Source of the DNA: Bacteroidales bacterium
Lineage (GTDB): Bacteria > Bacteroidota > Bacteroidia > Bacteroidales > Marinilabiliaceae
DNA: 64,000 bases
Assembly: GCA_024401395.1 (NCBI GenBank)
Contig: JAKSLD010000007.1
Coordinates: 62,001-126,000, forward strand
Reading direction: 5' to 3'
This document shows, in pieces, positions 1-64,000 of the stretch (position 1 is its first letter; every line of letters starts with the position of its first letter). The position numbers and the translations under genes were made by a program. The notes beneath the pieces are model-generated. The model saw only the letters and a list, made by a program, of their open reading frames with translations. It was not told where the DNA came from and made no database searches.

Positions 1-98
1 CCCGAGACAAAATCTATACTCAAATTGTTGTAAGATTTGAAAAAAAAGGATAATCTTGCAATGCGAAATTGCTGTCACACACATATTAACATCATTAT

Positions 99-1751
99 AT
101 GTCGAATAGTCTACTCAAGTTTGTTGTTACCGCCCTGGTTATCATCATGTCGCACGATATGAGTGCGAAAGATATTGAGCCTTTACTCAATCGTCTGGAT
201 GAAGTTGTAGCCAACCGCAGTCAATATATTCAGCAGAAAGAGAATGAGATAAAAGAGATGAAGATCTTACTTCAGCGCACACCATTAAATGCGCGTTATG
301 AGGTGTGTGATGTACTCTGCAATCTCTATATGGTATGCAATACAGATTCGGCGCGACACTACAGTGAGTTGTGTCTTGCATTTGCGAAGAAAGCCGAGTG
401 GTGCAGTGAAGCACGCCTGCAAGGAGCACATATAAAATTGGCTCAATGTCTGGCAATCAACGGATTGTATGAGCAAGCCAAAGAAAAGCTAAATGAAATA
501 GAAGGTCAGATATTTGAAGAAAACAAGCTCAGTTACTACCGAGTCCTAACACAAGTATACATTTGGGAAGCCGAGTTCTCGACACTTCCAGATGCATACC
601 AGCGAACAGAGTCGAAAGTATTACAATATCGTGATTCCGTACTTTATTACGAAAACGAGAAAGTACATCAAGATCATACGGCAGCGATAATTAAAGCCTA
701 CACAGACAATGCAGAATCAAATAGAATGGTTCTGCCGATGCTGGATACCATGTCATTTGACAATCCCAACCTTCGTTTCATAGCCAATACGGCAGCATCC
801 AATTATGAGTCGTTAGGAGACAATGATTCAGCATGCTACTATTATGCCCTCAGTGCCATATCCGATGTGACACAAGGCGTTATGGAACATACCTCATTGA
901 GGCGTCTGGCAGTAAAGCTCTTTGCGAAAGGAGATATAACCCGTGCATATACCTATATTAATATATGTATGGAAGACGCAAAAGCCTGCGGTGCCCGTTT
1001 GCGTACGATTCAGATGGCAGAAGACCTGCCAGTCATACTCAATACCTATCAAGATACCGTCAACAGTCAGAAACGCAGTTTGGAATATACCGTTGTGATA
1101 CTTGCAGTTCTTCTTATAGTTGTAGCATTCACGCTCTATAAAATCTACAAGATACAGAAGAGACTCAAAGAAGCGCAAGCGCAACTGATAGAGTACAATG
1201 ACGGACTTCGCCAGAGTAAGGACATGGTAGAGCAAGCATTGCAACAAGTACAGAGAGTCAATCGCGATCTCAAAGAAAGCAACAAGATTAAAGAAGTCTA
1301 CATTACCAACTATATGAAGCAGTTCTCGGCAGGTATAGCCAAGCTAGAGTCGTACCAGCAGATGCTACAGAAAGTTGCGCATACCTCGAATTACGGAAAG
1401 CTAGTTCAGACAATCAAAGATACCGAAATACTTGACCATGAGCTAGACGTCTTCTATCAGTCGTTCGACGAGACATTCCTTGGTCTTTTCCCATCCTTTG
1501 TCAAAGATTTCAATGCGCTACTCCGTCCTGAAGAACAACTGCCAGAACCAGAAGGAAATCACCTGTCCACAGAACTTCGAATATTTGCGCTGATACGTCT
1601 AGGAATCAATGACAGCGAAGAGATAGCGTCATTCCTTCGCTACTCAATCAAGACAATATACAACTACAGAACCAAGATACGCAACAAGGCACTAGGTGAC
1701 CGTGCTATGCTAGAAGAGCAGCTGATGGAAATTGGCATTACAGAGGCGTGA
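99..1751 (+). CDS. DUF6377-type membrane-bound regulator
   Basis: A 550-residue protein with the layout of the DUF6377 regulators of Bacteroidetes. It has an N-terminal signal or anchor segment (about residues 5-22) and a TPR-like helical sensor region. One strong transmembrane helix follows (about residues 330-350, VVILAVLLIVVAFTLYKIYK), then a coiled coil (about 355-400) and a C-terminal LuxR-like helix-turn-helix (ELRIFALIRLGINDSEEIASF then SIKTIYNYRTKIRNKA). The family is thought to sense an envelope signal and act on DNA from the membrane. It lies just upstream of the glycosidase cluster in the same direction, so control of that cluster is a reasonable inference. The family call is good; the signal is unknown. 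Confidence 0.85.
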   Translation: MSNSLLKFVVTALVIIMSHDMSAKDIEPLLNRLDEVVANRSQYIQQKENEIKEMKILLQRTPLNARYEVCDVLCNLYMVCNTDSARHYSELCLAFAKKAEWCSEARLQGAHIKLAQCLAINGLYEQAKEKLNEIEGQIFEENKLSYYRVLTQVYIWEAEFSTLPDAYQRTESKVLQYRDSVLYYENEKVHQDHTAAIIKAYTDNAESNRMVLPMLDTMSFDNPNLRFIANTAASNYESLGDNDSACYYYALSAISDVTQGVMEHTSLRRLAVKLFAKGDITRAYTYINICMEDAKACGARLRTIQMAEDLPVILNTYQDTVNSQKRSLEYTVVILAVLLIVVAFTLYKIYKIQKRLKEAQAQLIEYNDGLRQSKDMVEQALQQVQRVNRDLKESNKIKEVYITNYMKQFSAGIAKLESYQQMLQKVAHTSNYGKLVQTIKDTEILDHELDVFYQSFDETFLGLFPSFVKDFNALLRPEEQLPEPEGNHLSTELRIFALIRLGINDSEEIASFLRYSIKTIYNYRTKIRNKALGDRAMLEEQLMEIGITEA

Positions 1752-1931
1752 AAACATACTGAAAAGCCATGTTTTCAGGTTTCCCGGGCGCTCCTTTTTT
1801 CGCAGGTGTTGGTATCGTAAATGCTTGATACATTGATGAGTACGATATAAAACAACTCCCAAAATACTCCACGCTACCCTTCAAATGTGAAAAAAGTGTT
1901 ATTCTTGCGATGTGGATTTAATAAAAATTAT

Positions 1932-4178
1932 ATGAAAACAATCATCGCAATTTCACTTTTAGTTCTTGGTTGCACTACTGCGATGTCGCAGACCATCTAC
2001 CAAAACAAAGAATACAAGTGGAAGGGAAATCAGATAATACAAGGTAAGTTCAAGGCTACAGCCAAGACAGCCACAGACATTGTCAGTAATTATGTTGAGC
2101 CAGAATGGAATTCGCCTGCGCCAAACTTCATGCCGCAGATGGAGACAGGTATCAACAGAGAACACTGGCAACTAAAGCGAGACATTTCGCATCTTCCGCA
2201 CTACACATCCACTCTTCTTTTAGACAATGCACTATATAATATGAGTCTTGAGGAGAGTGAACTAGCTATTGAGCCAGACTCGACATACCGTACGGGAGTA
2301 TATTGGGGTGGGGTATGGACAAGAGATGTATCCTATTCGATACTTCATTCACTTGCGCAACTCTGTCCAGAAGTATCTATGAAGTCACTCCGTGCTAAAG
2401 TAAATAGTCAGAACCGTATTATACAAGACACAGGTACAGGCGGAGCTTGGCCATGTTCGACCGACCGTACGACTTGGGTGTTGGCTGCGTGGGAATGTTA
2501 CCTGGTGACAGGCTCACAGGACTGGCTGAATTTCATATTCCCTGTAATAAAGAATACACTGGAAGACGATCGCATTGTTGCGTACGATCCAGAGACAAAA
2601 CTTATGCGAGGCGAGACATCATGGTTAGATTGGCGCGAGCAAGAATATCCTACGTGGGCAGAACCAAAAGATATATATAATTCCGAGGCGATGAATACCA
2701 CAGCGGTTCATTATCGTGCGACCCAGATATTAGCCGAGATATGCCGTCTTCAGCATCAACCAGCCCTTGCTGCTAAATATGACAATTGGGCAAATGATCT
2801 AAAAGAAGGGATGAATAATCGTCTTTGGAATGACAATATGGGGTTGTATGCTATCTACCTATATGGTCGAAATAACCTTGTCCAGCACGAGCAGATGGAG
2901 ATTCTTGGTGAGTCGTTCGCCATTCTTTGGGATATTGCATCCCTAGAGCGACAAAAGACGATCAGTCAGAATTTAGTTAGTGAGCCATTCGGAACACCCG
3001 ATTTCTATCCCAACCTGAAAGACCAGTACCCATATCATAATGATGCCATGTGGCCATTCACGCAAGGTTACTGGTTAAAGGCACAAGCCAAGGTAGGGAA
3101 CGAAGAAGGCGTTCTTCATGCCATATCCTCCATATACCGTCTTGCGGCGCTTACGCTGACAAATCTGGAGAATATGGTCATATATAGCGGTTGCGAAAAA
3201 GGGTTGCCCATCAACTCTCCACGTCAGTTATGGGGTGTCGCAGCTAATGCGGCCATAGTGCCAAATATTTATTTCGGTATCTCTTATGCTATAGATGGAA
3301 TTCATTTCTCGCCTATGGTACCAAAGTCACTCAAGGCAGAGCGCCATCTTTCCAACTTCAAATACCGCGAAGCACTTCTCGATATGAAGGTATCGGGTTA
3401 TGGCAATGTCATAAAATCGTTCCGTCTTGATGGTGTTGAGACCAGTCCATTTATTCCTGCGTCCATTACAGGAGCGCATACTGTTGAAATAATACTAGAC
3501 AACAAACAGCCAGCTCCTATGCGAATGAAACTTCAAGACAATCAATATCAGCCCCTCACGCCGAAAGCGCGTATAGAAGATAAGCAGCTCAAGTGGGAAG
3601 CCGTAGATGGAGCAGAAAGCTATGTCGTCATCAAGAACGGCAGAGACTGGAAAACACTTTCTTCAACATCGCTCAGTCAGACACTCGAAGGAGATGGAGA
3701 ATATGCAGTTATTGCTGTAGGCGAAAACAAGTGGCGTTCATATATGAGCGAACCTATAAGTTACTACAGCAATGTACGCACCTATGAAGTCGAGCATTAT
3801 GCTATGCCTTCAGCTAGTAAAGGTACAGCAGTGAATATCACACGCAATGAGAATATCCTCATCACAATACCAGTAGACATTTCTGCTGATGGACGTTATG
3901 CTATAGATTGGCGCTATGCCAACGGCAATGGTCCTGTGAATACAGAAAATAAGTGCGCCACACGTCTGCTTACGGTCGATGGTCAAGTTGCGGGTATCAG
4001 CGTATTCCCTCAGCGAGGTTCTAATGAGTGGGACAATTGGGGCTGGAGCAATGCATCTGTCGTGTCGCTTACTAAAGGTAGGCATACAATTACACTTGAA
4101 TTCAAAGATTGTGTTGAAAATATGAATCTTCTGGTCAATCAGGCATTGTTAGACCAGATGCGAATCGTAAAACTATAA
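1932..4178 (+). CDS. Exported six-hairpin glycosidase with FN3- and CBM-like domains
   Basis: I chose the start at 1932, which gives a signal peptide (MKTIIAISLLVLGCTTAMSQ). An upstream GTG at 1887 would add 15 residues and overlap a promoter-like TATTCTTG at 1900-1907. The mature protein resembles (alpha/alpha)6 glycosidases of the alpha-rhamnosidase or debranching-enzyme superfamily, with YWGGVWTRDVSYS near the N-terminal side and GAWPCSTDRTTWVLAAWECY after it. An FN3-like segment (about residues 540-600) and a C-terminal galactose-binding, CBM6/35-like beta-sandwich (GRYAIDWRYANGNGPVNTENK) follow. It is 10 nt upstream of the GH31 gene, so the two are probably co-transcribed. I cannot assign the GH family number or the substrate with certainty. 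Confidence 0.75.
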   Translation: MKTIIAISLLVLGCTTAMSQTIYQNKEYKWKGNQIIQGKFKATAKTATDIVSNYVEPEWNSPAPNFMPQMETGINREHWQLKRDISHLPHYTSTLLLDNALYNMSLEESELAIEPDSTYRTGVYWGGVWTRDVSYSILHSLAQLCPEVSMKSLRAKVNSQNRIIQDTGTGGAWPCSTDRTTWVLAAWECYLVTGSQDWLNFIFPVIKNTLEDDRIVAYDPETKLMRGETSWLDWREQEYPTWAEPKDIYNSEAMNTTAVHYRATQILAEICRLQHQPALAAKYDNWANDLKEGMNNRLWNDNMGLYAIYLYGRNNLVQHEQMEILGESFAILWDIASLERQKTISQNLVSEPFGTPDFYPNLKDQYPYHNDAMWPFTQGYWLKAQAKVGNEEGVLHAISSIYRLAALTLTNLENMVIYSGCEKGLPINSPRQLWGVAANAAIVPNIYFGISYAIDGIHFSPMVPKSLKAERHLSNFKYREALLDMKVSGYGNVIKSFRLDGVETSPFIPASITGAHTVEIILDNKQPAPMRMKLQDNQYQPLTPKARIEDKQLKWEAVDGAESYVVIKNGRDWKTLSSTSLSQTLEGDGEYAVIAVGENKWRSYMSEPISYYSNVRTYEVEHYAMPSASKGTAVNITRNENILITIPVDISADGRYAIDWRYANGNGPVNTENKCATRLLTVDGQVAGISVFPQRGSNEWDNWGWSNASVVSLTKGRHTITLEFKDCVENMNLLVNQALLDQMRIVKL

Positions 4179-4188
4179 TTCTTACATA

Positions 4189-6828
4189 ATGAGAAAAACA
4201 AAAACATCACTATTGGCTTTGGCCGTAATGACCGTTGCTACACTTATAGAAGGATGCGGCAGTTCGGTCCAGCAGCAAACAGACGAAGCTATAGCGTTAA
4301 ACAAGAACATCGCTTGGCAAGACCAGCAAGTTCGTTTCACAGTCATTACCGATGGCGTAATCCGTATGGAATATGCTGCCGATGGCAAGTTTACAGACAA
4401 TCCTTCATTTGTTGCTACTGTCCGTCAGTATCCGAAGAGCGATTACACAGTAAAAGAGACAGAACAACTTGTACTTATCTCTACACCAAAGATGTGTATG
4501 ACTTACCAGAAGGGTACCGGTAAGTTTACAGACAAAAACCTCACTATTCAGAGTGATGCCTCACTTTCCAAGACTTTTGAGTGGCATCCAGGAGTTGAGC
4601 AAAAAGAGAACCTTGGGGGTACATATCGTACACTTGACTGCTATGATGGTTCAGAATACTATTCGTGGGTAAATGGTAAATTTACACATGGCAGTGGTAT
4701 GCCATTAGAGAAAGGTCTCCTTGCTAGAGATGGCTGGACCCTTATAGACGACTCAGAAGGTCTCCTTTTCGGGGGCGATGTCAATGATGTTTCCCAACCA
4801 GGACTTCCTTGGGTTAAGGAGCGAGAGAAATCAGAGTCGACAGATAAAGACAGTCAGTCGCAAGACTGGTACTTTATGGCATACGGACACGACTATAAGC
4901 AGGCGCTTAACGACTATACCGCTTTTGCTGGTCGCATACCTCTGCCTCCTCGTTTCGTGTTTGGCTATTGGTGGAGTCGCTATTGGAGCTATTCAGATGC
5001 AGAAATGCGTAAAGTAGTATCTGATTTTAAGACCTACGATATTCCTTTAGATGTTCTTGTAGTAGATATGGACTGGCATTGGGTTGAACAAGGCAAGGGA
5101 GGTTGGACTGGCTACACATGGAATGATCGTCTTTTCCCATCACCTGAAAAGTTCCTTCAGTATCTCAAGGATAATGATCTTAAGATTACGCTCAATCTTC
5201 ACCCTGCTGACGGCGTGCCAGCATACGAAGACAAGTATGCTCAACTGGCAGAGTTCCTAGGAAGAGATCCTAAGAGCACAGAGACTATACCTTATGTCGG
5301 TTCAGACTCATTGTTCATGCGAGGTTGGTTGGATAAAATGCTTCTTCCTTTGCAGAAGCAAGGTGTAGATTTCTGGTGGCTCGACTGGCAGCAGCAGCTT
5401 CAGGATTCCAAGATTTCCTCTTTGAGCAATACGTGGTGGATCAACTATTGTGTATTCGAAAATCAGCGTCGCACACAGCCAGAGCATCGTCCTATGCTCT
5501 ATCACCGTTGGGGTGGTTTAGGTAACCATCGTTATCAGATTGGTTTCTCTGGTGATGCATACTCTACCTGGTCTTCTCTTGCTTTCCAGCCTTACTTCAA
5601 CTCTACAGCTTCTAATGTCGGCTATGGCTACTGGAGCCACGACCTTGGCGGACATATGTTTATTGCCGGCGAAAATAAGCTCGACCGTGAGCTTTACACA
5701 CGTTGGATGCAGCTTGGTACATTCTTGCCTGTCATGCGTAGCCATTCTACAAAAGATGCTAATATGAAGAAAGAGCCTTGGAATCTCGGTCCTGAGTATC
5801 AGCCTATCGTTACAGCTTCTATTCAGGAGCGTTATAAGTTGGCTCCATATATCTATACTGCGGCTCGTGAAGCATTCGAGACAGGTGTTTCCATTTGTCG
5901 TCCTTTGTATTACGACTATCCAGAGGCAGCTGAGGCCTACGCTCCTGAGTTCCGCAACCAGTATATGTTCGGTTCGCAGATGCTGATAGCTCCTATCACT
6001 GCTCCTATGAAAGATGGTGTCAGCACCGTAAAAGTTTGGTTGCCAGAAGGTGAGTGGTTTGAGACAGCTACAGGAACACTCCTCAAAGGCGGTCAGGTTC
6101 TGGAGCGTCGATTCCTTCTTGATGAGTATCCTGTTTATGTCAAGGCAGGTAGCATTGTACCTGTAACAGGAGAGACTGTCAAGAATCTCGCTTCGTGCGA
6201 CGATAAGATTTGCATTGATATTTATCCAGGTGCTTCAGATAGCGAAGGCGTATTCTACGAGGATAACGGTAACGATCGCGACTATGCAAGCAATTATGCT
6301 ATGACTCGCTTCTCTTCAAAGAGTGAGGGTAGAAAGCAGACTATAACACTTGGCGTTCGTAATGGTAATTATGAGGGTATGCCTGCTAAACGTGCATACG
6401 CGGCTCGTGTATATGGTGTAGCAATTCCTTCAGATGTGAAACTTGATGGTCGTCCTGTCGAGTTTAGCTATGATCCAGCTCGGTTGGCTCTTATGGTTGA
6501 GATGGGTGAACCTAGTCCTGCAAGTGAGCATACACTTGTTATAACATATCCAGACAACACTCCTGAACTCAATGATGGTCTCGTAGGTCAGTTCCGTCGT
6601 GTCAAGAATACGATGACAGACATGAAGTTCCGTGCTTCTTATATCAACTACCTTGAGGGACTTGGTGAGATGGGTTCAATTTGTGAGGCTATCGGTTACT
6701 ATCCAAGTGAGTTCAATTCGAGAATTGGCGATTTCCGTAAGAGTTATTCAATTCTGCCTGATTTGCTCGACCGCCAGGATATAGGTGCAGAGAATAAGGA
6801 GTGGTTCCTTAAGTCCGTGGTTTACTAA
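4189..6828 (+). CDS. GH31 alpha-glucosidase/alpha-xylosidase lipoprotein
   Basis: This is an 879-residue retaining alpha-glycosidase of family GH31. The N-terminus looks like a lipoprotein signal ending at EGC (residue about 23). An N-terminal beta-sandwich is followed by a TIM barrel with VVDMDWHW (about 288-295), the nucleophile motif FWWLDWQQ (Asp399) and the acid/base motif GFSGDAYSTW (Asp456). C-terminal beta domains follow, and a tail of about 70 residues extends past the usual GH31 end. Family members release alpha-linked glucose or xylose from oligosaccharides in the periplasm or at the surface. It sits between a six-hairpin enzyme and a GH2 enzyme. Glucosidase versus xylosidase specificity cannot be read with confidence. 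Confidence 0.92.
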   Translation: MRKTKTSLLALAVMTVATLIEGCGSSVQQQTDEAIALNKNIAWQDQQVRFTVITDGVIRMEYAADGKFTDNPSFVATVRQYPKSDYTVKETEQLVLISTPKMCMTYQKGTGKFTDKNLTIQSDASLSKTFEWHPGVEQKENLGGTYRTLDCYDGSEYYSWVNGKFTHGSGMPLEKGLLARDGWTLIDDSEGLLFGGDVNDVSQPGLPWVKEREKSESTDKDSQSQDWYFMAYGHDYKQALNDYTAFAGRIPLPPRFVFGYWWSRYWSYSDAEMRKVVSDFKTYDIPLDVLVVDMDWHWVEQGKGGWTGYTWNDRLFPSPEKFLQYLKDNDLKITLNLHPADGVPAYEDKYAQLAEFLGRDPKSTETIPYVGSDSLFMRGWLDKMLLPLQKQGVDFWWLDWQQQLQDSKISSLSNTWWINYCVFENQRRTQPEHRPMLYHRWGGLGNHRYQIGFSGDAYSTWSSLAFQPYFNSTASNVGYGYWSHDLGGHMFIAGENKLDRELYTRWMQLGTFLPVMRSHSTKDANMKKEPWNLGPEYQPIVTASIQERYKLAPYIYTAAREAFETGVSICRPLYYDYPEAAEAYAPEFRNQYMFGSQMLIAPITAPMKDGVSTVKVWLPEGEWFETATGTLLKGGQVLERRFLLDEYPVYVKAGSIVPVTGETVKNLASCDDKICIDIYPGASDSEGVFYEDNGNDRDYASNYAMTRFSSKSEGRKQTITLGVRNGNYEGMPAKRAYAARVYGVAIPSDVKLDGRPVEFSYDPARLALMVEMGEPSPASEHTLVITYPDNTPELNDGLVGQFRRVKNTMTDMKFRASYINYLEGLGEMGSICEAIGYYPSEFNSRIGDFRKSYSILPDLLDRQDIGAENKEWFLKSVVY

Positions 6829-6845
6829 TATAGTTTGTGTATTAT

Positions 6846-8708
6846 ATGAAGAAGTTATTTGTATTGCTTAGCTCATGGTTTTTGTGCCTGTGTGCCTATG
6901 CAGGCCAACCTAGAGCAGAGTATCCAAGACCTCAGTTTCAAAGAGCCGAATGGGTCAATTTGAATGGTGAGTGGTCATACGCATTCGATTTTGTCGGAAG
7001 TGGTATGGAGAAACAGATGCACCAAAGCACTGGTTTTGACGGTAAGATTATTGTCCCATTCTGCCCAGAGAGTAAACTGTCGGGTGTAGGCTATACAGAT
7101 TTTATCAATAATATCTGGTATCAGCGCTCTATAGCTATCCCACAGGAGTGGACTGGCCGCCGTATTAATCTTAATTTTGGCGCGGTGTATTATAACTCGG
7201 AGATATTCGTAGATGGACATCTGGCTGGTCGTCATTTCGGTGGCAGTACATCGTTCTCTATTGATATTACCAAATTTGTAAGCGATGGCAAGGAGCACTC
7301 TCTTGTGGTTCACGCCTATAGCGATACCCGTACTGGAAAGCAGTCTGCTGGCAAGCAGAATATGCGCCATACCCCATTCGAGTGTATGTATACCCGCTGT
7401 ACTGGTATATGGCAGACTGTATGGATGGAGCCTGTTGACAGCAAGGCTGTTATGCGCGCTCAGGTCATCACTGATATCGACCAGAATCAGGTTGTTGTCA
7501 AACCTGAGTTCTACAGCGAGGCTGGTTCTCAACTTAAGGTGACTCTCAAGGATGGTAAGAAGGTCGTGTCGCAGAAGACTGTGAATGCGCAGAACAGTAG
7601 TATCATCATTCTGCCGGTTAAGTCTCCTAAATTATGGTCTCCTGAATCTCCTTTCTTGTATGACCTTACCTATGAGGTCCTTGATAATAGCGGCAAGGTA
7701 ATCGACCATGTTGATTCTTACGTAGGTATGCGTAAGATACATACGGCCGGCAATAGGGTATATCTCAATAATCAGCCTTACTATCAGCGTCTTGTTCTTG
7801 ATCAGGGCTATTACGAGGATGGTATATGGACTGCCCCTTCTGATGAGGCTCTAAAGCATGATATCGAACTCTCTATGGCTGCTGGTTTTAATGGCGCTCG
7901 TCTGCATCAGAAGGTCTTTGAGGAGCGTTTCCACTATTGGGCCGATAAGTTGGGCTATCTTACTTGGGGTGAAGCTCCATCATGGGGTATGGATTGTAAT
8001 GACCCTGAGGTGGCTCGTAATTTCATGTCTGAGTGGAGTGAGGAGTTGGTTCGCGACCGTAACCATCCTTCTATCGTATGTTGGACTCCTATGAATGAGG
8101 AGTTCTGGCCAGATCGTGTTCAGTTCCCTCGTTTCGTAACAGATATTTATAATCTGAGTAAGATGCTCGATCCTACTCGTCCAGTCTGTGACGTAAGTGG
8201 TGGTGTGCATATCAAGACTGATATCTGGGCTATGCATCATTATGAGCAGGACCCTGCTAAACTTAAGGAGATTATCTTTAATGGTGAGCGTTTCTTTGCC
8301 GGCTATCCTGAAGTGCAGGATGTACCACGTATGAATACAGGATACAATCGTCTGACAGATAATAATGTCTACGAATTTCCTGAGTATAACCCAGCTACCA
8401 CACCTTATATCATGGATGAGATTGGTGGTATCAAGTGGGTAAAAGGACAGGACGAAGAGACTGGCAATAGTCAGACTTCATGGGGATATGGTGAGCCTCC
8501 TCATTCTCTGGAGGAGTTCTATTCACGCCTCGAGGGTATAATCGATGCAATGATGGATTTGTCGGATAATGTATGGGGATATTGCTATACCCAGCTGACA
8601 GATGTTGAGCAGGAGCAGAATGGTATCTATTTCTATGACCGTTCTTCTAAATTCGATATGAAGCGTATACGGGCTATCTTTACGAAGCAGCCTAAACTGC
8701 AGAAGTAA
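6846..8708 (+). CDS. GH2 beta-glycosidase, exported
   Basis: The start at 6846 gives the signal peptide MKKLFVLLSSWFLCLCAYAGQ; an in-frame ATG nine bases upstream is less natural. The domains are a GH2 sugar-binding jelly roll (about residues 30-190), an immunoglobulin-like domain (about 195-300) and a TIM barrel. The acid/base Glu is in CWTPMNEEFW (Glu418 from this start) and the nucleophile Glu is in YIMDEIGGI (Glu525). At 620 residues it lacks the long C-terminal domains of LacZ, so it is closer to the short beta-galactosidase/beta-glucuronidase-like GH2 enzymes of Bacteroidetes. It is the last gene of the cluster and is followed 18 nt later by a strong terminator. The exact sugar specificity is not resolved. 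Confidence 0.9.
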   Translation: MKKLFVLLSSWFLCLCAYAGQPRAEYPRPQFQRAEWVNLNGEWSYAFDFVGSGMEKQMHQSTGFDGKIIVPFCPESKLSGVGYTDFINNIWYQRSIAIPQEWTGRRINLNFGAVYYNSEIFVDGHLAGRHFGGSTSFSIDITKFVSDGKEHSLVVHAYSDTRTGKQSAGKQNMRHTPFECMYTRCTGIWQTVWMEPVDSKAVMRAQVITDIDQNQVVVKPEFYSEAGSQLKVTLKDGKKVVSQKTVNAQNSSIIILPVKSPKLWSPESPFLYDLTYEVLDNSGKVIDHVDSYVGMRKIHTAGNRVYLNNQPYYQRLVLDQGYYEDGIWTAPSDEALKHDIELSMAAGFNGARLHQKVFEERFHYWADKLGYLTWGEAPSWGMDCNDPEVARNFMSEWSEELVRDRNHPSIVCWTPMNEEFWPDRVQFPRFVTDIYNLSKMLDPTRPVCDVSGGVHIKTDIWAMHHYEQDPAKLKEIIFNGERFFAGYPEVQDVPRMNTGYNRLTDNNVYEFPEYNPATTPYIMDEIGGIKWVKGQDEETGNSQTSWGYGEPPHSLEEFYSRLEGIIDAMMDLSDNVWGYCYTQLTDVEQEQNGIYFYDRSSKFDMKRIRAIFTKQPKLQK

Positions 8709-8726
8709 AGATTGTATGGATATAAC

Positions 8727-8764
8727 AAGAGGCTGTGTCGATGTTTGGACACAGCCTCTTTTTT
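8727..8764. terminator. Intrinsic terminator after the GH2 gene
   Basis: A perfect 13-bp stem (8727-8739 with 8748-8760) with an 8-nt loop is followed by TTTT on the plus strand and preceded by A-rich sequence. It can serve the plus-strand glycosidase operon. The minus-strand remnant ending at 8772 abuts it, so it may have been bidirectional. Confidence 0.9.
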
Positions 8765-8771
8765 GGTATGA

Positions 8772-8915
8772 TTACTTTGCCTGCTGTTCGAGCCATGTGG
8801 CTAGGTTCTGTCTTGTGCCTGACAAGGGGCGGTAAAGATGATGCAGAGAATGCATGCCAATAATCCGCTGGTAGTAATCAGATTTCTCATAACTGTGTAT
8901 ATTTTGATGTGAATG
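8772..8915 (-). pseudogene. C-terminal remnant of an unidentified protein
   Basis: Read on the minus strand, this stretch encodes a protein-like C-terminus of 47 codons ending at a TAA at 8772-8774. It contains SYEKSDYYQRIIGMHS and LYRPLSGTRQNLATWLEQQ. An in-frame TAG closes it upstream, and the only ATG is internal, 20 residues before the end. The amino-acid composition and the position directly next to a terminator suggest the 3' end of a gene whose 5' part was lost. I do not recognise the family. A very short real gene is possible but less likely. Confidence 0.45.
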
Positions 8916-9016
8916 CTATGTTAATGCTCGTTTTTTGTCTGTTCGTTGATGTAAAGTTAGTAAAAAATGGAACGGTTTTTCGGTAATTGGATTATTCTGT
9001 TGTTTTATTGAATTAT

Positions 9017-9048
9017 TTTGCCTGACTTCTTCGCTGGGGGTATCTTTG
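9017..9048 (+). promoter_or_regulatory. Bacteroidetes-type promoter for the gene at 9071
   Basis: TTTG at 9017-9020, a 20-nt spacer, and TATCTTTG at 9041-9048 match the -33/-7 consensus of the Bacteroidetes primary sigma factor. Transcription would start near 9052. An ATG at 9053 would then be leaderless, so the ATG at 9071 is favoured. Confidence 0.8.
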
Positions 9049-9070
9049 AATAATGAAAGGTAATAAATCT

Positions 9071-9796
9071 ATGAATTGTCTCACTGGAAAAAGAAGTTTT
9101 GGTAGCAGAACAATAATGACTATTGTGTTGCTTTCTGTTGCTATAATGTTATGCGGACAGGTCAATAATCTGGTTTTTTCTTCGCAGAGGTCTTTCGCGT
9201 GTGTTGTTATAGACGCACAAACGTCCGAGCCATTGGAGAATGCTACTTTGCGTCTGGGACAATATGGGTGTAGTGCTGATGGAAACGGACGTATTGAAAC
9301 TTTTGCCAATGTAGGGGATACGTTGGTGTTTACTCATGTCGGCTATTTCCCTGTAGCGTTGGAAGTCAAGGAGTCTTTTTTCGTGCAGAGTATAGTGGCT
9401 GTCAAATTGTCTCCTGATACGGTGTTTCTCTCGGAAGTCGTGGTGAAGCCTAGGAATCTTTTGTTGCGGGAGGCAAGGCAGATGATTGAGGAGATGCGTG
9501 TTAATGAAGAGATAGCTAAGGTCGCTTTTGCTAACTCTAAATATGATGCGCTGTCACGTCCTTCTTCTAAAGCTATGGATGCTTTGGATAACCAGAATTT
9601 TATGCTGAATAGTCATGTCTCGAGAACGGAGAATAATGGTCTGATCACTGGTGCTTCTATATCTTTCACTCAGTCTTTGGATAGGATTGTCAGTCGTTTG
9701 AAGCGTAACCACAAAAGAGTATATAAATCGTATAAGGGTTTGGATATTAAACCTTTAAGCGCAGAGGAACTGGCTTCTCTTATTCGTGAAGAATGA
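9071..9796 (+). CDS. Carboxypeptidase-regulatory-like domain protein
   Basis: A 241-residue exported protein with an N-terminal hydrophobic segment (TIMTIVLLSVAIMLCGQ). A CarboxypepD_reg-like beta-sandwich follows (VVIDAQTSEPLENATLRLGQ, then GDTLVFTHVGYFPVALEV and DTVFLSEVVVKPR). This is the same small domain that caps SusC-type receptors, but no beta-barrel follows. The C-terminal 100 residues are charged and have no motif I know. Stand-alone proteins of this type are common and uncharacterised in Bacteroidetes; they may be surface or periplasmic. The start was chosen from the promoter position; ATG 9053 is the alternative. It appears monocistronic. Confidence 0.65.
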   Translation: MNCLTGKRSFGSRTIMTIVLLSVAIMLCGQVNNLVFSSQRSFACVVIDAQTSEPLENATLRLGQYGCSADGNGRIETFANVGDTLVFTHVGYFPVALEVKESFFVQSIVAVKLSPDTVFLSEVVVKPRNLLLREARQMIEEMRVNEEIAKVAFANSKYDALSRPSSKAMDALDNQNFMLNSHVSRTENNGLITGASISFTQSLDRIVSRLKRNHKRVYKSYKGLDIKPLSAEELASLIREE

Positions 9797-9824
9797 ATTA
9801 TTTATCGTTTTACGATAAATAATT
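9796..9824. promoter_or_regulatory. Palindromic operator candidate upstream of the DUF2975-XRE operon
   Basis: A perfect inverted repeat with 12-nt arms (9796-9807 and 9813-9824) surrounds TTTTA. Its core is TATCG-N5-CGATA. It begins at the stop codon of the preceding gene and lies 10 nt upstream of the -33 box of the next promoter. It could also form a weak terminator hairpin for the preceding gene. Confidence 0.6.
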
Positions 9825-9834
9825 ACTGTTTTTA

Positions 9835-9866
9835 TTTGGCGGATTCAAAGATGCGTTATACATTTG
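9835..9866 (+). promoter_or_regulatory. Promoter of the DUF2975-XRE operon
   Basis: TTTG at 9835-9838, a 20-nt spacer, and TACATTTG at 9859-9866 form a full Bacteroidetes promoter. The predicted start near 9870 falls on the second palindrome. This places the true start codon downstream (9914). Confidence 0.75.
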
Positions 9867-9868
9867 CA

Positions 9869-9883
9869 TATCGAAAAACGATA
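9869..9883. promoter_or_regulatory. Second TATCG-N5-CGATA operator candidate
   Basis: TATCG (9869-9873), AAAAA, CGATA (9879-9883) repeats the core of the palindrome at 9803-9817. It sits over the predicted transcription start, where a bound repressor would block the polymerase. Confidence 0.6.
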
Positions 9884-9913
9884 AATATTGAATCTAATAC
9901 AATAAAGACACAA

Positions 9914-10633
9914 ATGAACAAGAGATCTGTAATCGGAGTAGTGGTTTTTATTCTTGCATTGTTTGTATGGGGTAATTACCTTAGAATAGTGGAAAAAAAC
10001 ACTCAGTTGACTTTCCAGGATTTTGATAATGACGGGTTGTATTTCGAACAGAATAGTGAATGGGTGCTTAAAGAGGGCGCCTCTGATAGTTCGGATATAA
10101 AGAATTGGGAGCGACATAAAGAGCCTGGGTATGACCTATTGGTAACTCTTACTCCTGATTATAATCCTGATGCACCGGTACTGCGCTCTAGAATGGAGGG
10201 AAGTGCTGTGAAGGAGCCTGTCAAAATAGAGATGGAGACGGTGTGTCTTAATATTCCTGAGAGTAAGGTGGATGAATTCAAGGTGTTGATATTCTGTGAC
10301 AAATTCCACAATATTCTAGAATGGGCGCTGGCTATCAGTATTTATATATTGGCGTTTGTGCTTCATGACAAAATCAAGAATGGTGCTGTATTCTCAGATG
10401 CTATGTCTGGTTGCTTTAAGTGGGCTGGAACTTTGATGATAAGTGTATTCTTCATCGAATGGTTTTTGGACTGCTACGCGGAGGCTAGTTCTGGTCTTAG
10501 GATTGCTTATCATAGCATAAGGTACGTTAGACCCGACATTTTCCTTATTGTTATAGGTGTATTTCTGATTCTCATATCTCTGATAATCAAGAGAGCTAAG
10601 ACTATTAAGGAAGAAAATGAATTGACTATCTAA
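9914..10633 (+). CDS. DUF2975 family membrane protein
   Basis: The start at 9914 (MNKRSVIGVVVFILALFVWG) is chosen because the upstream ATGs at 9836 and 9851 fall inside or before the promoter. The 239-residue product has an N-terminal membrane helix, an extracytoplasmic segment (about residues 25-130) and three further helices (around EWALAISIYILAFVLHD, WAGTLMISVFFIEWF and IFLIVIGVFLILISLII). This matches DUF2975 membrane proteins, which are usually encoded next to a small XRE regulator, as here. The biochemical role of the family is unknown; a membrane partner or sensor for the regulator is inferred from the pairing. Confidence 0.8.
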   Translation: MNKRSVIGVVVFILALFVWGNYLRIVEKNTQLTFQDFDNDGLYFEQNSEWVLKEGASDSSDIKNWERHKEPGYDLLVTLTPDYNPDAPVLRSRMEGSAVKEPVKIEMETVCLNIPESKVDEFKVLIFCDKFHNILEWALAISIYILAFVLHDKIKNGAVFSDAMSGCFKWAGTLMISVFFIEWFLDCYAEASSGLRIAYHSIRYVRPDIFLIVIGVFLILISLIIKRAKTIKEENELTI

Positions 10634-10648
10634 GGGAAGGTGTTGATT

Positions 10649-10873
10649 ATGGGTATTATAGTTAACGTAGATGTGATGATGGCTAAGCGTAAGATGTCGT
10701 CACAGGAATTGGCTGAAAGGATTGGTATAACCCCTGTCAACTTGTCTGTTCTTAAGACTGGTAAGGCAAAGGCAATACGCTTCAGTACCCTTGAGGCTAT
10801 ATGTAAGGCTCTGGACTGTCAGCCAGGTGATATTCTTGAGTATGTAGAGTCTCCTGAAATGGATGAATCTTAG
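10649..10873 (+). CDS. Small XRE-family transcriptional regulator
   Basis: A 74-residue Cro/C1-type helix-turn-helix protein (MAKRKMSSQELAERIGITP, then NLSVLKTGKAKAIRFSTLEA and ICKALDCQPGDILEY). The start at 10649 follows a purine-rich GGGAAGG and gives the usual MGIIVNVDVMMAKRK N-terminus of this subfamily. It lies 15 nt after the DUF2975 gene and is almost certainly co-transcribed. By analogy with other DUF2975/HTH pairs it probably binds its own promoter. The two TATCG-N5-CGATA palindromes around that promoter are the obvious candidate sites, though binding is inferred. Confidence 0.88.
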   Translation: MGIIVNVDVMMAKRKMSSQELAERIGITPVNLSVLKTGKAKAIRFSTLEAICKALDCQPGDILEYVESPEMDES

Positions 10874-10904
10874 GCTTGTGTGTCGTTGGCTCGTTGATTC
10901 TCTC

Positions 10905-11429
10905 TTATGCGGCTATCTTCCGGATTGCCGCATAATATTCTTCTTCGTCCCCGAACTTCCTGTAATAGAATGGCGAGGCCTTGTCCATCTCTTTCCATTC
11001 TCTCGTATCGCACAACTTGCTATCTCCCAGTATGTTCGTCTCTCTCGTCTCTTCTTTTTTCTTCCCCAGTCGCCCAAGCCTCATTCTCCTCAACACTTCC
11101 TCAAGTTCTATTCCATATTCTTTCAGTAGGCCATAGAAATAGGATACCGCTGCTCTGTGCCCTCCTTTTATCTTGTGTCTCCGCGCTTCTCGCTCCCAAT
11201 GTCTCTTTTTGTTCCACTGCTTTAGCTCGTATGAGGCTAGCTTCTGCGCATCGGCAAACATATCTCTACAGTTTCTCTGCTTCTTTGTCACCTCTACCCC
11301 TATCAAGAAATATCCACTGGGACAGCGCTTTATATACACGCTCTTCCCCGTCAGCCTGGCTTTGCTATCTTTCCTGGCCGCCTTCCTCGCTATCGTAATG
11401 CACTTATGTACTATGCTGACTCTTGCCAC
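10905..11429 (-). CDS. Uncharacterised basic protein
   Basis: A 174-residue, Lys/Arg-rich protein with no family I can name. A central part (DAQKLASYELKQWNKKRHWE, then KGGHRAAVSYFYGLLKEYG) looks alpha-helical and conserved-like. No signal peptide or membrane helix is visible. Overlapping plus-strand frames exist, but they are rich in Ser/Leu/Pro and look like shadows, whereas this frame has normal composition. A -7-like TATATTTG on the minus strand (11472-11465) lies about 35 nt before the ATG, which supports the strand choice. It stands alone, convergent with the XRE gene. Confidence 0.6.
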   Translation of the reverse strand: MARVSIVHKCITIARKAARKDSKARLTGKSVYIKRCPSGYFLIGVEVTKKQRNCRDMFADAQKLASYELKQWNKKRHWEREARRHKIKGGHRAAVSYFYGLLKEYGIELEEVLRRMRLGRLGKKKEETRETNILGDSKLCDTREWKEMDKASPFYYRKFGDEEEYYAAIRKIAA

Positions 11430-11503
11430 TTCTCTTAAAAGTTATATTGATAAAAATCCGACTGCAAATATAATACACCCAACCCTAATTCCTACCATTC
11501 ACA

Positions 11504-11577
11504 TTAAAAAAATTGCGAGCAAACAGGGACTTCTCTTATATTAGCAACTGTCTAGCCTTAGACTTGTGACGTATCTC
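11504..11577 (+). repeat. Headed 11-nt repeat array
   Basis: An A-rich head with TTGCGAGCAA (11513-11522) is followed by consecutive 11-nt units: ACAGGGACTTC, TCTTATATTAG, CAACTGTCTAG, CCTTAGACTTG, TGACGTATCTC. The units share a (A/T)CT(A/T)G-like ending. The array lies between the divergent genes at 11429 and 11632. Confidence 0.65.
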
Positions 11578-11631
11578 GTTCCTATTGGCAATTATGAAGT
11601 TTGACTAAATGGTATTACTTTTATAGTCGAT

Positions 11632-12441
11632 ATGCAGAGATATAACGTTATAGGCGATATTCATGGCCGTACTAAATGGAGGATGCTTGTTGTAGATGAC
11701 GCAACGAATATCTTTCTGGGCGACTATTTCGACCCGTATTCCTTCATGTCGTTCGATGATATGAAGGCTAATTTCCTCGAGATAAAGGAATATTGCAGGG
11801 AACATGGAGGAGTAATGCTTATGGGTAATCACGATCTGCATTATTTTCACCATGAGGAGTCTTCTCGAATGGATGTTGACTCTAAGGATGAGATTAAGGA
11901 GTTGCTTGGCGGAATTGTGTCCGAAAGTTCAATAGCGTATGCCATAAATGAGAGTATTATATGCTCTCATGCTGGCTTTACTGACCCTTGGGTACGGGTT
12001 GAGTCGGAGATTCGCTCGGAATATAAGCTGGATGAAACGTCTGATGCTTGCCGTCTGGCCGACTTCGCCAATGAGTTGTTCTGCAAGCAGTATTACGATA
12101 TGTGCAATGGCAGGGTAGAAGAGTCGTTGCCTTCGTTCCGTTTCAGGAATCATGCAAGGCATATCGACTCCTACGGTATTTCGCCCGCCCAATCTCCTGT
12201 ATGGGTTCGCCCCGAAACTCTATGCCAATACGCATTCAACAAACAGAAAATAACACAGATAGTAGGCCATACTCAGCAATATGGTATCAGACGAATATCT
12301 CTTACGCCCGCCAATCCAGGCCCGGAACTGATACTAGTAGACTGTCTTGAGCACCCTACAGCCCAGTCATTACTCATCACCCTAAACGATGACGACACCA
12401 CAACCTTCGAAATCCACTATATGTACCGCCAATCTCCCTAA
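11632..12441 (+). CDS. Metallophosphoesterase
   Basis: A 269-residue calcineurin-like phosphoesterase. The metal-binding blocks are visible: GDIHGR (residues 8-13), GDYFDPYS (about 31-38), GNHDLHYF (about 64-71), CSHAGFTDPW (about 112-121) and GHTQQYG (about 214-220). These provide the two-metal site of Ser/Thr-phosphatase-like and diadenosine-tetraphosphatase-like enzymes. No signal peptide is present, so it is cytoplasmic. The substrate cannot be inferred. It appears to be a single-gene unit between a repeat array and the PnuC gene. Confidence 0.9.
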   Translation: MQRYNVIGDIHGRTKWRMLVVDDATNIFLGDYFDPYSFMSFDDMKANFLEIKEYCREHGGVMLMGNHDLHYFHHEESSRMDVDSKDEIKELLGGIVSESSIAYAINESIICSHAGFTDPWVRVESEIRSEYKLDETSDACRLADFANELFCKQYYDMCNGRVEESLPSFRFRNHARHIDSYGISPAQSPVWVRPETLCQYAFNKQKITQIVGHTQQYGIRRISLTPANPGPELILVDCLEHPTAQSLLITLNDDDTTTFEIHYMYRQSP

Positions 12442-12591
12442 CCGCCTACCCAAAGCCACGATAACCATTTAAATTCTCCCTCCCCAAGTAGAATTAGCCA
12501 TAGCCTATGATGAATCCATATAAAAATGGAACCGGAGGCTCCTCTTTAGTGACATCTCGGTATGCTTTATAGCTGTCACCTCTTTGCAGAT

Positions 12592-12622
12592 TTTGTTTTC
12601 CGATTTATCTGCTCTACTTTTG
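12592..12622 (+). promoter_or_regulatory. Promoter of the PnuC-type transporter
   Basis: TTTG at 12592-12595, a 19-nt spacer, and TACTTTTG at 12615-12622. Transcription would start near 12626, which excludes the upstream in-frame ATG at 12562 and supports the start at 12643. Confidence 0.75.
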
Positions 12623-12642
12623 CATCTCCAATCATCGAAAGA

Positions 12643-13338
12643 ATGAGTTTTTCAGATATAGTAAAAAATGAGTTCTCCGGCTGGAAGAGCTGGGAAATTA
12701 TATGGATGGCTGTCGCTTGTGCCGCTATCGTTATCCCTTCTTATATTGCAGGCAACACCCCTTTGCGACTTGTTTGTGGCGCTTGCGGAGCAATAAGCGT
12801 CGTGCTCACAGGCAAGGGTAAACTTAGTTGCTACCTGTTTGGTACAGCTCAACGTCTGATATATGCCTATATAGCGTTTGGGGCAATGTTTTATGGTGAG
12901 GTAATGCTCAATCTCCTGTATTTCTTCCCATTGGAGTTCTATGGTGTCTATGAATGGTATAAGAACATGGATTTCAGCACGCACGAGGTAAAGAAAAGAC
13001 GTATGTCTGCCAGACAACGCTGGATCGTAGCCATAGTAGTAGTTGTCGCAACTGTCCTCTATGGTCTCTTCCTAAAGTATCTCAATGGTAAGTTGCCTTA
13101 TGTCGACTCTCTATCTACAGTGGTCTCTGTTGTTGCCATGCTAGTTACCATCAAGATGTACATGGAGCAATGGCTTCTCTGGATGTTCATAAACATTGTG
13201 ACCGTGGGTATGTGGGCGTATGATTTGTACAATGGCGGACAGAATATTGCCGTACTGCTTATGTGGAGTGTATATCTCGTGAATTCTATAATTATGTTCT
13301 TCAGATGGCGTAGAGAAACTTCTGCTCAACTGTCATAG
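12643..13338 (+). CDS. PnuC-family vitamin transporter
   Basis: A 231-residue inner-membrane protein with about seven hydrophobic helices and PnuC-family features: a YFFPLEFYGVYEWYKN block after helix 4, and MEQWLLWMFINIVTVGMWAY near the C-terminus. PnuC proteins take up nicotinamide riboside; close relatives in Bacteroidetes (PnuT-type) take up thiamine. No neighbouring kinase or salvage gene decides between them, and I found no TPP-riboswitch consensus in the roughly 200 nt upstream. The start was chosen from the promoter and the loss of a non-conserved 27-residue N-terminal extension. Confidence 0.82.
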   Translation: MSFSDIVKNEFSGWKSWEIIWMAVACAAIVIPSYIAGNTPLRLVCGACGAISVVLTGKGKLSCYLFGTAQRLIYAYIAFGAMFYGEVMLNLLYFFPLEFYGVYEWYKNMDFSTHEVKKRRMSARQRWIVAIVVVVATVLYGLFLKYLNGKLPYVDSLSTVVSVVAMLVTIKMYMEQWLLWMFINIVTVGMWAYDLYNGGQNIAVLLMWSVYLVNSIIMFFRWRRETSAQLS

Positions 13339-13375
13339 CATTTGCAAGCATTTGTCATTCTTTGGCAGTTATATG

Positions 13376-13409
13376 TTTGGTAATTTTCCGCTAAATATCA
13401 CTATTTTTG
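13376..13409 (+). promoter_or_regulatory. Promoter of the membrane protein at 13427
   Basis: TTTG at 13376-13379 and TATTTTTG at 13402-13409, with a 22-nt spacer, slightly longer than usual. It supports a short leader and the ATG at 13427. Confidence 0.55.
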
Positions 13410-13426
13410 TTCAAAACTATAATAAC

Positions 13427-14110
13427 ATGAAGGTATCCCTTATACTCTCGTATGCTCTCTCCATTGTCGCTTTTTTGATGATGATTAATCATCTTCCTGG
13501 TAATGGCCTTTTGTTTGTTGCCTCGTTTCTATTGCAAGTATTGCTGTCTGTAATATATGCTATCCGTTCTAGAGAATTTAGACCGTTGTTAGTCTATTCT
13601 TTAAGTTGTTCTGTATTGATACTGTATTTGGTTGCTCGACTTATGTTCTGGCCATATATGTATCTTGTTGAAGCTGCTATATTTCTCGGGGCGTTGCATT
13701 TATATAATGACTACAAGAGGGGTTGTCTATATAAGATTAGAAATGGTGTACTGATAATAATTCTGATTTGTGGCATAGCATTGTCTTTCGTTAACACAAG
13801 TTCTTTTTACAAATTCAAGTACGGCAGCACATTGTTGTCTGCTAATGAAGTAAGCTATGATGAAAATTGTGCATACAGTTCTGTATCATACCAATGTACT
13901 CATTGGGCTCATTATTCCTATTTCTTAGCAATTGAAGGTAATAAAACGGAGGCGTTGGAGTCTATACTAGTAAGTATAGAGATAGCAGATAGGGCGAATT
14001 GTAAATCTGAGGTCATAGAAGCATTGCAACAGCAACGTCGTCTTATTGAAACCGAGCATAATACGCAAGAGGAACTCTTGCCTGTCTTAATCGAAGAATG
14101 GAATTTCTAG
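13427..14110 (+). CDS. Uncharacterised membrane protein
   Basis: A 227-residue protein with about five closely spaced hydrophobic helices in the first 130 residues (from LILSYALSIVAFLMMI to GVLIIILICGIALSFV). A C-terminal soluble part follows, with a helical, TPR-like stretch (YSYFLAIEGNKTEALESILV, then SIEIADRANCKSEVIEAL). I do not recognise the family. The upstream ATG at 13352 lies before the promoter and was rejected. It seems to be transcribed alone. Confidence 0.65.
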   Translation: MKVSLILSYALSIVAFLMMINHLPGNGLLFVASFLLQVLLSVIYAIRSREFRPLLVYSLSCSVLILYLVARLMFWPYMYLVEAAIFLGALHLYNDYKRGCLYKIRNGVLIIILICGIALSFVNTSSFYKFKYGSTLLSANEVSYDENCAYSSVSYQCTHWAHYSYFLAIEGNKTEALESILVSIEIADRANCKSEVIEALQQQRRLIETEHNTQEELLPVLIEEWNF

Positions 14111-14145
14111 GTTAATGTCATTCATTATCGTTCTTCATCAAAGTC

Positions 14146-14352
14146 TTAAGTTTGTAAGAATTCCAGGATTTCTATGTGGTGAGAAAAACTTATAGCAAAG
14201 AAGTCTGACCAGTCAAAATCGTTATAGGTAGAACGGTTAAGCGTTGTAAGCAGCAGATTTTCATTGACCTGTAATTCGTTCATTGCTATTGGACGTTTTA
14301 TTACATTATTCCATTGCTCATAAAAGATACTTCGTTGTAATAAATGTACCAC
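14146..14352 (-). CDS. Possible small protein downstream of the zeta toxin (doubtful)
   Basis: A minus-strand frame of 68 codons opening with GTG, or of 45 codons from an internal ATG at 14283. It lies 32 nt after the zeta-toxin stop. The composition (NDFDWSDFFAISFSHHIEIL) looks protein-like, but no family, promoter or conserved start is visible. It may be a remnant or a chance frame. Nothing else is visible in the 14111-14384 spacer. Confidence 0.3.
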   Translation of the reverse strand: MVHLLQRSIFYEQWNNVIKRPIAMNELQVNENLLLTTLNRSTYNDFDWSDFFAISFSHHIEILEFLQT

Positions 14353-14384
14353 CTTTGCACTCGAAAATCATTTACGATGCATTG

Positions 14385-14990
14385 TTATAGCTTGCTATGT
14401 GCTAAATTCTGCGCCCACTCAGGAACTTCTTGGAAATATCTTTTCGCTACATTGCCATCAATAGTGCGATATAGCAATCTAGGAAGAGTATCTTCAATGG
14501 AGTTGTCGTAAATATATGCTCTGTCGACAAATTTAATAGCATCAGCTGCATTTAAAAGCGACTTGTAATAGCGATTTATAATTTTTGATATGGGAACTTC
14601 ATGGCCTCCATCAAGGAATCTTTTGGTTATTCTGGCTACATTGATTTCTGGACTATTTGTGCATACAAAAAAGAAACGAATAAAGAAGCCGCATTCATGA
14701 GCCTTGCGTAAGAACTCTAATTTTTCGTCAGATGAAAACACTGTCTCAAAAACAAAGTCTCGTTTCTCTTCCAGACATTTATACCTAAGTTCTGTAGCGT
14801 ATTGCGCAGCTTTTAAAACTGCATTTTGGGAATTCCAATCGCCAAATATTTCTTGCGCAATGTTGTCGGGATTTATGTATAGGCTACTTTCCGTCCATTC
14901 ATTAGCAAGCAGTTGAATTGTCGTAGACGTTTTGCCAGAACCATTAGGTCCGGCTACAACACATAGGACAGGTTTACGCTCATTGGTCAT
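14385..14990 (-). CDS. Zeta-toxin-like P-loop kinase
   Basis: A 201-residue P-loop protein of the zeta-toxin family. It has a Walker A motif GPNGSGKT at residues 14-21, a conserved NPD segment in YINPDNIAQE (about 38-47) and an FVFETVFSS motif after it. A basic region follows (NVARITKRFLDGGHEVPISK) as in homologues. Zeta toxins phosphorylate UDP-N-acetylglucosamine and so poison cell-wall synthesis; many chromosomal homologues in Bacteroidetes are uncharacterised. It follows a small acidic-helical gene by 2 nt, which suggests a toxin-antitoxin or regulatory pair. The family is clear; toxicity is inferred. Confidence 0.85.
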   Translation of the reverse strand: MTNERKPVLCVVAGPNGSGKTSTTIQLLANEWTESSLYINPDNIAQEIFGDWNSQNAVLKAAQYATELRYKCLEEKRDFVFETVFSSDEKLEFLRKAHECGFFIRFFFVCTNSPEINVARITKRFLDGGHEVPISKIINRYYKSLLNAADAIKFVDRAYIYDNSIEDTLPRLLYRTIDGNVAKRYFQEVPEWAQNLAHSKL

Positions 14991-14992
14991 GT

Positions 14993-15178
14993 CTATTCTT
15001 TTCTACGTTCCTCGATTTGTCGTTTTAACTCCTCCATCCTACGGGAAAGTTCTTCTTTGACTCTTATGGTTGATTGTCGAGCAGCTTCTTGCACTCCAAG
15101 CATTATTGCTTCGAGCATATCGTCTGTTGGTTCCTCCATAGAGTTTAATCTGTATGATTGAAGTTCTTCTTTCGACAT
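14993..15178 (-). CDS. Small helical protein, putative antitoxin partner
   Basis: The start at 15178 (MSKEELQSYRLNSMEEPTDD) gives a 61-residue protein that is almost entirely helical, with a charged C-terminus (RVKEELSRRMEELKRQIEER). Upstream codons to 15238 precede a -7-like TATCTTTG (15207-15200) and were excluded. It is immediately upstream of the zeta-like kinase in a two-gene operon. The position and size suggest an antitoxin, but it does not resemble epsilon antitoxin by eye, so the role is inferred from context only. Confidence 0.7.
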   Translation of the reverse strand: MSKEELQSYRLNSMEEPTDDMLEAIMLGVQEAARQSTIRVKEELSRRMEELKRQIEERRKE

Positions 15179-15238
15179 GGCTTTTTTATTTGGTATAGGC
15201 AAAGATAATGAATGATTTTGACATTTGCATAACAACAA

Positions 15239-15274
15239 AAACCATAAACGATAACAACAATTCGTTTATGGTTT
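15239..15274 (-). terminator. Terminator of tmRNA
   Basis: A perfect 12-bp inverted repeat (15239-15250 with 15263-15274) with a 12-nt loop. On the minus strand it is followed by a T-rich run. It lies about 20 nt past the tmRNA 3' end. Confidence 0.8.
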
Positions 15275-15292
15275 CTATTCATCATTAAATCG

Positions 15293-15688
15293 TGGAGCTG
15301 CGGGGGATCGAACCCCGGTCCAAACATCGCAAGAATATGATTTCTACATGCTTAGCCTTTTCTTGGTTTTCGTGATGGCTGTGGGTAAAGGCACCCGAAA
15401 CCACCCTTATCTCTTTAAATCTCATCACAGGCAAGGAGCATACCAGTGACCATCCCGGAATTTCCAGCACCTCTGAACCAAACGCCTCCTGGATTCGGCT
15501 TTTGAGAGATGTCTCGTCTCAGCCTCTTAGGCCGAGATAAAACCTATCTACTGTACTTCGATTAGGCAGCGAGAGCGTAATTGTTTTCGCCAGTTATAGT
15601 TCGAAACCCGAGATTTAAGAGCCGTAGTTCCACCAGCTCTGCATGCTTACATACCCCCATCAAATGCTGTCAAATCCATGTCAACCCC
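15293..15688 (-). ncRNA. ssrA: tmRNA
   Basis: Transfer-messenger RNA, which rescues stalled ribosomes. The 3' end carries a tRNA-like T-arm and acceptor strand (GGACCGGGGTTCGATCCCCC, then GCAGCTCCA ending at 15293). The 5' end (GGGGTTGAC from 15688) pairs with it to form the 7-bp acceptor stem, including G-U pairs. The tag reading frame (15591-15562) encodes GENNYALAA followed by TAA, preceded by the usual resume region. The genome sequence after the discriminator A reads CGA, so the 3' CCA is not encoded and must be added. Length is about 396 nt. Alternative frames drawn across this stretch are not genes. Confidence 0.97.
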
Positions 15689-15721
15689 AAGGTGTATGCC
15701 TATCTGTTACGGATAGGAACG

Positions 15722-15753
15722 CAAAATTAGCGTTATGTTTATTCTTATCCAAA
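15722..15753 (-). promoter_or_regulatory. Promoter of ssrA
   Basis: On the minus strand, TTTG (15753-15750), a 20-nt spacer, and TAATTTTG (15729-15722). Transcription would start about 30 nt before the mature 5' end. The trimmed precursor leader contains a CCTATC/GATAGG hairpin. Confidence 0.8.
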
Positions 15754-15773
15754 TTTATTCGCTTAAAATTGAG

Positions 15774-15805
15774 TTTGCATTGTAGGTATTTTCTGACTAC
15801 TTTTG
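15774..15805 (+). promoter_or_regulatory. Promoter of the plsC-prfC region
   Basis: TTTG at 15774-15777, a 20-nt spacer, and TACTTTTG at 15798-15805. It is divergent from the ssrA promoter; the two -33 boxes are about 20 nt apart. Confidence 0.8.
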
Positions 15806-15847
15806 CAAGTTGAAATATAATGCATTTTAGATAGTTATAGGATTTCA

Positions 15848-16543
15848 ATGTACGCTATATACAAATATCTATTTGTAGTGCCAGTATTCGCTGTCATTAC
15901 GGTGGTGTCTACCGTATTCATTGTCATACTGGGTTTTATCAACCCTAGCCTTACATACTACTGCGGAGTGGTGTGGGCAAAAGTTATGCAGTGGATAACA
16001 CCAATGCCTGTTGAGGTAGTGGGTAGGGAGAATGTGAAGCCAGGTCAGTCTTATGTCATTGCCTGCAACCACCAAGGGGCATATGATATTTTCGCAATTT
16101 ATGGTTCTCTCGGCATTAATTTCCGTTGGATCCTCAAGCAGGAACTCCGAAAGGCTCCCGTACTCGGATTCGCTTGTAAGCACATGGGACATATCTTCAT
16201 CGAACGTTCTTCACGCCGTGCAGCATACGATAGTATCCAACGCGCCAAAAATATTCTTACAGGTGGCACATCGGTAGTTATTTTCCCTGAGGGTACCCGC
16301 AGCGGTAAGCCAGAGATGGGTCCTTTCAAGCATGGTGCATTCAAGATGGCTATGGACCTCCAACTCCCTATCCTCCCAGTGTCTATCAAGGATACTTATA
16401 AGGTAATGGGTAAGAATCTTGCCTCGCTCAAGCCTGGCAAAGTGACAATGACAATACATAAACCAATAGATATAACAGAGTACGAGGAACGACGCGATGA
16501 CCTGATAGAGGCTGTGCGTAGTTCAATAGCTAGTGCGGTATAA
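15848..16543 (+). CDS. plsC: 1-acyl-sn-glycerol-3-phosphate acyltransferase
   Basis: A 231-residue membrane-associated acyltransferase that converts lysophosphatidic acid to phosphatidic acid in phospholipid synthesis. An N-terminal hydrophobic segment (about residues 5-35) is followed by the catalytic HX4D motif in CNHQGAYD (His75, Asp80). The substrate-binding blocks FIERSSRR and FPEGTRSG (146-153) and the LPVSI block follow. Length and motif order are typical of PlsC. It is the first gene after a clear promoter and overlaps or nearly abuts prfC, so it likely leads that transcript. Confidence 0.95.
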
Positions 16544-16553
16544 CGAAAGATTT

Positions 16554-18128
16554 ATGCTAATAGACGAAATTCAACGCAGGCGCACATTCGCCATCATCAG
16601 TCACCCTGATGCCGGTAAGACAACATTGACCGAGAAACTGCTCCTCTTCGGTGGGGCTATTCACGTGGCTGGTGCTGTAAAGAGCAATAAGATTAAGAAG
16701 ACTGCAACGTCGGACTTCATGGAGATTGAGAAGCAGAGAGGTATCTCTGTTGCGACTTCCGTGATGGGTTTTGAGTATGATGGCTATAAGGTCAACATTC
16801 TCGATACTCCAGGTCACCAGGACTTTGCCGAGGATACATTCCGTACCCTCACCGCTGTAGACAGCGTTATTATTGTAGTCGATGCCGCAAAGGGTGTAGA
16901 GACACAGACTCGTAAGCTCATGGAGGTCTGCCGTATGCGCAATACTCCTGTGATGATATTCATCAATAAGATGGACCGTCCTTGTGGTGATCCATTTGAC
17001 CTTCTTGATGAGTTGGAAAAGGAACTCCATATCGGTGTTCGCCCTCTTAGCTGGCCTATCGGTAATGGCGAGACTTTCAAGGGTGTATACAATCTCTTTG
17101 AGAACAGCCTCTATCTCTATGAGGCATCTAAGCAGACGGTTCAGGAGGGTATAGCTATCGCTGATGTGGCTGACCCACAACTCGATGCTATGGTGGGTGA
17201 ACGTGCTGCAGAGCATCTTCGCGAGGAGTTGGAACTCGTTGCCGGCGTTTATACAGATTTCGACAAGGAGGCATATCTCCGAGGTGAGGTAGCTCCAGTA
17301 TTCTTCGGTTCTGCGTTGAACAATTTCGGTGTACGTGAGTTGCTCCACTGTTTCTTGCGCATTGCTCCTCAGCCAGGAACTTCGCAGACTGAAACTCGAA
17401 TTGTTCATCCAGAGGAGGAGAAGTTCTCTGGTTTCGTATTCAAGATTCACGCCAATATGGACCCTAACCACCGTAACCGTATCGCTTTCGTGAAGGTCTG
17501 CAGTGGTAAGTTCGAGCGTAATAAGGCATATCGTCATGTTCAGCTGGGTAAGGACCTCAAGTTCTCGAGTCCAACAGCCTTCATGGCCGATAAGAAGAGT
17601 GTCATAGATGAGGCTTATCCTGGCGACATCGTGGGTATCCCTGATTCGGGTAACTTCAAGATTGGCGACTCGCTCTCAGAGGGCGAGAAGTTGGTCTTCA
17701 AGGGAATCCCAAGTTTCTCTCCAGAGCTTTTCCGTTATATCGAGAATGATGACCCTATGAAAGCCAAGCAGCTCGCTAAGGGTATCGACCAGCTTATGGA
17801 CGAGGGCGTAGCTCAGTTGTTTGTCCATCAGTTTAATGGCCGTAAGATTATCGGTACTGTAGGTGCTCTCCAGTTCGAGGTTATCCAATACCGACTCCTC
17901 CATGAGTATCAGGCTGCCTGTCGCTACGAGGGAATCAGCCTCTACAAGGCTTGCTGGATCGAGAGTGATAATGCGGCTCAGCTCGATGAGTTCAAGAAAC
18001 GTAAGGTCCAGTACATGGCCAAGGATAAGTGGGGTAGAGATGTGTTCCTCGCAGAGTCTAACTATATGCTCCAGATGGCTCAGGAGGGCTTCAAGGACGT
18101 GCGTTTCCATTTTACTAGCGAATTCTAA
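16554..18128 (+). CDS. prfC: Peptide chain release factor 3
   Basis: A 524-residue translational GTPase that recycles RF1 and RF2 from the ribosome. The G motifs are visible: SHPDAGKTT (G1), the GIS switch region ([10 protein letters not shown]), DTPGHQDF (G3) and NKMDRP (G4). The RF3-specific C-terminal domains end with FHFTSEF. The start at 16554 ([15 protein letters not shown]) matches family N-termini; an in-frame ATG at 16533 would overlap plsC. Its place near prfA, the gene for RF1, makes functional sense. Confidence 0.96.
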
Positions 18129-18155
18129 GAAATCAATAGACATACACCTATATAT

Positions 18156-19334
18156 ATGCAAGACGAAAGATATATAGCAAGAGGCGTCAGCGCTTCGAAG
18201 GAGGATGTTCACAACGCTATAAAGAACATCGATAAGGGTATATTCCCAAAGGCATTCTGCAAAATCATCCCTGATATCTTGGGTGGTGACGAGCAATATT
18301 GCAACATCATGCACGCCGATGGCGCTGGAACTAAGTCTAGCTTGGCGTATCTCTATTGGAAGGAGACAGGCGACCTCAGCGTATGGAAGGGCATCGCTCA
18401 GGATGCTCTCATAATGAATATTGACGACCTCCTCTGTGTGGGCGCCGTAGATAATATCCTCGTTTCTTCAACTATCGGCCGTAACAAGCTCCTCATCCCT
18501 GGTGAGGTTATCTCGGCTATTATCAATGGTACCGACGAACTTTTGGCTGAACTTCGCGAGATGGGTGTGGGCGTTTACGCAACTGGTGGTGAGACTGCCG
18601 ACGTGGGCGACCTCGTACGTACTATCATCGTAGATTCTACCGTGACTTGCCGTATGAAGCGCTCGGATGTTATAGATAATGGCAATATCCGCCCTGGCGA
18701 CGTCATCGTAGGTATGTCTTCATCTGGTAAGGCAACTTACGAGAAGGAGTACAATGGTGGTATGGGTTCTAATGGCCTTACTTCTGCCCGCCATGATGTC
18801 TTTGCTAAGTATTTGGCAGAGAAGTACCCAGAGTCGTTCGACCATGGTGTACCTTATGATTTGGTATATTCAGGCGCTCTTCGCCTTACAGATAATGTAG
18901 AGGGCTCTCCTCTTAATGCAGGTAAGTTGGTATTGTCTCCTACTCGTACCTACGCGCCTGTAATCAAGAAGCTCCTCGATGCTCTCCGTCCTCAGATTCA
19001 TGGTATGGTTCACTGCTCTGGTGGTGCTCAGACCAAGATTCTCCATTTTATCGGCGACGGTATCCGCATCGTTAAGGATAATCTCTTCCCTATTCCTCCA
19101 CTTTTCCGTACTATCCACGAGCAGTCGGGTACTGATTGGAAGGAGATGTACAAGGTATTCAATATGGGTCATCGTATGGAGGTCTATATTGCACCTGAAC
19201 ATGCTGAGGAGGTTATCGCTATCTCTAAGTCTTTTGGTATCGACGCTCAGATTGTCGGCCGCGTAGAGGCTAAGGAGGGTGGCAAGGAGGTTGTCCTCAA
19301 GACTGAGAATGGCGAATTCCAGTACAATGGTTAA
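18156..19334 (+). CDS. purM: Phosphoribosylformylglycinamidine cyclo-ligase
   Basis: A 392-residue AIR synthase of the Bacteroidetes type, which makes aminoimidazole ribonucleotide in purine synthesis using ATP. Key blocks are SASKEDVHNAIKNIDKG at the N-terminus, HADGAGTKSSLAYLY, DDLLCVGAVDNILVS, GGETADVGDLVRTI and GMSSSGKATYEKEYNGGMGSN, all matching the PurM/PurL ATP-grasp-like fold. It lies 27 nt after prfC and 24 nt before prfA, consistent with one transcript. Confidence 0.93.
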   Translation: MQDERYIARGVSASKEDVHNAIKNIDKGIFPKAFCKIIPDILGGDEQYCNIMHADGAGTKSSLAYLYWKETGDLSVWKGIAQDALIMNIDDLLCVGAVDNILVSSTIGRNKLLIPGEVISAIINGTDELLAELREMGVGVYATGGETADVGDLVRTIIVDSTVTCRMKRSDVIDNGNIRPGDVIVGMSSSGKATYEKEYNGGMGSNGLTSARHDVFAKYLAEKYPESFDHGVPYDLVYSGALRLTDNVEGSPLNAGKLVLSPTRTYAPVIKKLLDALRPQIHGMVHCSGGAQTKILHFIGDGIRIVKDNLFPIPPLFRTIHEQSGTDWKEMYKVFNMGHRMEVYIAPEHAEEVIAISKSFGIDAQIVGRVEAKEGGKEVVLKTENGEFQYNG

Positions 19335-19358
19335 AATTTCATAGATATAACAATATAA

Positions 19359-20471
19359 ATGGCAAGTAATACTACAATTCTGGAACGTCTCGATGGCCTT
19401 ATGTCGCGTTTCGAGGAGGTGTCAACTTTGATTACCGACCCGGGCGTGATTGCCGACCAGGCTCGTTTCCGTAAACTTACCAAAGAATATAAGGACTTGG
19501 ATTCTATCCTTAAGGTTCGTCAGGAGTACGTCGATACTCTCAATGGCCTCGAGGAGGCAAAGGATATTTTGGCTAATGAGTCTGACCCTGATATGAAGGA
19601 GATGGCTCGCGAGGAGGCTAATGCTTGTGAAAAGCGTATTCCAGAACTGGAGGAGGAGATAAAGTTGCTCCTCGTTCCTGCTGATCCTCAGGATGATAGA
19701 AATGCTATTCTCGAAATCCGCGGCGGTACAGGTGGCGATGAGGCTGCGCTTTTCGCCGGCGACCTCTTCCGTATGTATACTAAATACTGCGAAACTAAGG
19801 GGTGGCACTTGACAGTATCCTCTGCGTCAGAGGGCGCTGCTGGCGGATATAAGGAGATTATCTGTAGTGTAACGGGCGAGAAGGTGTATGGCACTCTCAA
19901 ATATGAGTCGGGTGTTCACCGCGTTCAGCGTGTCCCAGTTACTGAAACTCAGGGCCGTGTCCATACTTCTGCCGCTTCGGTGGCTGTCCTCCCAGAGGCT
20001 GAGCCTTTCGATGTGGAAATCAACGAGGGCGAAATAAAATGGGATACTTTCCGTTCATCAGGTGCTGGTGGTCAGAACGTTAACAAGGTTGAGTCTGGTG
20101 TGCGTCTCCGTTATAACTGGAAAAACCCTAACACTGGCGTGGTTGAGGAGATTCTTATCGAGTGTACCGAGACTCGTGACCAACCTAAGAATAAGGAGCG
20201 CGCTCTTAGCCGTTTGCGTACCTTTATCTACGATAAGGAGCATCAGAAATATATTGATGATATCGCTTCTAAACGTAAGACTATGGTATCAACGGGTGAC
20301 CGTTCTGCTAAAATCCGTACATATAACTATCCTCAGGGTCGTATCACTGATCACCGTATCAACTATACTATCTACAACCTCGGCGCATTTATGGATGGCG
20401 AGATTCAGGATTGTATAGACCACTTGATCGTGGCCGAAAACGCTGAGCGCCTTAAGGAGAGTGATATGTAA
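19359..20471 (+). CDS. prfA: Peptide chain release factor 1
   Basis: A 370-residue class-I release factor. The peptidyl-hydrolysis motif GGQ is at residues 237-239 in SSGAGGQNVNKVES. The RF1 stop-recognition region and a C-terminal helical domain (TDHRINYTIYNLGAFMDGEI) are present. It terminates translation at UAA and UAG. It is co-directional with plsC, prfC and purM. The spacer to the next gene carries an 11-nt repeat array. Confidence 0.96.
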   Translation: MASNTTILERLDGLMSRFEEVSTLITDPGVIADQARFRKLTKEYKDLDSILKVRQEYVDTLNGLEEAKDILANESDPDMKEMAREEANACEKRIPELEEEIKLLLVPADPQDDRNAILEIRGGTGGDEAALFAGDLFRMYTKYCETKGWHLTVSSASEGAAGGYKEIICSVTGEKVYGTLKYESGVHRVQRVPVTETQGRVHTSAASVAVLPEAEPFDVEINEGEIKWDTFRSSGAGGQNVNKVESGVRLRYNWKNPNTGVVEEILIECTETRDQPKNKERALSRLRTFIYDKEHQKYIDDIASKRKTMVSTGDRSAKIRTYNYPQGRITDHRINYTIYNLGAFMDGEIQDCIDHLIVAENAERLKESDM

Positions 20472-20487
20472 GAAAACTTTCTATTCT

Positions 20488-20542
20488 GCTTCTCTAGTAG
20501 TTCTCTTAACGCTCTCTATAAGCACGCTTAATACAGAGACTA
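20488..20542 (+). repeat. Headless 11-nt repeat array between prfA and the FKBP gene
   Basis: Consecutive 11-nt units TGCTTCTCTAG, TAGTTCTCTTA, ACGCTCTCTAT, AAGCACGCTTA, ATACAGAGACT. Its central part (GTTCTCTTAACGCTCTCTAT) recurs exactly at 44492-44511. Confidence 0.6.
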
Positions 20543-20599
20543 CCCAGAGTGAGTTTTGAATAGAAGAAATAATAACGAAAAAAGAAACTTTACAATACA

Positions 20600-21184
20600 A
20601 TGAAGAATATCTCTTATGCCATTGGCATGAACATCGGCGCTAACCTCCTTCAGAGTGGCGCAAAAAATTTGGATTACGCTGAGGTGGCTGCTGGCTTGCA
20701 GGCTATCATCGAGGGTAAGGAACCTCGTATCGCTAAGAATGAGGCTGGCGCTCTTCTCAATAAGTTCTTTACCGAGCTCGAGGAGAAGATGGCTGAGGCT
20801 GCTAAGTCTGAGGGCGAGGCTTTCCTCGCAGCTAATGCTACTCGCAAGGAGGTCGTTACGCTCCCTAGCGGTCTTCAGTACGAGATCATGAAGGCTGGTA
20901 ATGGCCCTAAGCCTAAAGCTACTGATACTGTCCTCTGCCACTACCACGGTACTTTGGTAAATGGTACTGTATTCGATTCGTCTGTACGTCGCGGTCAGCC
21001 AGCTGCTTTCCCAGTCAATGGCGTTATCGCTGGTTGGGTAGAGGCTCTCCAACTTATGCCTGTGGGTTCTAAGTGGAAGCTCTTCATCCCTTATAACCTC
21101 GCTTATGGCGCTCGTGGCGCAGGTGAGTCTATACCTCCTTACGCAGCTCTCATATTTGAGGTGGAACTTCTTGAAATCAAATAA
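20600..21184 (+). CDS. FKBP-type peptidyl-prolyl isomerase, cytoplasmic
   Basis: A 194-residue protein with an N-terminal helical dimerisation-like domain (about residues 1-95) and a C-terminal FKBP domain. Characteristic blocks are VLCHYHGTLVNGTVFDSS, FPVNGVIAGWVEALQLM and IPYNLAYGARGAG. No signal sequence is visible, so a cytoplasmic foldase is likely, similar in layout to FkpA/FklB. It is 28 nt upstream of a second, lipoprotein FKBP gene, and the two probably form an operon that acts in different compartments. Confidence 0.92.
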   Translation: MKNISYAIGMNIGANLLQSGAKNLDYAEVAAGLQAIIEGKEPRIAKNEAGALLNKFFTELEEKMAEAAKSEGEAFLAANATRKEVVTLPSGLQYEIMKAGNGPKPKATDTVLCHYHGTLVNGTVFDSSVRRGQPAAFPVNGVIAGWVEALQLMPVGSKWKLFIPYNLAYGARGAGESIPPYAALIFEVELLEIK

Positions 21185-21211
21185 TAATCAAAGATTCAAC
21201 TAAATAAAACA

Positions 21212-22066
21212 ATGAAAACACTCGTAAAGATTGCAGCTGTAGCATTGGTGTCTATGGCTACTCTCATGGGCACGTCTTGCTCAAAGTCTTACAATGGTAA
21301 GGTGGAACTTAAGAACAATATCGATAGCGTCAGCTACGCTCTCGGCGCTTTCAGTGGCGCAAATCTTCGCCAGATGTTGAATCGTGTCCCTTTCATCGGA
21401 ACTGATTCTGTCGCTTTGGCTAAGGTTATCCTGAATGGTACTTTGCACGATGATTTCGTAACTAGCGTTAAGGAACAGCTTATTGGCGATGCTGATCTCA
21501 ACGAAACCGCATTCCGTCATGGCTTCGCTCATAAGTATATCTATGGCGAAAAGACTCAATTGTCAGAGTCTGAGGCTAATGCAGTATGCCAGAAGATGCA
21601 GTCTGAGATGCGTAAGGCTAAGGAGGCTAAAAGAGCCGCTAAGGAGGCTGAATATCGCGAGGCTGATAAGATTTTCCTCTCTGAGGAGCCAGTTGAGGGT
21701 GTAGTTGTTCTTCCTAATGGCCTTAAGTATAAGGTCGTTACTTCTGGTAATGGCGCTTCTCCTGTAGTAGCTGAGGGTTCTGTAGATCGAGTTAAGTGTC
21801 ACTATGAGGGCCGTAACCTCGAGGGTCAGATCTTCGATTCTTCCTACGAGCGCAATCAGCCAGCTGTATTCCCATTGGACGGCGTAATCAAGGGCTGGAC
21901 TGAAATCCTCCAACTTATGAAGGAGGGCGATAAGTGGACTGTATATATCCCTTCTGAACTTGCTTATGGCGAGCGTGGTCAGGGTCCTAAGATTGGCCCT
22001 AATTCTCCTCTCGTATTCGATATCGAACTTATCGAGGTCCTCAAGGCACAAAAGGCAATACAATAA
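21212..22066 (+). CDS. FKBP-type peptidyl-prolyl isomerase, lipoprotein
   Basis: A 284-residue envelope isomerase. A lipoprotein signal ends at the lipobox MGTSC (residue about 23). A helical N-terminal domain follows, with a charged coiled-coil linker rich in Lys, Ala and Glu (about 125-155). The C-terminal FKBP domain contains [35 protein letters not shown] and [13 protein letters not shown]. It likely assists folding of exported or outer-membrane proteins. Its sequence is clearly paralogous to the preceding gene. Confidence 0.92.
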
Positions 22067-22098
22067 AAATAATACATACACTTACACATATTCCAAAT

Positions 22099-23379
22099 AT
22101 GAACAGAGATAATACAATCTTCGAGCTCATCGAAAAGGAGCACAACCGCCAGAAGCGTGGCATCGAGATGATCGCTTCTGAGAACTTCGTGAGCGACCAG
22201 GTAATGCAGGCTATGGGCTCTTGCCTTACCAATAAGTATGCCGAGGGTTACCCTGGCAAGCGTCACTACGGCGGTTGCGAGGTGGTAGACGAGGTTGAGA
22301 CTATCGCTATCGAACGTCTTAAGCAGATCTATGGCGCTGAGTTTGCTAACGTACAGCCTCACTCTGGTGCTCAGGCTAATGCTGCTGTTCTTTTGGCAGT
22401 ATTGAACCCTGGCGATAAGTTCATGGGCCTCGACTTGGCTCACGGTGGTCACCTTTCTCACGGTTCGGGCGTTAATACTTCTGGCCTTCTCTATACTCCA
22501 TGCGCTTATCACCTCAAGCAGGAGACAGGTCGCGTCGATTATGACGAGATGGAGGAGGTTGCTATGCGCGAAAAACCAAAATTGATCATCGGTGGCGGTT
22601 CTGCTTATAGCCGCGAGTGGGATTACAAGCGTATGCGCGAAATCGCTGATGCTTGTGGCGCTCTCCTCATGATCGATATGGCTCACCCAGCTGGTCTCAT
22701 CGCTGCTGGTCTCCTCGATAACCCTGTTAAGTATGCAGATATCGTGACTTCTACTACTCACAAGACTCTCCGTGGTCCTCGTGGTGGCGTCATTATCCTC
22801 GGTAAGGATTTCCCTAACCCTTGGGGTAAGACAACTAAGAAGGGCGAAATCCGTTCTATGGGCTCTTTGATCAACTCTGCCGTATTCCCTGGTCAGCAGG
22901 GTGGTCCTCTCGAGCATGTTATCGCTGCTAAGGCTGTAGCATTCGGCGAGGCTCTCACTCCAGAGTTCAAGACTTACCAGACTCAGGTTAAAAAGAATGC
23001 TGCTGCCCTCGCTAAGGGTATGATGGATAAGGGATTCTTCGTAGTATCAGGTGGTACTGATAACCACTCTATGCTCATCGACCTCCGTCCTAAGTATAAG
23101 GATCTCACAGGTAAGGTGGCTGAGAAGGCTCTCGTTGCTGCTGATATCACAGTCAACATGAACCTCGTTCCTTTCGATACTCGTTCTGCATTCCAGACTT
23201 CAGGCCTCCGTCTCGGTACTCCTGCTATCACAACTCGTGGTCTCGTTGAGTCTGATATGGATATCATCGTAAACATGATCGACCGCGTCCTCGCAGATCC
23301 AGAGAACGAGAAGGTAATCGCTTCTGTTCGCGCTGAGGTTAACGAGATGATGTCTCCTCGACCAATGTTCGCATGGTAA
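22099..23379 (+). CDS. glyA: Serine hydroxymethyltransferase
   Basis: A 426-residue PLP enzyme that interconverts serine and glycine while charging tetrahydrofolate. The PLP lysine lies in [13 protein letters not shown] (Lys222). Other typical blocks are [36 protein letters not shown] and [13 protein letters not shown]. Length is normal. It ends before a strong terminator, which closes the housekeeping run beginning at plsC. Confidence 0.97.
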
Positions 23380-23412
23380 TTAAGTAAGGTAATTATCTTT
23401 TATTCCAATAAT

Positions 23413-23452
23413 AGTGCTCTTTTCTCCACCGGAGAAAGGGCACTTTTTATTT
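23413..23452 (+). terminator. Terminator after glyA
   Basis: A GC-containing inverted repeat (AGTGCTCTTTTCTCC with GGAGAAAGGGCACT, one bulge), a short loop and then TTTTTATTTTTT. Confidence 0.85.
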
Positions 23453-23582
23453 TTTACCCCCCTTAAAACTATTTTTTCACCTCTCGCTCTGTTAACAAAT
23501 GATAACTTTGCATTGAACAAATGTGCAAAAGTGTATCTGCTTTTGCCGTGAATAGTGAAATAAACTTAATACGCAATATTTT

Positions 23583-25145
23583 ATGAAGAATATTCTCCAC
23601 AGAGGTCTCTCTGTCATTATGCTCTCGCTGGGAGTATGTGCGGCAGTCTATGCACAAAGTAAGGCTTCTATTATTGTTGATGCTGATCAGGGCGAAGTGC
23701 AGATTTCTCGCCATATCTATGGTCATTTTTCAGAGCACCTTGGTCATTGTATTTATGGTGGCTTTTATGTAGGTGAGAATTCTCCTATTCCTAATACTAA
23801 GGGTGTACGTAATGATGTAGTCGAGGCTCTTAAGAATATACAGATTCCTAACCTCCGCTGGCCAGGTGGCTGTTTCGCCGATGAATATCACTGGCGTGAT
23901 GGTATCGGCCCTAAGGCTGATCGCCCTAAGATGATCAATACTCACTGGGGTGGCGTGACTGAGGATAACTCTTTTGGTACTCACGATTTCCTTGATATGT
24001 GCGAACTTATTGGTACAGAACCTTATATCTGTGGCAATGTAGGCTCAGGTACAGTGGAGGAGATGTCTAAGTGGGTGGAATATATGACTTTCGATGGCGA
24101 GAGCCCAATGTCTAAACTCCGTTCTGAGAATGGTCGTGAGAAGCCTTGGAAGGTGCAGTTCCTCGCCGTAGGTAACGAGAGCTGGGGTTGTGGCGGTAAT
24201 ATGACTCCTGAGGCTTATGCCGATAACTATCGCCGCTATCAGACTTTCTGTCGTAATTATGGTAATAATCAGTTGCTTAAGGTGGCTGGCGGCGCTAATG
24301 TCGACGACTACCGTTGGACTGAGGTTATCATGCAGAAGGTTCCTGCTTCTATGATGTGGGGTCTCTCTCTCCACTATTATACTCATCCTGGTGGTTGGGA
24401 TAATAAGGGTTCTGCTACTCAGTTCTCTACCCGTCAATATGCCGAGACAATGAAGCGTTGCCTCTATATGGACGAACTCGTTACTCGTCACGATGCTATC
24501 ATGACTAAGTATGATCCTGAGAAACGTGTCGCTCTCGTTGTCGACGAGTGGGGTTCATGGTACGACGTAGAGCCAGGTACTAACCCAGGTTTCCTTTTCC
24601 AGCAGAATACTATGCGTGACGCTCTTATCGCTGCATCTACTCTTAATATCTTCCATAAACATGCTGATCGCGTCCGAATGGCTAACATCGCACAGATTAT
24701 CAATGTCCTCCAGGCTGTAATCTTTACTGATGGTGATAAGATGCTTCTTACTCCTACTTATCATATTTTTGATATGTATAAGATTCACCAGGATGCAACT
24801 CTCCTCCCTTCTACTGTCCGCAGTGAGAAGTATAAGGTGGATGAGTTCGAAATGGATCAGATTAATGCTTCTGCATCGGTGGATAAGGATGGCGTAATCC
24901 ATGTTTCTGTGGCTAACCTCGACCTCAATAAGTCAGTGGAGGTGTCTGTTGATATCCGTGGCACTAAGGTTAAGGGTATTCAGAACGTTCAATTGCTTAC
25001 TTCTGATAAGATCGGTGATTTCAATTCTTTTGATAACCCAAATAAGATTCAGCTTGCTGATGGCTCTAAGAAGTGTAAGCTCAAGGATGGTATTCTCACA
25101 ATATCAATGCCAGCTAAATCTGTAGTTACTGTTGCTGTAAAATAA
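23583..25145 (+). CDS. GH51 alpha-L-arabinofuranosidase
   Basis: A 520-residue exported GH51 enzyme that removes arabinofuranosyl side chains from arabinan or arabinoxylan. A signal peptide (to about residue 24, VYAQ) precedes the barrel. Motifs are [20 protein letters not shown], the acid/base GNESWGCGG (Glu199) and the nucleophile VDEWGSWYD (Glu322), followed by a C-terminal beta-sandwich. It is 10 nt upstream of a second GH51 gene. A -7 element TAACTTTG (23503-23510) lies upstream without a clear -33 box. Confidence 0.95.
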
Positions 25146-25154
25146 TTTTATACT

Positions 25155-27167
25155 ATGTTATACAAGAATATCGTATCGGCCTTGGCAGTTGCTTCTTTGG
25201 CTTGCTCATGTGCGGTGAGCAACGAGGGAGTGACAGCTACAGACCAGAATAATTTCTCTCTCGACGTTCTTCATAAGGGCGCTGAGATCCAAAGTACAAT
25301 GTATGGCCTCTTCTTTGAGGATATCAACTATGGTGCCGATGGCGGTCTCTATGCAGAAAAGGTGAAGAACCGTTCTTTTGAGTTTCCTCAGGCTCTTATG
25401 GGTTGGAAGACTTATGGTAAGGTCGAGGTACGTACTGATGGCGCTCCTTTCTCGCGTAACCCTCATTATGTACGCCTTGCTGACCCAGGTCATGCTCATA
25501 AGCGTACTGGTATCGAGAATGAGGGCTTCTTCGGCGTGTCAACTCAGAATGGTGCTGAGTACCGCTTCTCTGTCTGGGCTCGTCAGGCTTCTGCTAATGC
25601 TTCTAAGATTCGTGTCGAACTCGTAGACCCTGCTTCTATGGGCGAGACTCATGTTAATGTCGCAGCTGATATTGATGTCAATTCTAAGGAGTGGAAGAAA
25701 TATACTGTAGTCCTTAAGTCTACTATGGATGTGCAGCGTGGCCTCCTCCGTGTGTTCCTCGATTCTCCTGCTAGCGTAGATCTTGAGCATGTCTCTCTCT
25801 TCCCTGTAGATACATGGAAGGGTCGCGAGAATGGTCTCCGTAAGGATCTCGTTCAGGCTCTCGCTGATATCCACCCTGGCGTATTCCGATTCCCTGGTGG
25901 TTGTATCGTAGAGGGTACAGACCTCGAGAGCCGCTACCAATGGAAGAATTCTGTGGGTCAGGTGGAGAACCGCCCATTGAATGAGAACCGTTGGCACTAT
26001 ACTTTCCCTCATCGTTTCTATCCTGATTATTATCAGTCTTATGGCCTCGGCTTCTATGAGTTTTTCCTCCTTTCTGAGGAGATTGGTGCTGAGCCTCTTC
26101 CTGTAATCAGCGTAGGCCTGGCTTGCCAGTTCCAGAATGAGAGCCAGAAGGCTCACGTCCCTGTTAAGGAACTTCAGCCTTATATCCAGGATGCTCTCGA
26201 TCTTATCGAGTTCGCTAATGGTCCTGTCTCTTCTAAGTGGGGTAAGCTCCGTGCCGAAATGGGTCACGAGGAGCCTTTCAACCTTAAGTTCCTTGCTATC
26301 GGTAACGAACAGTGGGGGCCAGAGTATCCTGAGCACCTCGCTCCTTTCGTAGATGCTGTTCGTGAGAAATATCCTAATATCAAGCTCGTAGGTACTTCTG
26401 GCCCTGATTCTGAGGGTAAGCAGTTCGAGTACCTCTGGCCTGAAATGAAGCGCCTCGGTGCCGATTTGGTCGATGAGCATTTCTATCGTCCAGAGGACTG
26501 GTTCCTCTCTCAGGGTAATCGATATGATTCTTACGACCGTAACGGACCAAAGGTATTCGCTGGTGAGTATGCTTGCCATGGTAAAGGTAAGAAGTGGAAC
26601 CATTTCCACGCTTCTCTCCTCGAGGCTGCATTCATGACTGGTATCGAGCGTAATGCTGATGTGGTTCACATGGCTACCTACGCTCCTCTCTTCGCTCACG
26701 TTGAGGGCTGGCAGTGGCGCCCAGATATGATCTGGTACGATAATACTCGCTCTGTTCGCACTTGTAGCTACTATGTTCAGCAGCTCTTCGCTCAGAATAA
26801 GGGTTCTCATACTTTGTCTATGATGCTCGATGGTAAACCAGCAGCAGGTAACGATGGCCAGAATGGTCTCTTCGCTTCTGCAGTTTATGAGGCTTCTGAG
26901 GGTGTCTATATTGTTAAGGTGATTAATACTGATTCTCAGGCTCATAACGTGTCTGTTGCTCTCGATGGCCTCGCAGATGGTCAGGTTATCGCTAAGGCTA
27001 GCCGTACTCGTATCCAGTGCGACGAACTTGATGCTGATAATACTCTCGATAACCCAACTCGCGTTCTCCCTGTAAAGGAGGAGGTTAAGTCGATGTCTGG
27101 CAAGAAGGCTTTGTCTTCAACTGTCCCTGCTTATACCGTGGAGATGTGGCGTTTCGATCTTAACTAA
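25155..27167 (+). CDS. GH51 alpha-L-arabinofuranosidase with CBM-like domain, lipoprotein
   Basis: A 670-residue lipoprotein (signal ending near ACSC, residue about 19). A carbohydrate-binding-like beta-sandwich (about residues 85-215, containing GFFGVSTQNGAEYRFSVWAR) is followed by a GH51 barrel. The barrel has FRFPGGCIVEGTDLESRYQW, the acid/base GNEQWGPEY (Glu385) and the nucleophile FAGEYACHG (Glu471), then a C-terminal sandwich. It differs enough from its neighbour to suggest division of labour, for example surface versus periplasm or different linkages. A terminator follows. Confidence 0.94.
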   Translation: MLYKNIVSALAVASLACSCAVSNEGVTATDQNNFSLDVLHKGAEIQSTMYGLFFEDINYGADGGLYAEKVKNRSFEFPQALMGWKTYGKVEVRTDGAPFSRNPHYVRLADPGHAHKRTGIENEGFFGVSTQNGAEYRFSVWARQASANASKIRVELVDPASMGETHVNVAADIDVNSKEWKKYTVVLKSTMDVQRGLLRVFLDSPASVDLEHVSLFPVDTWKGRENGLRKDLVQALADIHPGVFRFPGGCIVEGTDLESRYQWKNSVGQVENRPLNENRWHYTFPHRFYPDYYQSYGLGFYEFFLLSEEIGAEPLPVISVGLACQFQNESQKAHVPVKELQPYIQDALDLIEFANGPVSSKWGKLRAEMGHEEPFNLKFLAIGNEQWGPEYPEHLAPFVDAVREKYPNIKLVGTSGPDSEGKQFEYLWPEMKRLGADLVDEHFYRPEDWFLSQGNRYDSYDRNGPKVFAGEYACHGKGKKWNHFHASLLEAAFMTGIERNADVVHMATYAPLFAHVEGWQWRPDMIWYDNTRSVRTCSYYVQQLFAQNKGSHTLSMMLDGKPAAGNDGQNGLFASAVYEASEGVYIVKVINTDSQAHNVSVALDGLADGQVIAKASRTRIQCDELDADNTLDNPTRVLPVKEEVKSMSGKKALSSTVPAYTVEMWRFDLN

Positions 27168-27202
27168 GACGATAATTAGGTTCCATATTGTTTTTTGATG
27201 AG

Positions 27203-27236
27203 TGCCCTTCTGAAATGCTTTCAGAAGGGCATTTTA
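27203..27236 (+). terminator. Terminator after the GH51 pair
   Basis: A perfect 13-bp stem (27203-27215 with 27219-27231) with a 3-nt loop, followed by TTTTAT. Confidence 0.88.
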
Positions 27237-27289
27237 TGCCTTCTTCCGACAGCTGATGGGCCTTTCTCTATATTCGCCTCGACTGATGC

Positions 27290-27376
27290 AAAATGAAAAT
27301 TTACGATGAACAAGGGATTTCCCCGAGTGTAGACAGGGAGTAGACAGGGTCTTCTCCGAATATAGCCCGAACGCTC
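27290..27376 (+). repeat. Headed 11-nt repeat array
   Basis: The head AAAATTTACGATGAA (27296-27310) is followed by CAAGGGATTTC, CCCGAGTGTAG, ACAGGGAGTAG, ACAGGGTCTTC, TCCGAATATAG and CCCGAACGCTC. The unit CCCGAGTGTAG recurs in the array at 53009. The rest of the 27237-27598 spacer shows only an AT-rich inverted repeat near 27462-27492 and no gene. Confidence 0.72.
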
Positions 27377-27598
27377 GGACTACATAATCATCTTGCCGAA
27401 ACTGTGTCCTGATTTTGATTTTATTGCCCTTGCCGTGATTAAAAGGAAGAAAAATGCATCTTATAGATTGTCATATCGTTAGATTAATCTATATTTACAA
27501 GTCGAAACCGTATGTGTTTTCAGTTAGGACACAATAAATAGTATAATCAACATAACTAATGCCTTCGTAGGAGGTAGACTAATTAAACAAACAATACA

Positions 27599-28222
27599 AT
27601 GGAAATCAAGAAGATCACAGATCCCGCATTCAGAAAATACGGTCGTCTCGTAACTAACGTAGATTTTACAGAACTCATTGAGGCTCTTAAGACAAAGACT
27701 CCACTTCCAGAGGGCGTAGGCTATGAGCCTTCTGTTCCTGCTTTGGAGGCTACCGCTACTGCTAAGCAGCTTAAGACTATCACTTTCGGTGAGTTGCCTA
27801 TCGAGGTTGGTTACTGCAATGGCCACAATACTAAGTTGAACGCTCTCGAGTATCACAGAAACTCTGAGATCAACGTTGCAGCTACTGATGCTGTCCTCCT
27901 CGTAGGTATGCAGCAGGATATTGCAGACGACTTCACTTATGATACAGCAAAGGTTGAGGCATTCCTCCTTCCTGCTGGTCAGGCTGCAGAGATCTATGCT
28001 ACTACTCTCCACTATGCACCATGCTCTTTGTCTCCAGAGGGCTTCCGCGTAGGTATCGTTCTCCCTGCAGGTACAAACTATCCTCTCGACGAGGCTCACA
28101 AGCCAGGCGAGGATAAGCTCATCACTGCTAAGAATAAGTGGCTCATCGGTCACAAGGATGGTGGTCTCGATGCTAACGCTTTCATCGGCCTCAAGGGCGA
28201 GAATATCGACATAGCTAAGTAA
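27599..28222 (+). CDS. DUF4867 family protein
   Basis: A 207-residue cytoplasmic protein recognised as DUF4867. The N-terminus is EIKKITDPAFRKYGRLVTN, the centre VGYCNGHNTKLNALEYHRNS and the C-terminus KNKWLIGHKDGG. The central His/Glu pattern suggests a cupin-like metal site. The family is uncharacterised and is often found near sugar-catabolism genes; here it follows arabinofuranosidase genes, so a sugar-metabolism role is possible but not shown. It is a single-gene unit closed by its own terminator. Confidence 0.8.
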   Translation: MEIKKITDPAFRKYGRLVTNVDFTELIEALKTKTPLPEGVGYEPSVPALEATATAKQLKTITFGELPIEVGYCNGHNTKLNALEYHRNSEINVAATDAVLLVGMQQDIADDFTYDTAKVEAFLLPAGQAAEIYATTLHYAPCSLSPEGFRVGIVLPAGTNYPLDEAHKPGEDKLITAKNKWLIGHKDGGLDANAFIGLKGENIDIAK

Positions 28223-28241
28223 GATCGTAGTTAATCAATAA

Positions 28242-28280
28242 AAAGAGGTTGCGTCGTTTGGGCGCAACCTCTTTCTTTTT
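28242..28280 (+). terminator. Terminator after the DUF4867 gene
   Basis: A 12-bp perfect stem (28242-28253 with 28263-28274) followed by CTTTTT. Confidence 0.88.
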
Positions 28281-28295
28281 GCCTGTCTTGAAATA

Positions 28296-28377
28296 TAAAA
28301 ACTGCGAGCAACCTTATACTTCTCTTATACTAGACCGTGACTAGCGACTGTTCTTGCAAAGGTCTTTTGCTCTCTTG
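28296..28377 (+). repeat. Headed 11-nt repeat array
   Basis: The head AAAAACTGCGAGCAA is followed by CCTTATACTTC, TCTTATACTAG, ACCGTGACTAG, CGACTGTTCTT, GCAAAGGTCTT and TTGCTCTCTTG. The first two units closely match those at 11523 and 47851. It fills the spacer between convergent genes. Confidence 0.68.
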
Positions 28378-28386
28378 TCTATATGC

Positions 28387-28848
28387 CTATAGCTTGAATA
28401 CTATCCTCTGTACTCCCTCTTTCCAACTGCTGCTGCTGATGCGGAATTCTCCAATCTCTGATGTCCTCGCAACATGTGTGCCTATACACAGACATTCGTC
28501 ATAATCTCCCACATGTACTATCCTCACTGTCTCCGATGCGTCGTCAGGTAGTCTGGTAAGGTCAAATCTTCCCACCATATCTTCTTTCTTTACATATTCG
28601 GTCCACACTTCTAGGTCTCGCTTGATGACGTCGTTTACTTCTGCTTCTATGGCGGCTATCTCTTCTGGCGTCAGTTCGTGATTCAGATGAAAGTCTAATT
28701 TGGATTTCTTTTTCTCTATGTGTGCCGAAAAAGCTCGTCCACATCCGTATTTCTTGCTCATTAGTCCATTGACTATGTGCTCTGAGGTGTGCATTCTTGG
28801 CTCTTCTGCTTTGTTGTGCTCGTTGAGCTGTATATTGTTTCCTTCCAT
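28387..28848 (-). CDS. AlaX-like tRNA-editing domain protein
   Basis: A 153-residue stand-alone threonyl/alanyl-tRNA synthetase second additional domain (SAD). The zinc ligands are visible as HTSEH (residues 20-24) and the C-terminal CLCIGTHVARTSEIG. Members hydrolyse mischarged Ser-tRNA(Ala) or related species in trans. At about 150 residues it corresponds to the short AlaX type. It starts 1 nt after the MATE gene stop, so the two are co-transcribed, although no functional link is obvious. Confidence 0.85.
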   Translation of the reverse strand: MEGNNIQLNEHNKAEEPRMHTSEHIVNGLMSKKYGCGRAFSAHIEKKKSKLDFHLNHELTPEEIAAIEAEVNDVIKRDLEVWTEYVKKEDMVGRFDLTRLPDDASETVRIVHVGDYDECLCIGTHVARTSEIGEFRISSSSWKEGVQRIVFKL

Positions 28849-28849
28849 C

Positions 28850-30208
28850 TTATATATATTGGTATTTGTCTTTGTATATCCTTAATAGTATTATCGCAAG
28901 ACAGCATGCTATAGATTCTCCGACTACTACCGACCACCATATTCCTTCCATCCCGAATATTAGTGGTAGTATCATCACGCTTCCTGCTTCAAATATCACG
29001 GTCCTGCTCATGGCTATCAGTGCCGAGATGGGACCGTTATTGAGCGCCGTGAATAGTGCAGACGAGAAGTTGTTCACTCCTGCCACAAGCAGAAATAGCA
29101 TGTATATTCTCAACGCATGGGTTGTCAGCTTATGTAGCTCTGGGTCATAGCCGACAAATATATATGCGAGTTCTTCCGCAAATATCTGCGCTAGTATCAC
29201 AACTACTATGCTGATTGTCAATATCAGTTTTATGCTCTTCCTGAATATGCTTTTTAGCTCTTCTGTATTCTTGGCGCCATAGTGGTATCCTATCACTGGT
29301 ACCATGCTGAGGCTGTATCCAATGAAGAATGAGCAGAATATAAAGGCGAAGTACATCAGTATGCCGTATGCCGAAACTCCGTTTTCTCCGCTCCAGCGTA
29401 TCAGCTGGTACATATACACCATGCTTACTATGGATATTGATATGTTCATAATGAATTCTGATACGCCGTTCGAACATACTTTCCATAGCGCATTAATGTC
29501 TATGTATGGTTTGCCTAAGTATAGCTTTGGTCTTGCTGTCTTTCGTCTAACTCCGATAAAGTACATGAATGGTATCACGCTCGCTATTACCATTCCTGCT
29601 CCACTGGCCCATGCAGCACCTGCTAGTCCCCACCCGAATAATGCAATGAATACATAATCTAATACGGCGTTGGTCACTCCTGCTAATATCGTAATCCACA
29701 TACCCCATTTTGGCTTCTCTGCTGTGACAAGGAACGACTGAAAGAATACCTGAAACATATATGTAGGTAGCAGATAGAGTAGTATCGAGGCGTATGTCAC
29801 GCACTCTTCTATCATCTCTCCTTCTGCACCAAGAAATATTGCCACTGGTCTCACGAATACCAATCCTAATATTCCTCCTGCTATGGATACCACTAGGGTA
29901 GTGTAGACAAGGAATGAGAATATCCCTCTGGCTTTCTTCAGGTCTCCTTCTCCCATAATCTTTGCTACCAAAGCACTGCCTCCTGTGCCGAACATATGCC
30001 CTAATGCACCAATGATGGCTACGTATGGCCATATCAGATTCAATGCCGCAAATGGTACTGTCCCAACGTAGTTCGATACCATCAGTCCATCTACAACGCC
30101 GTAGACTGATAGAAATAGCATCATCGTAATGCTCGGACCTGTGAACCTCAGTAGGCGTTTGTAGTCAAAATGATCGGATAATTCTATGATGTCTTTCTTC
30201 ATATTCAT
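28850..30208 (-). CDS. MATE family efflux transporter
   Basis: A multidrug/toxin extrusion antiporter with about 12 transmembrane helices in two homologous halves. Typical pieces are PSITMMLFLSVYGVVDGLMV (helix 1), GALGHMFGTGGSALVAKIMG, and the second-half block YSLSMVPVIGYHYGAKNTEE. The TTG at 30223 was rejected. ATG 30208 (MNMKKDIIEL) or 30202 follows a minus-strand -7 element TATCTTTG (30228-30221) closely, implying a very short leader. The substrate is unknown. Confidence 0.92.
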   Translation of the reverse strand: MNMKKDIIELSDHFDYKRLLRFTGPSITMMLFLSVYGVVDGLMVSNYVGTVPFAALNLIWPYVAIIGALGHMFGTGGSALVAKIMGEGDLKKARGIFSFLVYTTLVVSIAGGILGLVFVRPVAIFLGAEGEMIEECVTYASILLYLLPTYMFQVFFQSFLVTAEKPKWGMWITILAGVTNAVLDYVFIALFGWGLAGAAWASGAGMVIASVIPFMYFIGVRRKTARPKLYLGKPYIDINALWKVCSNGVSEFIMNISISIVSMVYMYQLIRWSGENGVSAYGILMYFAFIFCSFFIGYSLSMVPVIGYHYGAKNTEELKSIFRKSIKLILTISIVVVILAQIFAEELAYIFVGYDPELHKLTTHALRIYMLFLLVAGVNNFSSALFTALNNGPISALIAMSRTVIFEAGSVMILPLIFGMEGIWWSVVVGESIACCLAIILLRIYKDKYQYI

Positions 30209-30280
30209 CTTTTCAATGCACAAAGATACTCTCTTTTTCCCACTTTTTGTGCTTTTTTCTAGGCCTCTGGAAGAGGCTGG

Positions 30281-30379
30281 AATGTGACTTGACGTATTGT
30301 TATATGCTTGAATGTCAAATTTATAAAGGGTTGTGACGTGTGCTTGACGTGTCTGTATTTCACCCCTGACGTATTAATG
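30281..30379 (+). repeat. Weaker 11-nt-phased array upstream of the PUL
   Basis: Units in one 11-nt phase include AATGTGACTTG, ACGTATTGTTA, ACGTGTGCTTG, ACGTGTCTGTA, TTTCACCCCTG and ACGTATTAATG. The two CTTGACGT elements are exactly 55 nt apart. No A-rich head is present, and the middle units are degenerate. Confidence 0.4.
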
Positions 30380-30391
30380 AATAATAAAATA

Positions 30392-30441
30392 TTTGCCATC
30401 ATATTAACATCTCTTCATCTTTGCCATATCGAATTTCGATG
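30392..30441 (+). promoter_or_regulatory. PUL promoter with palindrome at the start site
   Basis: TTTG at 30392-30395, a 20-nt spacer, and CATCTTTG at 30416-30423 (one mismatch to TAnnTTTG). Three bases later, TATCG-AATTT-CGATG (30427-30441) nearly repeats the TATCG-N5-CGATA operator seen at 9869, at the same distance from the -7 box. Confidence 0.6.
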
Positions 30442-30486
30442 CACACATGTTATGAAAAGATTTTACGAATCAAGAACATCTAACAA

Positions 30487-33400
30487 ATGAGTATGAACAA
30501 GATTAATTTCAAAAAGCTCTTGACCTCGGCTCTCTTTTGTGTATTCGTTCTAGGCGCAAATGCACAGAACGCTACACAACAGATTACGGGTCGCGTGCTG
30601 GATGGTAAAGGTGAACCTGTAATAGGTGCCGCTGTCGTTATTAATGGTACTACTACTGGTACTGTAACTGATTTTGATGGTAACTATACTATCAATGCAG
30701 CTCCAGATGCCGTAATTAGGGTATCATTTATCGGTTATGATGAGGTATTGACTCCTGTTAATGGTCAGTCAGTTCTCAACTTTACTCTCTCGGATTCTTT
30801 CACTGAGTTGGACGAGTTGGTAGTTGTAGGTTACGGCGTTCAGAAAAAGTCAGTCGTTACAGCTTCTATCGCAAAGGTTTCTTCAGAAGATATGAACGGC
30901 AAGGCTCCAGTACGTATGGAGAACGCTCTTAAGGGTCTCGCTGCTGGTGTTAACGTAACATCTGCTTCTGGTCAGCCAGGTTCTTCTCCTAAAGTTCGTA
31001 TCCGTGGTAATGGTACTATCAACAACTCTGATCCTCTTTATATCGTAGATGGTATGCCAATCGAGGGTGGCCTCGACTTCGTTAACCCATCGGATATCGA
31101 GTCTATCGAGGTCCTCAAGGATGCTGCTTCTGGTGCTATCTATGGTGCTCGTGCTGCAAACGGCGTTATCATGGTAACAACTAAGAAGGGTAAGCAGGGT
31201 AGAACTAACATCAACTACAACTTCTCTTATGGTTGGCAGTCTGCAGCTCGTAGACGTGATGTTACATCTGCTACTGATTACGCTATCCTCCAAAATGAAA
31301 TGTATATCAATGGCGGTGAGAAGCCTATCTTCGATGATCCTTATAACCTTAAGGATATTAACGGCGAAGCTATCGTAGGTAAGGGTACTGATTGGCAGGA
31401 TCTTGTATTTAATGACAACGCTCCAGTTGTAAATCACGATTTCTCTATCGCTGGCGCATCTGATAAGGTTAACTACTACCTCTCTCTCGGTTATTATGAT
31501 CAGGAGGGTATCGTAGGTGGTAACTATGGTCAGTCTAACTACAATCGTCTCACATTGCGTAGTAATACTCTCTACAATATTCTCGACGATTCTGCTGAGC
31601 GTAACTTCCTTAATAAGGTTGATGTAACAGTTAACCTCGCTTATACTCGTATAAAGAGCAATGGTATCGGTGAGAACTCTGAGTATGGTTCTGTTCTCGG
31701 TTCTGCCCTTTATATGGCTCCAGTTCTTCCAGTCGTTGCTAAGGGTGAAACAGCCGCTAAGATGAAGAAGAATTATGAGGGTTATGATCTCTTCACAGAT
31801 GCTAATGGTAATCCTTACACTGTTCCTGGTTACTTCGGTTCTTATCAGGAGATGAACAACCCATTGGCAATCCTTTCTATTCCTCCATCAAATAACTGGT
31901 CACATAAGTTTGTACCTTATTTCGCTCTCGACCTCCAGTTGTGGGATAACCTCAAGTATCATGCTTCTTATAGCGCAGATATGTCATTCTGGGGTTCTGA
32001 GTCAGCAGTAAGGAGCAAGTACCTCCTCTCTGGTAACAACCGTCAGGAGCATACGCAGGCTTCAGCTAACAAGCAGCAGGGTGTTGTATGGCAGGTTGAA
32101 AATACTCTCTCATACGACAAGACTATCGGTGACCACTCGTTCAACGTAGTCCTCGGTCAGTCTGCTTTCAAGAATAAGAGTGATTATTTAGGCGGTAGCC
32201 GTTGGAACCTTGTTAATGTAGACAAGCCTTCTATCGACTACGCAACAGGTAACTACGAGCTCTCTTACGATCCTAACGATCCTGAGAAGGTAACAGGCGC
32301 CACAGTTCAACACTCTGTATGGGGTGGTAAGAACACTGAGCACCGCATGAGTTCTCTCTTCGCTCGTCTCAGCTACAACTTCGCAGAGAAGTATATGTTC
32401 CAGGCTACTGTACGTCGAGATGGTTCTAGCCGCTTCGGTACAAATAACCGATATGGTGTGTTCCCATCTGTATCTGCAGGTTGGAATATCTTGAATGAAA
32501 ACTTCATGGAGTCTGCTCGTGATATCCTCGGCAACCTTAAGCTCCGTGCTAGCTGGGGTAAGAACGGTAACGATAATATCGGTGATTTCCGTTACACAAC
32601 AATGACTTCTATGGGCAATAACGCTCTCTTCGGTAAGAACGCTGTTAAGTTCAACGGTTCTAAGTCTAACGGCTTGGCTAACCCAGATCTTAAGTGGGAG
32701 GAGTCAGAGCAGTTTAACGTAGGTCTCGATTTCGGTTTCTTCAGCAATGCTCTTACTTTCAGCGCTGATTACTACATCAAGAAGACTAACGGTATGTTGA
32801 TGACAATGCCTATCCCTTCTTACGTTGGTGAGACAAAGCCTATCGGTAACGTTGGTGATATGGAGAACAGCGGTTTCGAGTTCGAACTTGGTTACAAGTG
32901 GAACGTTTCTGATGCTCACTTCTCTGTAAAGGGTAACGCTACTTACCTCAAGAACGAACTTACTAATCTCGGTAATGATACAGGTTACCTCGACCTCGAT
33001 GGTGTTCAAGGTATCTCAGGTGGTGGTACACGTGGTTCAAATGGCAAGCCTTTCCCATACTTCTTCGGTTACAAGACAAATGGCGTATTCCAGAACGTAG
33101 CAGAGGTTCAGGCTTACAAGAATGCTGATGGTAGCCTCATCATGCCTGACGCTGCACCTGGTGACGTTCGCTTCGTAGATGTTAACGGTGATGGCCAGAT
33201 TACTGCTGACGACCGTACAGATATCGGTAACGGTACTCCTGACTGGACTTTCGGTCTTAACTTCAACGCTGATTGGAAGGGCTTGGATCTCAACGTATTC
33301 TTCCAGGGTGTTCAGGGTGCAGACGTATTTGATGCAACTTATCGTACAGATGTTTACTCTGGTAACTTCCCAACTTGGATGTTGGATCGTTGGACAGGTG

Positions 33401-33717
33401 AGGGCACAAGCAATAAGTATCCTATCCTCCGCCTCGGTGATGAGAAGAACTGGCAGATGTCTGACCTCTACGTATGTGATGGTTCTTACCTCCGTCTTAA
33501 GAATGTTTCCCTCGGTTACACTCTTCCAAAGGATATCACAAGCAAGATCCATGTCGATCGCCTCCGCATCTACGTAATGGGTGAGAATCTTATGACTTGG
33601 ACTAAGTACTGGGGCTTCGATCCTGAAATCTCTTCAGGTGCTACATCTCTCGGTGTTGACCGTGGTGTATATCCTCAGGCTCGTACATTCACTGTAGGCC
33701 TTAACCTTACACTCTAA
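30487..33717 (+). CDS. SusC/RagA-type TonB-dependent outer-membrane receptor
   Basis: A 1076-residue TonB-dependent transporter for oligosaccharides. A signal peptide (to about residue 27, GANAQ) precedes a CarboxypepD_reg-like domain (about 33-115). The SusC signature DELVVVGYGVQKKS follows, then a plug domain (PLYIVDGMPIEGGLDFVNP and IESIEVLKDAASGAIYGARA) and a 22-stranded barrel ending in GLNLTL. It works with the SusD lipoprotein 21 nt downstream. Start 30487 is used; ATG 30493 is equally possible. Substrate specificity is suggested only by the GH16/GH3 partners. Confidence 0.97.
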   Translation: MSMNKINFKKLLTSALFCVFVLGANAQNATQQITGRVLDGKGEPVIGAAVVINGTTTGTVTDFDGNYTINAAPDAVIRVSFIGYDEVLTPVNGQSVLNFTLSDSFTELDELVVVGYGVQKKSVVTASIAKVSSEDMNGKAPVRMENALKGLAAGVNVTSASGQPGSSPKVRIRGNGTINNSDPLYIVDGMPIEGGLDFVNPSDIESIEVLKDAASGAIYGARAANGVIMVTTKKGKQGRTNINYNFSYGWQSAARRRDVTSATDYAILQNEMYINGGEKPIFDDPYNLKDINGEAIVGKGTDWQDLVFNDNAPVVNHDFSIAGASDKVNYYLSLGYYDQEGIVGGNYGQSNYNRLTLRSNTLYNILDDSAERNFLNKVDVTVNLAYTRIKSNGIGENSEYGSVLGSALYMAPVLPVVAKGETAAKMKKNYEGYDLFTDANGNPYTVPGYFGSYQEMNNPLAILSIPPSNNWSHKFVPYFALDLQLWDNLKYHASYSADMSFWGSESAVRSKYLLSGNNRQEHTQASANKQQGVVWQVENTLSYDKTIGDHSFNVVLGQSAFKNKSDYLGGSRWNLVNVDKPSIDYATGNYELSYDPNDPEKVTGATVQHSVWGGKNTEHRMSSLFARLSYNFAEKYMFQATVRRDGSSRFGTNNRYGVFPSVSAGWNILNENFMESARDILGNLKLRASWGKNGNDNIGDFRYTTMTSMGNNALFGKNAVKFNGSKSNGLANPDLKWEESEQFNVGLDFGFFSNALTFSADYYIKKTNGMLMTMPIPSYVGETKPIGNVGDMENSGFEFELGYKWNVSDAHFSVKGNATYLKNELTNLGNDTGYLDLDGVQGISGGGTRGSNGKPFPYFFGYKTNGVFQNVAEVQAYKNADGSLIMPDAAPGDVRFVDVNGDGQITADDRTDIGNGTPDWTFGLNFNADWKGLDLNVFFQGVQGADVFDATYRTDVYSGNFPTWMLDRWTGEGTSNKYPILRLGDEKNWQMSDLYVCDGSYLRLKNVSLGYTLPKDITSKIHVDRLRIYVMGENLMTWTKYWGFDPEISSGATSLGVDRGVYPQARTFTVGLNLTL

Positions 33718-33738
33718 TCAACTTAATACTGTAAAACA

Positions 33739-35244
33739 ATGGCAAAATTTAACAATATAGCCCTCGGCTGCATCGCAGCAATGGCATTGGCCTCTTGCTC
33801 AGATGAGTTCTTGGAGGTGACAAATAATACAGGTGAGAACCTCGAGGATTACTATACCACTGCAGCTCACATCGATGAGGCTCTTACTGCAGCTTACGAC
33901 CCTCTCCACTGGCCTGACTGGGGATTGGATCAGTACAACGCTCTCAATATCGACGCTGAGATCATGGGTGATAACTTCTGGGTAGGCGGTTCTAACGCTT
34001 CGGATATGCTTAACTGGCACCTTTTGTCTAACTATAGCGCCGACGCTAACAATACTCTCCAGTCTCTCTGGACTGTAGACTACTCGGGTATCAAGCGTTG
34101 TAATGATGTCCTCCGTTATGTAGACTGGGCAACAGATATGACTTCTGACGCTAAGGCTTCTACTATCATGCAGGCTCGTACACTTCGCGTATACTATTAT
34201 AATATGCTCTGGCACTACTTCGGTAACATTCCTTTCTATCTCGTAAACCTTAGCTCACCTTACACAGCTCCACAGATTTCTGCTGATGAGGTATACGCTA
34301 ATGTTATCAAGGAGCTCGAGGAGGTTATCGCTAGCAATGTTCTCCCAATGCGTTGGGACGACAAGAACTGCGGTCGTGCTTCACAGGCTATGGCTTATAT
34401 GTTGTACGCTGAAATGGTAATGTACCAGAATGATGAGTCTCGCTACGCTAAGGCTCTCGAGTATATGGAGAAGATCGTTGCTGATTCTAACTACGAACTC
34501 CTCGCTGATTACGCTGATATCTGGAAAGAGAGCGGCGAGTGGAGCAAGGAGAGCATCTGGGAGATCAATTACGATGACAATAACAACGAGCGCGGTTGGA
34601 GTTCTCCTCTCGCAATCGGTGGTACTGTAATGCCAACTCTTATTTCTCCTAACTCTTTCAACCATGAAGAGTACGGCCTCTCAAGCCGCGATGGTTGGGG
34701 CTTCATGCCAGTTCGTATCGAGACATACAATATGTTCGATGAGAACGATACTCGTCGCGCAGCTACTTGCTGGGATGTTCGTGGCGTAGAGTACACTGAG
34801 CGCTACCAGGATACTCATATCTGGCTCGCTAAGTATGTAGCTCAGAATGCTAACAACGCTGATGCTGCTGGCGATATCAACCTCAACTACAACAACAACC
34901 TCCGTGTTTACCGTTATGCTGAGGTTCTCCTCAACGCTGCAGAGCTTTGCCTCTCTTCTAATCCTTCTAAGGCTCTTGAGTATGTAAATATGGTCCGCAC
35001 TCGTGCAGGCATCAGCAAGCTCGCTAGCGTATCTAAGGAGGATATCATCCAAGAGCGTCGCCTCGAGTTCGTAGGCGAGGGTAAGCGTTACTTCGACCTC
35101 GTTCGCTCAGGTCTCGCTGCTTCAGTTCTCGTTCCTGATGAGTACGGCTACCGTACAAATGCTTGGACTCCTAACAAGAAGTATATTCCAATCGCTCAGG
35201 CTGAGCTCGATAGCGATCCTAATCTCGTTCAGAACAACTATTAA
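33739..35244 (+). CDS. SusD/RagB-type surface lipoprotein
   Basis: A 501-residue starch-binding-outer-membrane-lipoprotein-like protein that caps the SusC transporter. The lipobox is LASC in MALASCSDEF (Cys about residue 20). The TPR-rich SusD fold is recognisable from YNMLWHYFGNIPFYLV, the RYAEVLLNAAEL segment and the C-terminal ERRLEFVGEGKRYFDLVRSG motif. It binds glycan at the cell surface and delivers it to the receptor. Confidence 0.96.
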   Translation: MAKFNNIALGCIAAMALASCSDEFLEVTNNTGENLEDYYTTAAHIDEALTAAYDPLHWPDWGLDQYNALNIDAEIMGDNFWVGGSNASDMLNWHLLSNYSADANNTLQSLWTVDYSGIKRCNDVLRYVDWATDMTSDAKASTIMQARTLRVYYYNMLWHYFGNIPFYLVNLSSPYTAPQISADEVYANVIKELEEVIASNVLPMRWDDKNCGRASQAMAYMLYAEMVMYQNDESRYAKALEYMEKIVADSNYELLADYADIWKESGEWSKESIWEINYDDNNNERGWSSPLAIGGTVMPTLISPNSFNHEEYGLSSRDGWGFMPVRIETYNMFDENDTRRAATCWDVRGVEYTERYQDTHIWLAKYVAQNANNADAAGDINLNYNNNLRVYRYAEVLLNAAELCLSSNPSKALEYVNMVRTRAGISKLASVSKEDIIQERRLEFVGEGKRYFDLVRSGLAASVLVPDEYGYRTNAWTPNKKYIPIAQAELDSDPNLVQNNY

Positions 35245-35256
35245 TCTTGATTCATT

Positions 35257-37638
35257 ATGAAACTATCATATAAAATACTTGCTGCTGCCATGGCCTTCGC
35301 TGGCCTGGTAGCTTGCACCCCAGACGAGTTCGAAGGAGCTGATCCAAATAATCTCCCTTCAATTCAGGCGGTTAAGGATAATATATCTGTATCTGTAGAC
35401 CAGTCTACAAATATCGTTACTTTTACCCTCAATGAGAAGGGTGTTATGCCTCGCTGGATTTTCGAGACTGAGAAGGCAACAACATATTCTACTCAGAATG
35501 GTCTCCAGAAGTACTACGCTCTCGCAGGCGACTATACTGTTAAAGTTCAGGTAGGTAACCGTAATGGTTGGTCTGATGGCTACGTTGAGAAGACTTTCCA
35601 CGTAGAGAACACTGATTTCGATTTCGATAAGTACGAGAACTACCTCGCTGGTGCTGCTGGTAACGCTGAATGGCGTATCGAGTACGCTCAGAAGGGTCAC
35701 ATGGGCTGCGGTCCTTCAGGTACAGATGGCCTCGAGTGGTGGAATGCTGATCCTTCTGCTAAGGCTAACGAGGGCGTATACGACGACCGTATCACTTTCT
35801 CTGGCGACGGTAAGTATACCTATACTCCAGGTGAGGGCGGTACAATGTATGTTAACTATGGCGCTTCTATCTTCCCTGAGTTCAATACTCAGAAGGAAAA
35901 GGAGATCGACTTCATGGCTAAGGTAGAGAATCAGGAGTCTTCTTACTCTCTTTCTGTTGAGGGTACTGATCTTATCCTTACTCTCGCTCCTAATACCTAC
36001 TTCCCTTATATCCCTAACGATGACTTCTGGGCTAACCCTCGTTTCGTTGTCCTTAATATGAACAGCAAGACTATGGAGCTCGTTACTGATAACGGTGGTA
36101 TCGCATGGCACTTTATCCTCACAAGCGTTAAGGATGTTGAGGTATTCAAGGGCTTCAAGTACGATTCTGAGTTCAATATGTGGAAGACAGCTACAGTAGA
36201 GCCTGTTAGCTTCTACTATGCTCCAGGTTGGAGCCAGCTCCCTGATCCTGTAGTTACTAAAGATGGCAATAAGTCATACTCATTCACTTTCCCAGAGGCT
36301 ACTGGCGATACATGGCAGGCTCAGACTTTCATCGTATCTAATGTCGCTCTCTCTGCAGCTAATACTTACGACGTAAGTTTCGTAATCAGTGCTAACAAGG
36401 ATATTCCTAAGGCTACTGCTAAGCTCCACAGAATGGTTAGCGCTACTGAGGCTGATGATAATACTTCTCTCTTCGCTGAGGTTGGCTCTTTGAGCATTAA
36501 GGCTGGTGAGGATTTCGTATTCTACGCTTCTGATCTCGCAGGTATCGACGCTGCTATGACTCGCTTCGTATTCGACTTCGGTGGTTGCCCTGCTGGTACT
36601 GATGTGACAATCTCTAATATTGTTGTCAAGGATCATGCTAACGATGACGGCACAGTCCTCCCTTCTGAGAAGCCAGAGGAGCCTCTCCCTAACGTAACTT
36701 GGGACGATGCAGCTAACCTTTGGGCTACTGCTACTTTCGGCGACATGACTTACTACTACGCTCCAGGTTGGGCTCAGATTGCTAACCCAGATTTCAAAGC
36801 TGAGAATGGCGTATACACAATCTCTCTCCCTGAGGCTACTACAGATCAATGGCAGGGTCAGGTTACTTTCCATACTAACATTGCTACTAGCGCTGAGAAG
36901 ACTTACGATTTCATGATGAAGATCATCTCTACTCAGGATCACCCAGGTGTAACAGTTAAACTTACTCAGGAGGATAACGATGATGTATTCCTTACAGCAG
37001 ACCGTCACGCGATTTCAGCTGATACTGAGACAACTATCGTTCTTCCTGCTCTCCCTGGTCAGGATATCTCAGCTCTTAAGTTCGTTCTTGATTTCGGTGG
37101 TTGTGCTGCAAATACTGATATCACAATCTCTGAGATTCGTCTCCAGGAGCATATCGGTCCAAAGGTAGTTAACTGGGACTATAACTCTGATAAGAACCTC
37201 TTTAAGAACGCTTCTATCCTCGACCGTTTCTTCTACTACGCTCCAGGTTGGTCGCAGCTCCCTAACCCTGAACTCGCTGAGGACGGTGGTAGCTTCAGCT
37301 TCTCTTTGCCAGAAGCTACTACAGATCAGTGGCAGGCTCAGTTCGCCCTTAAGACTGATATGTCTACTTCAGCAGACAAGAAGTACGATTTCCATGCAGT
37401 TCTTTCTTCTTCTGCAGATATCGCAAAGGTAACTGTAAAGATGGTTCTCGATGGCGACGATAATGTGTTCTATTTCGCTGATAATATCTCTCTCGAGGCT
37501 GATACCGACTATGAGTTCGTTAAGACTGATATGGAGGGTATCGATATGTCTAAGGTTAACTTCTTCTTCGACTTCGGCGGTAACCCAGCAGGTACAGAAA
37601 TCACTGTTAAGGATATCATCGTATACGAAGCTGAATAA
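35257..37638 (+). CDS. Surface glycan-binding lipoprotein with three repeats
   Basis: A 793-residue lipoprotein (lipobox LVAC, Cys about residue 20) in the position usually held by SusE/F-like surface glycan-binding proteins. After an N-terminal PKD-like domain (about 30-115) and a beta-rich domain (about 120-300), three related modules occur. They start near residues 319, 499 and 659, each opening with (F/Y)YYAPGW(S/A)Q and containing PEAT.D.WQ.Q and FDFGG.PA.T.(I/V)(T/S). The last two modules share PEATTDQWQ(A/G)Q exactly. Each is likely a carbohydrate-binding beta-sandwich with an aromatic platform. No catalytic motif is seen. I cannot name the module family. Confidence 0.85.
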   Translation: MKLSYKILAAAMAFAGLVACTPDEFEGADPNNLPSIQAVKDNISVSVDQSTNIVTFTLNEKGVMPRWIFETEKATTYSTQNGLQKYYALAGDYTVKVQVGNRNGWSDGYVEKTFHVENTDFDFDKYENYLAGAAGNAEWRIEYAQKGHMGCGPSGTDGLEWWNADPSAKANEGVYDDRITFSGDGKYTYTPGEGGTMYVNYGASIFPEFNTQKEKEIDFMAKVENQESSYSLSVEGTDLILTLAPNTYFPYIPNDDFWANPRFVVLNMNSKTMELVTDNGGIAWHFILTSVKDVEVFKGFKYDSEFNMWKTATVEPVSFYYAPGWSQLPDPVVTKDGNKSYSFTFPEATGDTWQAQTFIVSNVALSAANTYDVSFVISANKDIPKATAKLHRMVSATEADDNTSLFAEVGSLSIKAGEDFVFYASDLAGIDAAMTRFVFDFGGCPAGTDVTISNIVVKDHANDDGTVLPSEKPEEPLPNVTWDDAANLWATATFGDMTYYYAPGWAQIANPDFKAENGVYTISLPEATTDQWQGQVTFHTNIATSAEKTYDFMMKIISTQDHPGVTVKLTQEDNDDVFLTADRHAISADTETTIVLPALPGQDISALKFVLDFGGCAANTDITISEIRLQEHIGPKVVNWDYNSDKNLFKNASILDRFFYYAPGWSQLPNPELAEDGGSFSFSLPEATTDQWQAQFALKTDMSTSADKKYDFHAVLSSSADIAKVTVKMVLDGDDNVFYFADNISLEADTDYEFVKTDMEGIDMSKVNFFFDFGGNPAGTEITVKDIIVYEAE

Positions 37639-37661
37639 TATTTCAAACAATCCTAATAATT

Positions 37662-38795
37662 ATGACAAGAATGGGCAGATTTACATCTCTTCTCGCAGCT
37701 TTCTCTCTCGTGGTTCTAAGCTGTAGCGGTGAGGATAAAGATGAGCCGAAGTACCCTTCAAATGGTTCGGCTCCTGCTCTGAGTCAGTCTTCCATACAAG
37801 CCTCATGCAACGGCGGTGATTTCTCTATCACCGTCGATGCAGGTGGCGAATGGAGCGCTTACTCTGATGCAATAGATTCTAAAGGCGATAACTGGGTATC
37901 TGTACAGTCGGCTTATGATGACGATTGGAAAAAGGGTACGGTTTACGTTCATGTGGACCCTAATGTCAATAAGTATACTTCTACAGAGCCACGCCAAGGT
38001 TCAGTAATCGTTAAGTCTGGTTCAGCTCGCTCTGAGGTGACCGTTAATCAGGAGGGTAACGTAGTAGATAACTCTATCAATTGCCCTATCGATGGTTATG
38101 CTCTCGTTTGGAACGATGAGTTCGAGGGCGATGACGTAAACGGCGATTGGACTTTCGAAAGTAAGGGACCAGGTTGGGTAAATAACGAACTCCAGACTTA
38201 TGTGGTTCGCGACCCTAAGAGCTGTTCTGTTTCTAATGGTTCTCTTAAAATTACCGCTTATAAGGATGGCGACAAGGTAAAGAGTACTCGTATGTACGCT
38301 TGCGCTAACACTGGTTGGCAGTACGGTTATATGGAGGCTCGTATCAAACTCCCTAAGGGATCTGGTACTTGGCCTGCTTTCTGGATGATGCCTACTGTCT
38401 TCACTTCTTGGCCTGCTTGCGGTGAGATAGATATTATGGAGGAGGTCGGTAATCACGCCAACTATGTCTCTTCTTCTCTCCACGCTACTGGTCACTACCA
38501 TGCTAATGGTACTCAGGTGACAAAGGAGATTCTTTGTCAGGGTGCTGAGGATGATTTCCATATCTACGCAATGGAATGGACTAAGGATTATATCCAGTTC
38601 TATGTAGACGGAAATAAGACTCTCTATTATGAGAATGATGGTAAGGGTGAACGTAACTGGCCTTATGATAAACCATTCTATGTTATCCTCAACCTCGCTT
38701 GGGGTGGCGACTGGGGTGGCGCTTGGGGCGTAAATCCTGCTCATCTCCCTACTACAATGGAAGTCGACTACGTTCGCGTATTCCAGCGTAAGTAA
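37662..38795 (+). CDS. GH16 beta-glucanase lipoprotein with BACON domain
   Basis: A 377-residue lipoprotein (LVVLSC, Cys about residue 23). A BACON domain (about 45-130, ending RSEVTVNQEG) is followed by a GH16 catalytic domain. The ExDxxE catalytic motif is GEIDIMEEVG (Glu255, Asp257, Glu260). The domain starts at YALVWNDEFEGDDVNGDW and ends at VDYVRVFQRK. Such enzymes cut beta-1,3- or mixed beta-1,3/1,4-glucans (laminarin, lichenan). It lies 23 nt after the glycan-binding gene, so it is part of the PUL transcript, which ends at a terminator. Confidence 0.95.
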   Translation: MTRMGRFTSLLAAFSLVVLSCSGEDKDEPKYPSNGSAPALSQSSIQASCNGGDFSITVDAGGEWSAYSDAIDSKGDNWVSVQSAYDDDWKKGTVYVHVDPNVNKYTSTEPRQGSVIVKSGSARSEVTVNQEGNVVDNSINCPIDGYALVWNDEFEGDDVNGDWTFESKGPGWVNNELQTYVVRDPKSCSVSNGSLKITAYKDGDKVKSTRMYACANTGWQYGYMEARIKLPKGSGTWPAFWMMPTVFTSWPACGEIDIMEEVGNHANYVSSSLHATGHYHANGTQVTKEILCQGAEDDFHIYAMEWTKDYIQFYVDGNKTLYYENDGKGERNWPYDKPFYVILNLAWGGDWGGAWGVNPAHLPTTMEVDYVRVFQRK

Positions 38796-38886
38796 TTTGG
38801 CGCGATAGTGATAATATTGTCGCGACTCAATTCCTAAAGGATTTTCTCGTAAAAAATATATATGTTTAGTTAGTTGTTTGTACCTC

Positions 38887-38942
38887 GTTGTTTTTGTGAG
38901 GATGAATTTCGGGATGAAACCATCCTCGCAAAACAACTTTTC
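38887..38942 (+). terminator. Terminator of the SusC-GH16 operon
   Basis: A long stem (38887-38904 with 38921-38937, one bulge and one G-U) followed by TTTT. A smaller CGCGATA/TGTCGCG hairpin lies at 38801-38824. The spacer from 38796 to 39137 otherwise holds a repeat array and no gene. Confidence 0.8.
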
Positions 38943-38988
38943 CAAGCAGCATGACTAACGTACTCTCATATCGTTTTTCGGAGGATAT

Positions 38989-39063
38989 AATTAAAAAATT
39001 ACGATGAACAAGGAGGCTCATCGTACGCACAAGCTACGCATCTGTGTACTTCAGGCTTATTTC
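38989..39063 (+). repeat. Headed 11-nt repeat array upstream of the GH3 gene
   Basis: The head AATTAAAAAATTACGATGAA (38989-39008) is followed by CAAGGAGGCTC, ATCGTACGCAC, AAGCTACGCAT, CTGTGTACTTC and AGGCTTATTTC. The head is almost identical to those at 47711 and 60446. Confidence 0.65.
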
Positions 39064-39137
39064 TAATGCCGATTCTTTGTCCTCGAATTTGTCTTCCGTT
39101 GTTCCCAATGATTTTTATAACAAAACAATCCCAGCAA

Positions 39138-41372
39138 ATGAAAAGATTATTCTATACCCTTTCACTTGCGCTTGCCCTCGTGAGCTGCTCGACCGCCCCT
39201 AAGTCGGCCGATTCTGCAGTGGATCAGCGCGTGGAAGACCTTCTTTCCAAGATGACTCTCGAGGAGAAGATTGGTCAGCTCAATCAGTTGAGCTCTATGA
39301 ACAATCTTGAGGATATGGCTAAGCAGATCCGTGAGGGTCGCGTAGGTTCTATCCTTAACGAGGTCGAGCCTGGTCGCATCAACGCTCTACAGCGTATCGC
39401 TAAGGATGAGTCTCGCCTCGGAATTCCTATTCTTATGTCTCGTGACGTTATCCACGGTTTCAAGACTATCGCTCCTATTCCTCTCGGTCAGGCGGCTTCG
39501 TTCGACCTCGAGGCTGTTGAGGCTGCTGCTCGCATCGCTGCTATCGAGGCTACTAACGATGGTATCCGTTGGACTTTCTCTCCTATGATTGATATCGCTC
39601 GCGACGCTCGTTGGGGCCGTATCGCTGAGGGTTATGGCGAGGATACTTACCTCACTTCTCTCATGGGCGCAGCTACTATCCGTGGTTATCAGGGTCCTGA
39701 TCTTTCTGATCCGACTTCTATGGCTGCTTGCGCTAAGCACTTCTGCGGCTATGGCGCTTCTGAGGGTGGCCGTGACTATAATACAGCTAATATTACTCCT
39801 CGCCAGTTGCTCGACGTATACCTCCCTCCTTTCCAGAAGGCTGCTGAGGCAGGCGCCGCTACTTATATGACTTCTTTTAACGAAATCGATGGAGTACCTT
39901 CTACAGCTAATTCTTACCTCCTTAAGACTATGCTTCGCGATGCTTGGCATTCTGACGCTATGGTCGTTACCGACTGGGCTTCTACTTCTGAAATGCTCGC
40001 TCATGGTAATACCTATGACCGCGCTGATGTCGCTGCTAAGGCTATCAACGCTGGCGTGGATATGGAGATGGTTGGTGAGACTTTCATTCAGAATCTTCCT
40101 CAACTCCTCAAGGAGGGCCGCGTTAAGTTGTCTACTATCGACAACGCTGTTCGTAATGTCCTCCGCCTTAAGTTCCGCCTGGGGCTCTTCGAAAATCCTT
40201 ATGTCGACGAGAATAAGCGCGTAGCTTATGCTCCTGAGTTCATCGAGAAGACTCTTAAACTCGCAACTGAGTCTGCTATCCTCCTTAAGAATGCTGATGA
40301 GACTCTCCCTCTTTCTTCTAAGGTTAAGACTGTCGCTCTCGTCGGCCCTATGGCTGATGCTGCCTACGAGCAGTCTGGTACTTGGACTTTCGATGGCGAC
40401 GCTTCTCATACCGTTACTCCTCTCGCTGCTCTCCAGGCTATCAATGGTATCAAGGTTCTCTATGAGCCTGCTCTTACTCATTGCCGCGACCAGAAGGCTG
40501 CTGGTATCGCTTCTGCTGTAGCTAAGGCTAAACAGGCTGATGTAGTGATTTGTGTTGTGGGTGAGGAGGCTATTATGTCTGGTGAGGCTCACTGTCTCGC
40601 TGATATTAACCTCTATGGTAAGCAGAAGGATCTCGTCGAGGCTCTCTCTAAGACTGGTAAGCCTCTCGTAACTGTCATCATGGCTGGCCGCCCTCTTACT
40701 ATCGCTAAGCAGGTCGAGGAGTCTGATGCTCTCCTTTATATGTTCCACCCTGGTACAACTGGTGGTACAGCTCTCGTAGATCTTCTCTTCGGTAAGGCAG
40801 TGCCTAGTGGTAAGACTCCTGTTACTTTCCCTTATATGGTGGGTCAGGTGCCTATCTACTATAACCATAAGAATTCAGGCCGTCCAGCAGCTGGTACTGA
40901 GCTCCTCATCGACCAGACTCCTGTTGGCGCAGGCCAGACTTCTCTCGGTTGCTCTAGCTATTGGCTCGACGCAGGCTTCGGCCCTCTCTTCCCATTCGGA
41001 TATGGTCTCTCTTATACAACTTTCGAGTATTCTAATCTCAAATTGTCTAAGACTGAGCTTGCTAAGAACGAGACTCTCCATGTGACTTTCGACCTCGCTA
41101 ATACAGGTAAGTATGATGCTACTGAAATCTGTCAGCTCTACATCCGCGATCTCGTAGGTTCTGTTACTCGCCCTATTAAGGAGCTTAAGGGCTTCAAGCG
41201 TGTAGCTCTCAAGGCTGGCGAGAAGACTACAGTGGAGTTCGATCTCAATATGGCCGACCTCGCTTTCACAACTCTCGATATGAAGCACGAGGTTGAACCT
41301 GGTGATTTCAAGCTTTGGGTTGCCGCTAATAGCGACGACAATACAAATGAAGCTTCTTTCACTGTCAAGTAA
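39138..41372 (+). CDS. GH3 beta-glucosidase lipoprotein
   Basis: The start at 39138 (MKRLFYTLSLALALVSCSTA) gives a lipoprotein of 744 residues; upstream codons to 39066 are not conserved-looking. It is a full three-domain GH3 enzyme: a TIM barrel with SMAACAKHFCGYGASEGGRD and the nucleophile AMVVTDWAS (Asp279), an alpha/beta sandwich (GEEAIMSGEAHC), and a C-terminal FnIII-like domain (ELKGFKRVALKAGEKTTVEF). It likely removes terminal beta-glucose from oligosaccharides made by GH16. A terminator and a repeat array separate it from the SusCD genes, so it may have its own promoter. Confidence 0.95.
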   Translation: MKRLFYTLSLALALVSCSTAPKSADSAVDQRVEDLLSKMTLEEKIGQLNQLSSMNNLEDMAKQIREGRVGSILNEVEPGRINALQRIAKDESRLGIPILMSRDVIHGFKTIAPIPLGQAASFDLEAVEAAARIAAIEATNDGIRWTFSPMIDIARDARWGRIAEGYGEDTYLTSLMGAATIRGYQGPDLSDPTSMAACAKHFCGYGASEGGRDYNTANITPRQLLDVYLPPFQKAAEAGAATYMTSFNEIDGVPSTANSYLLKTMLRDAWHSDAMVVTDWASTSEMLAHGNTYDRADVAAKAINAGVDMEMVGETFIQNLPQLLKEGRVKLSTIDNAVRNVLRLKFRLGLFENPYVDENKRVAYAPEFIEKTLKLATESAILLKNADETLPLSSKVKTVALVGPMADAAYEQSGTWTFDGDASHTVTPLAALQAINGIKVLYEPALTHCRDQKAAGIASAVAKAKQADVVICVVGEEAIMSGEAHCLADINLYGKQKDLVEALSKTGKPLVTVIMAGRPLTIAKQVEESDALLYMFHPGTTGGTALVDLLFGKAVPSGKTPVTFPYMVGQVPIYYNHKNSGRPAAGTELLIDQTPVGAGQTSLGCSSYWLDAGFGPLFPFGYGLSYTTFEYSNLKLSKTELAKNETLHVTFDLANTGKYDATEICQLYIRDLVGSVTRPIKELKGFKRVALKAGEKTTVEFDLNMADLAFTTLDMKHEVEPGDFKLWVAANSDDNTNEASFTVK

Positions 41373-41468
41373 TGAATCTTATTCATGGTAATAAATATTT
41401 TTCGTTTACCGACCTGATAAATTCTTTATAAGATAAGTTACTCATTCATAGTGATATTATCATGTGAA

Positions 41469-41510
41469 AAGAACGAGGCCTGCTTCTTGCCGACCTCGTT
41501 CTTCTTTTAT
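41469..41510. terminator. Terminator between the convergent GH3 and histidine kinase genes
   Basis: A 10-bp perfect stem (AAGAACGAGG at 41469-41478, CCTCGTTCTT at 41494-41503) followed by CTTTTA on the plus strand and preceded by AAAA, so it could act in both directions. Confidence 0.75.
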
Positions 41511-41537
41511 TTTTCTTCCTTTTATTCCCGTCTGTTC

Positions 41538-43667
41538 CTATTTCAATGGCAACGCAAACACAAATCTAGCCCCGCCTTTGTCGTATGTCGTGTCTAGCCA
41601 CACTTTGCCATTCAGTATGTCAGCAACTAGTTTGCATATCGCTAACCCTAAGCCTGACCCTTGCGTGAATACGTCTAGCTTCTCAAATCTCTCAAATATT
41701 ACTTCTGCTTTCTCTGCCGGTATCCCTTTGCCTGTGTCTGTTACGGCTATACATATATATCCTGGCTTCTCTTTTAATGAAGTGCCGACACTTATGCTTC
41801 CTTCTGTCGTGTGCTTCGTCGCATTTGTAAGGAAATTGATAATCACTTGTTCTATGCGCCTCATATCGCTGTTTATCACAAATCCTTCTGGTATATCGCT
41901 CGTGTAAAACATCTGAACACCCCTAGGTAGCCTGTGTTCTACACTCTTCATGCACGACTTGCAGACTTTTTCTATATCTACTTCTCCTTCTGCTACCTTC
42001 AACTTGCCGTTCTGTAGGTCACTCATGCCTAGTACGTCGTCTATGATGTCTGTCAGTAGCTTTGAGTTATGCGTAATCAGGTCTACTAGCCCTTTTTTCT
42101 CCTCTGTACTCATCGTTTCTGATAGAGTCGGGTCTACTAGCACACTCGAAAATCCTAATATCGCATTCAGTGGAGTGCGTATCTCATGACTCATATTCTG
42201 GATAAACTGGTTGTTTATCCTGTTGGCCATCGTCAACTCTTCTATGCGCTTCAACTGTTCTTCTGCTTTCTTCGCCTGTTCTTTTGCCGCTATCTCTTTT
42301 TTCTTCTCTTCTGTTATGTTGAAGCAGACCGTGTTGCTGATAATATGGTTGTTCGATGGGTCAACGGTGATGTAGTCGTCTACTCTTACGTATTCGTCTA
42401 CCGCCCTGAGGTAATACTCTTGTTGCATGTAGTTTACCCCTTCTTGGTAGATACGCATGATCTCTGAATTCTTGAAGTAGTTGGCTGTAGGCTCTGTCAG
42501 AGGTACTACATCAAATATATTTACGAATATTTCTCCATTTTTATCATAGTCACATGGCAACGGGGCTCCTTCTCCATTGAATATCTCATCGTAACTGTTC
42601 AATAGCTTGTTGTCTATGATCTGCCCTGTCGTAACGTCGGTAGTGAAGATAAATGCTGCGTCTTTGGTCAACACGTCCCTGAACATCGCCCTCTCTGTCT
42701 GTAATACTGTGTTCGCCCTCTCTGACGCATCTATGTCTTGTATGAGACTGTATACTAGTTCTGTCCCATTGGGTAGCACAACCAACTTGCCGTTGTCTTG
42801 TACCCATATCCACTTGCCGTTTTTATGCCTTACCCTGTATTTTATTGTGTATTTCCCCGTGCTGATGAAACTTTTCATCATCTCTCGACCGTTCTTGGCT
42901 ACATCTTCCGGATGCGCATTGTCCACAGCAGTAGGGTAGAGGGTCGTCAGCTCTTCTGGAGTATAGCCTTGTATGGCCGCCATGGCTTCACTGACATAGT
43001 GGAACGGAAATTTACTTTCGTTCTTGCTTATCTTGAATCCTCCGTTTATACCGTCAATGAAGGTCGTCAGTCGTGTATTGGAATCCTTGTATTTTTCTCT
43101 CAATGTCTGCTCGGCTAACATCTGCTTCTGTATGCTTCGCTCCTTGAATAGGTACATCGAAAACAGATTGGCAATGAAGTGGAGTGTCATCAGCTGCTCT
43201 TGGTCCCAGTTCCATTCTGGTCTGGGCCTCTTGCAGTCATCAATGCCCACCATCCCGGAGAATACACCTTTGTCGTATATTCCATATTGTATCATGGCCT
43301 TCAGATTCTGAGCTTCTAATAGCTCTTTTATCTGCCCGTCTGGAAGTAACGTTAGGTCTGTACAGCAGACTAGATTGTTGAGGTCAAATAGTTGTCTGTA
43401 ACGGTATTTGTCATAGTAGAAATGCTGAAATGCATCTTTATGACTGATGCCTTCTTCTGAATCCCACTCAAATGTAATGCTGGCATATCCTGGCTCTGGC
43501 TCTATCTCAAACACATAGACACGGTCGGCATCCAGAAACTTGCCCACATACGCAAGCACTCCATTAATGCCTGTCTCCATATCTTCTGCCTTCGAGAGCA
43601 TCTCAGCTATGGCTAAGTATAGATTCTCTCTCCGCTCTCTGCCTTCGTTTATATCAGTGTCCTTCAT
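41538..43667 (-). CDS. Sensor histidine kinase with GAF and PAS domains
   Basis: A 709-residue soluble kinase. The order is an N-terminal GAF-like domain (about residues 15-175), a PAS domain (about 205-325, ending LVYSLIQDIDASERA) and a second PAS-like region (about 330-465). A coiled coil, HisKA (NMSHEIRTPLNAILGFSSVL, phospho-His494) and HATPase_c (NFLTNATKHT, DTGKGIP, GSGLGLAICK) follow. No transmembrane helix is visible, so the signal is probably internal. No receiver domain or response regulator is adjacent, so it is an orphan kinase. The TTG at 43673 was rejected in favour of the ATG at 43667. Confidence 0.92.
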   Translation of the reverse strand: MKDTDINEGRERRENLYLAIAEMLSKAEDMETGINGVLAYVGKFLDADRVYVFEIEPEPGYASITFEWDSEEGISHKDAFQHFYYDKYRYRQLFDLNNLVCCTDLTLLPDGQIKELLEAQNLKAMIQYGIYDKGVFSGMVGIDDCKRPRPEWNWDQEQLMTLHFIANLFSMYLFKERSIQKQMLAEQTLREKYKDSNTRLTTFIDGINGGFKISKNESKFPFHYVSEAMAAIQGYTPEELTTLYPTAVDNAHPEDVAKNGREMMKSFISTGKYTIKYRVRHKNGKWIWVQDNGKLVVLPNGTELVYSLIQDIDASERANTVLQTERAMFRDVLTKDAAFIFTTDVTTGQIIDNKLLNSYDEIFNGEGAPLPCDYDKNGEIFVNIFDVVPLTEPTANYFKNSEIMRIYQEGVNYMQQEYYLRAVDEYVRVDDYITVDPSNNHIISNTVCFNITEEKKKEIAAKEQAKKAEEQLKRIEELTMANRINNQFIQNMSHEIRTPLNAILGFSSVLVDPTLSETMSTEEKKGLVDLITHNSKLLTDIIDDVLGMSDLQNGKLKVAEGEVDIEKVCKSCMKSVEHRLPRGVQMFYTSDIPEGFVINSDMRRIEQVIINFLTNATKHTTEGSISVGTSLKEKPGYICIAVTDTGKGIPAEKAEVIFERFEKLDVFTQGSGLGLAICKLVADILNGKVWLDTTYDKGGARFVFALPLK

Positions 43668-43797
43668 AACCAACTGTTACATCTGATTATTAAGCTTTTT
43701 ATACATAATGTCTATACGTTGATAGCTTAAATAACGTTGCGTTCGTGCTTCCCATTTGGGAATTAATCATACCTTTGTATTAGTCAATCGTTGTAAT

Positions 43798-44484
43798 ATG
43801 AAGCAGATATTGTCTTTCCTCTCTTCTTTGTCAAATAATAACAACCGTGAGTGGTTCATGGCAAATAAGAAGGAGTATGAAGCTTGTAAAGCAAAATTTG
43901 AACAGTTCACGGACGAACTGATAGCTAGAATCTCTGATTTCGACCCCTCTGTTCGCGGTCTTCAGGCTAAGGATTGTACCTATCGTATCTACCGCGATGT
44001 CCGTTTCAGCGCTGACAAGTCTCCATATAAAACGCATTTCGCTTGCTATATCGTCCGCGGTGGTAAAAAGTCGGGCTATAGCGGCTACTATTTCCATATA
44101 GGTACTGGTATCGCTTCTACTTACCCTCACGCCCACATGATCGCCGTGGGCGACTATTGCATGGACCCTTCTGTATTGGCTCTCCTCCGCGAGGATATCC
44201 AGTGTGGAGGGGGCGACTTCGAGGCTACTGTCAAGCAGGCTCATGGATACCGCCTCGATGATGATATGAAACTTAAACGTATGCCTAAGGGCTATGACGA
44301 TAATACTCCTTATGCCGATTATATAAAGTATAAGGCTTATTGCTTGTACCAGATGCCTGAGACCGATTTTATCCTTTCTTCCGACCTGCCTTCTCTCGTG
44401 GCATCTGAATTCCAGAAGGCTAAGCCGTTCCTGGACTATATCAACCGAGCTATAGAATATCATAAGGAAGGTAATAACGACTGA
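43798..44484 (+). CDS. DUF2461 family protein
   Basis: A 228-residue cytoplasmic protein of the DUF2461/TIGR02453 family. It is recognised by the N-terminal FLSSLSNNNNREWFMANKKE, the YRIYRDVRFSADKSPYKTHF block and YYFHIGTG. The function is unknown. The start at 43798 follows a -7 element TACCTTTG (43770-43777), which excludes the in-frame codons from 43756. It precedes the GldB-like gene, with an 11-nt repeat array in the spacer. Confidence 0.9.
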   Translation: MKQILSFLSSLSNNNNREWFMANKKEYEACKAKFEQFTDELIARISDFDPSVRGLQAKDCTYRIYRDVRFSADKSPYKTHFACYIVRGGKKSGYSGYYFHIGTGIASTYPHAHMIAVGDYCMDPSVLALLREDIQCGGGDFEATVKQAHGYRLDDDMKLKRMPKGYDDNTPYADYIKYKAYCLYQMPETDFILSSDLPSLVASEFQKAKPFLDYINRAIEYHKEGNND

Positions 44485-44522
44485 CCGTAGCGTTCTCTTA
44501 ACGCTCTCTATAACCTCTAACT
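44479..44522 (+). repeat. Headless 11-nt repeat array between the DUF2461 and GldB-like genes
   Basis: Units GACTGACCGTA, GCGTTCTCTTA, ACGCTCTCTAT and AACCTCTAACT. Twenty central bases are identical to the prfA-FKBP spacer array at 20501-20520. Confidence 0.6.
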
Positions 44523-44544
44523 ATACAGACAATACACAGACAGT

Positions 44545-45564
44545 ATGCACAGGTACTTTCAATTATACTTACTTATATTAGTATGTCTCGTCTCTTCGTC
44601 TTGCTCTCAGCAGTTCGATAGACCGGATACTTCTGCTTTCAAGAATCTTAAAGTGGAAATCAACCCTTTCTATAAGGCAGTTTTTTACGATGAACAAGGG
44701 TCTTCTCAGGATCTAGCCGCTAAGCTCTCCGAACAGTATCCGGAGATTTTCCAGACCTACGTCTCTCGCGAGATACGTCTGGGTAACCCTTCTGATATGC
44801 TCTTCTCTCAGAAATTCGATGAGTTTATCCATTATGCGGATAATAATGAGCTGATAGCTGCGTGCGACTCTGCATGGACTAAAAATAGTTCTCGCTGGAA
44901 CGACGAACTGTCTGATGCTTTCCAGTGTATGAAGGCCTTGATTCCTTCCGCACCTGTCCCTAATGTCTATGCCCATGTCTCTGGATTCAATAGCAAGATG
45001 TTTATGGACTCGACTTATATCTCGTTTAGTATCGAACATTATCTGGGCTCTGATTGCCGCTTCTATCAGTGGCTGGATGTGCCTCAGTATGCTCGTACCA
45101 CTAAGAATGCCGACTACGTGACTCCTGATATCCTCCGTGCTTGGCTCTATGGCCTCTATCCTGATCTCTCGCCAAAGGATGATATCCTCTCTGATATGGT
45201 CTACCAGGGCCGCGTCCTCTACTGCGTGTGGCGTATGATGCCGCACCTCTCTATGGCTCAGCTTCTTGGCTATGACGAACGCCAGCTCGCCTGGTGCCAG
45301 ACCTATGAGTCTAAGATGTGGGGTTATATGGCTGAGAATAATATCCTCTATTCCACAAAGCCAATGGACAAGGCTAAACTCATCAACGATGCTCCTTTTG
45401 TCTCATACTTCGGTCAGAACTCCCCTGGTCGCGCACCTCTTTATTGCGGCCTCCGTATCGTGATGCAATACATGGACCGCTTCCCAAAGACTTCCCTCGA
45501 CGAACTCCTTACCCTCAAAGACGCCCAGAAGATTCTCATGGGCGCCGCCTACAATCCTAAATAG
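44545..45564 (+). CDS. GldB-like lipoprotein
   Basis: A 339-residue lipoprotein (lipobox SSSC, Cys about residue 20) related to gliding-motility lipoprotein GldB. The conserved pattern includes YISFSIEHYLGSDCRFYQW, a YARTTKN basic segment, and a C-terminal part with the family pattern SPGRAPLYCGLRIVMQYM. In gliding Flavobacteriia GldB is essential for motility, but homologues are kept in non-gliding gut Bacteroidales with unknown function. Near the N-terminus its coding sequence contains a headed 11-nt repeat array in frame (44681-44727), encoding VFYDEQGSSQDLAAKL. Confidence 0.75.
   Translation: MHRYFQLYLLILVCLVSSSCSQQFDRPDTSAFKNLKVEINPFYKAVFYDEQGSSQDLAAKLSEQYPEIFQTYVSREIRLGNPSDMLFSQKFDEFIHYADNNELIAACDSAWTKNSSRWNDELSDAFQCMKALIPSAPVPNVYAHVSGFNSKMFMDSTYISFSIEHYLGSDCRFYQWLDVPQYARTTKNADYVTPDILRAWLYGLYPDLSPKDDILSDMVYQGRVLYCVWRMMPHLSMAQLLGYDERQLAWCQTYESKMWGYMAENNILYSTKPMDKAKLINDAPFVSYFGQNSPGRAPLYCGLRIVMQYMDRFPKTSLDELLTLKDAQKILMGAAYNPK
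44681..44727 (+). repeat. Headed 11-nt repeat array inside the GldB-like gene
   Basis: TTTTTTACGATGAA (44681-44694) is followed by CAAGGGTCTTC, TCAGGATCTAG and CCGCTAAGCTC. TTTACGATGAACAAGGG is shared with intergenic arrays at 27300 and 47719. The array is translated in frame. Confidence 0.55.
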
Positions 45565-45622
45565 CCACCTCCCGCAGCCCGCAGCCGTCAAAGTGTGTAA
45601 TCCTATGATTCTGAATAAATTA

Positions 45623-45660
45623 TAGAAGAGGGTATGTCTATCCTGACACACCCTCTTCTA
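45623..45660. terminator. Hairpin between convergent genes
   Basis: A stem of 16 bp with one mismatch (45623-45638 with 45645-45660) lies between the ends of the GldB-like and Rpn-family genes. No long T-run follows, so terminator function is likely but not certain. Confidence 0.65.
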
Positions 45661-45679
45661 GATATCTTATAAAATAAAC

Positions 45680-46681
45680 CTAAAGGTTCTCAATCTCCTC
45701 TGCCGAAAGCCCCGTCATTAGCGCTATCTGGTCGCTAGGCATACCGTATGTTTTCAGGTTGGATGCAATCTCAAGCTGCTTTGTACGCTCGCCTTCTCTT
45801 TTCCCTTCCACTCTTCCTTCCACTCTTCCTTTTGCTTCCCCTATCGCTCTTCCTTCAGCTTCTCCCTTTGCTCTTCCTTCAGCTTCTCCTTTTGCTCTTC
45901 CTTCAGCTTCTCCTATTGCTCTCCCTTCTGCCATTCCCTTCGCCATACTAGTCTCTATAGCAATCCTCATCTTCTCCTTGCGAGAGAATTCCAAATTGTA
46001 TGCATCAAGATAGTGCTTATAACTTATGTCATAAGCAAGTCTATCCTCTGGCGACAGCTGATGATACTCAGCCACCTGCTCCAATCTCTTGAAGATCGGC
46101 ATATCTTCTGTATTTGTCAGTTGCTGCATGGTTCCCATGTTTTTCAGGTTATACATCCATGTGTCTAGTTTGGTTTCGCCTTGCAATGGCTCCTCTACAG
46201 TCAACGGAATCTGCAAGCATACCATACGTATCTTGTCAGAAAACGTCTCGTTTGTCGTAACATCAAAAAGCTTGATGTCATGTCGCAGTGATAAATCACT
46301 CCCTTCAAACAGTCCAAAGTTAGTAAAGATTATCGAATATACGGCTTTCAGGTTTACATAATGCCAGCCTTTGCCAGCTTCTCCCTGATTGGCTACATCT
46401 CTCGCCATGTAGTACACCATACGTTCCTTGAACCCCAGGGTACTCTCGTTCTGCATCTCTACGATAATCTTCTCACCACTGGACGTCGTACAGTGAATGT
46501 CGTAAATCACTGTCTTCCCTTCTTCGGAATCTCCCTTGATCTCTTTGTCTGAATAGACTAAATCCGTGAATTGCACCTCGCCCTCGAACAAGTCGTTCAA
46601 GAATGCAAGCAGAATGTCCTTGTTGCCAAAGATTCGCTTAAAGCCGAAATCAGTGAGCGGACAGATAAATCTCTTTTGCAT
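45680..46681 (-). CDS. Rpn family PD-(D/E)XK nuclease with repeat tail
   Basis: A 333-residue protein of the Rpn/transposase_31-like PDDEXK family. It opens with the hallmark PLTDFGFKRIFGNKDILLAFLND, and the nuclease core has YDIHCTTSSGEKIIVEMQNES (a D...ExQ pattern). The C-terminal part contains a tandem run of 8-residue repeats, EGRAIGEA and EGRAKGEA, which is a predicted charged helix, ending in an LxxLS-type helix (MTGLSAEEIENL). Rpn proteins are DNA endonucleases linked to recombination, and related ones act in phage defence. A -7 element TATATTTG lies upstream (46721-46714). Confidence 0.88.
   Translation of the reverse strand: MQKRFICPLTDFGFKRIFGNKDILLAFLNDLFEGEVQFTDLVYSDKEIKGDSEEGKTVIYDIHCTTSSGEKIIVEMQNESTLGFKERMVYYMARDVANQGEAGKGWHYVNLKAVYSIIFTNFGLFEGSDLSLRHDIKLFDVTTNETFSDKIRMVCLQIPLTVEEPLQGETKLDTWMYNLKNMGTMQQLTNTEDMPIFKRLEQVAEYHQLSPEDRLAYDISYKHYLDAYNLEFSRKEKMRIAIETSMAKGMAEGRAIGEAEGRAKGEAEGRAKGEAEGRAIGEAKGRVEGRVEGKREGERTKQLEIASNLKTYGMPSDQIALMTGLSAEEIENL
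45846..45941 (-). repeat. 24-bp tandem repeats in the Rpn-family gene
   Basis: Four consecutive 24-bp copies begin at 45846, 45870, 45894 and 45918 (GCTCTTCCTTCAGCTTCTCC plus 4 nt on the plus strand). They encode the EGRA(I/K)GEA repeats on the minus strand. Further degenerate copies extend towards 45800. Confidence 0.85.
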
Positions 46682-46954
46682 AGTAAAATGGTTAATTGAA
46701 TATTATATCACTGCAAATATATGAGAAATATATTGCCTCCCCAAAATATTATGACAAAAAAGACCGTGCCTGTATGTTTCAAAACGTCAACCAACAGGCG
46801 AATTATAGCACCATCCCTAAAATGACTCGTATGCACATTTTTGCATAAATATGTGCTGCAACATTACCTATATAATAGGTGTTAAGAACATAAATGCCCA
46901 TAATCTGCGTGCTTCCCCAAATAATCCGTATGCCCCAAACCAACCCCCAAAAAC

Positions 46955-46980
46955 AACAAAAGGTCGCCTCATGGCGACCT
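46955..46980 (-). terminator. Terminator after rubrerythrin
   Basis: On the minus strand, AGGTCGCC-ATGA-GGCGACCT (46980-46961) is followed by a T-rich run. The rest of the 46682-47009 spacer holds nothing recognisable. Confidence 0.8.
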
Positions 46981-47009
46981 CCTGCATTTATACTCAATAA
47001 GTTATCCTC

Positions 47010-47573
47010 TTACTTCTTGAAGTAGCGGTTGAACAATCCCTGGAATCCTGCACCATGACGTGCCTCGTCCTTCGCCATCTCATGTACTGAGTCGTGGATC
47101 GCGTCAAGGTTCAATTCTTTTGCTACCTTGGCAATGTCCATCTTGGCAGCACAAGCTCCTTCTTCGGCCAACATACGCTTCTCAAGGTTCGTCTTTGTGT
47201 CCCAAACAACCTCGCCAAGCATCTCTGCAAAACGTGATGCATGGTCTGCCTCCTCAAGCGCATAGCGCTTGAATGCCTCTGCTACCTCTGGATATCCCTC
47301 ACGGTCTGCCTGTCGGCTCATTGCAAGGTACATACCTACCTCTGTACACTCTCCCATGAAGTGGTCCTTGAGACCTTGTCTTACAAAATCTCCCTGCGCT
47401 CCCGCAGGAATCGCATCGGCAATTCCTAGCTCATGCTCTGTAACGAACTGTAGTCCTTTGCTCTCGTCCATCATCTTGAATTTTGATGCTGGTACCTTGC
47501 ACTGTGGGCACTTCTCTGGTGCGGCGTCACCCTCGTGTACATAGCCGCAAACTGAACAAATCCATTTAGCCAT
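47010..47573 (-). CDS. rbr: Rubrerythrin with N-terminal rubredoxin domain
   Basis: A 187-residue non-heme diiron peroxidase of the reverse-rubrerythrin layout. The N-terminal rubredoxin-like iron site ([20 protein letters not shown], residues 6-25) precedes a four-helix ferritin-like domain ([41 protein letters not shown]). It reduces hydrogen peroxide in anaerobes using NADH-derived electrons. A -7 element TATATTTG (47635-47628) lies about 50 nt upstream. It is a single-gene unit with its own terminator. Confidence 0.93.
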
Positions 47574-47710
47574 GATTTCTCTGTATTGTTATTATTGTTA
47601 TTTGTATTGTTCCGAACTCTAATAACGCAAATATACACATTTTTCTCATAAATCTTCGGCTGTTCCTGACTGAACCGGATTCGTATTATCCACTCTTCTT
47701 ATGGCGCGTA

Positions 47711-47773
47711 ATTAAAAATTTACGATGAACAAGGGACTATTAAGGGACTATCATAGGATTAGCATACCCTCAA
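47711..47773 (+). repeat. Headed 11-nt repeat array (first of two)
   Basis: The head ATTAAAAATTTACGATGAA (47711-47729) is followed by CAAGGGACTAT, TAAGGGACTAT, CATAGGATTAG and CATACCCTCAA. This is the cleanest example of the consensus NAAGGGACTAN. Confidence 0.75.
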
Positions 47774-47830
47774 TCATACACAATCATAGCCGCAACCTCT
47801 CCTCTTTTTTGGGGCAGCGTCGGGGACGAA

Positions 47831-47905
47831 AATAAAAAAATTGCGATGAAACTTATACTTCCCTTAGACTAGAAAGGGACTTGCAAGGGGTTGGCAAAGG
47901 ACCAC
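47831..47905 (+). repeat. Headed 11-nt repeat array (second of two)
   Basis: The head AATAAAAAAATTGCGATGAA (47831-47850) is followed by ACTTATACTTC, CCTTAGACTAG, AAAGGGACTTG, CAAGGGGTTGG and CAAAGGACCAC. With the array at 47711 it fills much of the 47574-48022 spacer. A -7 element TAATTTTG (47985-47992) for prs follows. Confidence 0.75.
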
Positions 47906-48022
47906 AATTCAACGTGTTTATAGCTCCTATCATTAAAATATTATAAATTTATCTATGCCCGTTAGGTCAATGAAAAGAATTGACTAATTTTGCACACATA
48001 ACAAGAACAACCTTTTATACAA

Positions 48023-48967
48023 ATGCAACCTCAATCGTCAGTCAAAATCTTTTCTGGTACTAATACTATGTACCTCGCAGAGAAGATTGCAGCAGCTTTC
48101 GGCCAGGAACTCGGCCTGGTTCACAAGATTGATTTCTCTGATGGTGAATACACCGTGAAGTTCGATGAAACAATTCGCGGATCTCATGTATTCCTCATCC
48201 AAAGCACATTCCCACCAGCCGATAATCTCTTCGAACTCCTGATGATGATTGATGCTGCTAAGCGTGCATCAGCAGCTAGCATCGTAGCCGTTATCCCTTA
48301 TTTCGGCTATGCTCGCCAGGATCGTAAGGATCAGCCTCGTGTAGCTATCGGTGCTAAACTCGTCGCCGACCTTCTCACAGCTGCAGGCGTGGACCGTATC
48401 ATTACTATGGATCTCCACGCTGATCAGATTCAGGGCTTCTTCAATATCCCTGTAGATCACCTATATTCTTCGACAGTATTCGTTCCTTATATCGAGAAGC
48501 TCGGCCTTGAGGACATGGTAATGGCTTCGCCTGATGCCGGTGGCTCAAAGCGTGCTCACTCCTATTCTAAGCATTTCGATACTCCTCTCGTAATCTGTAA
48601 CAAGCACCGCCCTCGTCCAAACGTTGTAGGCGAAATGCGTGTCATCGGCGACGTGAAGGGTAAGAACGTTATCCTCCTCGATGATATGATCGATACAGCA
48701 GGTACTCTTACCGCAGCTGCAGATAAGATGATCGAAGAGGGCGCTCTCAGCGTACGCGCTTTCGCTTCTCACGGCGTATTGTCTGGCCCAGCTATCGATA
48801 ATATCGAGAAGTCTAATATCACAGGCGTATATATCACAGACTCAATTCCAATGAAGCGCCCTTGCAGCAAAGTGCAGGTGCTTAGCGTTGCCGATATGTT
48901 CGCTGAGACTATCGCTTGCGTATATAACAACGAAACTATAGCAAGACATTTCGTATTTAGAAAATAA
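48023..48967 (+). CDS. prs: Ribose-phosphate pyrophosphokinase
   Basis: A 314-residue PRPP synthetase that transfers pyrophosphate from ATP to ribose 5-phosphate. Motifs include FSDGEYTVKFDETIRG, PYFGYARQDRK (the ATP loop), TMDLHADQIQGFF, SPDAGGSKRA and the PRPP-binding VILLDDMIDTAGTL. It feeds purine, pyrimidine, histidine, tryptophan and NAD synthesis. Length is normal. It is followed about 110 nt later by the L25 gene. Confidence 0.97.
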   Translation: MQPQSSVKIFSGTNTMYLAEKIAAAFGQELGLVHKIDFSDGEYTVKFDETIRGSHVFLIQSTFPPADNLFELLMMIDAAKRASAASIVAVIPYFGYARQDRKDQPRVAIGAKLVADLLTAAGVDRIITMDLHADQIQGFFNIPVDHLYSSTVFVPYIEKLGLEDMVMASPDAGGSKRAHSYSKHFDTPLVICNKHRPRPNVVGEMRVIGDVKGKNVILLDDMIDTAGTLTAAADKMIEEGALSVRAFASHGVLSGPAIDNIEKSNITGVYITDSIPMKRPCSKVQVLSVADMFAETIACVYNNETIARHFVFRK

Positions 48968-49075
48968 ATAAGTACTTTTGTACCCGCAATTAATGCCCGT
49001 TCTTAGTGTGATGGGAGATTAAGTGCAATAAATACTTAATTTTGAGTAACACAATTTATTAAAACTAACATTAAA

Positions 49076-49645
49076 ATGCAGACTTTTGATCTAAGCGTTT
49101 CTAAGCGCGAAGTTGCAGGCAAGAAGGCTATCAAGGCTCTTCGTGTTGAGGAGAAGATCCCAGCTATCCTCTACGGTGGTGAGAAGGAAATCGCAGTTGC
49201 AGTTTCTGAGGCAGCTGTTAAGAACCTTATCTGGACACCAAACATCTACATCGTTAACCTTTCTGTAGACGGTGAGATGCACCAGGCTATCCTCAAGGAT
49301 ATCCAGTTCCACCCAGTATCTGGTAAGATCCTCCACATCGACTTCCTCGAGGTTCTCCCTAATAAGCCTGTTACAATCGCTATCCCAGTTGTTCTCGAGG
49401 GTAACTCTGAGGGCGTTAAGGCTGGTGGTAAGCTTCAGCTTGAGATGCGTAAGCTCAATGTTCGTGGTCTTTCTAAGGACCTCCCTGATACTCTTAAGAT
49501 CGATATCACAAACCTCGGCCTCGGTAAGGTTATCAAGGTTGGTGAGCTCTCATACGAGAATCTTGAGGTATTGAACGCTAAGCAGGCTGTTGTTGTAGCT
49601 GTTAAGCTCACACGTGCAGCTCGTGCAGCAGCTGAGGCTAAGTAA
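49076..49645 (+). CDS. rplY: 50S ribosomal protein L25/general stress protein Ctc
   Basis: A 189-residue L25 of the long, Ctc-like type: an N-terminal 5S-rRNA-binding domain (about residues 1-90, RIPAILYGG-like block EEKIPAILYGGEKEI) and a C-terminal TL5/CTC beta domain (GKLQLEMRKLNVRGLSKDLP). Two -7-like elements (TACTTTTG at 48973, TAATTTTG at 49037) lie upstream, so it may have its own promoter as well as read-through from prs. A terminator follows. Confidence 0.95.
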   Translation: MQTFDLSVSKREVAGKKAIKALRVEEKIPAILYGGEKEIAVAVSEAAVKNLIWTPNIYIVNLSVDGEMHQAILKDIQFHPVSGKILHIDFLEVLPNKPVTIAIPVVLEGNSEGVKAGGKLQLEMRKLNVRGLSKDLPDTLKIDITNLGLGKVIKVGELSYENLEVLNAKQAVVVAVKLTRAARAAAEAK

Positions 49646-49673
49646 TCTGAGCCCAGTAGCAAAAACAATACGT

Positions 49674-49707
49674 AGCCTTGTGGGTTATCTCCCACAGGGC
49701 TTTTTTA
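49674..49707 (+). terminator. Terminator after rplY
   Basis: An 11-bp stem (AGCCTTGTGGG at 49674-49684, CCCACAGGGCT at 49691-49701) is followed by TTTTTATTT. Confidence 0.88.
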
Positions 49708-49717
49708 TTTCTTTCCA

Positions 49718-49750
49718 CTTGAGCTTATTCAACATTTATTGCTATCTTTG
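49718..49750 (+). promoter_or_regulatory. Promoter of the GH5 gene
   Basis: CTTG (one mismatch to TTTG) at 49718-49721, a 21-nt spacer, and TATCTTTG at 49743-49750. Confidence 0.65.
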
Positions 49751-49802
49751 TACTTGTATTTAACACAGCATAACGGTATTAAATCAACTAACATAACTTA
49801 TA

Positions 49803-51791
49803 ATGAAGAGATTGTTCCTGACATTTGTTTCTTGCCTCGCAATGGCAACGTGCTTGTCGTTGGTGTCGTGTGGTAAGGATGAACCAACCGTAATTGATTT
49901 GAGTGGCGGCACTGAGACTCCCGATGAACCTGAAAATCCCGACGAACCTGATGACTCGTCTGGACAACGTGAATATGGCGGCACTTTGCCTGTTCTCCAT
50001 ACTGATGGCCGCTGGCTGTGCGATGAATCGGGTGAACATGTCAATCTCCATGGCTTCTGGCAGACTTATACTCCTTGGTTCAATGGCGGCGCCTGGGGCG
50101 AGAATAACTGGGGCGGTAAGGACTATGAAGCTTGCGTGGCTTATAATAAGCGTATCATCGATGATATCGTGGCTAGTGGCATCAAGGTCGATTTTATGCG
50201 TATGCACCTCGATCCTTATTGGTTCATCTCTGATGGCAGGGGCGATGCCGCTGTGTCTAAATACTTCTCTACTTCTCTTATGAAGGATTATTTCGAGAAG
50301 GTGTATCTCCCTATCATTAAGCATTGTAATTCTAAGGGTCTCTATGTCGTCCTCCGTCCTTACCCTTGTGGCGAGGAGAAGACGGATAACCTTAAGTATG
50401 GCGACGGATTCTTTAAGTTGCTCGAGGAGATGTGGACCTATTTTAGCCTTCATACCTATATCCGTAATAATTCTGATGTTATGTTCGAATTGATGAACGA
50501 GCCTGTCGGTATCGATGCTAGCCAGGATGGTGGCGATAGGGCTAAGGCTGTGTCTCGTTATATGCAGCATTTCATCGACTTGATTCGTAATAAGTGCCAG
50601 AATATTATCTGGGTACCGGGCCTTACATGGCAGCAGGAGTATAATTCTTTCGTCAGCTATCCTCTTAAGGGGTCTAACCTTGGTTTTGCTGTTCACTGCT
50701 ACCCGGGTTGGTATGGTAGCGATGCTGAGTCGTCTACTGGCGAGAATGGTGGTAATATGGGTCAAGGCGTAGGTGGCGGCTATGAGGCTTTCCAGGCTGG
50801 ATGGAATAAGAGCCTGAGCGCAGCAGCGGAACTTCATCCTATCATGATTACCGAGATGGACTGGGCTTCTGCAACTTACAACAAGACTTGGGGTAAGAGC
50901 TTCACTGGTATGGCTGGAGGTGCCGGCTTTGGCGCTAACTTTAAATACATAATGGATAAGTGTGGTAATGTAAGCTACATGACTTTTACAGCTCCTAATG
51001 ATTTGGCTCTTTTCCCTACTGAGTCTGCTAAGTCTTATACTAATTACTGGAACGACCCGGAGGCTTGCCCTTGGCAGATCTACCACTGGTTCGAGGAGTA
51101 TGCTCAGGGGCGTGTTCAGCCTGAGTCTGCCGACTATATCCAGATAGGTTGCCAGACCGCAGAATTGAATATGGTTAAGGGTAAGCAGTTTACTCTCATC
51201 GTTAATGCTGTCAGAAATAAGGTTGTATTCCCTCTTCAGTCTGGTGTGGAGTTTTCTTCTTCTGACCCTTCTGTCGCTCGTGTCGATGGTGATAAGCTTA
51301 TAGCTGAGGCTAATGGTGTGACTACCATTACTGCTTCTGCTCTTGGTTGCACCACTACTCTCAAGGTTGTCGTCTCCCCTAAGGCTGTCGTAGAGGCTAC
51401 TTTTCCATTCGAGAAGGGTAAGTTCAATACTGATATCTGGGAGAAGGGCTCTATGAATGTGGATGATATGACCTTTACTACTGGTCAGTATGGCTTTGCC
51501 GGTTGGCAGTATTCTCCTGCAGCCGATATCTCTGGTCATAAGTATATCGTAGTGAAACTTGGCAATAAGACTGATTTTACTGGCCAGCCTTCTTTCCGTC
51601 TCTTCGATAATGGCTATTGGGATGGCGCTGCGGAATATAGCATAACGAGCAGCGATGAGGTTAAGATTGAAATTTCTACTATCAAGCGTGCCGATGGCAG
51701 TGGTTTCGATACTGGTCACGTTACCATTATTGGTTTTTGGACCCTCGGATCTAAGACTGTCCAACTTGAGGATATTCACTTCGAGGACTAG
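49803..51791 (+). CDS. GH5 endoglucanase-like multidomain lipoprotein
   Basis: A 662-residue lipoprotein (lipobox LVSC, Cys about residue 23) with an acidic Pro/Glu/Asp linker (about 35-58). A GH5-type barrel follows, with acid/base FELMNEPVG (Glu233) and nucleophile IMITEMDWAS (Glu351). Next is a BIG2-like immunoglobulin domain (about 445-530, FSSSDPSVARVDGDKLIAEA). The C-terminal beta-sandwich (about 535-662) is probably carbohydrate-binding. GH5 enzymes cut beta-1,4-glucan, mannan or xyloglucan backbones; the subfamily is not clear. It stands alone with its own promoter, 8 kb from the PUL. Confidence 0.92.
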   Translation: MKRLFLTFVSCLAMATCLSLVSCGKDEPTVIDLSGGTETPDEPENPDEPDDSSGQREYGGTLPVLHTDGRWLCDESGEHVNLHGFWQTYTPWFNGGAWGENNWGGKDYEACVAYNKRIIDDIVASGIKVDFMRMHLDPYWFISDGRGDAAVSKYFSTSLMKDYFEKVYLPIIKHCNSKGLYVVLRPYPCGEEKTDNLKYGDGFFKLLEEMWTYFSLHTYIRNNSDVMFELMNEPVGIDASQDGGDRAKAVSRYMQHFIDLIRNKCQNIIWVPGLTWQQEYNSFVSYPLKGSNLGFAVHCYPGWYGSDAESSTGENGGNMGQGVGGGYEAFQAGWNKSLSAAAELHPIMITEMDWASATYNKTWGKSFTGMAGGAGFGANFKYIMDKCGNVSYMTFTAPNDLALFPTESAKSYTNYWNDPEACPWQIYHWFEEYAQGRVQPESADYIQIGCQTAELNMVKGKQFTLIVNAVRNKVVFPLQSGVEFSSSDPSVARVDGDKLIAEANGVTTITASALGCTTTLKVVVSPKAVVEATFPFEKGKFNTDIWEKGSMNVDDMTFTTGQYGFAGWQYSPAADISGHKYIVVKLGNKTDFTGQPSFRLFDNGYWDGAAEYSITSSDEVKIEISTIKRADGSGFDTGHVTIIGFWTLGSKTVQLEDIHFED

Positions 51792-51846
51792 TTCTGGCTA
51801 CGTATTATACTTAATTTGTACCTTTTGCTCACTTTTTTATCATCAA

Positions 51847-51879
51847 TTTGTGCTAGTTCAAAAATAGTTTGTAACTTTG
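51847..51879 (+). promoter_or_regulatory. Promoter of the Phe/Tyr operon leader
   Basis: TTTG at 51847-51850, a 21-nt spacer, and TAACTTTG at 51872-51879. Transcription would start near 51885, giving a leader RNA of about 220 nt before the first enzyme gene. Confidence 0.8.
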
Positions 51880-51936
51880 CAGTGTTGTCTGATGGTATAA
51901 TCAACAGCAATAAGGACAATTAGATATCAATAAGCT

Positions 51937-52005
51937 ATGTCAAATAAGCGATTTTACTACGGTTATTCCTTTTACTTTTTTGGTTATTATCCAAAAGAGC
52001 AGTGA
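51937..52005 (+). CDS. Phe/Tyr-rich leader peptide of the aromatic operon
   Basis: A 22-codon reading frame (MSNKRFYYGYSFY to PKEQ, then TGA) has four Phe (residues 6, 12, 14, 15) and six Tyr (7, 8, 10, 13, 17, 18). Ten of its 22 residues are thus the end products of the operon that follows. Such density is not expected by chance. It lies between a clear promoter and an intrinsic terminator. The stop codon falls inside the segment that can pair with the left arm of that terminator. It is the likely sensor of charged tRNA-Phe and tRNA-Tyr in ribosome-mediated attenuation. Translation is inferred. Confidence 0.88.
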   Translation: MSNKRFYYGYSFYFFGYYPKEQ

Positions 52006-52090
52006 GCGATATACCATAGTCGAAGCTTATGAGGCATAAGACAATAGAACAAAGCTCACTGGACTAGAAAAGTCAGTGAGCTTTCTTTTT
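52000..52090 (+). promoter_or_regulatory. Transcription attenuator with antiterminator
   Basis: The terminator stem is 52051-52065 with 52071-52084 (14 pairs, one bulged G) followed by CTTTTT. CAGTGAGC at 52000-52007, over the leader stop codon, is exactly complementary to GCTCACTG at 52054-52061 in the terminator left arm and can form an antiterminator. A perfect hairpin CTTATG-AGG-CATAAG (52026-52040) lies between them. Stalling at Phe/Tyr codons would free the first segment and allow read-through into the enzyme genes from 52106. Confidence 0.85.
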
Positions 52091-52105
52091 AGATTATATT
52101 TATAG

Positions 52106-52969
52106 ATGAAACGAGTAGCTATACAAGGTGTAGAGGGCGCTAATCACCAGATCGCAGCAGAGGAGTATTTCCAGGGGGAAGAAGTACAGGTTGTACCATG
52201 CAATACTTTTCCAGAACTTTTTCAGGCTGTCCGTGAAGATGATTCTCTCTATGGAATAGTAGCAATAGAGAATACTTTGGTTGGTTCTATCAATTCCAAC
52301 TATACTCTCCTCCACGAGAGTGGTTTGTCTGTAATCGGAGAGTATAAGCTCCGTATAAAGCACAACCTTATGGCTCTCCCAGGCGTGAAGATTGAGGATC
52401 TTACCGAGGTTCACTCTCATCCAATGGCTCTCGCTCAGTGCGCTCCTTTCTTCCGTAAATATCCTAATATCCGCCTCATCGAGTCTGATGATACTGCCGC
52501 TTCTGCTAAAGAGGTTGCCGAAAAGGGCCTCAAGCACGTTGGCGCAATAGCTCCTAAAATCGCAGCTAATCTATATGGTCTTAATATCCTCGCTAAGGGT
52601 ATCGAGACTAATAAGAAGAATTTTACCCGCTTCCTTGTCGTGAAGGACGACCGCTCTCATATCGAGACGGCAGAACTTCTTCAGAAGAATAAGATTAACC
52701 GTTCGTCGGTCGTATTCTCTCTTCCTCAGGCTCGCGAAGTCGGTTCTTTGTCTAAAATCCTCACAGTCCTCGCTTTCTATGGCTTGAACTTGTCTAAGAT
52801 ACAGTCTAACCCTGTAGTCGGACACGAGTGGGAGTATCTGTTCTATATCGATCTCACTTTCGATAATTATACACGATATATTCAGGCTCTCGATGCCGTA
52901 CGACCTTTGTGTGGAACACTGACAGTCTTGGGTGAGTACGAGATGGGCCGTCAGAGTCACGAGGAATAA
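52106..52969 (+). CDS. pheA: Prephenate dehydratase
   Basis: A 287-residue monofunctional prephenate dehydratase (phenylpyruvate formation). The catalytic domain has IQGVEGANHQIAAEEYF, the VAIENTLVGSINSNYTLLHE block and the NFTRFLVV signature containing the catalytic Thr. A C-terminal ACT domain (VVFSLPQAREVGSLSKILTV, LSKIQSNPVVGHEWEYLFYI) suggests feedback control by Phe. It lacks a chorismate mutase domain, which is carried by the third gene of the operon. It is the first gene after the attenuator. Confidence 0.95.
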   Translation: MKRVAIQGVEGANHQIAAEEYFQGEEVQVVPCNTFPELFQAVREDDSLYGIVAIENTLVGSINSNYTLLHESGLSVIGEYKLRIKHNLMALPGVKIEDLTEVHSHPMALAQCAPFFRKYPNIRLIESDDTAASAKEVAEKGLKHVGAIAPKIAANLYGLNILAKGIETNKKNFTRFLVVKDDRSHIETAELLQKNKINRSSVVFSLPQAREVGSLSKILTVLAFYGLNLSKIQSNPVVGHEWEYLFYIDLTFDNYTRYIQALDAVRPLCGTLTVLGEYEMGRQSHEE

Positions 52970-52975
52970 TTATAC

Positions 52976-53030
52976 ATAAGGTCTTCCCCGAGTCTTCCCC
53001 GAGTTTAGCCCGAGTGTAGCCAAAGGGTAG
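52976..53030 (+). repeat. 11-nt repeat array between pheA and the aminotransferase gene
   Basis: Units ATAAGGTCTTC, CCCGAGTCTTC, CCCGAGTTTAG, CCCGAGTGTAG and CCAAAGGGTAG in perfect 11-nt phase, without an A-rich head. It shares CCCGAGTGTAG with the array at 27322. Confidence 0.75.
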
Positions 53031-53062
53031 AATTACACACACCGATTAATATTTATACAGCA

Positions 53063-54226
53063 ATGATAATTGAACCAGCACAACGAGTAGCAAATGTACA
53101 GGAGTACTACTTCTCGCGCAATAATCGCCGTCTGGACGATCTCCGCTCCAAAGGCGTAGATGTAATCAATCTTGGTATAGGTAGCCCTGATATGCCGCCT
53201 CCAGCTAACGTAATCAATACTCTCGCAGAGGCAGCCGCTCAGCCAAACGCTCACGGCTATCAGTCATACGTAGGTATCCCTGCTTTGCGCGAGGGTTATG
53301 CTGAGTGGTACAACCGTTGCTATGGGGTTCAGCTCGACCCGAAGAATGAGATTCTTCCTCTTATCGGTTCTAAGGAGGGTATCTTCCATATCTCTATGGC
53401 TTTCCTTAATCCTGGTGATGGTGTTTTGGTACCAGACCCTGGTTATCCTACATATTCTTCGGTGTCTAACCTCGTAGGTGCTAAGGTTATCAAGTATAAA
53501 CTCTATGAGCACCTTAATTGGCAGCCTGATTTCGACGAGTTGGAGAAACTTGATCTCTCTGGCGTCAAGATTATGTGGATCAATTACCCTAATATGCCTA
53601 CTGGTGCCCCTGCTACAATGGAGCTCTACCAGAAGATAGTGGATTTCGGTCGCAAGCATAATATCCTTATCTGTAACGATAACCCTTATAGCTTCATCCT
53701 CCACAAGGAGCCTATCTCGCTTCTCTCTGTTCCTGGAGCTAAGGATGTGGCTATCGAGCTTAACTCAATGTCTAAGGCTCATAATATGGCTGGATGGCGT
53801 TTCGGTATGGCTGCTTCTAACGCTGAGATCATCAATGTCGTCCTCCGCGTGAAGTCTAATATGGACTCTGGCGTATTCAAGCCTATGCAGCTGGCAGCTG
53901 TCGAGGCCCTTAAGTTGGATAAGGCTTGGTTTGCTGAACTCAACGCTAAGTATCGTGAGCGCCAGCAGTCGGCTTTCGCTATCATGGAGGCTCTCGGCTG
54001 TTCTTTCGATAAGAATCAGGGCGGTCTCTTCGTTTGGGCTCGCGTTCCTGATAAGTATAAGAATGGCGAGGAACTCTCGGATAAGGTCCTCTATGGTACT
54101 GGTGTATTCATCACTCCAGGCTTCATCTTCGGCTCTCAGGGCGACCGTTTCATCCGTATCTCCCTTTGCGCTAAAGTCGAGGTCTTTAATGAGGCTCTCG
54201 CTCGTATCCAAAAGTTGGAATTGTAA
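53063..54226 (+). CDS. Class I/II aminotransferase, probably aromatic
   Basis: A 387-residue fold-type I PLP aminotransferase. The PLP lysine is Lys238 in SMSKAHNMAGWRFGMA, with NLGIGSPDMPPP, YPTYSSVSNLVGAKV and ICNDNPYSFI blocks also seen. By sequence it resembles LL-diaminopimelate/aspartate-type enzymes. Its place between prephenate dehydratase and DAHP synthase makes conversion of phenylpyruvate and hydroxyphenylpyruvate to Phe and Tyr the likely role. Substrate preference is inferred from context. Confidence 0.88.
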   Translation: MIIEPAQRVANVQEYYFSRNNRRLDDLRSKGVDVINLGIGSPDMPPPANVINTLAEAAAQPNAHGYQSYVGIPALREGYAEWYNRCYGVQLDPKNEILPLIGSKEGIFHISMAFLNPGDGVLVPDPGYPTYSSVSNLVGAKVIKYKLYEHLNWQPDFDELEKLDLSGVKIMWINYPNMPTGAPATMELYQKIVDFGRKHNILICNDNPYSFILHKEPISLLSVPGAKDVAIELNSMSKAHNMAGWRFGMAASNAEIINVVLRVKSNMDSGVFKPMQLAAVEALKLDKAWFAELNAKYRERQQSAFAIMEALGCSFDKNQGGLFVWARVPDKYKNGEELSDKVLYGTGVFITPGFIFGSQGDRFIRISLCAKVEVFNEALARIQKLEL

Positions 54227-54276
54227 TAGTCACAAATATTATAGTATAGATAATTTTTATTGATTTTTGATTGCTT

Positions 54277-54320
54277 ACGCTTCCTTGATGCTCCCTTAAC
54301 GTTCCCTTAAGGCTCCCTTA
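54277..54320 (+). repeat. 11-nt repeat array between the aminotransferase and DAHP synthase genes
   Basis: Units ACGCTTCCTTG, ATGCTCCCTTA, ACGTTCCCTTA and AGGCTCCCTTA: four consecutive copies, three nearly identical. It is the least degenerate array in the window. Confidence 0.8.
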
Positions 54321-54367
54321 AGAAAGCGAATCTAATGAAAGATTAATAATCAATATAATCAGATTGT

Positions 54368-55459
54368 ATGGAACTAGAGTTAGAATCTATTTTGCTCCCT
54401 GGTATAGAGGCTAAACGTCCTCTCGTAATCGCAGGTCCATGTTCAGCTGAGACTGAAGAACAGGTTATTAATACAGCTACTGAGCTCGCTCAGAATGGTA
54501 TCAAGATATTCCGCGCAGGTATTTGGAAGCCTCGTACTCGCCCAGGTGCTTTCGAGGGCGTAGGCGTAGAGGGCCTTCCTTGGCTCCAGCGCGTTAAGAA
54601 GGAGACTGGTATGTATGTAGGTTGCGAGGTCGCTACTGCTAAGCATTGCTACGAGGCTATCAAGTATGGCGTAGACATCCTCTGGATTGGCGCCCGTACC
54701 ACTGCTAACCCTTTCGCTGTTCAGGAGATTGCTGACGCTCTCCGTGGTACAGATATTCCTGTGTTGGTTAAGAACCCAGTGAACCCTGACCTTGAGTTGT
54801 GGATAGGTGCTTTTGAACGCCTCAACCGTGCTGGTATCAAGAAACTTGCTGCTATCCACCGTGGTTTCTCTCAGTACGAGAAGTCTCAGTTCCGTAACCA
54901 TCCTCAGTGGCAGATTCCTATCGAGCTCCACCGCCGTATTCCTAACCTCCCTATCATCACTGACCCTTCTCATATTACGGGTAACTGCGATCTTATAGCT
55001 GAGGTTTCTCAGCAGGCTATGGACCTCAACTTTGATGGCCTCATCATCGAGAGCCACGAGTGCCCAGCTCGCGCTTGGTCTGATGCTAAGCAGCAGGTAA
55101 CTCCAGCTCACCTCAAGATGATTCTCGATGGCATCGTCCTCCGTGACCATACTATCGGCGATAAGCCTCGTACAGAGATTGATGACCTCCGTGCAAAGAT
55201 TGATGAACTCGATGCTAAGCTTCTCCAGATATTCAGCGAACGTATGAAGGTTTCTGCTGCCATCGGTAAGTATAAGTACGAAAATAATATCACAGTCCTG
55301 CAGGCTCGTCGTTATGAGGAGATTCTTGAGACTCGCCGTAAGCAGGCTGAGGCTAATAACCTCAACTCTGATTTCGTAGTAAAGGTGTTCGAGGATATTC
55401 ACGAGGAGTCCGTTAATATCCAGAATAATATAATGAAGGAACTTTCGTCTAAGAAGTAA
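54368..55459 (+). CDS. DAHP synthase-chorismate mutase fusion
   Basis: A 363-residue bifunctional enzyme. Residues about 1-255 form a type I DAHP synthase of the KDOPS-like kind (VIAGPCSAETEEQV, FRAGIWKPRTRPGAFEG, GARTTANPFAVQEIAD, DPSHITGNCDLI). Residues about 275-355 form an AroQ-type chorismate mutase (DDLRAKIDELDAKLLQIFSE, VSAAIGKYK). It thus supplies both the entry step of the shikimate pathway and the branch step to prephenate. In homologues the mutase domain also mediates feedback inhibition by prephenate or chorismate. It is 14 nt upstream of tyrA. Confidence 0.95.
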   Translation: MELELESILLPGIEAKRPLVIAGPCSAETEEQVINTATELAQNGIKIFRAGIWKPRTRPGAFEGVGVEGLPWLQRVKKETGMYVGCEVATAKHCYEAIKYGVDILWIGARTTANPFAVQEIADALRGTDIPVLVKNPVNPDLELWIGAFERLNRAGIKKLAAIHRGFSQYEKSQFRNHPQWQIPIELHRRIPNLPIITDPSHITGNCDLIAEVSQQAMDLNFDGLIIESHECPARAWSDAKQQVTPAHLKMILDGIVLRDHTIGDKPRTEIDDLRAKIDELDAKLLQIFSERMKVSAAIGKYKYENNITVLQARRYEEILETRRKQAEANNLNSDFVVKVFEDIHEESVNIQNNIMKELSSKK

Positions 55460-55472
55460 TAATCTCAGTAAT

Positions 55473-56249
55473 ATGCGTATTTGTATCGTAGGTGCCGGCA
55501 AAATGGGTACCATATTGTCAGATTCTCTCTGTCTCCAACACGATGTAGCTGTGTATGACCGCGAGATTTCTCGTCTGCAATATGTCTTCAATACTCGTCG
55601 TTTGACTACAATGGAGGAAATCCGCGATTTCGATCCAGAGCTGCTCATCAACGCCGTTACTCTCAAATATACTATTCAGACATTTGAGGAGGTTCTCCCA
55701 TACTTGTCTCCTTCTTGTATGATCAGTGATATTGCGTCTGTAAAGACGGGCCTCAAGGATTTCTATGAGAAGTCGGGTCATCCTTTCGTGTCTACTCACC
55801 CTATGTTCGGCCCTACTTTCGCTAATCTTCGTGACCTTCGCAAGAATCACGCTATCATCATTCAAGAGGGCGACCATCTTGGTAAGGTCTTCTTTAAGGA
55901 TTTTTATGCAGGTCTTGGCTTGAACATACACGAGTACACTTTCCAGGGACATGATGAGACGACTGCCTATTCGCTCTCTATCCCATTCGTCTCTTCTATG
56001 GTATTCGCTGCTTGCATGAAGCCTCAGGATGCTCCTGGTACTACTTTTAGTAAGCATTTCGATACCGCAAAGGGTGTTCTCTCTGAGGATGATTTCCTCC
56101 TTACCGAGATTCTCTTTAATCCTTACACTCCTGAGCAGGTGGAGCGCATTCACGACCAATTGGGTCGCCTCGTGGAGATTATCAAGAAAAAGGATTCTGA
56201 GGCTATGCGTAACTACCTCAATGAACTTCGCGAGAATATCGCTAAGTAA
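55473..56249 (+). CDS. tyrA: Prephenate dehydrogenase
   Basis: A 258-residue NAD(P)-dependent prephenate dehydrogenase that makes hydroxyphenylpyruvate for Tyr. The Rossmann motif is IVGAGKMGTILSDSL at residues 4-18. The catalytic region contains SDIASVKTGL and STHPMFGPTF, and the C-terminal half is helical. It has no ACT domain. It closes the Phe/Tyr operon and is followed by a terminator. Confidence 0.93.
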   Translation: MRICIVGAGKMGTILSDSLCLQHDVAVYDREISRLQYVFNTRRLTTMEEIRDFDPELLINAVTLKYTIQTFEEVLPYLSPSCMISDIASVKTGLKDFYEKSGHPFVSTHPMFGPTFANLRDLRKNHAIIIQEGDHLGKVFFKDFYAGLGLNIHEYTFQGHDETTAYSLSIPFVSSMVFAACMKPQDAPGTTFSKHFDTAKGVLSEDDFLLTEILFNPYTPEQVERIHDQLGRLVEIIKKKDSEAMRNYLNELRENIAK

Positions 56250-56279
56250 GTACATTCCTTAAACTTAATACAAGAACAT

Positions 56280-56314
56280 CCGTAGTAGAATTGTTTCTAC
56301 TGCGGTTGTTTTTT
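56280..56314 (+). terminator. Terminator after tyrA
   Basis: An 11-bp stem with one mismatch (CCGTAGTAGAA at 56280-56290, TTCTACTGCGG at 56295-56305), a 4-nt loop and TTGTTTTTT. It ends about 16 nt before the aat start codon, so aat should need its own promoter or read-through. Confidence 0.78.
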
Positions 56315-56329
56315 CAAATAGAAGCCATT

Positions 56330-56992
56330 ATGGTATATATGCTGGATAATGACGAGTTTCGGTTCCCAGATCCGACAAAGATTCCTGAGGATAAGCGTGA
56401 GGAGTCGGGTATGATAGCCATCGGTGGCGACCTCCACCCGAAACGTCTCCTTAATGCTTATGTAAATGGTATCTTCCCTTGGACTGATATCAAGTCGGAG
56501 TATCTCCATTGGTATTGCCCGATGCAGCGCTTCGTCATTTTCCCCGATGAGATTCATGTATCCCACTCTATGCGCAACCTCTTTAACAAGGGGTTGTATC
56601 GTGTTACTATCGATACCGATTTTTCAGGCGTCATACATAATTGCTCTGCTCCTCGCATCCATGAGGAGGGCGCATGGCTCGGCGATGATATGATTAACGC
56701 CTACACTAAATTGCACGAATTGGGGTATGCCCATAGTGTCGAAGTATGGGATAAGGACCATAACCTGGTAGGCGGACTCTATGGCCTGTGGATTAAGCAG
56801 TGTTTCATAGGTGAGAGTATGTTCTCTATCGTTCCTAGCGGTTCTAAAGTTGCTCTCACTTGCCTCGCTTGGCATATGCAGAAGATTGGCGGTAAGTTCA
56901 TCGATTGCCAGATGGAAACTCCGCATCTCAAGTCTATGGGCGGTAGGTATATATCATATGCTGACTATATGGATTTGATGCATTCCAATTAA
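56330..56992 (+). CDS. aat: Leucyl/phenylalanyl-tRNA-protein transferase
   Basis: A 220-residue enzyme that adds Leu or Phe to N-terminal Arg/Lys of proteins, marking them for ClpAP through the N-degron pathway. Family blocks are FRFPDPTKIPEDKREESGMI, GIFPWTD, WYCPMQRFVIFPDEIHVSHS, GAWLGDDMINAYTKLHELG, HSVEVWD and GGLYG. The start at 56330 (MVYMLDNDEF) is used because upstream codons lie inside the tyrA terminator. Confidence 0.94.
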   Translation: MVYMLDNDEFRFPDPTKIPEDKREESGMIAIGGDLHPKRLLNAYVNGIFPWTDIKSEYLHWYCPMQRFVIFPDEIHVSHSMRNLFNKGLYRVTIDTDFSGVIHNCSAPRIHEEGAWLGDDMINAYTKLHELGYAHSVEVWDKDHNLVGGLYGLWIKQCFIGESMFSIVPSGSKVALTCLAWHMQKIGGKFIDCQMETPHLKSMGGRYISYADYMDLMHSN

Positions 56993-57075
56993 AAATACTT
57001 CTAAAAAATCTTAATTGCCACAACTTTTGCGCACTCTCTCCGTAATTATAGTCAACAACACTATTTTACAAGAGA

Positions 57076-57534
57076 ATGAAATTAGCAGAAGCATTAAGCC
57101 TTAGAGCAGATATCCAAAAACGCATCGACCAAATGCAAGGTCGATTAGAGCAGTCTGTCAAGGTTCAGGAAGGAGATGTCCCTGCAGAGGACCCTCAAGA
57201 GTTGTTCGCTGAATTGAATAATCTTGTAAAACAGCTGGAAGATTTGATTTTTAGAATCAACGTAACCAACACTAATACTATCCTTCCATGTGGTGAATCA
57301 CTGACACTTATGATGGCTCGACGCGAAGTCCTGACCAAGAAGGTGGCTATCCTTCGTTCAGCACTCAACAATGCGTTGCAGCTCAACGATCGATTCTCTC
57401 GTACCGAAATCAAGATGGTACGTACAGTAGACATTCCGACCCTCCGTAAACAGTGTGATACACTCTCTGAGGAGTTGCGTCTATTGGAAGTAGAGATTCA
57501 GTCAGCTAATTGGACTACAGATATCTGTGATTAA
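57076..57534 (+). CDS. DIP1984 family protein
   Basis: A 152-residue cytoplasmic, mostly helical protein of the DIP1984 family: KLAEALSLRADIQKRIDQMQ, then LNNLVKQLEDLIFRINVTNT, and LMMARREVLTKKVAILRSA. Coiled-coil stretches flank a short central loop (NTNTILPCGESLT). The function is unknown. It begins after a 75-nt spacer from aat. Confidence 0.88.
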   Translation: MKLAEALSLRADIQKRIDQMQGRLEQSVKVQEGDVPAEDPQELFAELNNLVKQLEDLIFRINVTNTNTILPCGESLTLMMARREVLTKKVAILRSALNNALQLNDRFSRTEIKMVRTVDIPTLRKQCDTLSEELRLLEVEIQSANWTTDICD

Positions 57535-57777
57535 AGCATTAAGGGTAACTTGTTCTGGGCGTATACAACCGCATCCTAAGGCGGTTTCTTGGGAAAAAAA
57601 TTATGTTGGGTTCGAACGGGTCATTGAACAAACCTCATTTTTCAGACCAGCACATCGCAACGTTCACATCCGTACAGAGTATACCGTACTACCGTGTATA
57701 GACAGAATAAGTGAGGGCGGGCAGTGGGTTTAATATTGATATTTCTTCAAACTGAATGTAATAACTAGATGTGTGTG
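57535..57777 (+). other. Unassigned transcribed-looking spacer
   Basis: No convincing gene is present. It contains a CCGC-GCGG hairpin (57569-57584), a GGGTTCGAAC element (57609-57618) and a TATAC/GTATA hairpin (57678-57700), and it runs into a terminator. A structured RNA or a long 3' UTR is possible; I recognise no known RNA family. Confidence 0.3.
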
Positions 57778-57778
57778 A

Positions 57779-57806
57779 AAAAGCGTGGCAGAGATGTCAC
57801 GCTTTT
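57779..57806. terminator. Bidirectional terminator
   Basis: AAAAGCGTG (57779-57787) pairs with CACGCTTTT (57798-57806). A and T runs flank it on both sides, between the DIP1984 gene and the convergent cysteine-cluster gene. Confidence 0.8.
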
Positions 57807-57807
57807 C

Positions 57808-58050
57808 TTATTCTTCTAGCGAAGATAGTATTCTCATTGCATCTTCTCTTGTCTCTCCACAGAACATAGGCTCTGCTTGAAATCCTCCGCATACCTTAGG
57901 CCTGTCGGGAGAATCGAATATCGCACACAGATTGTCCTCCGTAAGGTTTATGCACCTGACTCCTGCAGGTTTCCCATTGGGCATGCCGGGTATTGGTGAT
58001 GATATGGATGGGGCTATGCAGCACGCGCCACACCCCATTCGGCAAGGCAT
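57808..58050 (-). CDS. YkgJ-like cysteine-cluster protein
   Basis: A protein of about 80 residues with the zinc/iron-chelating cysteine-cluster pattern: CRMGCGACC, then [19 protein letters not shown] and [15 protein letters not shown], then a last Cys in MFCGET. The start at 58050 ([11 protein letters not shown]) matches the usual beginning of the family. ATGs at 58074 and 58098 would overlap the upstream gene by 11 and 35 nt. The metal ligand role is assumed from the family; the function is unknown. It is the last gene of a minus-strand cluster beginning at 61407. Confidence 0.85.
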
Positions 58051-58063
58051 AAATTGATTGCTA

Positions 58064-59524
58064 TTAGTACACATGAGCTCTTTGTTGGGGTTTGTCATAG
58101 AAATGCATCAATTCTCCTTTGTCAAATTCCATACGATTCACCTCAAATTCTGGACAGTTATACGACCTCAGGTCGTGGTCTTCTGTCTTTCTCGCATTTC
58201 GCTGTGGCAGTAAGAAGGGCTTACTCACATTCCCCTCTTCGTCAATATGGAATATGCAGAGCCTGGTGTGTAGCCCGTCTGTTCTTCTCGTCGCTACTAC
58301 AGCCCAACGCGAGTTGGTCGACCAGTTGTGATATGCTTCTGCGTATGGAGAATTTGCCTTGTCAAGAGAGTATATGGAGTCTTTCTGTATGTCATACATC
58401 CAAAGGTCTGATGCCGGATGCCAGATGGGGAAATTTCCATATTTCAATGATGACAGCATCACAAATCTTCCGTCTGGTGATGGTCTGGGGACAGACAGAC
58501 TGAGACCTCGATCCCTCATATCGGCTAATATATCTATCTGACGACCCACTTCACCCTTCTCCGCGTCAAATGCTACTCTGCAAAGCATATATCGTAGGGA
58601 GTCTTGCTTCTCTGGTACAGGCAGTGAATCTGCATGTACGTAATAGAGCCACTTGCCGCATGGCGAGAAGGCAGGGAAATTCTCAAAGTGCTTTGTATGT
58701 ATGTGGGGAGCCGACAATATGCTGTCTGTCTCTGTGTCGAATACCTGAATGTCAGATGCTCCGTCAAATACGTCTATTCTGTCGTTAGCTCCTGCATGGA
58801 ATAGCTGCCTGGTGGTGTTTGTAGAGAAGGCTATGTACCTTCCGTCCGGATGCCAATAGGCGTATGCAAAGGCATTGATATTATAGCATGTCTTTGTGTC
58901 GTAGTTCTTCTGCTTGCCTTTCTTCTTGATTATCGTTCCTCCTCGCTGCCCTCTAACATGAAGTACCATGTCTTTACTGTCGCCTTTCCTCGTAGCATGG
59001 CAGTTCATACACGAATATTGTAGCTCGTTGCAGTCTGTTACTGTATATTCTTCAAATGTCTGTAAGTCTCTCTGATATATTCCCACAGCGCTGAATGTCT
59101 CAAAGGCTGGTGCTATCCGTCGGTATGTGACATATTGGTCTATGGAATCCTCTGATACGTATATCTTGAACTTGCTATACGCTTTCCATTTTCCTCCCTT
59201 GTCGCATGTGTATACATTGACGTCGAGTTCTTCTCCTTTTGACTTGTTTATTACCTCATGCCACTGGTTGACATCCCAATGTGTATCTCTGCCATTCCAT
59301 TGACCGCGTATTTCAGCCTTGGCATTTGATATCTCTACGTCTATCGACTCTACGTCGTCTTCTTCTACCGTGAAATCTAATGGCGCAATGTTCACAGGAA
59401 TAGTCACTCCGATATAGTCGGGAAATATCGCAGGCATTTTATCGGCATTGCTGTATTTGTTCCCCACTTTCGGCGCTCCGCAACCGACAAGTAATAATAT
59501 GCTGAATATCAATAAATACTTCAT
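58064..59524 (-). CDS. TolB-like propeller lipoprotein with a CxxCH motif
   Basis: A 486-residue lipoprotein (lipobox LVGC, Cys about residue 15). An N-terminal beta domain (about 25-150) is followed by one c-type heme motif, CMNCH (Cys172, Cys175, His176). A PD40/TolB-like beta-propeller follows, with [34 protein letters not shown] and [15 protein letters not shown]. It is co-transcribed with the DUF6057 gene 11 nt upstream, a pairing I believe recurs in Bacteroidetes. Whether heme is attached is not shown; no cytochrome c maturation gene is in the window. Confidence 0.82.
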
Positions 59525-59535
59525 ATCCTCACTCT

Positions 59536-61074
59536 TTATCTTACCTGTTCATCGTCTTGGATTACTCGTTTCTCGTTCTGTGCCATCTGCATCCACACGA
59601 CGTAGTAGTCTCTTGCCAACCTGTTTTCTGCATTCTGCATACCTAGATGTTTTATGGCTTCTTCAGGGTGAAACTTATATTTGTTGAATATGAAGTCTCC
59701 CTCATATCTCACTCTTCTCATATATCCATACTCTGGATGCTGGTCTATCGTCTCTGGCTTCTCAATCATCGCCAGCATCTTTTCTGCCTTTTTCTTGTAA
59801 AACCAACTATCGAGTAGTATATGGCAGTATTTCTTGCAGACTACATAGTCGCCGTTGATGAGGTTTATTTCTGCCATTCTTTCTAGTGCCCTTCCTGATT
59901 TCTCAAAGTCGGTATTGGCTTCCATAGCTTCCATAGTGTACCTCAGTCCGGTATTCATATTGCCCATTCTGTACCATACTTCTGCCAAAGGAATAGCTGT
60001 GATGCAGTCTCTCTTCCAGTCGTTGAGCAGTCCTCTGGTTCCCAGTTGAGGAAATTGTCCTACTCTGTTTATCAGTTGCCCTTCCATCCCGAGTGCGAGG
60101 TTGGTATATACTAATGCCAACTGACTCTTTGGTCCTTTTTCGGCAGTCTTGATAACCTTATCCCAACGTCCGCATCTAACCCAATAGTCCATCTGCTTGA
60201 ATTGCTCTGATTGTGATGCCCCGATGTAGTTCAATGCCACTATCCCTCCGCATACGATGAATCCTATGCTCCAGCCCCATAATGCCTCTATCTTTGACCT
60301 GTACCTCTCAGTGTAGTGGGCTTCTATCAATATTACTATCGGAATTGCGAGACAACCATACATTACAAGGGGTATCTCAGCTGAATATCTGATATAGTCT
60401 ACGCCCCAGATCATAGTGTGAAGACGATAGGGCAACAACCTGAAAGATAAAAAAATTACGATGAACAGCAATGCTGCCGCTATGCAGCAGGTAACCATAC
60501 GCCTGTCATTCTTACGCTTGAATATCACGTCTCCTATGCTCAAAAGTAGATATACCATAGAGGCTGGACCAATCAGCCAATAGCCGATTATGGTTCCTGT
60601 GAACAAGAATATCGAGTATCCCCATTTCCCTTTGAATAGGGTATTGCATAGGAACAGACTTTGCGCAAGGGTTATAGCAACGACGAACGACATCTGGGCA
60701 TACTCGTTGAAGAGAAATATCAGTAGCAATGTCGGCAGTGCTAATGCTCTCACACTGCATATCCTGCCTGTGAAATATTCTATGACTTTCGCCGATGAAA
60801 GTAATGTCGCAATGAAAAGAAGTGCTACGACTATGGCTCCTGTAAGTCTGGCGTAGCAGAATTGCGTGATAAACCGTCCAATGAAATCAGATAGTCCGCC
60901 TGGCCTGCTGAACAGTCCTCCTATATAGTCGTCCGTATATAGAAGTAGTTGATATTGTTCTAGGAATTGTAAGTGTCCGAAGAAGTATACGTAGAAGTAT
61001 ATGAATAAAATAATCCAAGACACTAGCGCGATCGCCAGTGTCTTGTCTATCTTTTTTGCCAGCTCTTTTATCAT
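59536..61074 (-). CDS. DUF6057 family membrane protein
   Basis: A 512-residue integral membrane protein. About ten hydrophobic helices occupy residues 13-290 (from LAIALVSWIILFIYFYVYFF to WSIGFIVCGGIVALNYIG). A soluble C-terminal half follows with TPR-like helices (LALVYTNLALGMEGQLINRV, then NLINGDYVVCKKYCHILLDS). This is the layout of DUF6057. The family function is unknown. Its coding sequence carries, in antisense, a headed 11-nt repeat element at 60446-60487, in a membrane helix (LLFIVIFLSFRLL). Confidence 0.82.
   Translation of the reverse strand: MIKELAKKIDKTLAIALVSWIILFIYFYVYFFGHLQFLEQYQLLLYTDDYIGGLFSRPGGLSDFIGRFITQFCYARLTGAIVVALLFIATLLSSAKVIEYFTGRICSVRALALPTLLLIFLFNEYAQMSFVVAITLAQSLFLCNTLFKGKWGYSIFLFTGTIIGYWLIGPASMVYLLLSIGDVIFKRKNDRRMVTCCIAAALLFIVIFLSFRLLPYRLHTMIWGVDYIRYSAEIPLVMYGCLAIPIVILIEAHYTERYRSKIEALWGWSIGFIVCGGIVALNYIGASQSEQFKQMDYWVRCGRWDKVIKTAEKGPKSQLALVYTNLALGMEGQLINRVGQFPQLGTRGLLNDWKRDCITAIPLAEVWYRMGNMNTGLRYTMEAMEANTDFEKSGRALERMAEINLINGDYVVCKKYCHILLDSWFYKKKAEKMLAMIEKPETIDQHPEYGYMRRVRYEGDFIFNKYKFHPEEAIKHLGMQNAENRLARDYYVVWMQMAQNEKRVIQDDEQVR
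60446..60487 (+). repeat. Headed 11-nt repeat element inside the DUF6057 gene, antisense
   Basis: The head GATAAAAAAATTACGATGAA (60446-60465) is followed by CAGCAATGCTG and CCGCTATGCAG in 11-nt phase. The head shares AAAAAATTACGATGAACA with the array at 38989, though this gene runs the other way. Confidence 0.5.
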
Positions 61075-61083
61075 AGCTCTGCC

Positions 61084-61407
61084 TTATTTCACGAATTGCT
61101 CCACAAGGTCGTCTGCTGTCTGCACACAAACTGCACAAGGTGTCTTTGTCAGAGTCTTGATCCCTCTGCAGGTCGTATCGCCGCATTTCTCTGCGAAAAG
61201 TTTTTCTATCTCGTCAGCATGGGCAGGACAGGCTTCCTTGGCAGCAAATAGAGCTCCGCACAGGCCGCCTGGTGCGCAGCCACCAACGTATGGGGCGTAT
61301 GTCGCAACAATATTCTTGTCTGCGTATAGCTCTTTCCATTTGTTTGCTACCGCTTGTGCACAGTTATGCTTGTATGCCGGATGTCTGAATGTATCTATTG
61401 CTTTCAT
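61084..61407 (-). CDS. C_GCAxxG_C_C family redox protein
   Basis: A 107-residue Cys-rich protein with NCAQAVANKW, VGGCAPGGLCGALFAAKEAC, EKCGDTTCRGI and TPCAVCVQTADDLVEQF, which is the pattern of the C_GCAxxG_C_C family. The start at 61407 (MKAIDTFRHP) is the natural one. It lies 9 nt upstream of the DUF6057 gene and within 100 nt of a histidine phosphatase gene. A redox role is inferred from the cysteine pairs; the family is not characterised biochemically. Confidence 0.85.
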   Translation of the reverse strand: MKAIDTFRHPAYKHNCAQAVANKWKELYADKNIVATYAPYVGGCAPGGLCGALFAAKEACPAHADEIEKLFAEKCGDTTCRGIKTLTKTPCAVCVQTADDLVEQFVK

Positions 61408-61438
61408 CTTAATGTAATTATTCGCATCACAAAGGTAA

Positions 61439-62767
61439 CTAATAATTACTATCCTCAATGCGTTTGAGCCAGTATGCCTTCACCTCATTCCATTTGTAGT
61501 ATGGACCGTCACCGATAGGTAGCTTAGCTTCTGTCTCGTTTTGTAGTATTTTTACCAGTATGTCGGCTTTAGCATCTTTTGCATTCTTGTAGAATATTAT
61601 CTGAACATTACCTGCCATAGGGACATATTCGCACGCACTCCATGTATTATGCAGTGTAGCTAGTTCTTCTATCTCAGTACCTGCACCATTGATATTCAAT
61701 ATACTGAGCAATGGCATAAGGGCCGAGTCGTGCCCGAATCGTAGGTTTGCCTTGACATTGCTTTCGCCATTCAATACAGCCTCAGCCTCCTCTATAATCT
61801 TTGCCGCAAGGTTGGCCGCACAATGGGTGTTCTTTACACCTCCTAGTTGTGGCACGCAGGCAAATGTACTGTACCAGTAGAAGTTGCCCGATTTATACGA
61901 GTTGAGCATTTCTTCTGGCGTCAATAATGTACGTAACTGGTCTACACCTTCTAGTTCTACGCCTTGAAGGGTAGATGTGGCGTTGTATAGCGCCTGCTCT
62001 ACACGCATCAGGTTGAATCTCTTTCCTGCTGCCTCCACGTCTTTGAAAAGTCGCTTGCATGCCAGATCTGCCTTGCCGAACCCCATGTAGAATTCCATGC
62101 TTGCTTTCTTCCACTCGTCGGTCTTGACCATTGGTCTGTTGCCATCTTGTTCGTTCATCATGTAGTATTGGAAGCACTGACCAGCATCGTTGTTTATCGT
62201 GAGGTCGGGGTATTTGGCGCGAAGCTCCTGACAGAATGCGTCCATACTCAGCAGACAGCGAGGTACAACGGTCGACTTAGCATCTATCACAGCCCCCTTT
62301 CCTTTGAATATCTCAGGGAAGTTGGCCATCATGCGCTTTGCTATGCCCTGATGTTGCTTCCGACCCGCTGGAGTGAGGTCTCCAGCTCTACCTTCTGCGT
62401 CTTTGCACAGCAGAGCCATATCCTTCTCTATCTGAAGGCCTAACTCGTTAAGGTAGCCCTCGTTCTTCGCTGTGTCAAGCGTAGCAGCCCACCACGAGTA
62501 GTCGCGCTGACTATAATGGTATCTTGATCCGTGACGGCCATAGTGACTTATGTAGAATGGCGTATATCCTTTAGGAGCCTTAGTGAGGGTAGGGTAATCG
62601 TATTTCCCCGTCTTTATCTCATTGAAAATCTTGACAGATGTATCGTAATAGATATAATTAGATGTCGAAATAGCAGGATACTTATCCAAGGTCTCCTTAC
62701 TCATCTTGGTCTGTGCTGTGCAATATAGTGTAGCACCAGCCAATAATAACGTGAATATTGCTTTCAT
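61439..62767 (-). CDS. Histidine-type phosphatase, MINPP/phytase-like
   Basis: A 442-residue exported protein (signal peptide to about residue 19, LYCTAQ) of the histidine acid phosphatase superfamily, clade 2. The catalytic motif is SHYGRHGSRYHYS (His79) and the proton-donor motif is FGHDSALMPLL. Relatives in gut Bacteroidetes are multiple inositol-polyphosphate phosphatases that degrade phytate. The substrate is inferred. A perfect promoter lies 27 nt upstream. It may be co-transcribed with the redox genes downstream. Confidence 0.9.
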   Translation of the reverse strand: MKAIFTLLLAGATLYCTAQTKMSKETLDKYPAISTSNYIYYDTSVKIFNEIKTGKYDYPTLTKAPKGYTPFYISHYGRHGSRYHYSQRDYSWWAATLDTAKNEGYLNELGLQIEKDMALLCKDAEGRAGDLTPAGRKQHQGIAKRMMANFPEIFKGKGAVIDAKSTVVPRCLLSMDAFCQELRAKYPDLTINNDAGQCFQYYMMNEQDGNRPMVKTDEWKKASMEFYMGFGKADLACKRLFKDVEAAGKRFNLMRVEQALYNATSTLQGVELEGVDQLRTLLTPEEMLNSYKSGNFYWYSTFACVPQLGGVKNTHCAANLAAKIIEEAEAVLNGESNVKANLRFGHDSALMPLLSILNINGAGTEIEELATLHNTWSACEYVPMAGNVQIIFYKNAKDAKADILVKILQNETEAKLPIGDGPYYKWNEVKAYWLKRIEDSNY

Positions 62768-62793
62768 GATAGTAATGATTGTTGTTTATCCTT

Positions 62794-62825
62794 CAAAAAT
62801 ATAAATAACAATGTTATAAATCAAA
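62794..62825 (-). promoter_or_regulatory. Promoter of the histidine phosphatase gene
   Basis: On the minus strand, TTTG (62825-62822), a 20-nt spacer, and TATTTTTG (62801-62794). Confidence 0.8.
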
Positions 62826-62919
62826 TCTGACGATGCAAAGTTACGATGGAGAGAAACTAAAAAAAATGCTGCTATCGAGCATTGCCCGTTAGCAGCATTA
62901 AATCTATACTCAGTTTTAA

Positions 62920-63345
62920 TTAATTCTCTCCGAATGAAATAGCGTTCGTTAGTTCGTTGACGTCATTTGCCTGATGAGGGAAGAACTCCTGGAGTTTCTC
63001 GCCACAGCGACGGACACCATTACACAGGCCCTCGACAAATTCACCTTGACGGAACTTAGCCTCCATTTCCTGAGCTACATCATCCCAAAAGTTCTTAGGC
63101 ACCTTTTTGTCGATACCCACATCGCCGATAACAGCGAATTTTCTGCTTTCGTAGGCGAAATAGAATAAAACGCCATTGCGTAACTCAGTCTTGTGCATAG
63201 ACAACATATGGAAAGTGCGGACAGCAGCTTCGATGATGTCTCCGTCACACTTCTTATCAATGTGTACACGCATTTCGCCCGAGCAATTTAACTCAGCGTC
63301 CTCTATGGCCTTTTCAATAACCTTGCATTCTTCTTCAGAAAACAT
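62920..63345 (-). CDS. TPM domain protein
   Basis: A 141-residue soluble TPM-domain protein: EEECKVIEKAIEDAELNCSG, EMRVHIDKKC, NGVLFYFAYESRKFAVIGD, GIDKKVPKNFWDDV. TPM domains occur in phosphatase-like and photosystem-associated proteins; in bacteria they are usually paired with LemA, as here (21 nt after lemA). The role is unknown. No signal peptide or membrane helix is visible, unlike the longer YgcG-type members. Confidence 0.88.
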   Translation of the reverse strand: MFSEEECKVIEKAIEDAELNCSGEMRVHIDKKCDGDIIEAAVRTFHMLSMHKTELRNGVLFYFAYESRKFAVIGDVGIDKKVPKNFWDDVAQEMEAKFRQGEFVEGLCNGVRRCGEKLQEFFPHQANDVNELTNAISFGEN

Positions 63346-63366
63346 AGTCTTGAGATTAAGGAATTA

Positions 63367-63936
63367 TTAGAATTCTACTTTTGGAGCCTTCTCTGCACCT
63401 TTGTCAGCCTCGAAATATGGCTTAGATTCGAAGTTGAACATACCAGCAATGAGGTTTGAAGGGAACTTACGTATATAAGTATTGTAATCTCTTGCTGCTT
63501 CGTTGAACTTATTGCGCTCCACTGCAATACGGTTCTCTGTCCCCTCTAGCTGTGCCTGGAGTTCCTTGAAATTCTCGTTAGCCTTCAACTCCGGATAAGA
63601 CTCTTGGATAACCAAAAGACGAGACAAAGCGCTTGACAAGCCATCCTGAGCCTGCTGGAACTGTTTGATATTCTCTGACGAAAGGTTAGAAGCATCGATT
63701 GTAGTCTGTGTTACCTTAGAGCGAGCCTCAACGACTGCCTGTAGAGTCTCAGACTCATGAGCGGCGTAGCCCTTTACTGTCGCAACGAGGTTAGGAATCA
63801 AATCGGCACGACGCTGATATACATTCTCAACCTGAGCCCATTGAGCATCAACGGCCTCCTGCTTTTCAACCATAGTGTTATATCCGCAACTTGTGAGGAA
63901 TGGGATAAGGATTAGATAAAGAAGTAACTTTTTCAT
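63367..63936 (-). CDS. LemA family lipoprotein
   Basis: A 189-residue LemA protein. The N-terminal lipoprotein signal (MKKLLLYLILIPFLTSC) is followed by the family core: MVEKQEAVDAQWAQVENVYQ, RRADLIPNLVATVKGYA, HESETLQAVVEARSKVTQ and RDYNTYIRKFPSN. The start at 63936 is chosen for the signal peptide over the ATG at 63957. LemA proteins are envelope proteins of unknown function, usually found with TPM-domain proteins. Another TPM/YgcG gene could lie beyond the window edge. Confidence 0.94.
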   Translation of the reverse strand: MKKLLLYLILIPFLTSCGYNTMVEKQEAVDAQWAQVENVYQRRADLIPNLVATVKGYAAHESETLQAVVEARSKVTQTTIDASNLSSENIKQFQQAQDGLSSALSRLLVIQESYPELKANENFKELQAQLEGTENRIAVERNKFNEAARDYNTYIRKFPSNLIAGMFNFESKPYFEADKGAEKAPKVEF

Positions 63937-64000
63937 CTTGGTACTTTTTGATATCACGAAGATACAACATTTTTTGTAAATATTGATAGGTAGAAAAAAA

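Follow-up and report, generated by a model that had tools for sequence, protein, structure and literature searches.

The window, a 64,000-nucleotide stretch of the genome (G000) of a Bacteroidales bacterium of the Marinilabiliaceae, carries a series of short arrays of degenerate 11-nt units, located mainly in the spacers between genes. A copy consists of a conserved, A-rich head of 22 nt followed by a short minisatellite of such units. Most arrays begin at a head, and the head and the 11-nt rhythm are constant while the units vary from place to place. All features listed here are on the plus strand. A head is followed by about 6 units at 27296..27380 (head at 27296-27314), by about 4 units at 38994..39056 and by about 3 units at 47715..47766. 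The array at 28297..28348 has a second type of head, CTGCGAGCAACCTT, and about 3 units. Degenerate heads are found at 47836..47909, with 5 units upstream of the PRPP synthetase gene, and at 11508..11526, where a GC variant is followed by decayed units until about 11570. The arrays at 20490..20544, 44486..44540 and 54277..54321 are headless and belong to a second subfamily with the unit CTC[T/C]CTTAACG; the last of them lies between the aminotransferase and DAHP synthase genes. On the other side of the aminotransferase gene, the spacer shared with the prephenate dehydratase gene contains an array of CCCGAG units without a clear head (52982..53025). At 60451..60490, a head with 2 mismatches and two or so unit-like stretches lie antisense within a DUF6057 gene (59536-61074).

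The spacer periodicity is real and genome-wide, with a lag-11 signal far above chance. Loci were scored by the number of matches out of 22 positions at lag 11 and compared with 100 dinucleotide shuffles. The window contains 13, 9 and 5 intergenic loci with at least 13, 14 and 15 matches, and the shuffles gave means of 2.5, 0.82 and 0.18. In a 464-kb region that includes the window, 37 intergenic loci were found at lag 11, 26 at lag 22 and 12 at lag 33; among the other lags from 5 to 44, lag 7 gave 11 loci and the rest 0-5. Predicted coding sequence in the same region had 6 loci at lag 11, where other lags that are not multiples of 3 gave 0-8. In 811.5 kb of G000, 58 spacer loci were found at lag 11 versus 2-11 at ten other lags, and a head lies close to 45 of these loci. 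The original prediction of a dispersed 11-nt family in spacers, and of a lag-11 excess across the genome, is thus borne out. Nine of the eleven loci that it named are singly significant (20488, 27311, 28312, 39009, 44479, 47730, 47851, 52976 and 54277; P <= 0.016, uncorrected for 11 tests). The locus at 11523 fails at lag 11 (P 0.72), yet it has the degenerate head and the few decayed units described above; the one at 30281 was dropped (P 0.14, no head). Two arrays inside genes had also been proposed, without coordinates, and we found one candidate, the head at 60451-60469 in the DUF6057 gene (lag 11, P 0.005). The two loose consensus sequences proposed for the units match the two subfamilies, and the constant phase holds and is also kept in related species. 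The interpretation offered at that time is partly supported. It did not recognize that the head is conserved, that whole elements have been copied to other locations and that relatives have empty sites, and its association of the unit length with one helical turn is conjectural.

The head pattern, TAAAAAAATT[A/G]CGATGAACAAG, occurs with up to 2 mismatches at 199 places in the genome, and the same search with the reversed pattern gave none. Several head-plus-array blocks can stand in tandem on one 11-nt grid. In 1.21 Mb of G000, 31 of the 35 same-strand head pairs within 300 nt are separated by multiples of 11 nt, as are 21 of 25 in stretches of two related genomes (G012 and G013). Heads show no preference for a type of spacer (43 of 170 tandem, 12 of 51 convergent and 17 of 50 divergent spacers) or for gene orientation, with 26 heads in the same and 28 in the opposite direction to the genes in tandem spacers. 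We considered a replication-related arrangement. In the first 811.5 kb, parts of which were picked because heads were there, the heads are evenly spaced (CV 0.676 vs 0.875, P 0.003) and have a strand bias along the chromosome. This idea was abandoned, since an independent 400 kb did not reproduce the signal (CV 0.914 vs 0.943, P 0.47; neighbors on the same strand in 13 of 23 cases). Only a shortage of intervals under 3 kb persisted (0.043 vs 0.177, P 0.04).

Much more variable than the heads, the arrays still follow a common scaffold. Unit positions 3-7 read W S N W S in 0.67, 0.41, 0.63 and 0.61 of the units in G000, G013, G012 and G011, compared with at most 0.20 at any other unit phase. Substitutions at position 6 between close pairs are exclusively A<->T (34/34; 6/6 in disjoint pairs). 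A purely complement-type substitution pattern was rejected, since transitions prevail over close pairs (507 to 437 when the pairs overlap, 108 to 59 when they are disjoint). Positions 5 to 7 are constrained in a way that would allow a protein to contact one site per unit. Head and units could be putative sites of a DNA-binding protein, for example a nucleoid protein, with one contact per turn, and could both arise and be kept by selection wherever they are helpful. The phase in four genomes and the A<->T exchanges fit such an explanation, as do the heads inside genes discussed below. It is nevertheless unlikely: the even spacing and strand bias were not reproduced, close relatives have empty sites, indicating that many array places are dispensable, and recent whole-element copies require a copying process.

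The head reads CG ATG AAC AAG GG, which we take to resemble a Bacteroidota translation start. In many arrays it opens a frame of some 6-9 codons, and frames ending in TAG are visible by eye. A leader peptide or a structured RNA is, however, very improbable given the head variants GC and CC, which lose the ATG, and the indifference of the heads to gene context and orientation. RNA hairpins between adjacent units, seen in single arrays, were also rejected: no base-pair covariation was detected over 156 non-redundant arrays, and folding is only slightly better than in shuffles (mean z -0.52 with the head, -0.13 for units alone). Rfam searches of the window at gathering thresholds matched nothing but tmRNA.

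Comparison of copies within the genome provided insights into how they arise. Two pairs of loci are recent copies with different flanks: L016 and L017 differ by one 11-nt unit, and L027 and L028 are identical over the head and 44 nt. Local amplification, as originally suggested, is supported by such single-unit differences, seen among copies as well as among species, and by the information shared between columns 11 nt apart in the array alignment. Both L016 and L017 also terminate in the second head type in inverted orientation. Together with the dispersed, mostly intergenic distribution, these ends raise the possibility of a miniature inverted-repeat transposable element (MITE) with an inner minisatellite, similar to BrickBuilt and mostly seen as fragments. 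Such terminal inverted repeats are rare at other loci, and among 168 heads in the 1.21 Mb, pairs within 300 nt are inverted in 4 cases and direct in 35 (0 and 25 in the G012 and G013 stretches). We know of no related IS ends, and we consider a MITE improbable.

Four related species of uncultured gut Bacteroidales carry the repeats in abundance, whereas these hardly occur in 11 congeners and another 56 genomes of the same taxonomic family, with one genome compared per species. Exact head matches also occur in two viral stretches and three foreign genomes, with no array there by eye; our own estimate puts the expected number of foreign genome matches at about 2. Orthologous spacers exist in filled and empty states at the PRPP synthetase gene and in the two spacers flanking the aminotransferase gene: the array at 52982..53025 has no counterpart in G013 and G011, and that at 54277..54321 none in G011. 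The empty sites are too diverged for the exact ends of the element to be placed. The head in a metal ABC permease gene lies over codons, and the gene has the same length as in relatives. The DUF6057 head was not seen in G012 or G013, and gene length is again unchanged. Simple insertion does not explain these in-gene heads. Third codon positions within in-gene heads are conserved (7/8, 7/8 and 7/7, compared with 0.47, 0.49 and 0.42 elsewhere in the gene), which for two of the heads is compatible with conversion and also with selection acting on the head.

G000, G011 and G013 have a head and array at one and the same codon of HrpB, but the units differ between them. G000 has 5 units and G012 has 6 at the PRPP synthetase site, where the right flank is conserved and the units look unrelated. 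The window copy at 11507 and locus L130 have 1 mismatch over the upstream 218 nt and 7 over the initial 35 nt of array. These observations could reflect a dedicated system that uses the head as a genomic anchor to write or rewrite an 11-nt-quantised array in spacers and genes at hundreds of places, so that arrays change fast while heads stay. If true, it would be a non-coding, genome-wide counterpart of diversity generation, with fast-changing arrays beside a frozen head. We give both the anchor role and the rewriting a low probability. Slippage and conversion account for most of the evidence. The 11507/L130 homology stops just beyond the array, where a recombination end suffices, and hypermutation inferred from this pair is not decisive. 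In addition, no enzyme that tracks the arrays was found in searches for RVT_1 and Y1_Tnp. Of the 15 genomes in the genus, 7 have RVT_1, among them four array-free or near-free congeners but not G013, which has 85 heads; Y1_Tnp has no match in G000, G012 and G013 and one in G011. A reverse transcriptase or Y1 transposase was therefore rejected as the mover. Ten genes neighboring the window arrays include no transposase, and spread by phage or plasmid was set aside after one 211-nt query found no match in phage and plasmid collections.

Our preferred explanation, tentative and held at a little short of an even chance, is a lineage-specific, non-autonomous dispersed repeat with a minisatellite behind a conserved head. 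Copies would spread by some route for which the head is needed but an inverted terminus is not. Slippage or unequal exchange would account for the turnover of units, and copies may swap sequence through ectopic conversion anchored on the common head. The many copies at unrelated sites, the filled and empty orthologous spacers, the copies exactly one 11-nt unit apart and the much greater variability of arrays than of heads are direct observations in its favor. The 11-nt grid of neighboring heads, their indifference to spacer type and orientation, and the higher array identity within G000 (0.457) and within G013 (0.427) than between these two genomes (0.329) also speak for it. Several results count against it: the RVT_1 and Y1_Tnp searches gave no mover, and the in-gene heads show unchanged gene length and conserved third positions. 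The species flavor of the arrays in these identities also depends on G013; arrays from G000 resemble those from G012 (0.419) as closely as G012 arrays resemble one another (0.418).

No described element with the same anatomy was matched in Rfam, the plasmid and phage collections or the literature searched, in agreement with the original prediction. The unmatched anatomy consists of one conserved end, a rare inverted end and an 11-nt-quantised array that turns over between species beside a stable head. The arrays offer a clear test of selfish spread versus site-bound protein function versus targeted DNA rewriting, and they call for caution in annotation because they extend into coding sequence. 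Bacterial minisatellites, or VNTRs, consist of tandem short units that are gained and lost as whole units, as here (lag 11; L016/L017; 5 versus 6 units); unlike them, our arrays share a head at many loci and a unit scaffold across the genome. BOX elements of pneumococcus are dispersed and modular, with inner units that vary in number, and the STRR heptanucleotide repeats of cyanobacteria are short tandem spacer units; their unit lengths and heads differ from those described here. CRISPR arrays have identical repeats and unrelated spacers of constant length, whereas the heads here are 44-220 nt apart and the units are related to one another. In diversity-generating retroelements a reverse transcriptase tracks the variable repeats, unlike in G013. 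Like REP elements and REPINs, the repeats are short, present in hundreds of copies, mainly extragenic and at times in tandem arrays; REPINs are hairpin-forming inverted doublets associated with a RAYT transposase (PMC3116915), whereas our repeats are in direct order, with no hairpin signal and no Y1_Tnp match in G000. The dispersed, intergenic BrickBuilt elements of Porphyromonas gingivalis, also in the Bacteroidota, have a minisatellite of strain-variable unit number between a leader and a tail. They comprise 19 copies of 84-991 nt with 23-nt units and terminal inverted repeats like IS5-family ends (PMC4596501); the arrays here have degenerate 11-nt units, some 200 heads and one conserved end, with inverted ends rare.

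Tandem 11-nt units, originally predicted at eleven loci of the window, are dispersed across its genome. In a 464-kb sample that takes in the window, spacers have an identity of 0.304 at lag 11, versus 0.279 at lag 10 and 0.270 at lag 12; no such excess was found in the coding sequence of the sample. The genome-wide excess in spacers, proposed as a check of the prediction, is present, and its value is still 0.304 when the window is left out. Nine of the eleven loci also pass singly. The weak locus at 30281 does not belong to the family; window positions 30280-30375, upstream of a 1076-aa ORF, carry several irregularly spaced (T)TGACGT(A/G)T motifs. Local arrays numbered 37 in the 464-kb sample and 58 in 811.5 kb. 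For 45 of the 58, a profile of the units and the conserved A-rich 22-nt head preceding them matches no more than 250 nt away. At a threshold of at least 8 bits this profile gave 124 matches in the 811.5 kb, many of which had gone into building it, versus 0 in reversed sequence; a further 400 kb gave 42 versus 0.

The head reads TAAAAAAATT[A/G]CGATGAACAAG, with TG replaced by GC or CC in variants. In the whole genome (G000; 3.30 Mb, 47 contigs, 97.9% completeness; the window is C45:62001-126000), AAAWTTRCGATGAACAAGG matches 92 places on the forward and 107 on the reverse strand at up to two mismatches, and 172 places at up to one. Column statistics come from 181 heads selected at up to two mismatches, so the conservation of the head is partly a product of the search. 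The units are constrained at positions 3 (seldom G), 5 (C or T), 6 (A or T) and 7 (C or G in most); positions 6-7 prefer TC in unit 1 and AG in units 2 and 3. Mutual information ties adjacent columns and columns 11 apart, and no pairing pattern is prominent between array columns. Same-strand heads up to 300 nt apart are spaced by 44-220 nt, a multiple of 11 in 31 of 35 cases. Units of the form CTC[T/C]CTTAACG mark a second subfamily, found at 33 loci in 1.21 Mb versus 1 in the reversed control. AATACAG follows at 18 of these loci, some of the 33 have a head, and window loci 20488, 44479 and 54277 are members. By inspection, many arrays of the relative G013 end in an extra tail of CTAG motifs ~9 nt apart. 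Two loci (L011 and L018) share a terminator-like inverted repeat (GAGG.TGTGTCAAATTAC.GACAC..CCTC) immediately upstream of the head, and an (AATTAGG)n-like spacer repeat adjoins some elements (L073, L126, L261).

With ORFs called by a simple longest-ORF rule in our own scripts, not a gene finder, and among spacers of at least 60 nt, heads occupy 43 of 170 between tandem genes, 12 of 51 between convergent genes and 17 of 50 between divergent ones. Those in tandem spacers run along the gene direction in 26 cases and opposite in 28; predicted ORFs contain 10 heads. Nine of ten neighbour genes in the window fall into known families, with no mobility genes among them; the tenth has no known family. 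The window also contains a tmRNA (RF00023; 15290-15688, -) and, at 45792-45931 in the minus-strand ORF 45680-46681, a 24/48-nt tandem repeat (CTCTTCCTTC...). Even spacing of heads and replication polarity were given up. The first sample (98 loci, 82 intervals) gave a CV of 0.676 vs 0.875 (P 0.003), the second 0.914 vs 0.943 (P 0.47); neighbouring heads shared a strand in 58 of 82 and 13 of 23 cases, respectively. Head strand correlated with GC skew in the first sample (rho -0.47, P 0.002; third positions, rho -0.38, P 0.034, 32 stretches), but not in the second (rho -0.13, P 0.64).

The family is narrowly distributed. A search of public sequence with the exact head AAAATTGCGATGAACAAGG, from which the source genome of the window was possibly left out, returned 34 stretches. 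Three MAGs (Bacteroidales Horse_feces89 and Horse_feces91, Bacteroidia S22M_St_71) account for 31 of these, and the remaining 3 come from other taxa. Among 15 genomes of the genus, head matches numbered 199 in G000, 85, 65 and 24 in the array-rich species G013, G012 and G011, 2 in G007 and 1 in G004, with 0 in the other nine. Outside the genus, 2 of 56 genomes had one match each at up to one mismatch (71 genomes of the family scanned). HrpB identity to G000 is 80% in G011 and 79% in G013, versus 47-59% in ten other congeners (no match in G012 and G014); ABC permease identity is 84-86% in G011-G013 versus 53-69% in nine listed others.

Presence of the element differs between these species at orthologous spacers, which we compared by eye. 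Upstream of PRPP synthetase it is present in G000 and G012, in the same orientation and with a conserved right flank, and absent in G013 and G011; the arrays differ by one unit (5 in G000, 6 in G012), and the units appear unrelated. The spacer before an aminotransferase has an array in G000 and none in G013 or G011; the spacer after it has one in G000, is free of arrays in G011 and shows none in G013, the region being split across contigs in G012. Of 51 syntenic gene pairs common to G000 and G012/G013 stretches, 49 lack heads in both genomes compared, one has heads with differing units in both, and one has a head only in the reading of G013, in the HrpB gene.

Some in-gene heads are conserved. 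In four genes picked for having a head in G000, relatives have the same head in 2 of 3 (ABC permease), 2 of 2 (HrpB), 1 of 3 (ComEC-like) and 0 of 2 (the window's DUF6057 gene) cases. The metal ABC permease (PF00950) carries it in G000, G012 and G013 and lacks it in G011, G006 and G010, and its length is the same either way. Third positions of its 8 head codons are identical at 7/8 between G000 and G012 and at 7/8 between G000 and G013, versus 0.474 (P 0.028) and 0.486 (P 0.032) outside the head, both tests using G000. The HrpB (TIGR01970) head occurs in G000, G011 and G013, there beside an assembly gap; HrpB there has 11 additional residues (33 nt) relative to six outgroup proteins, and head third positions agree at 7/7 between G000 and G011, versus 0.422 elsewhere (P 0.0025). 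For the ComEC-like gene (PF03772), G000 has the head and G013 a version with 3 mismatches; none was seen in G012 or G011. Simple insertion is a poor fit for in-gene heads that leave gene length unchanged; such heads may instead reflect head-anchored replacement or selection acting on the head.

Near-identical copy pairs (L016/L017 and L027/L028) occupy sites that differ within each pair. The locus at window 11508 and L130 (minus strand, 10787) lie in a paralogous 653-bp stretch, 93% identical, that stops just beyond head and array. Over units 1-3, array identity within genomes is 0.457 (G000), 0.427 (G013), 0.418 (G012) and 0.422 (G011, 15 pairs). Between genomes it is 0.329, 0.350 and 0.331 for G013 with G000, G012 and G011, and 0.379 (G012-G011), 0.419 (G000-G012) and 0.426 (G000-G011) among the others. 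G013 arrays are clearly distinct from those of the other three, whose arrays are little or no more alike within than between genomes. The case for a species-specific flavour is weaker for it, which slightly lowers our confidence in the reading we tentatively favour, a lineage-specific, non-autonomous dispersed repeat with a minisatellite behind a conserved head. Its units would turn over by slippage, copies may undergo ectopic conversion, and a putative mover would disperse them. As a separate observation, three reverse transcriptases (L159, G000:C10:3100-3840; G000:C27:2016-2723; L160 in G011) look DGR-like in anatomy; in NCBIfam, L159 best matches a group II RT model, under cut-off. A fourth (L158, G012:C195) is retron-like, with NCBIfam retron models matching under cut-off.

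By title or opening abstract lines, in literature excluding most subscription journals, no description of 11-nt arrays of this kind was found. The known systems set beside the family are BrickBuilt elements (PMC4596501), REPINs (PMC3116915) and MITEs, as reviewed in PMC10969869.
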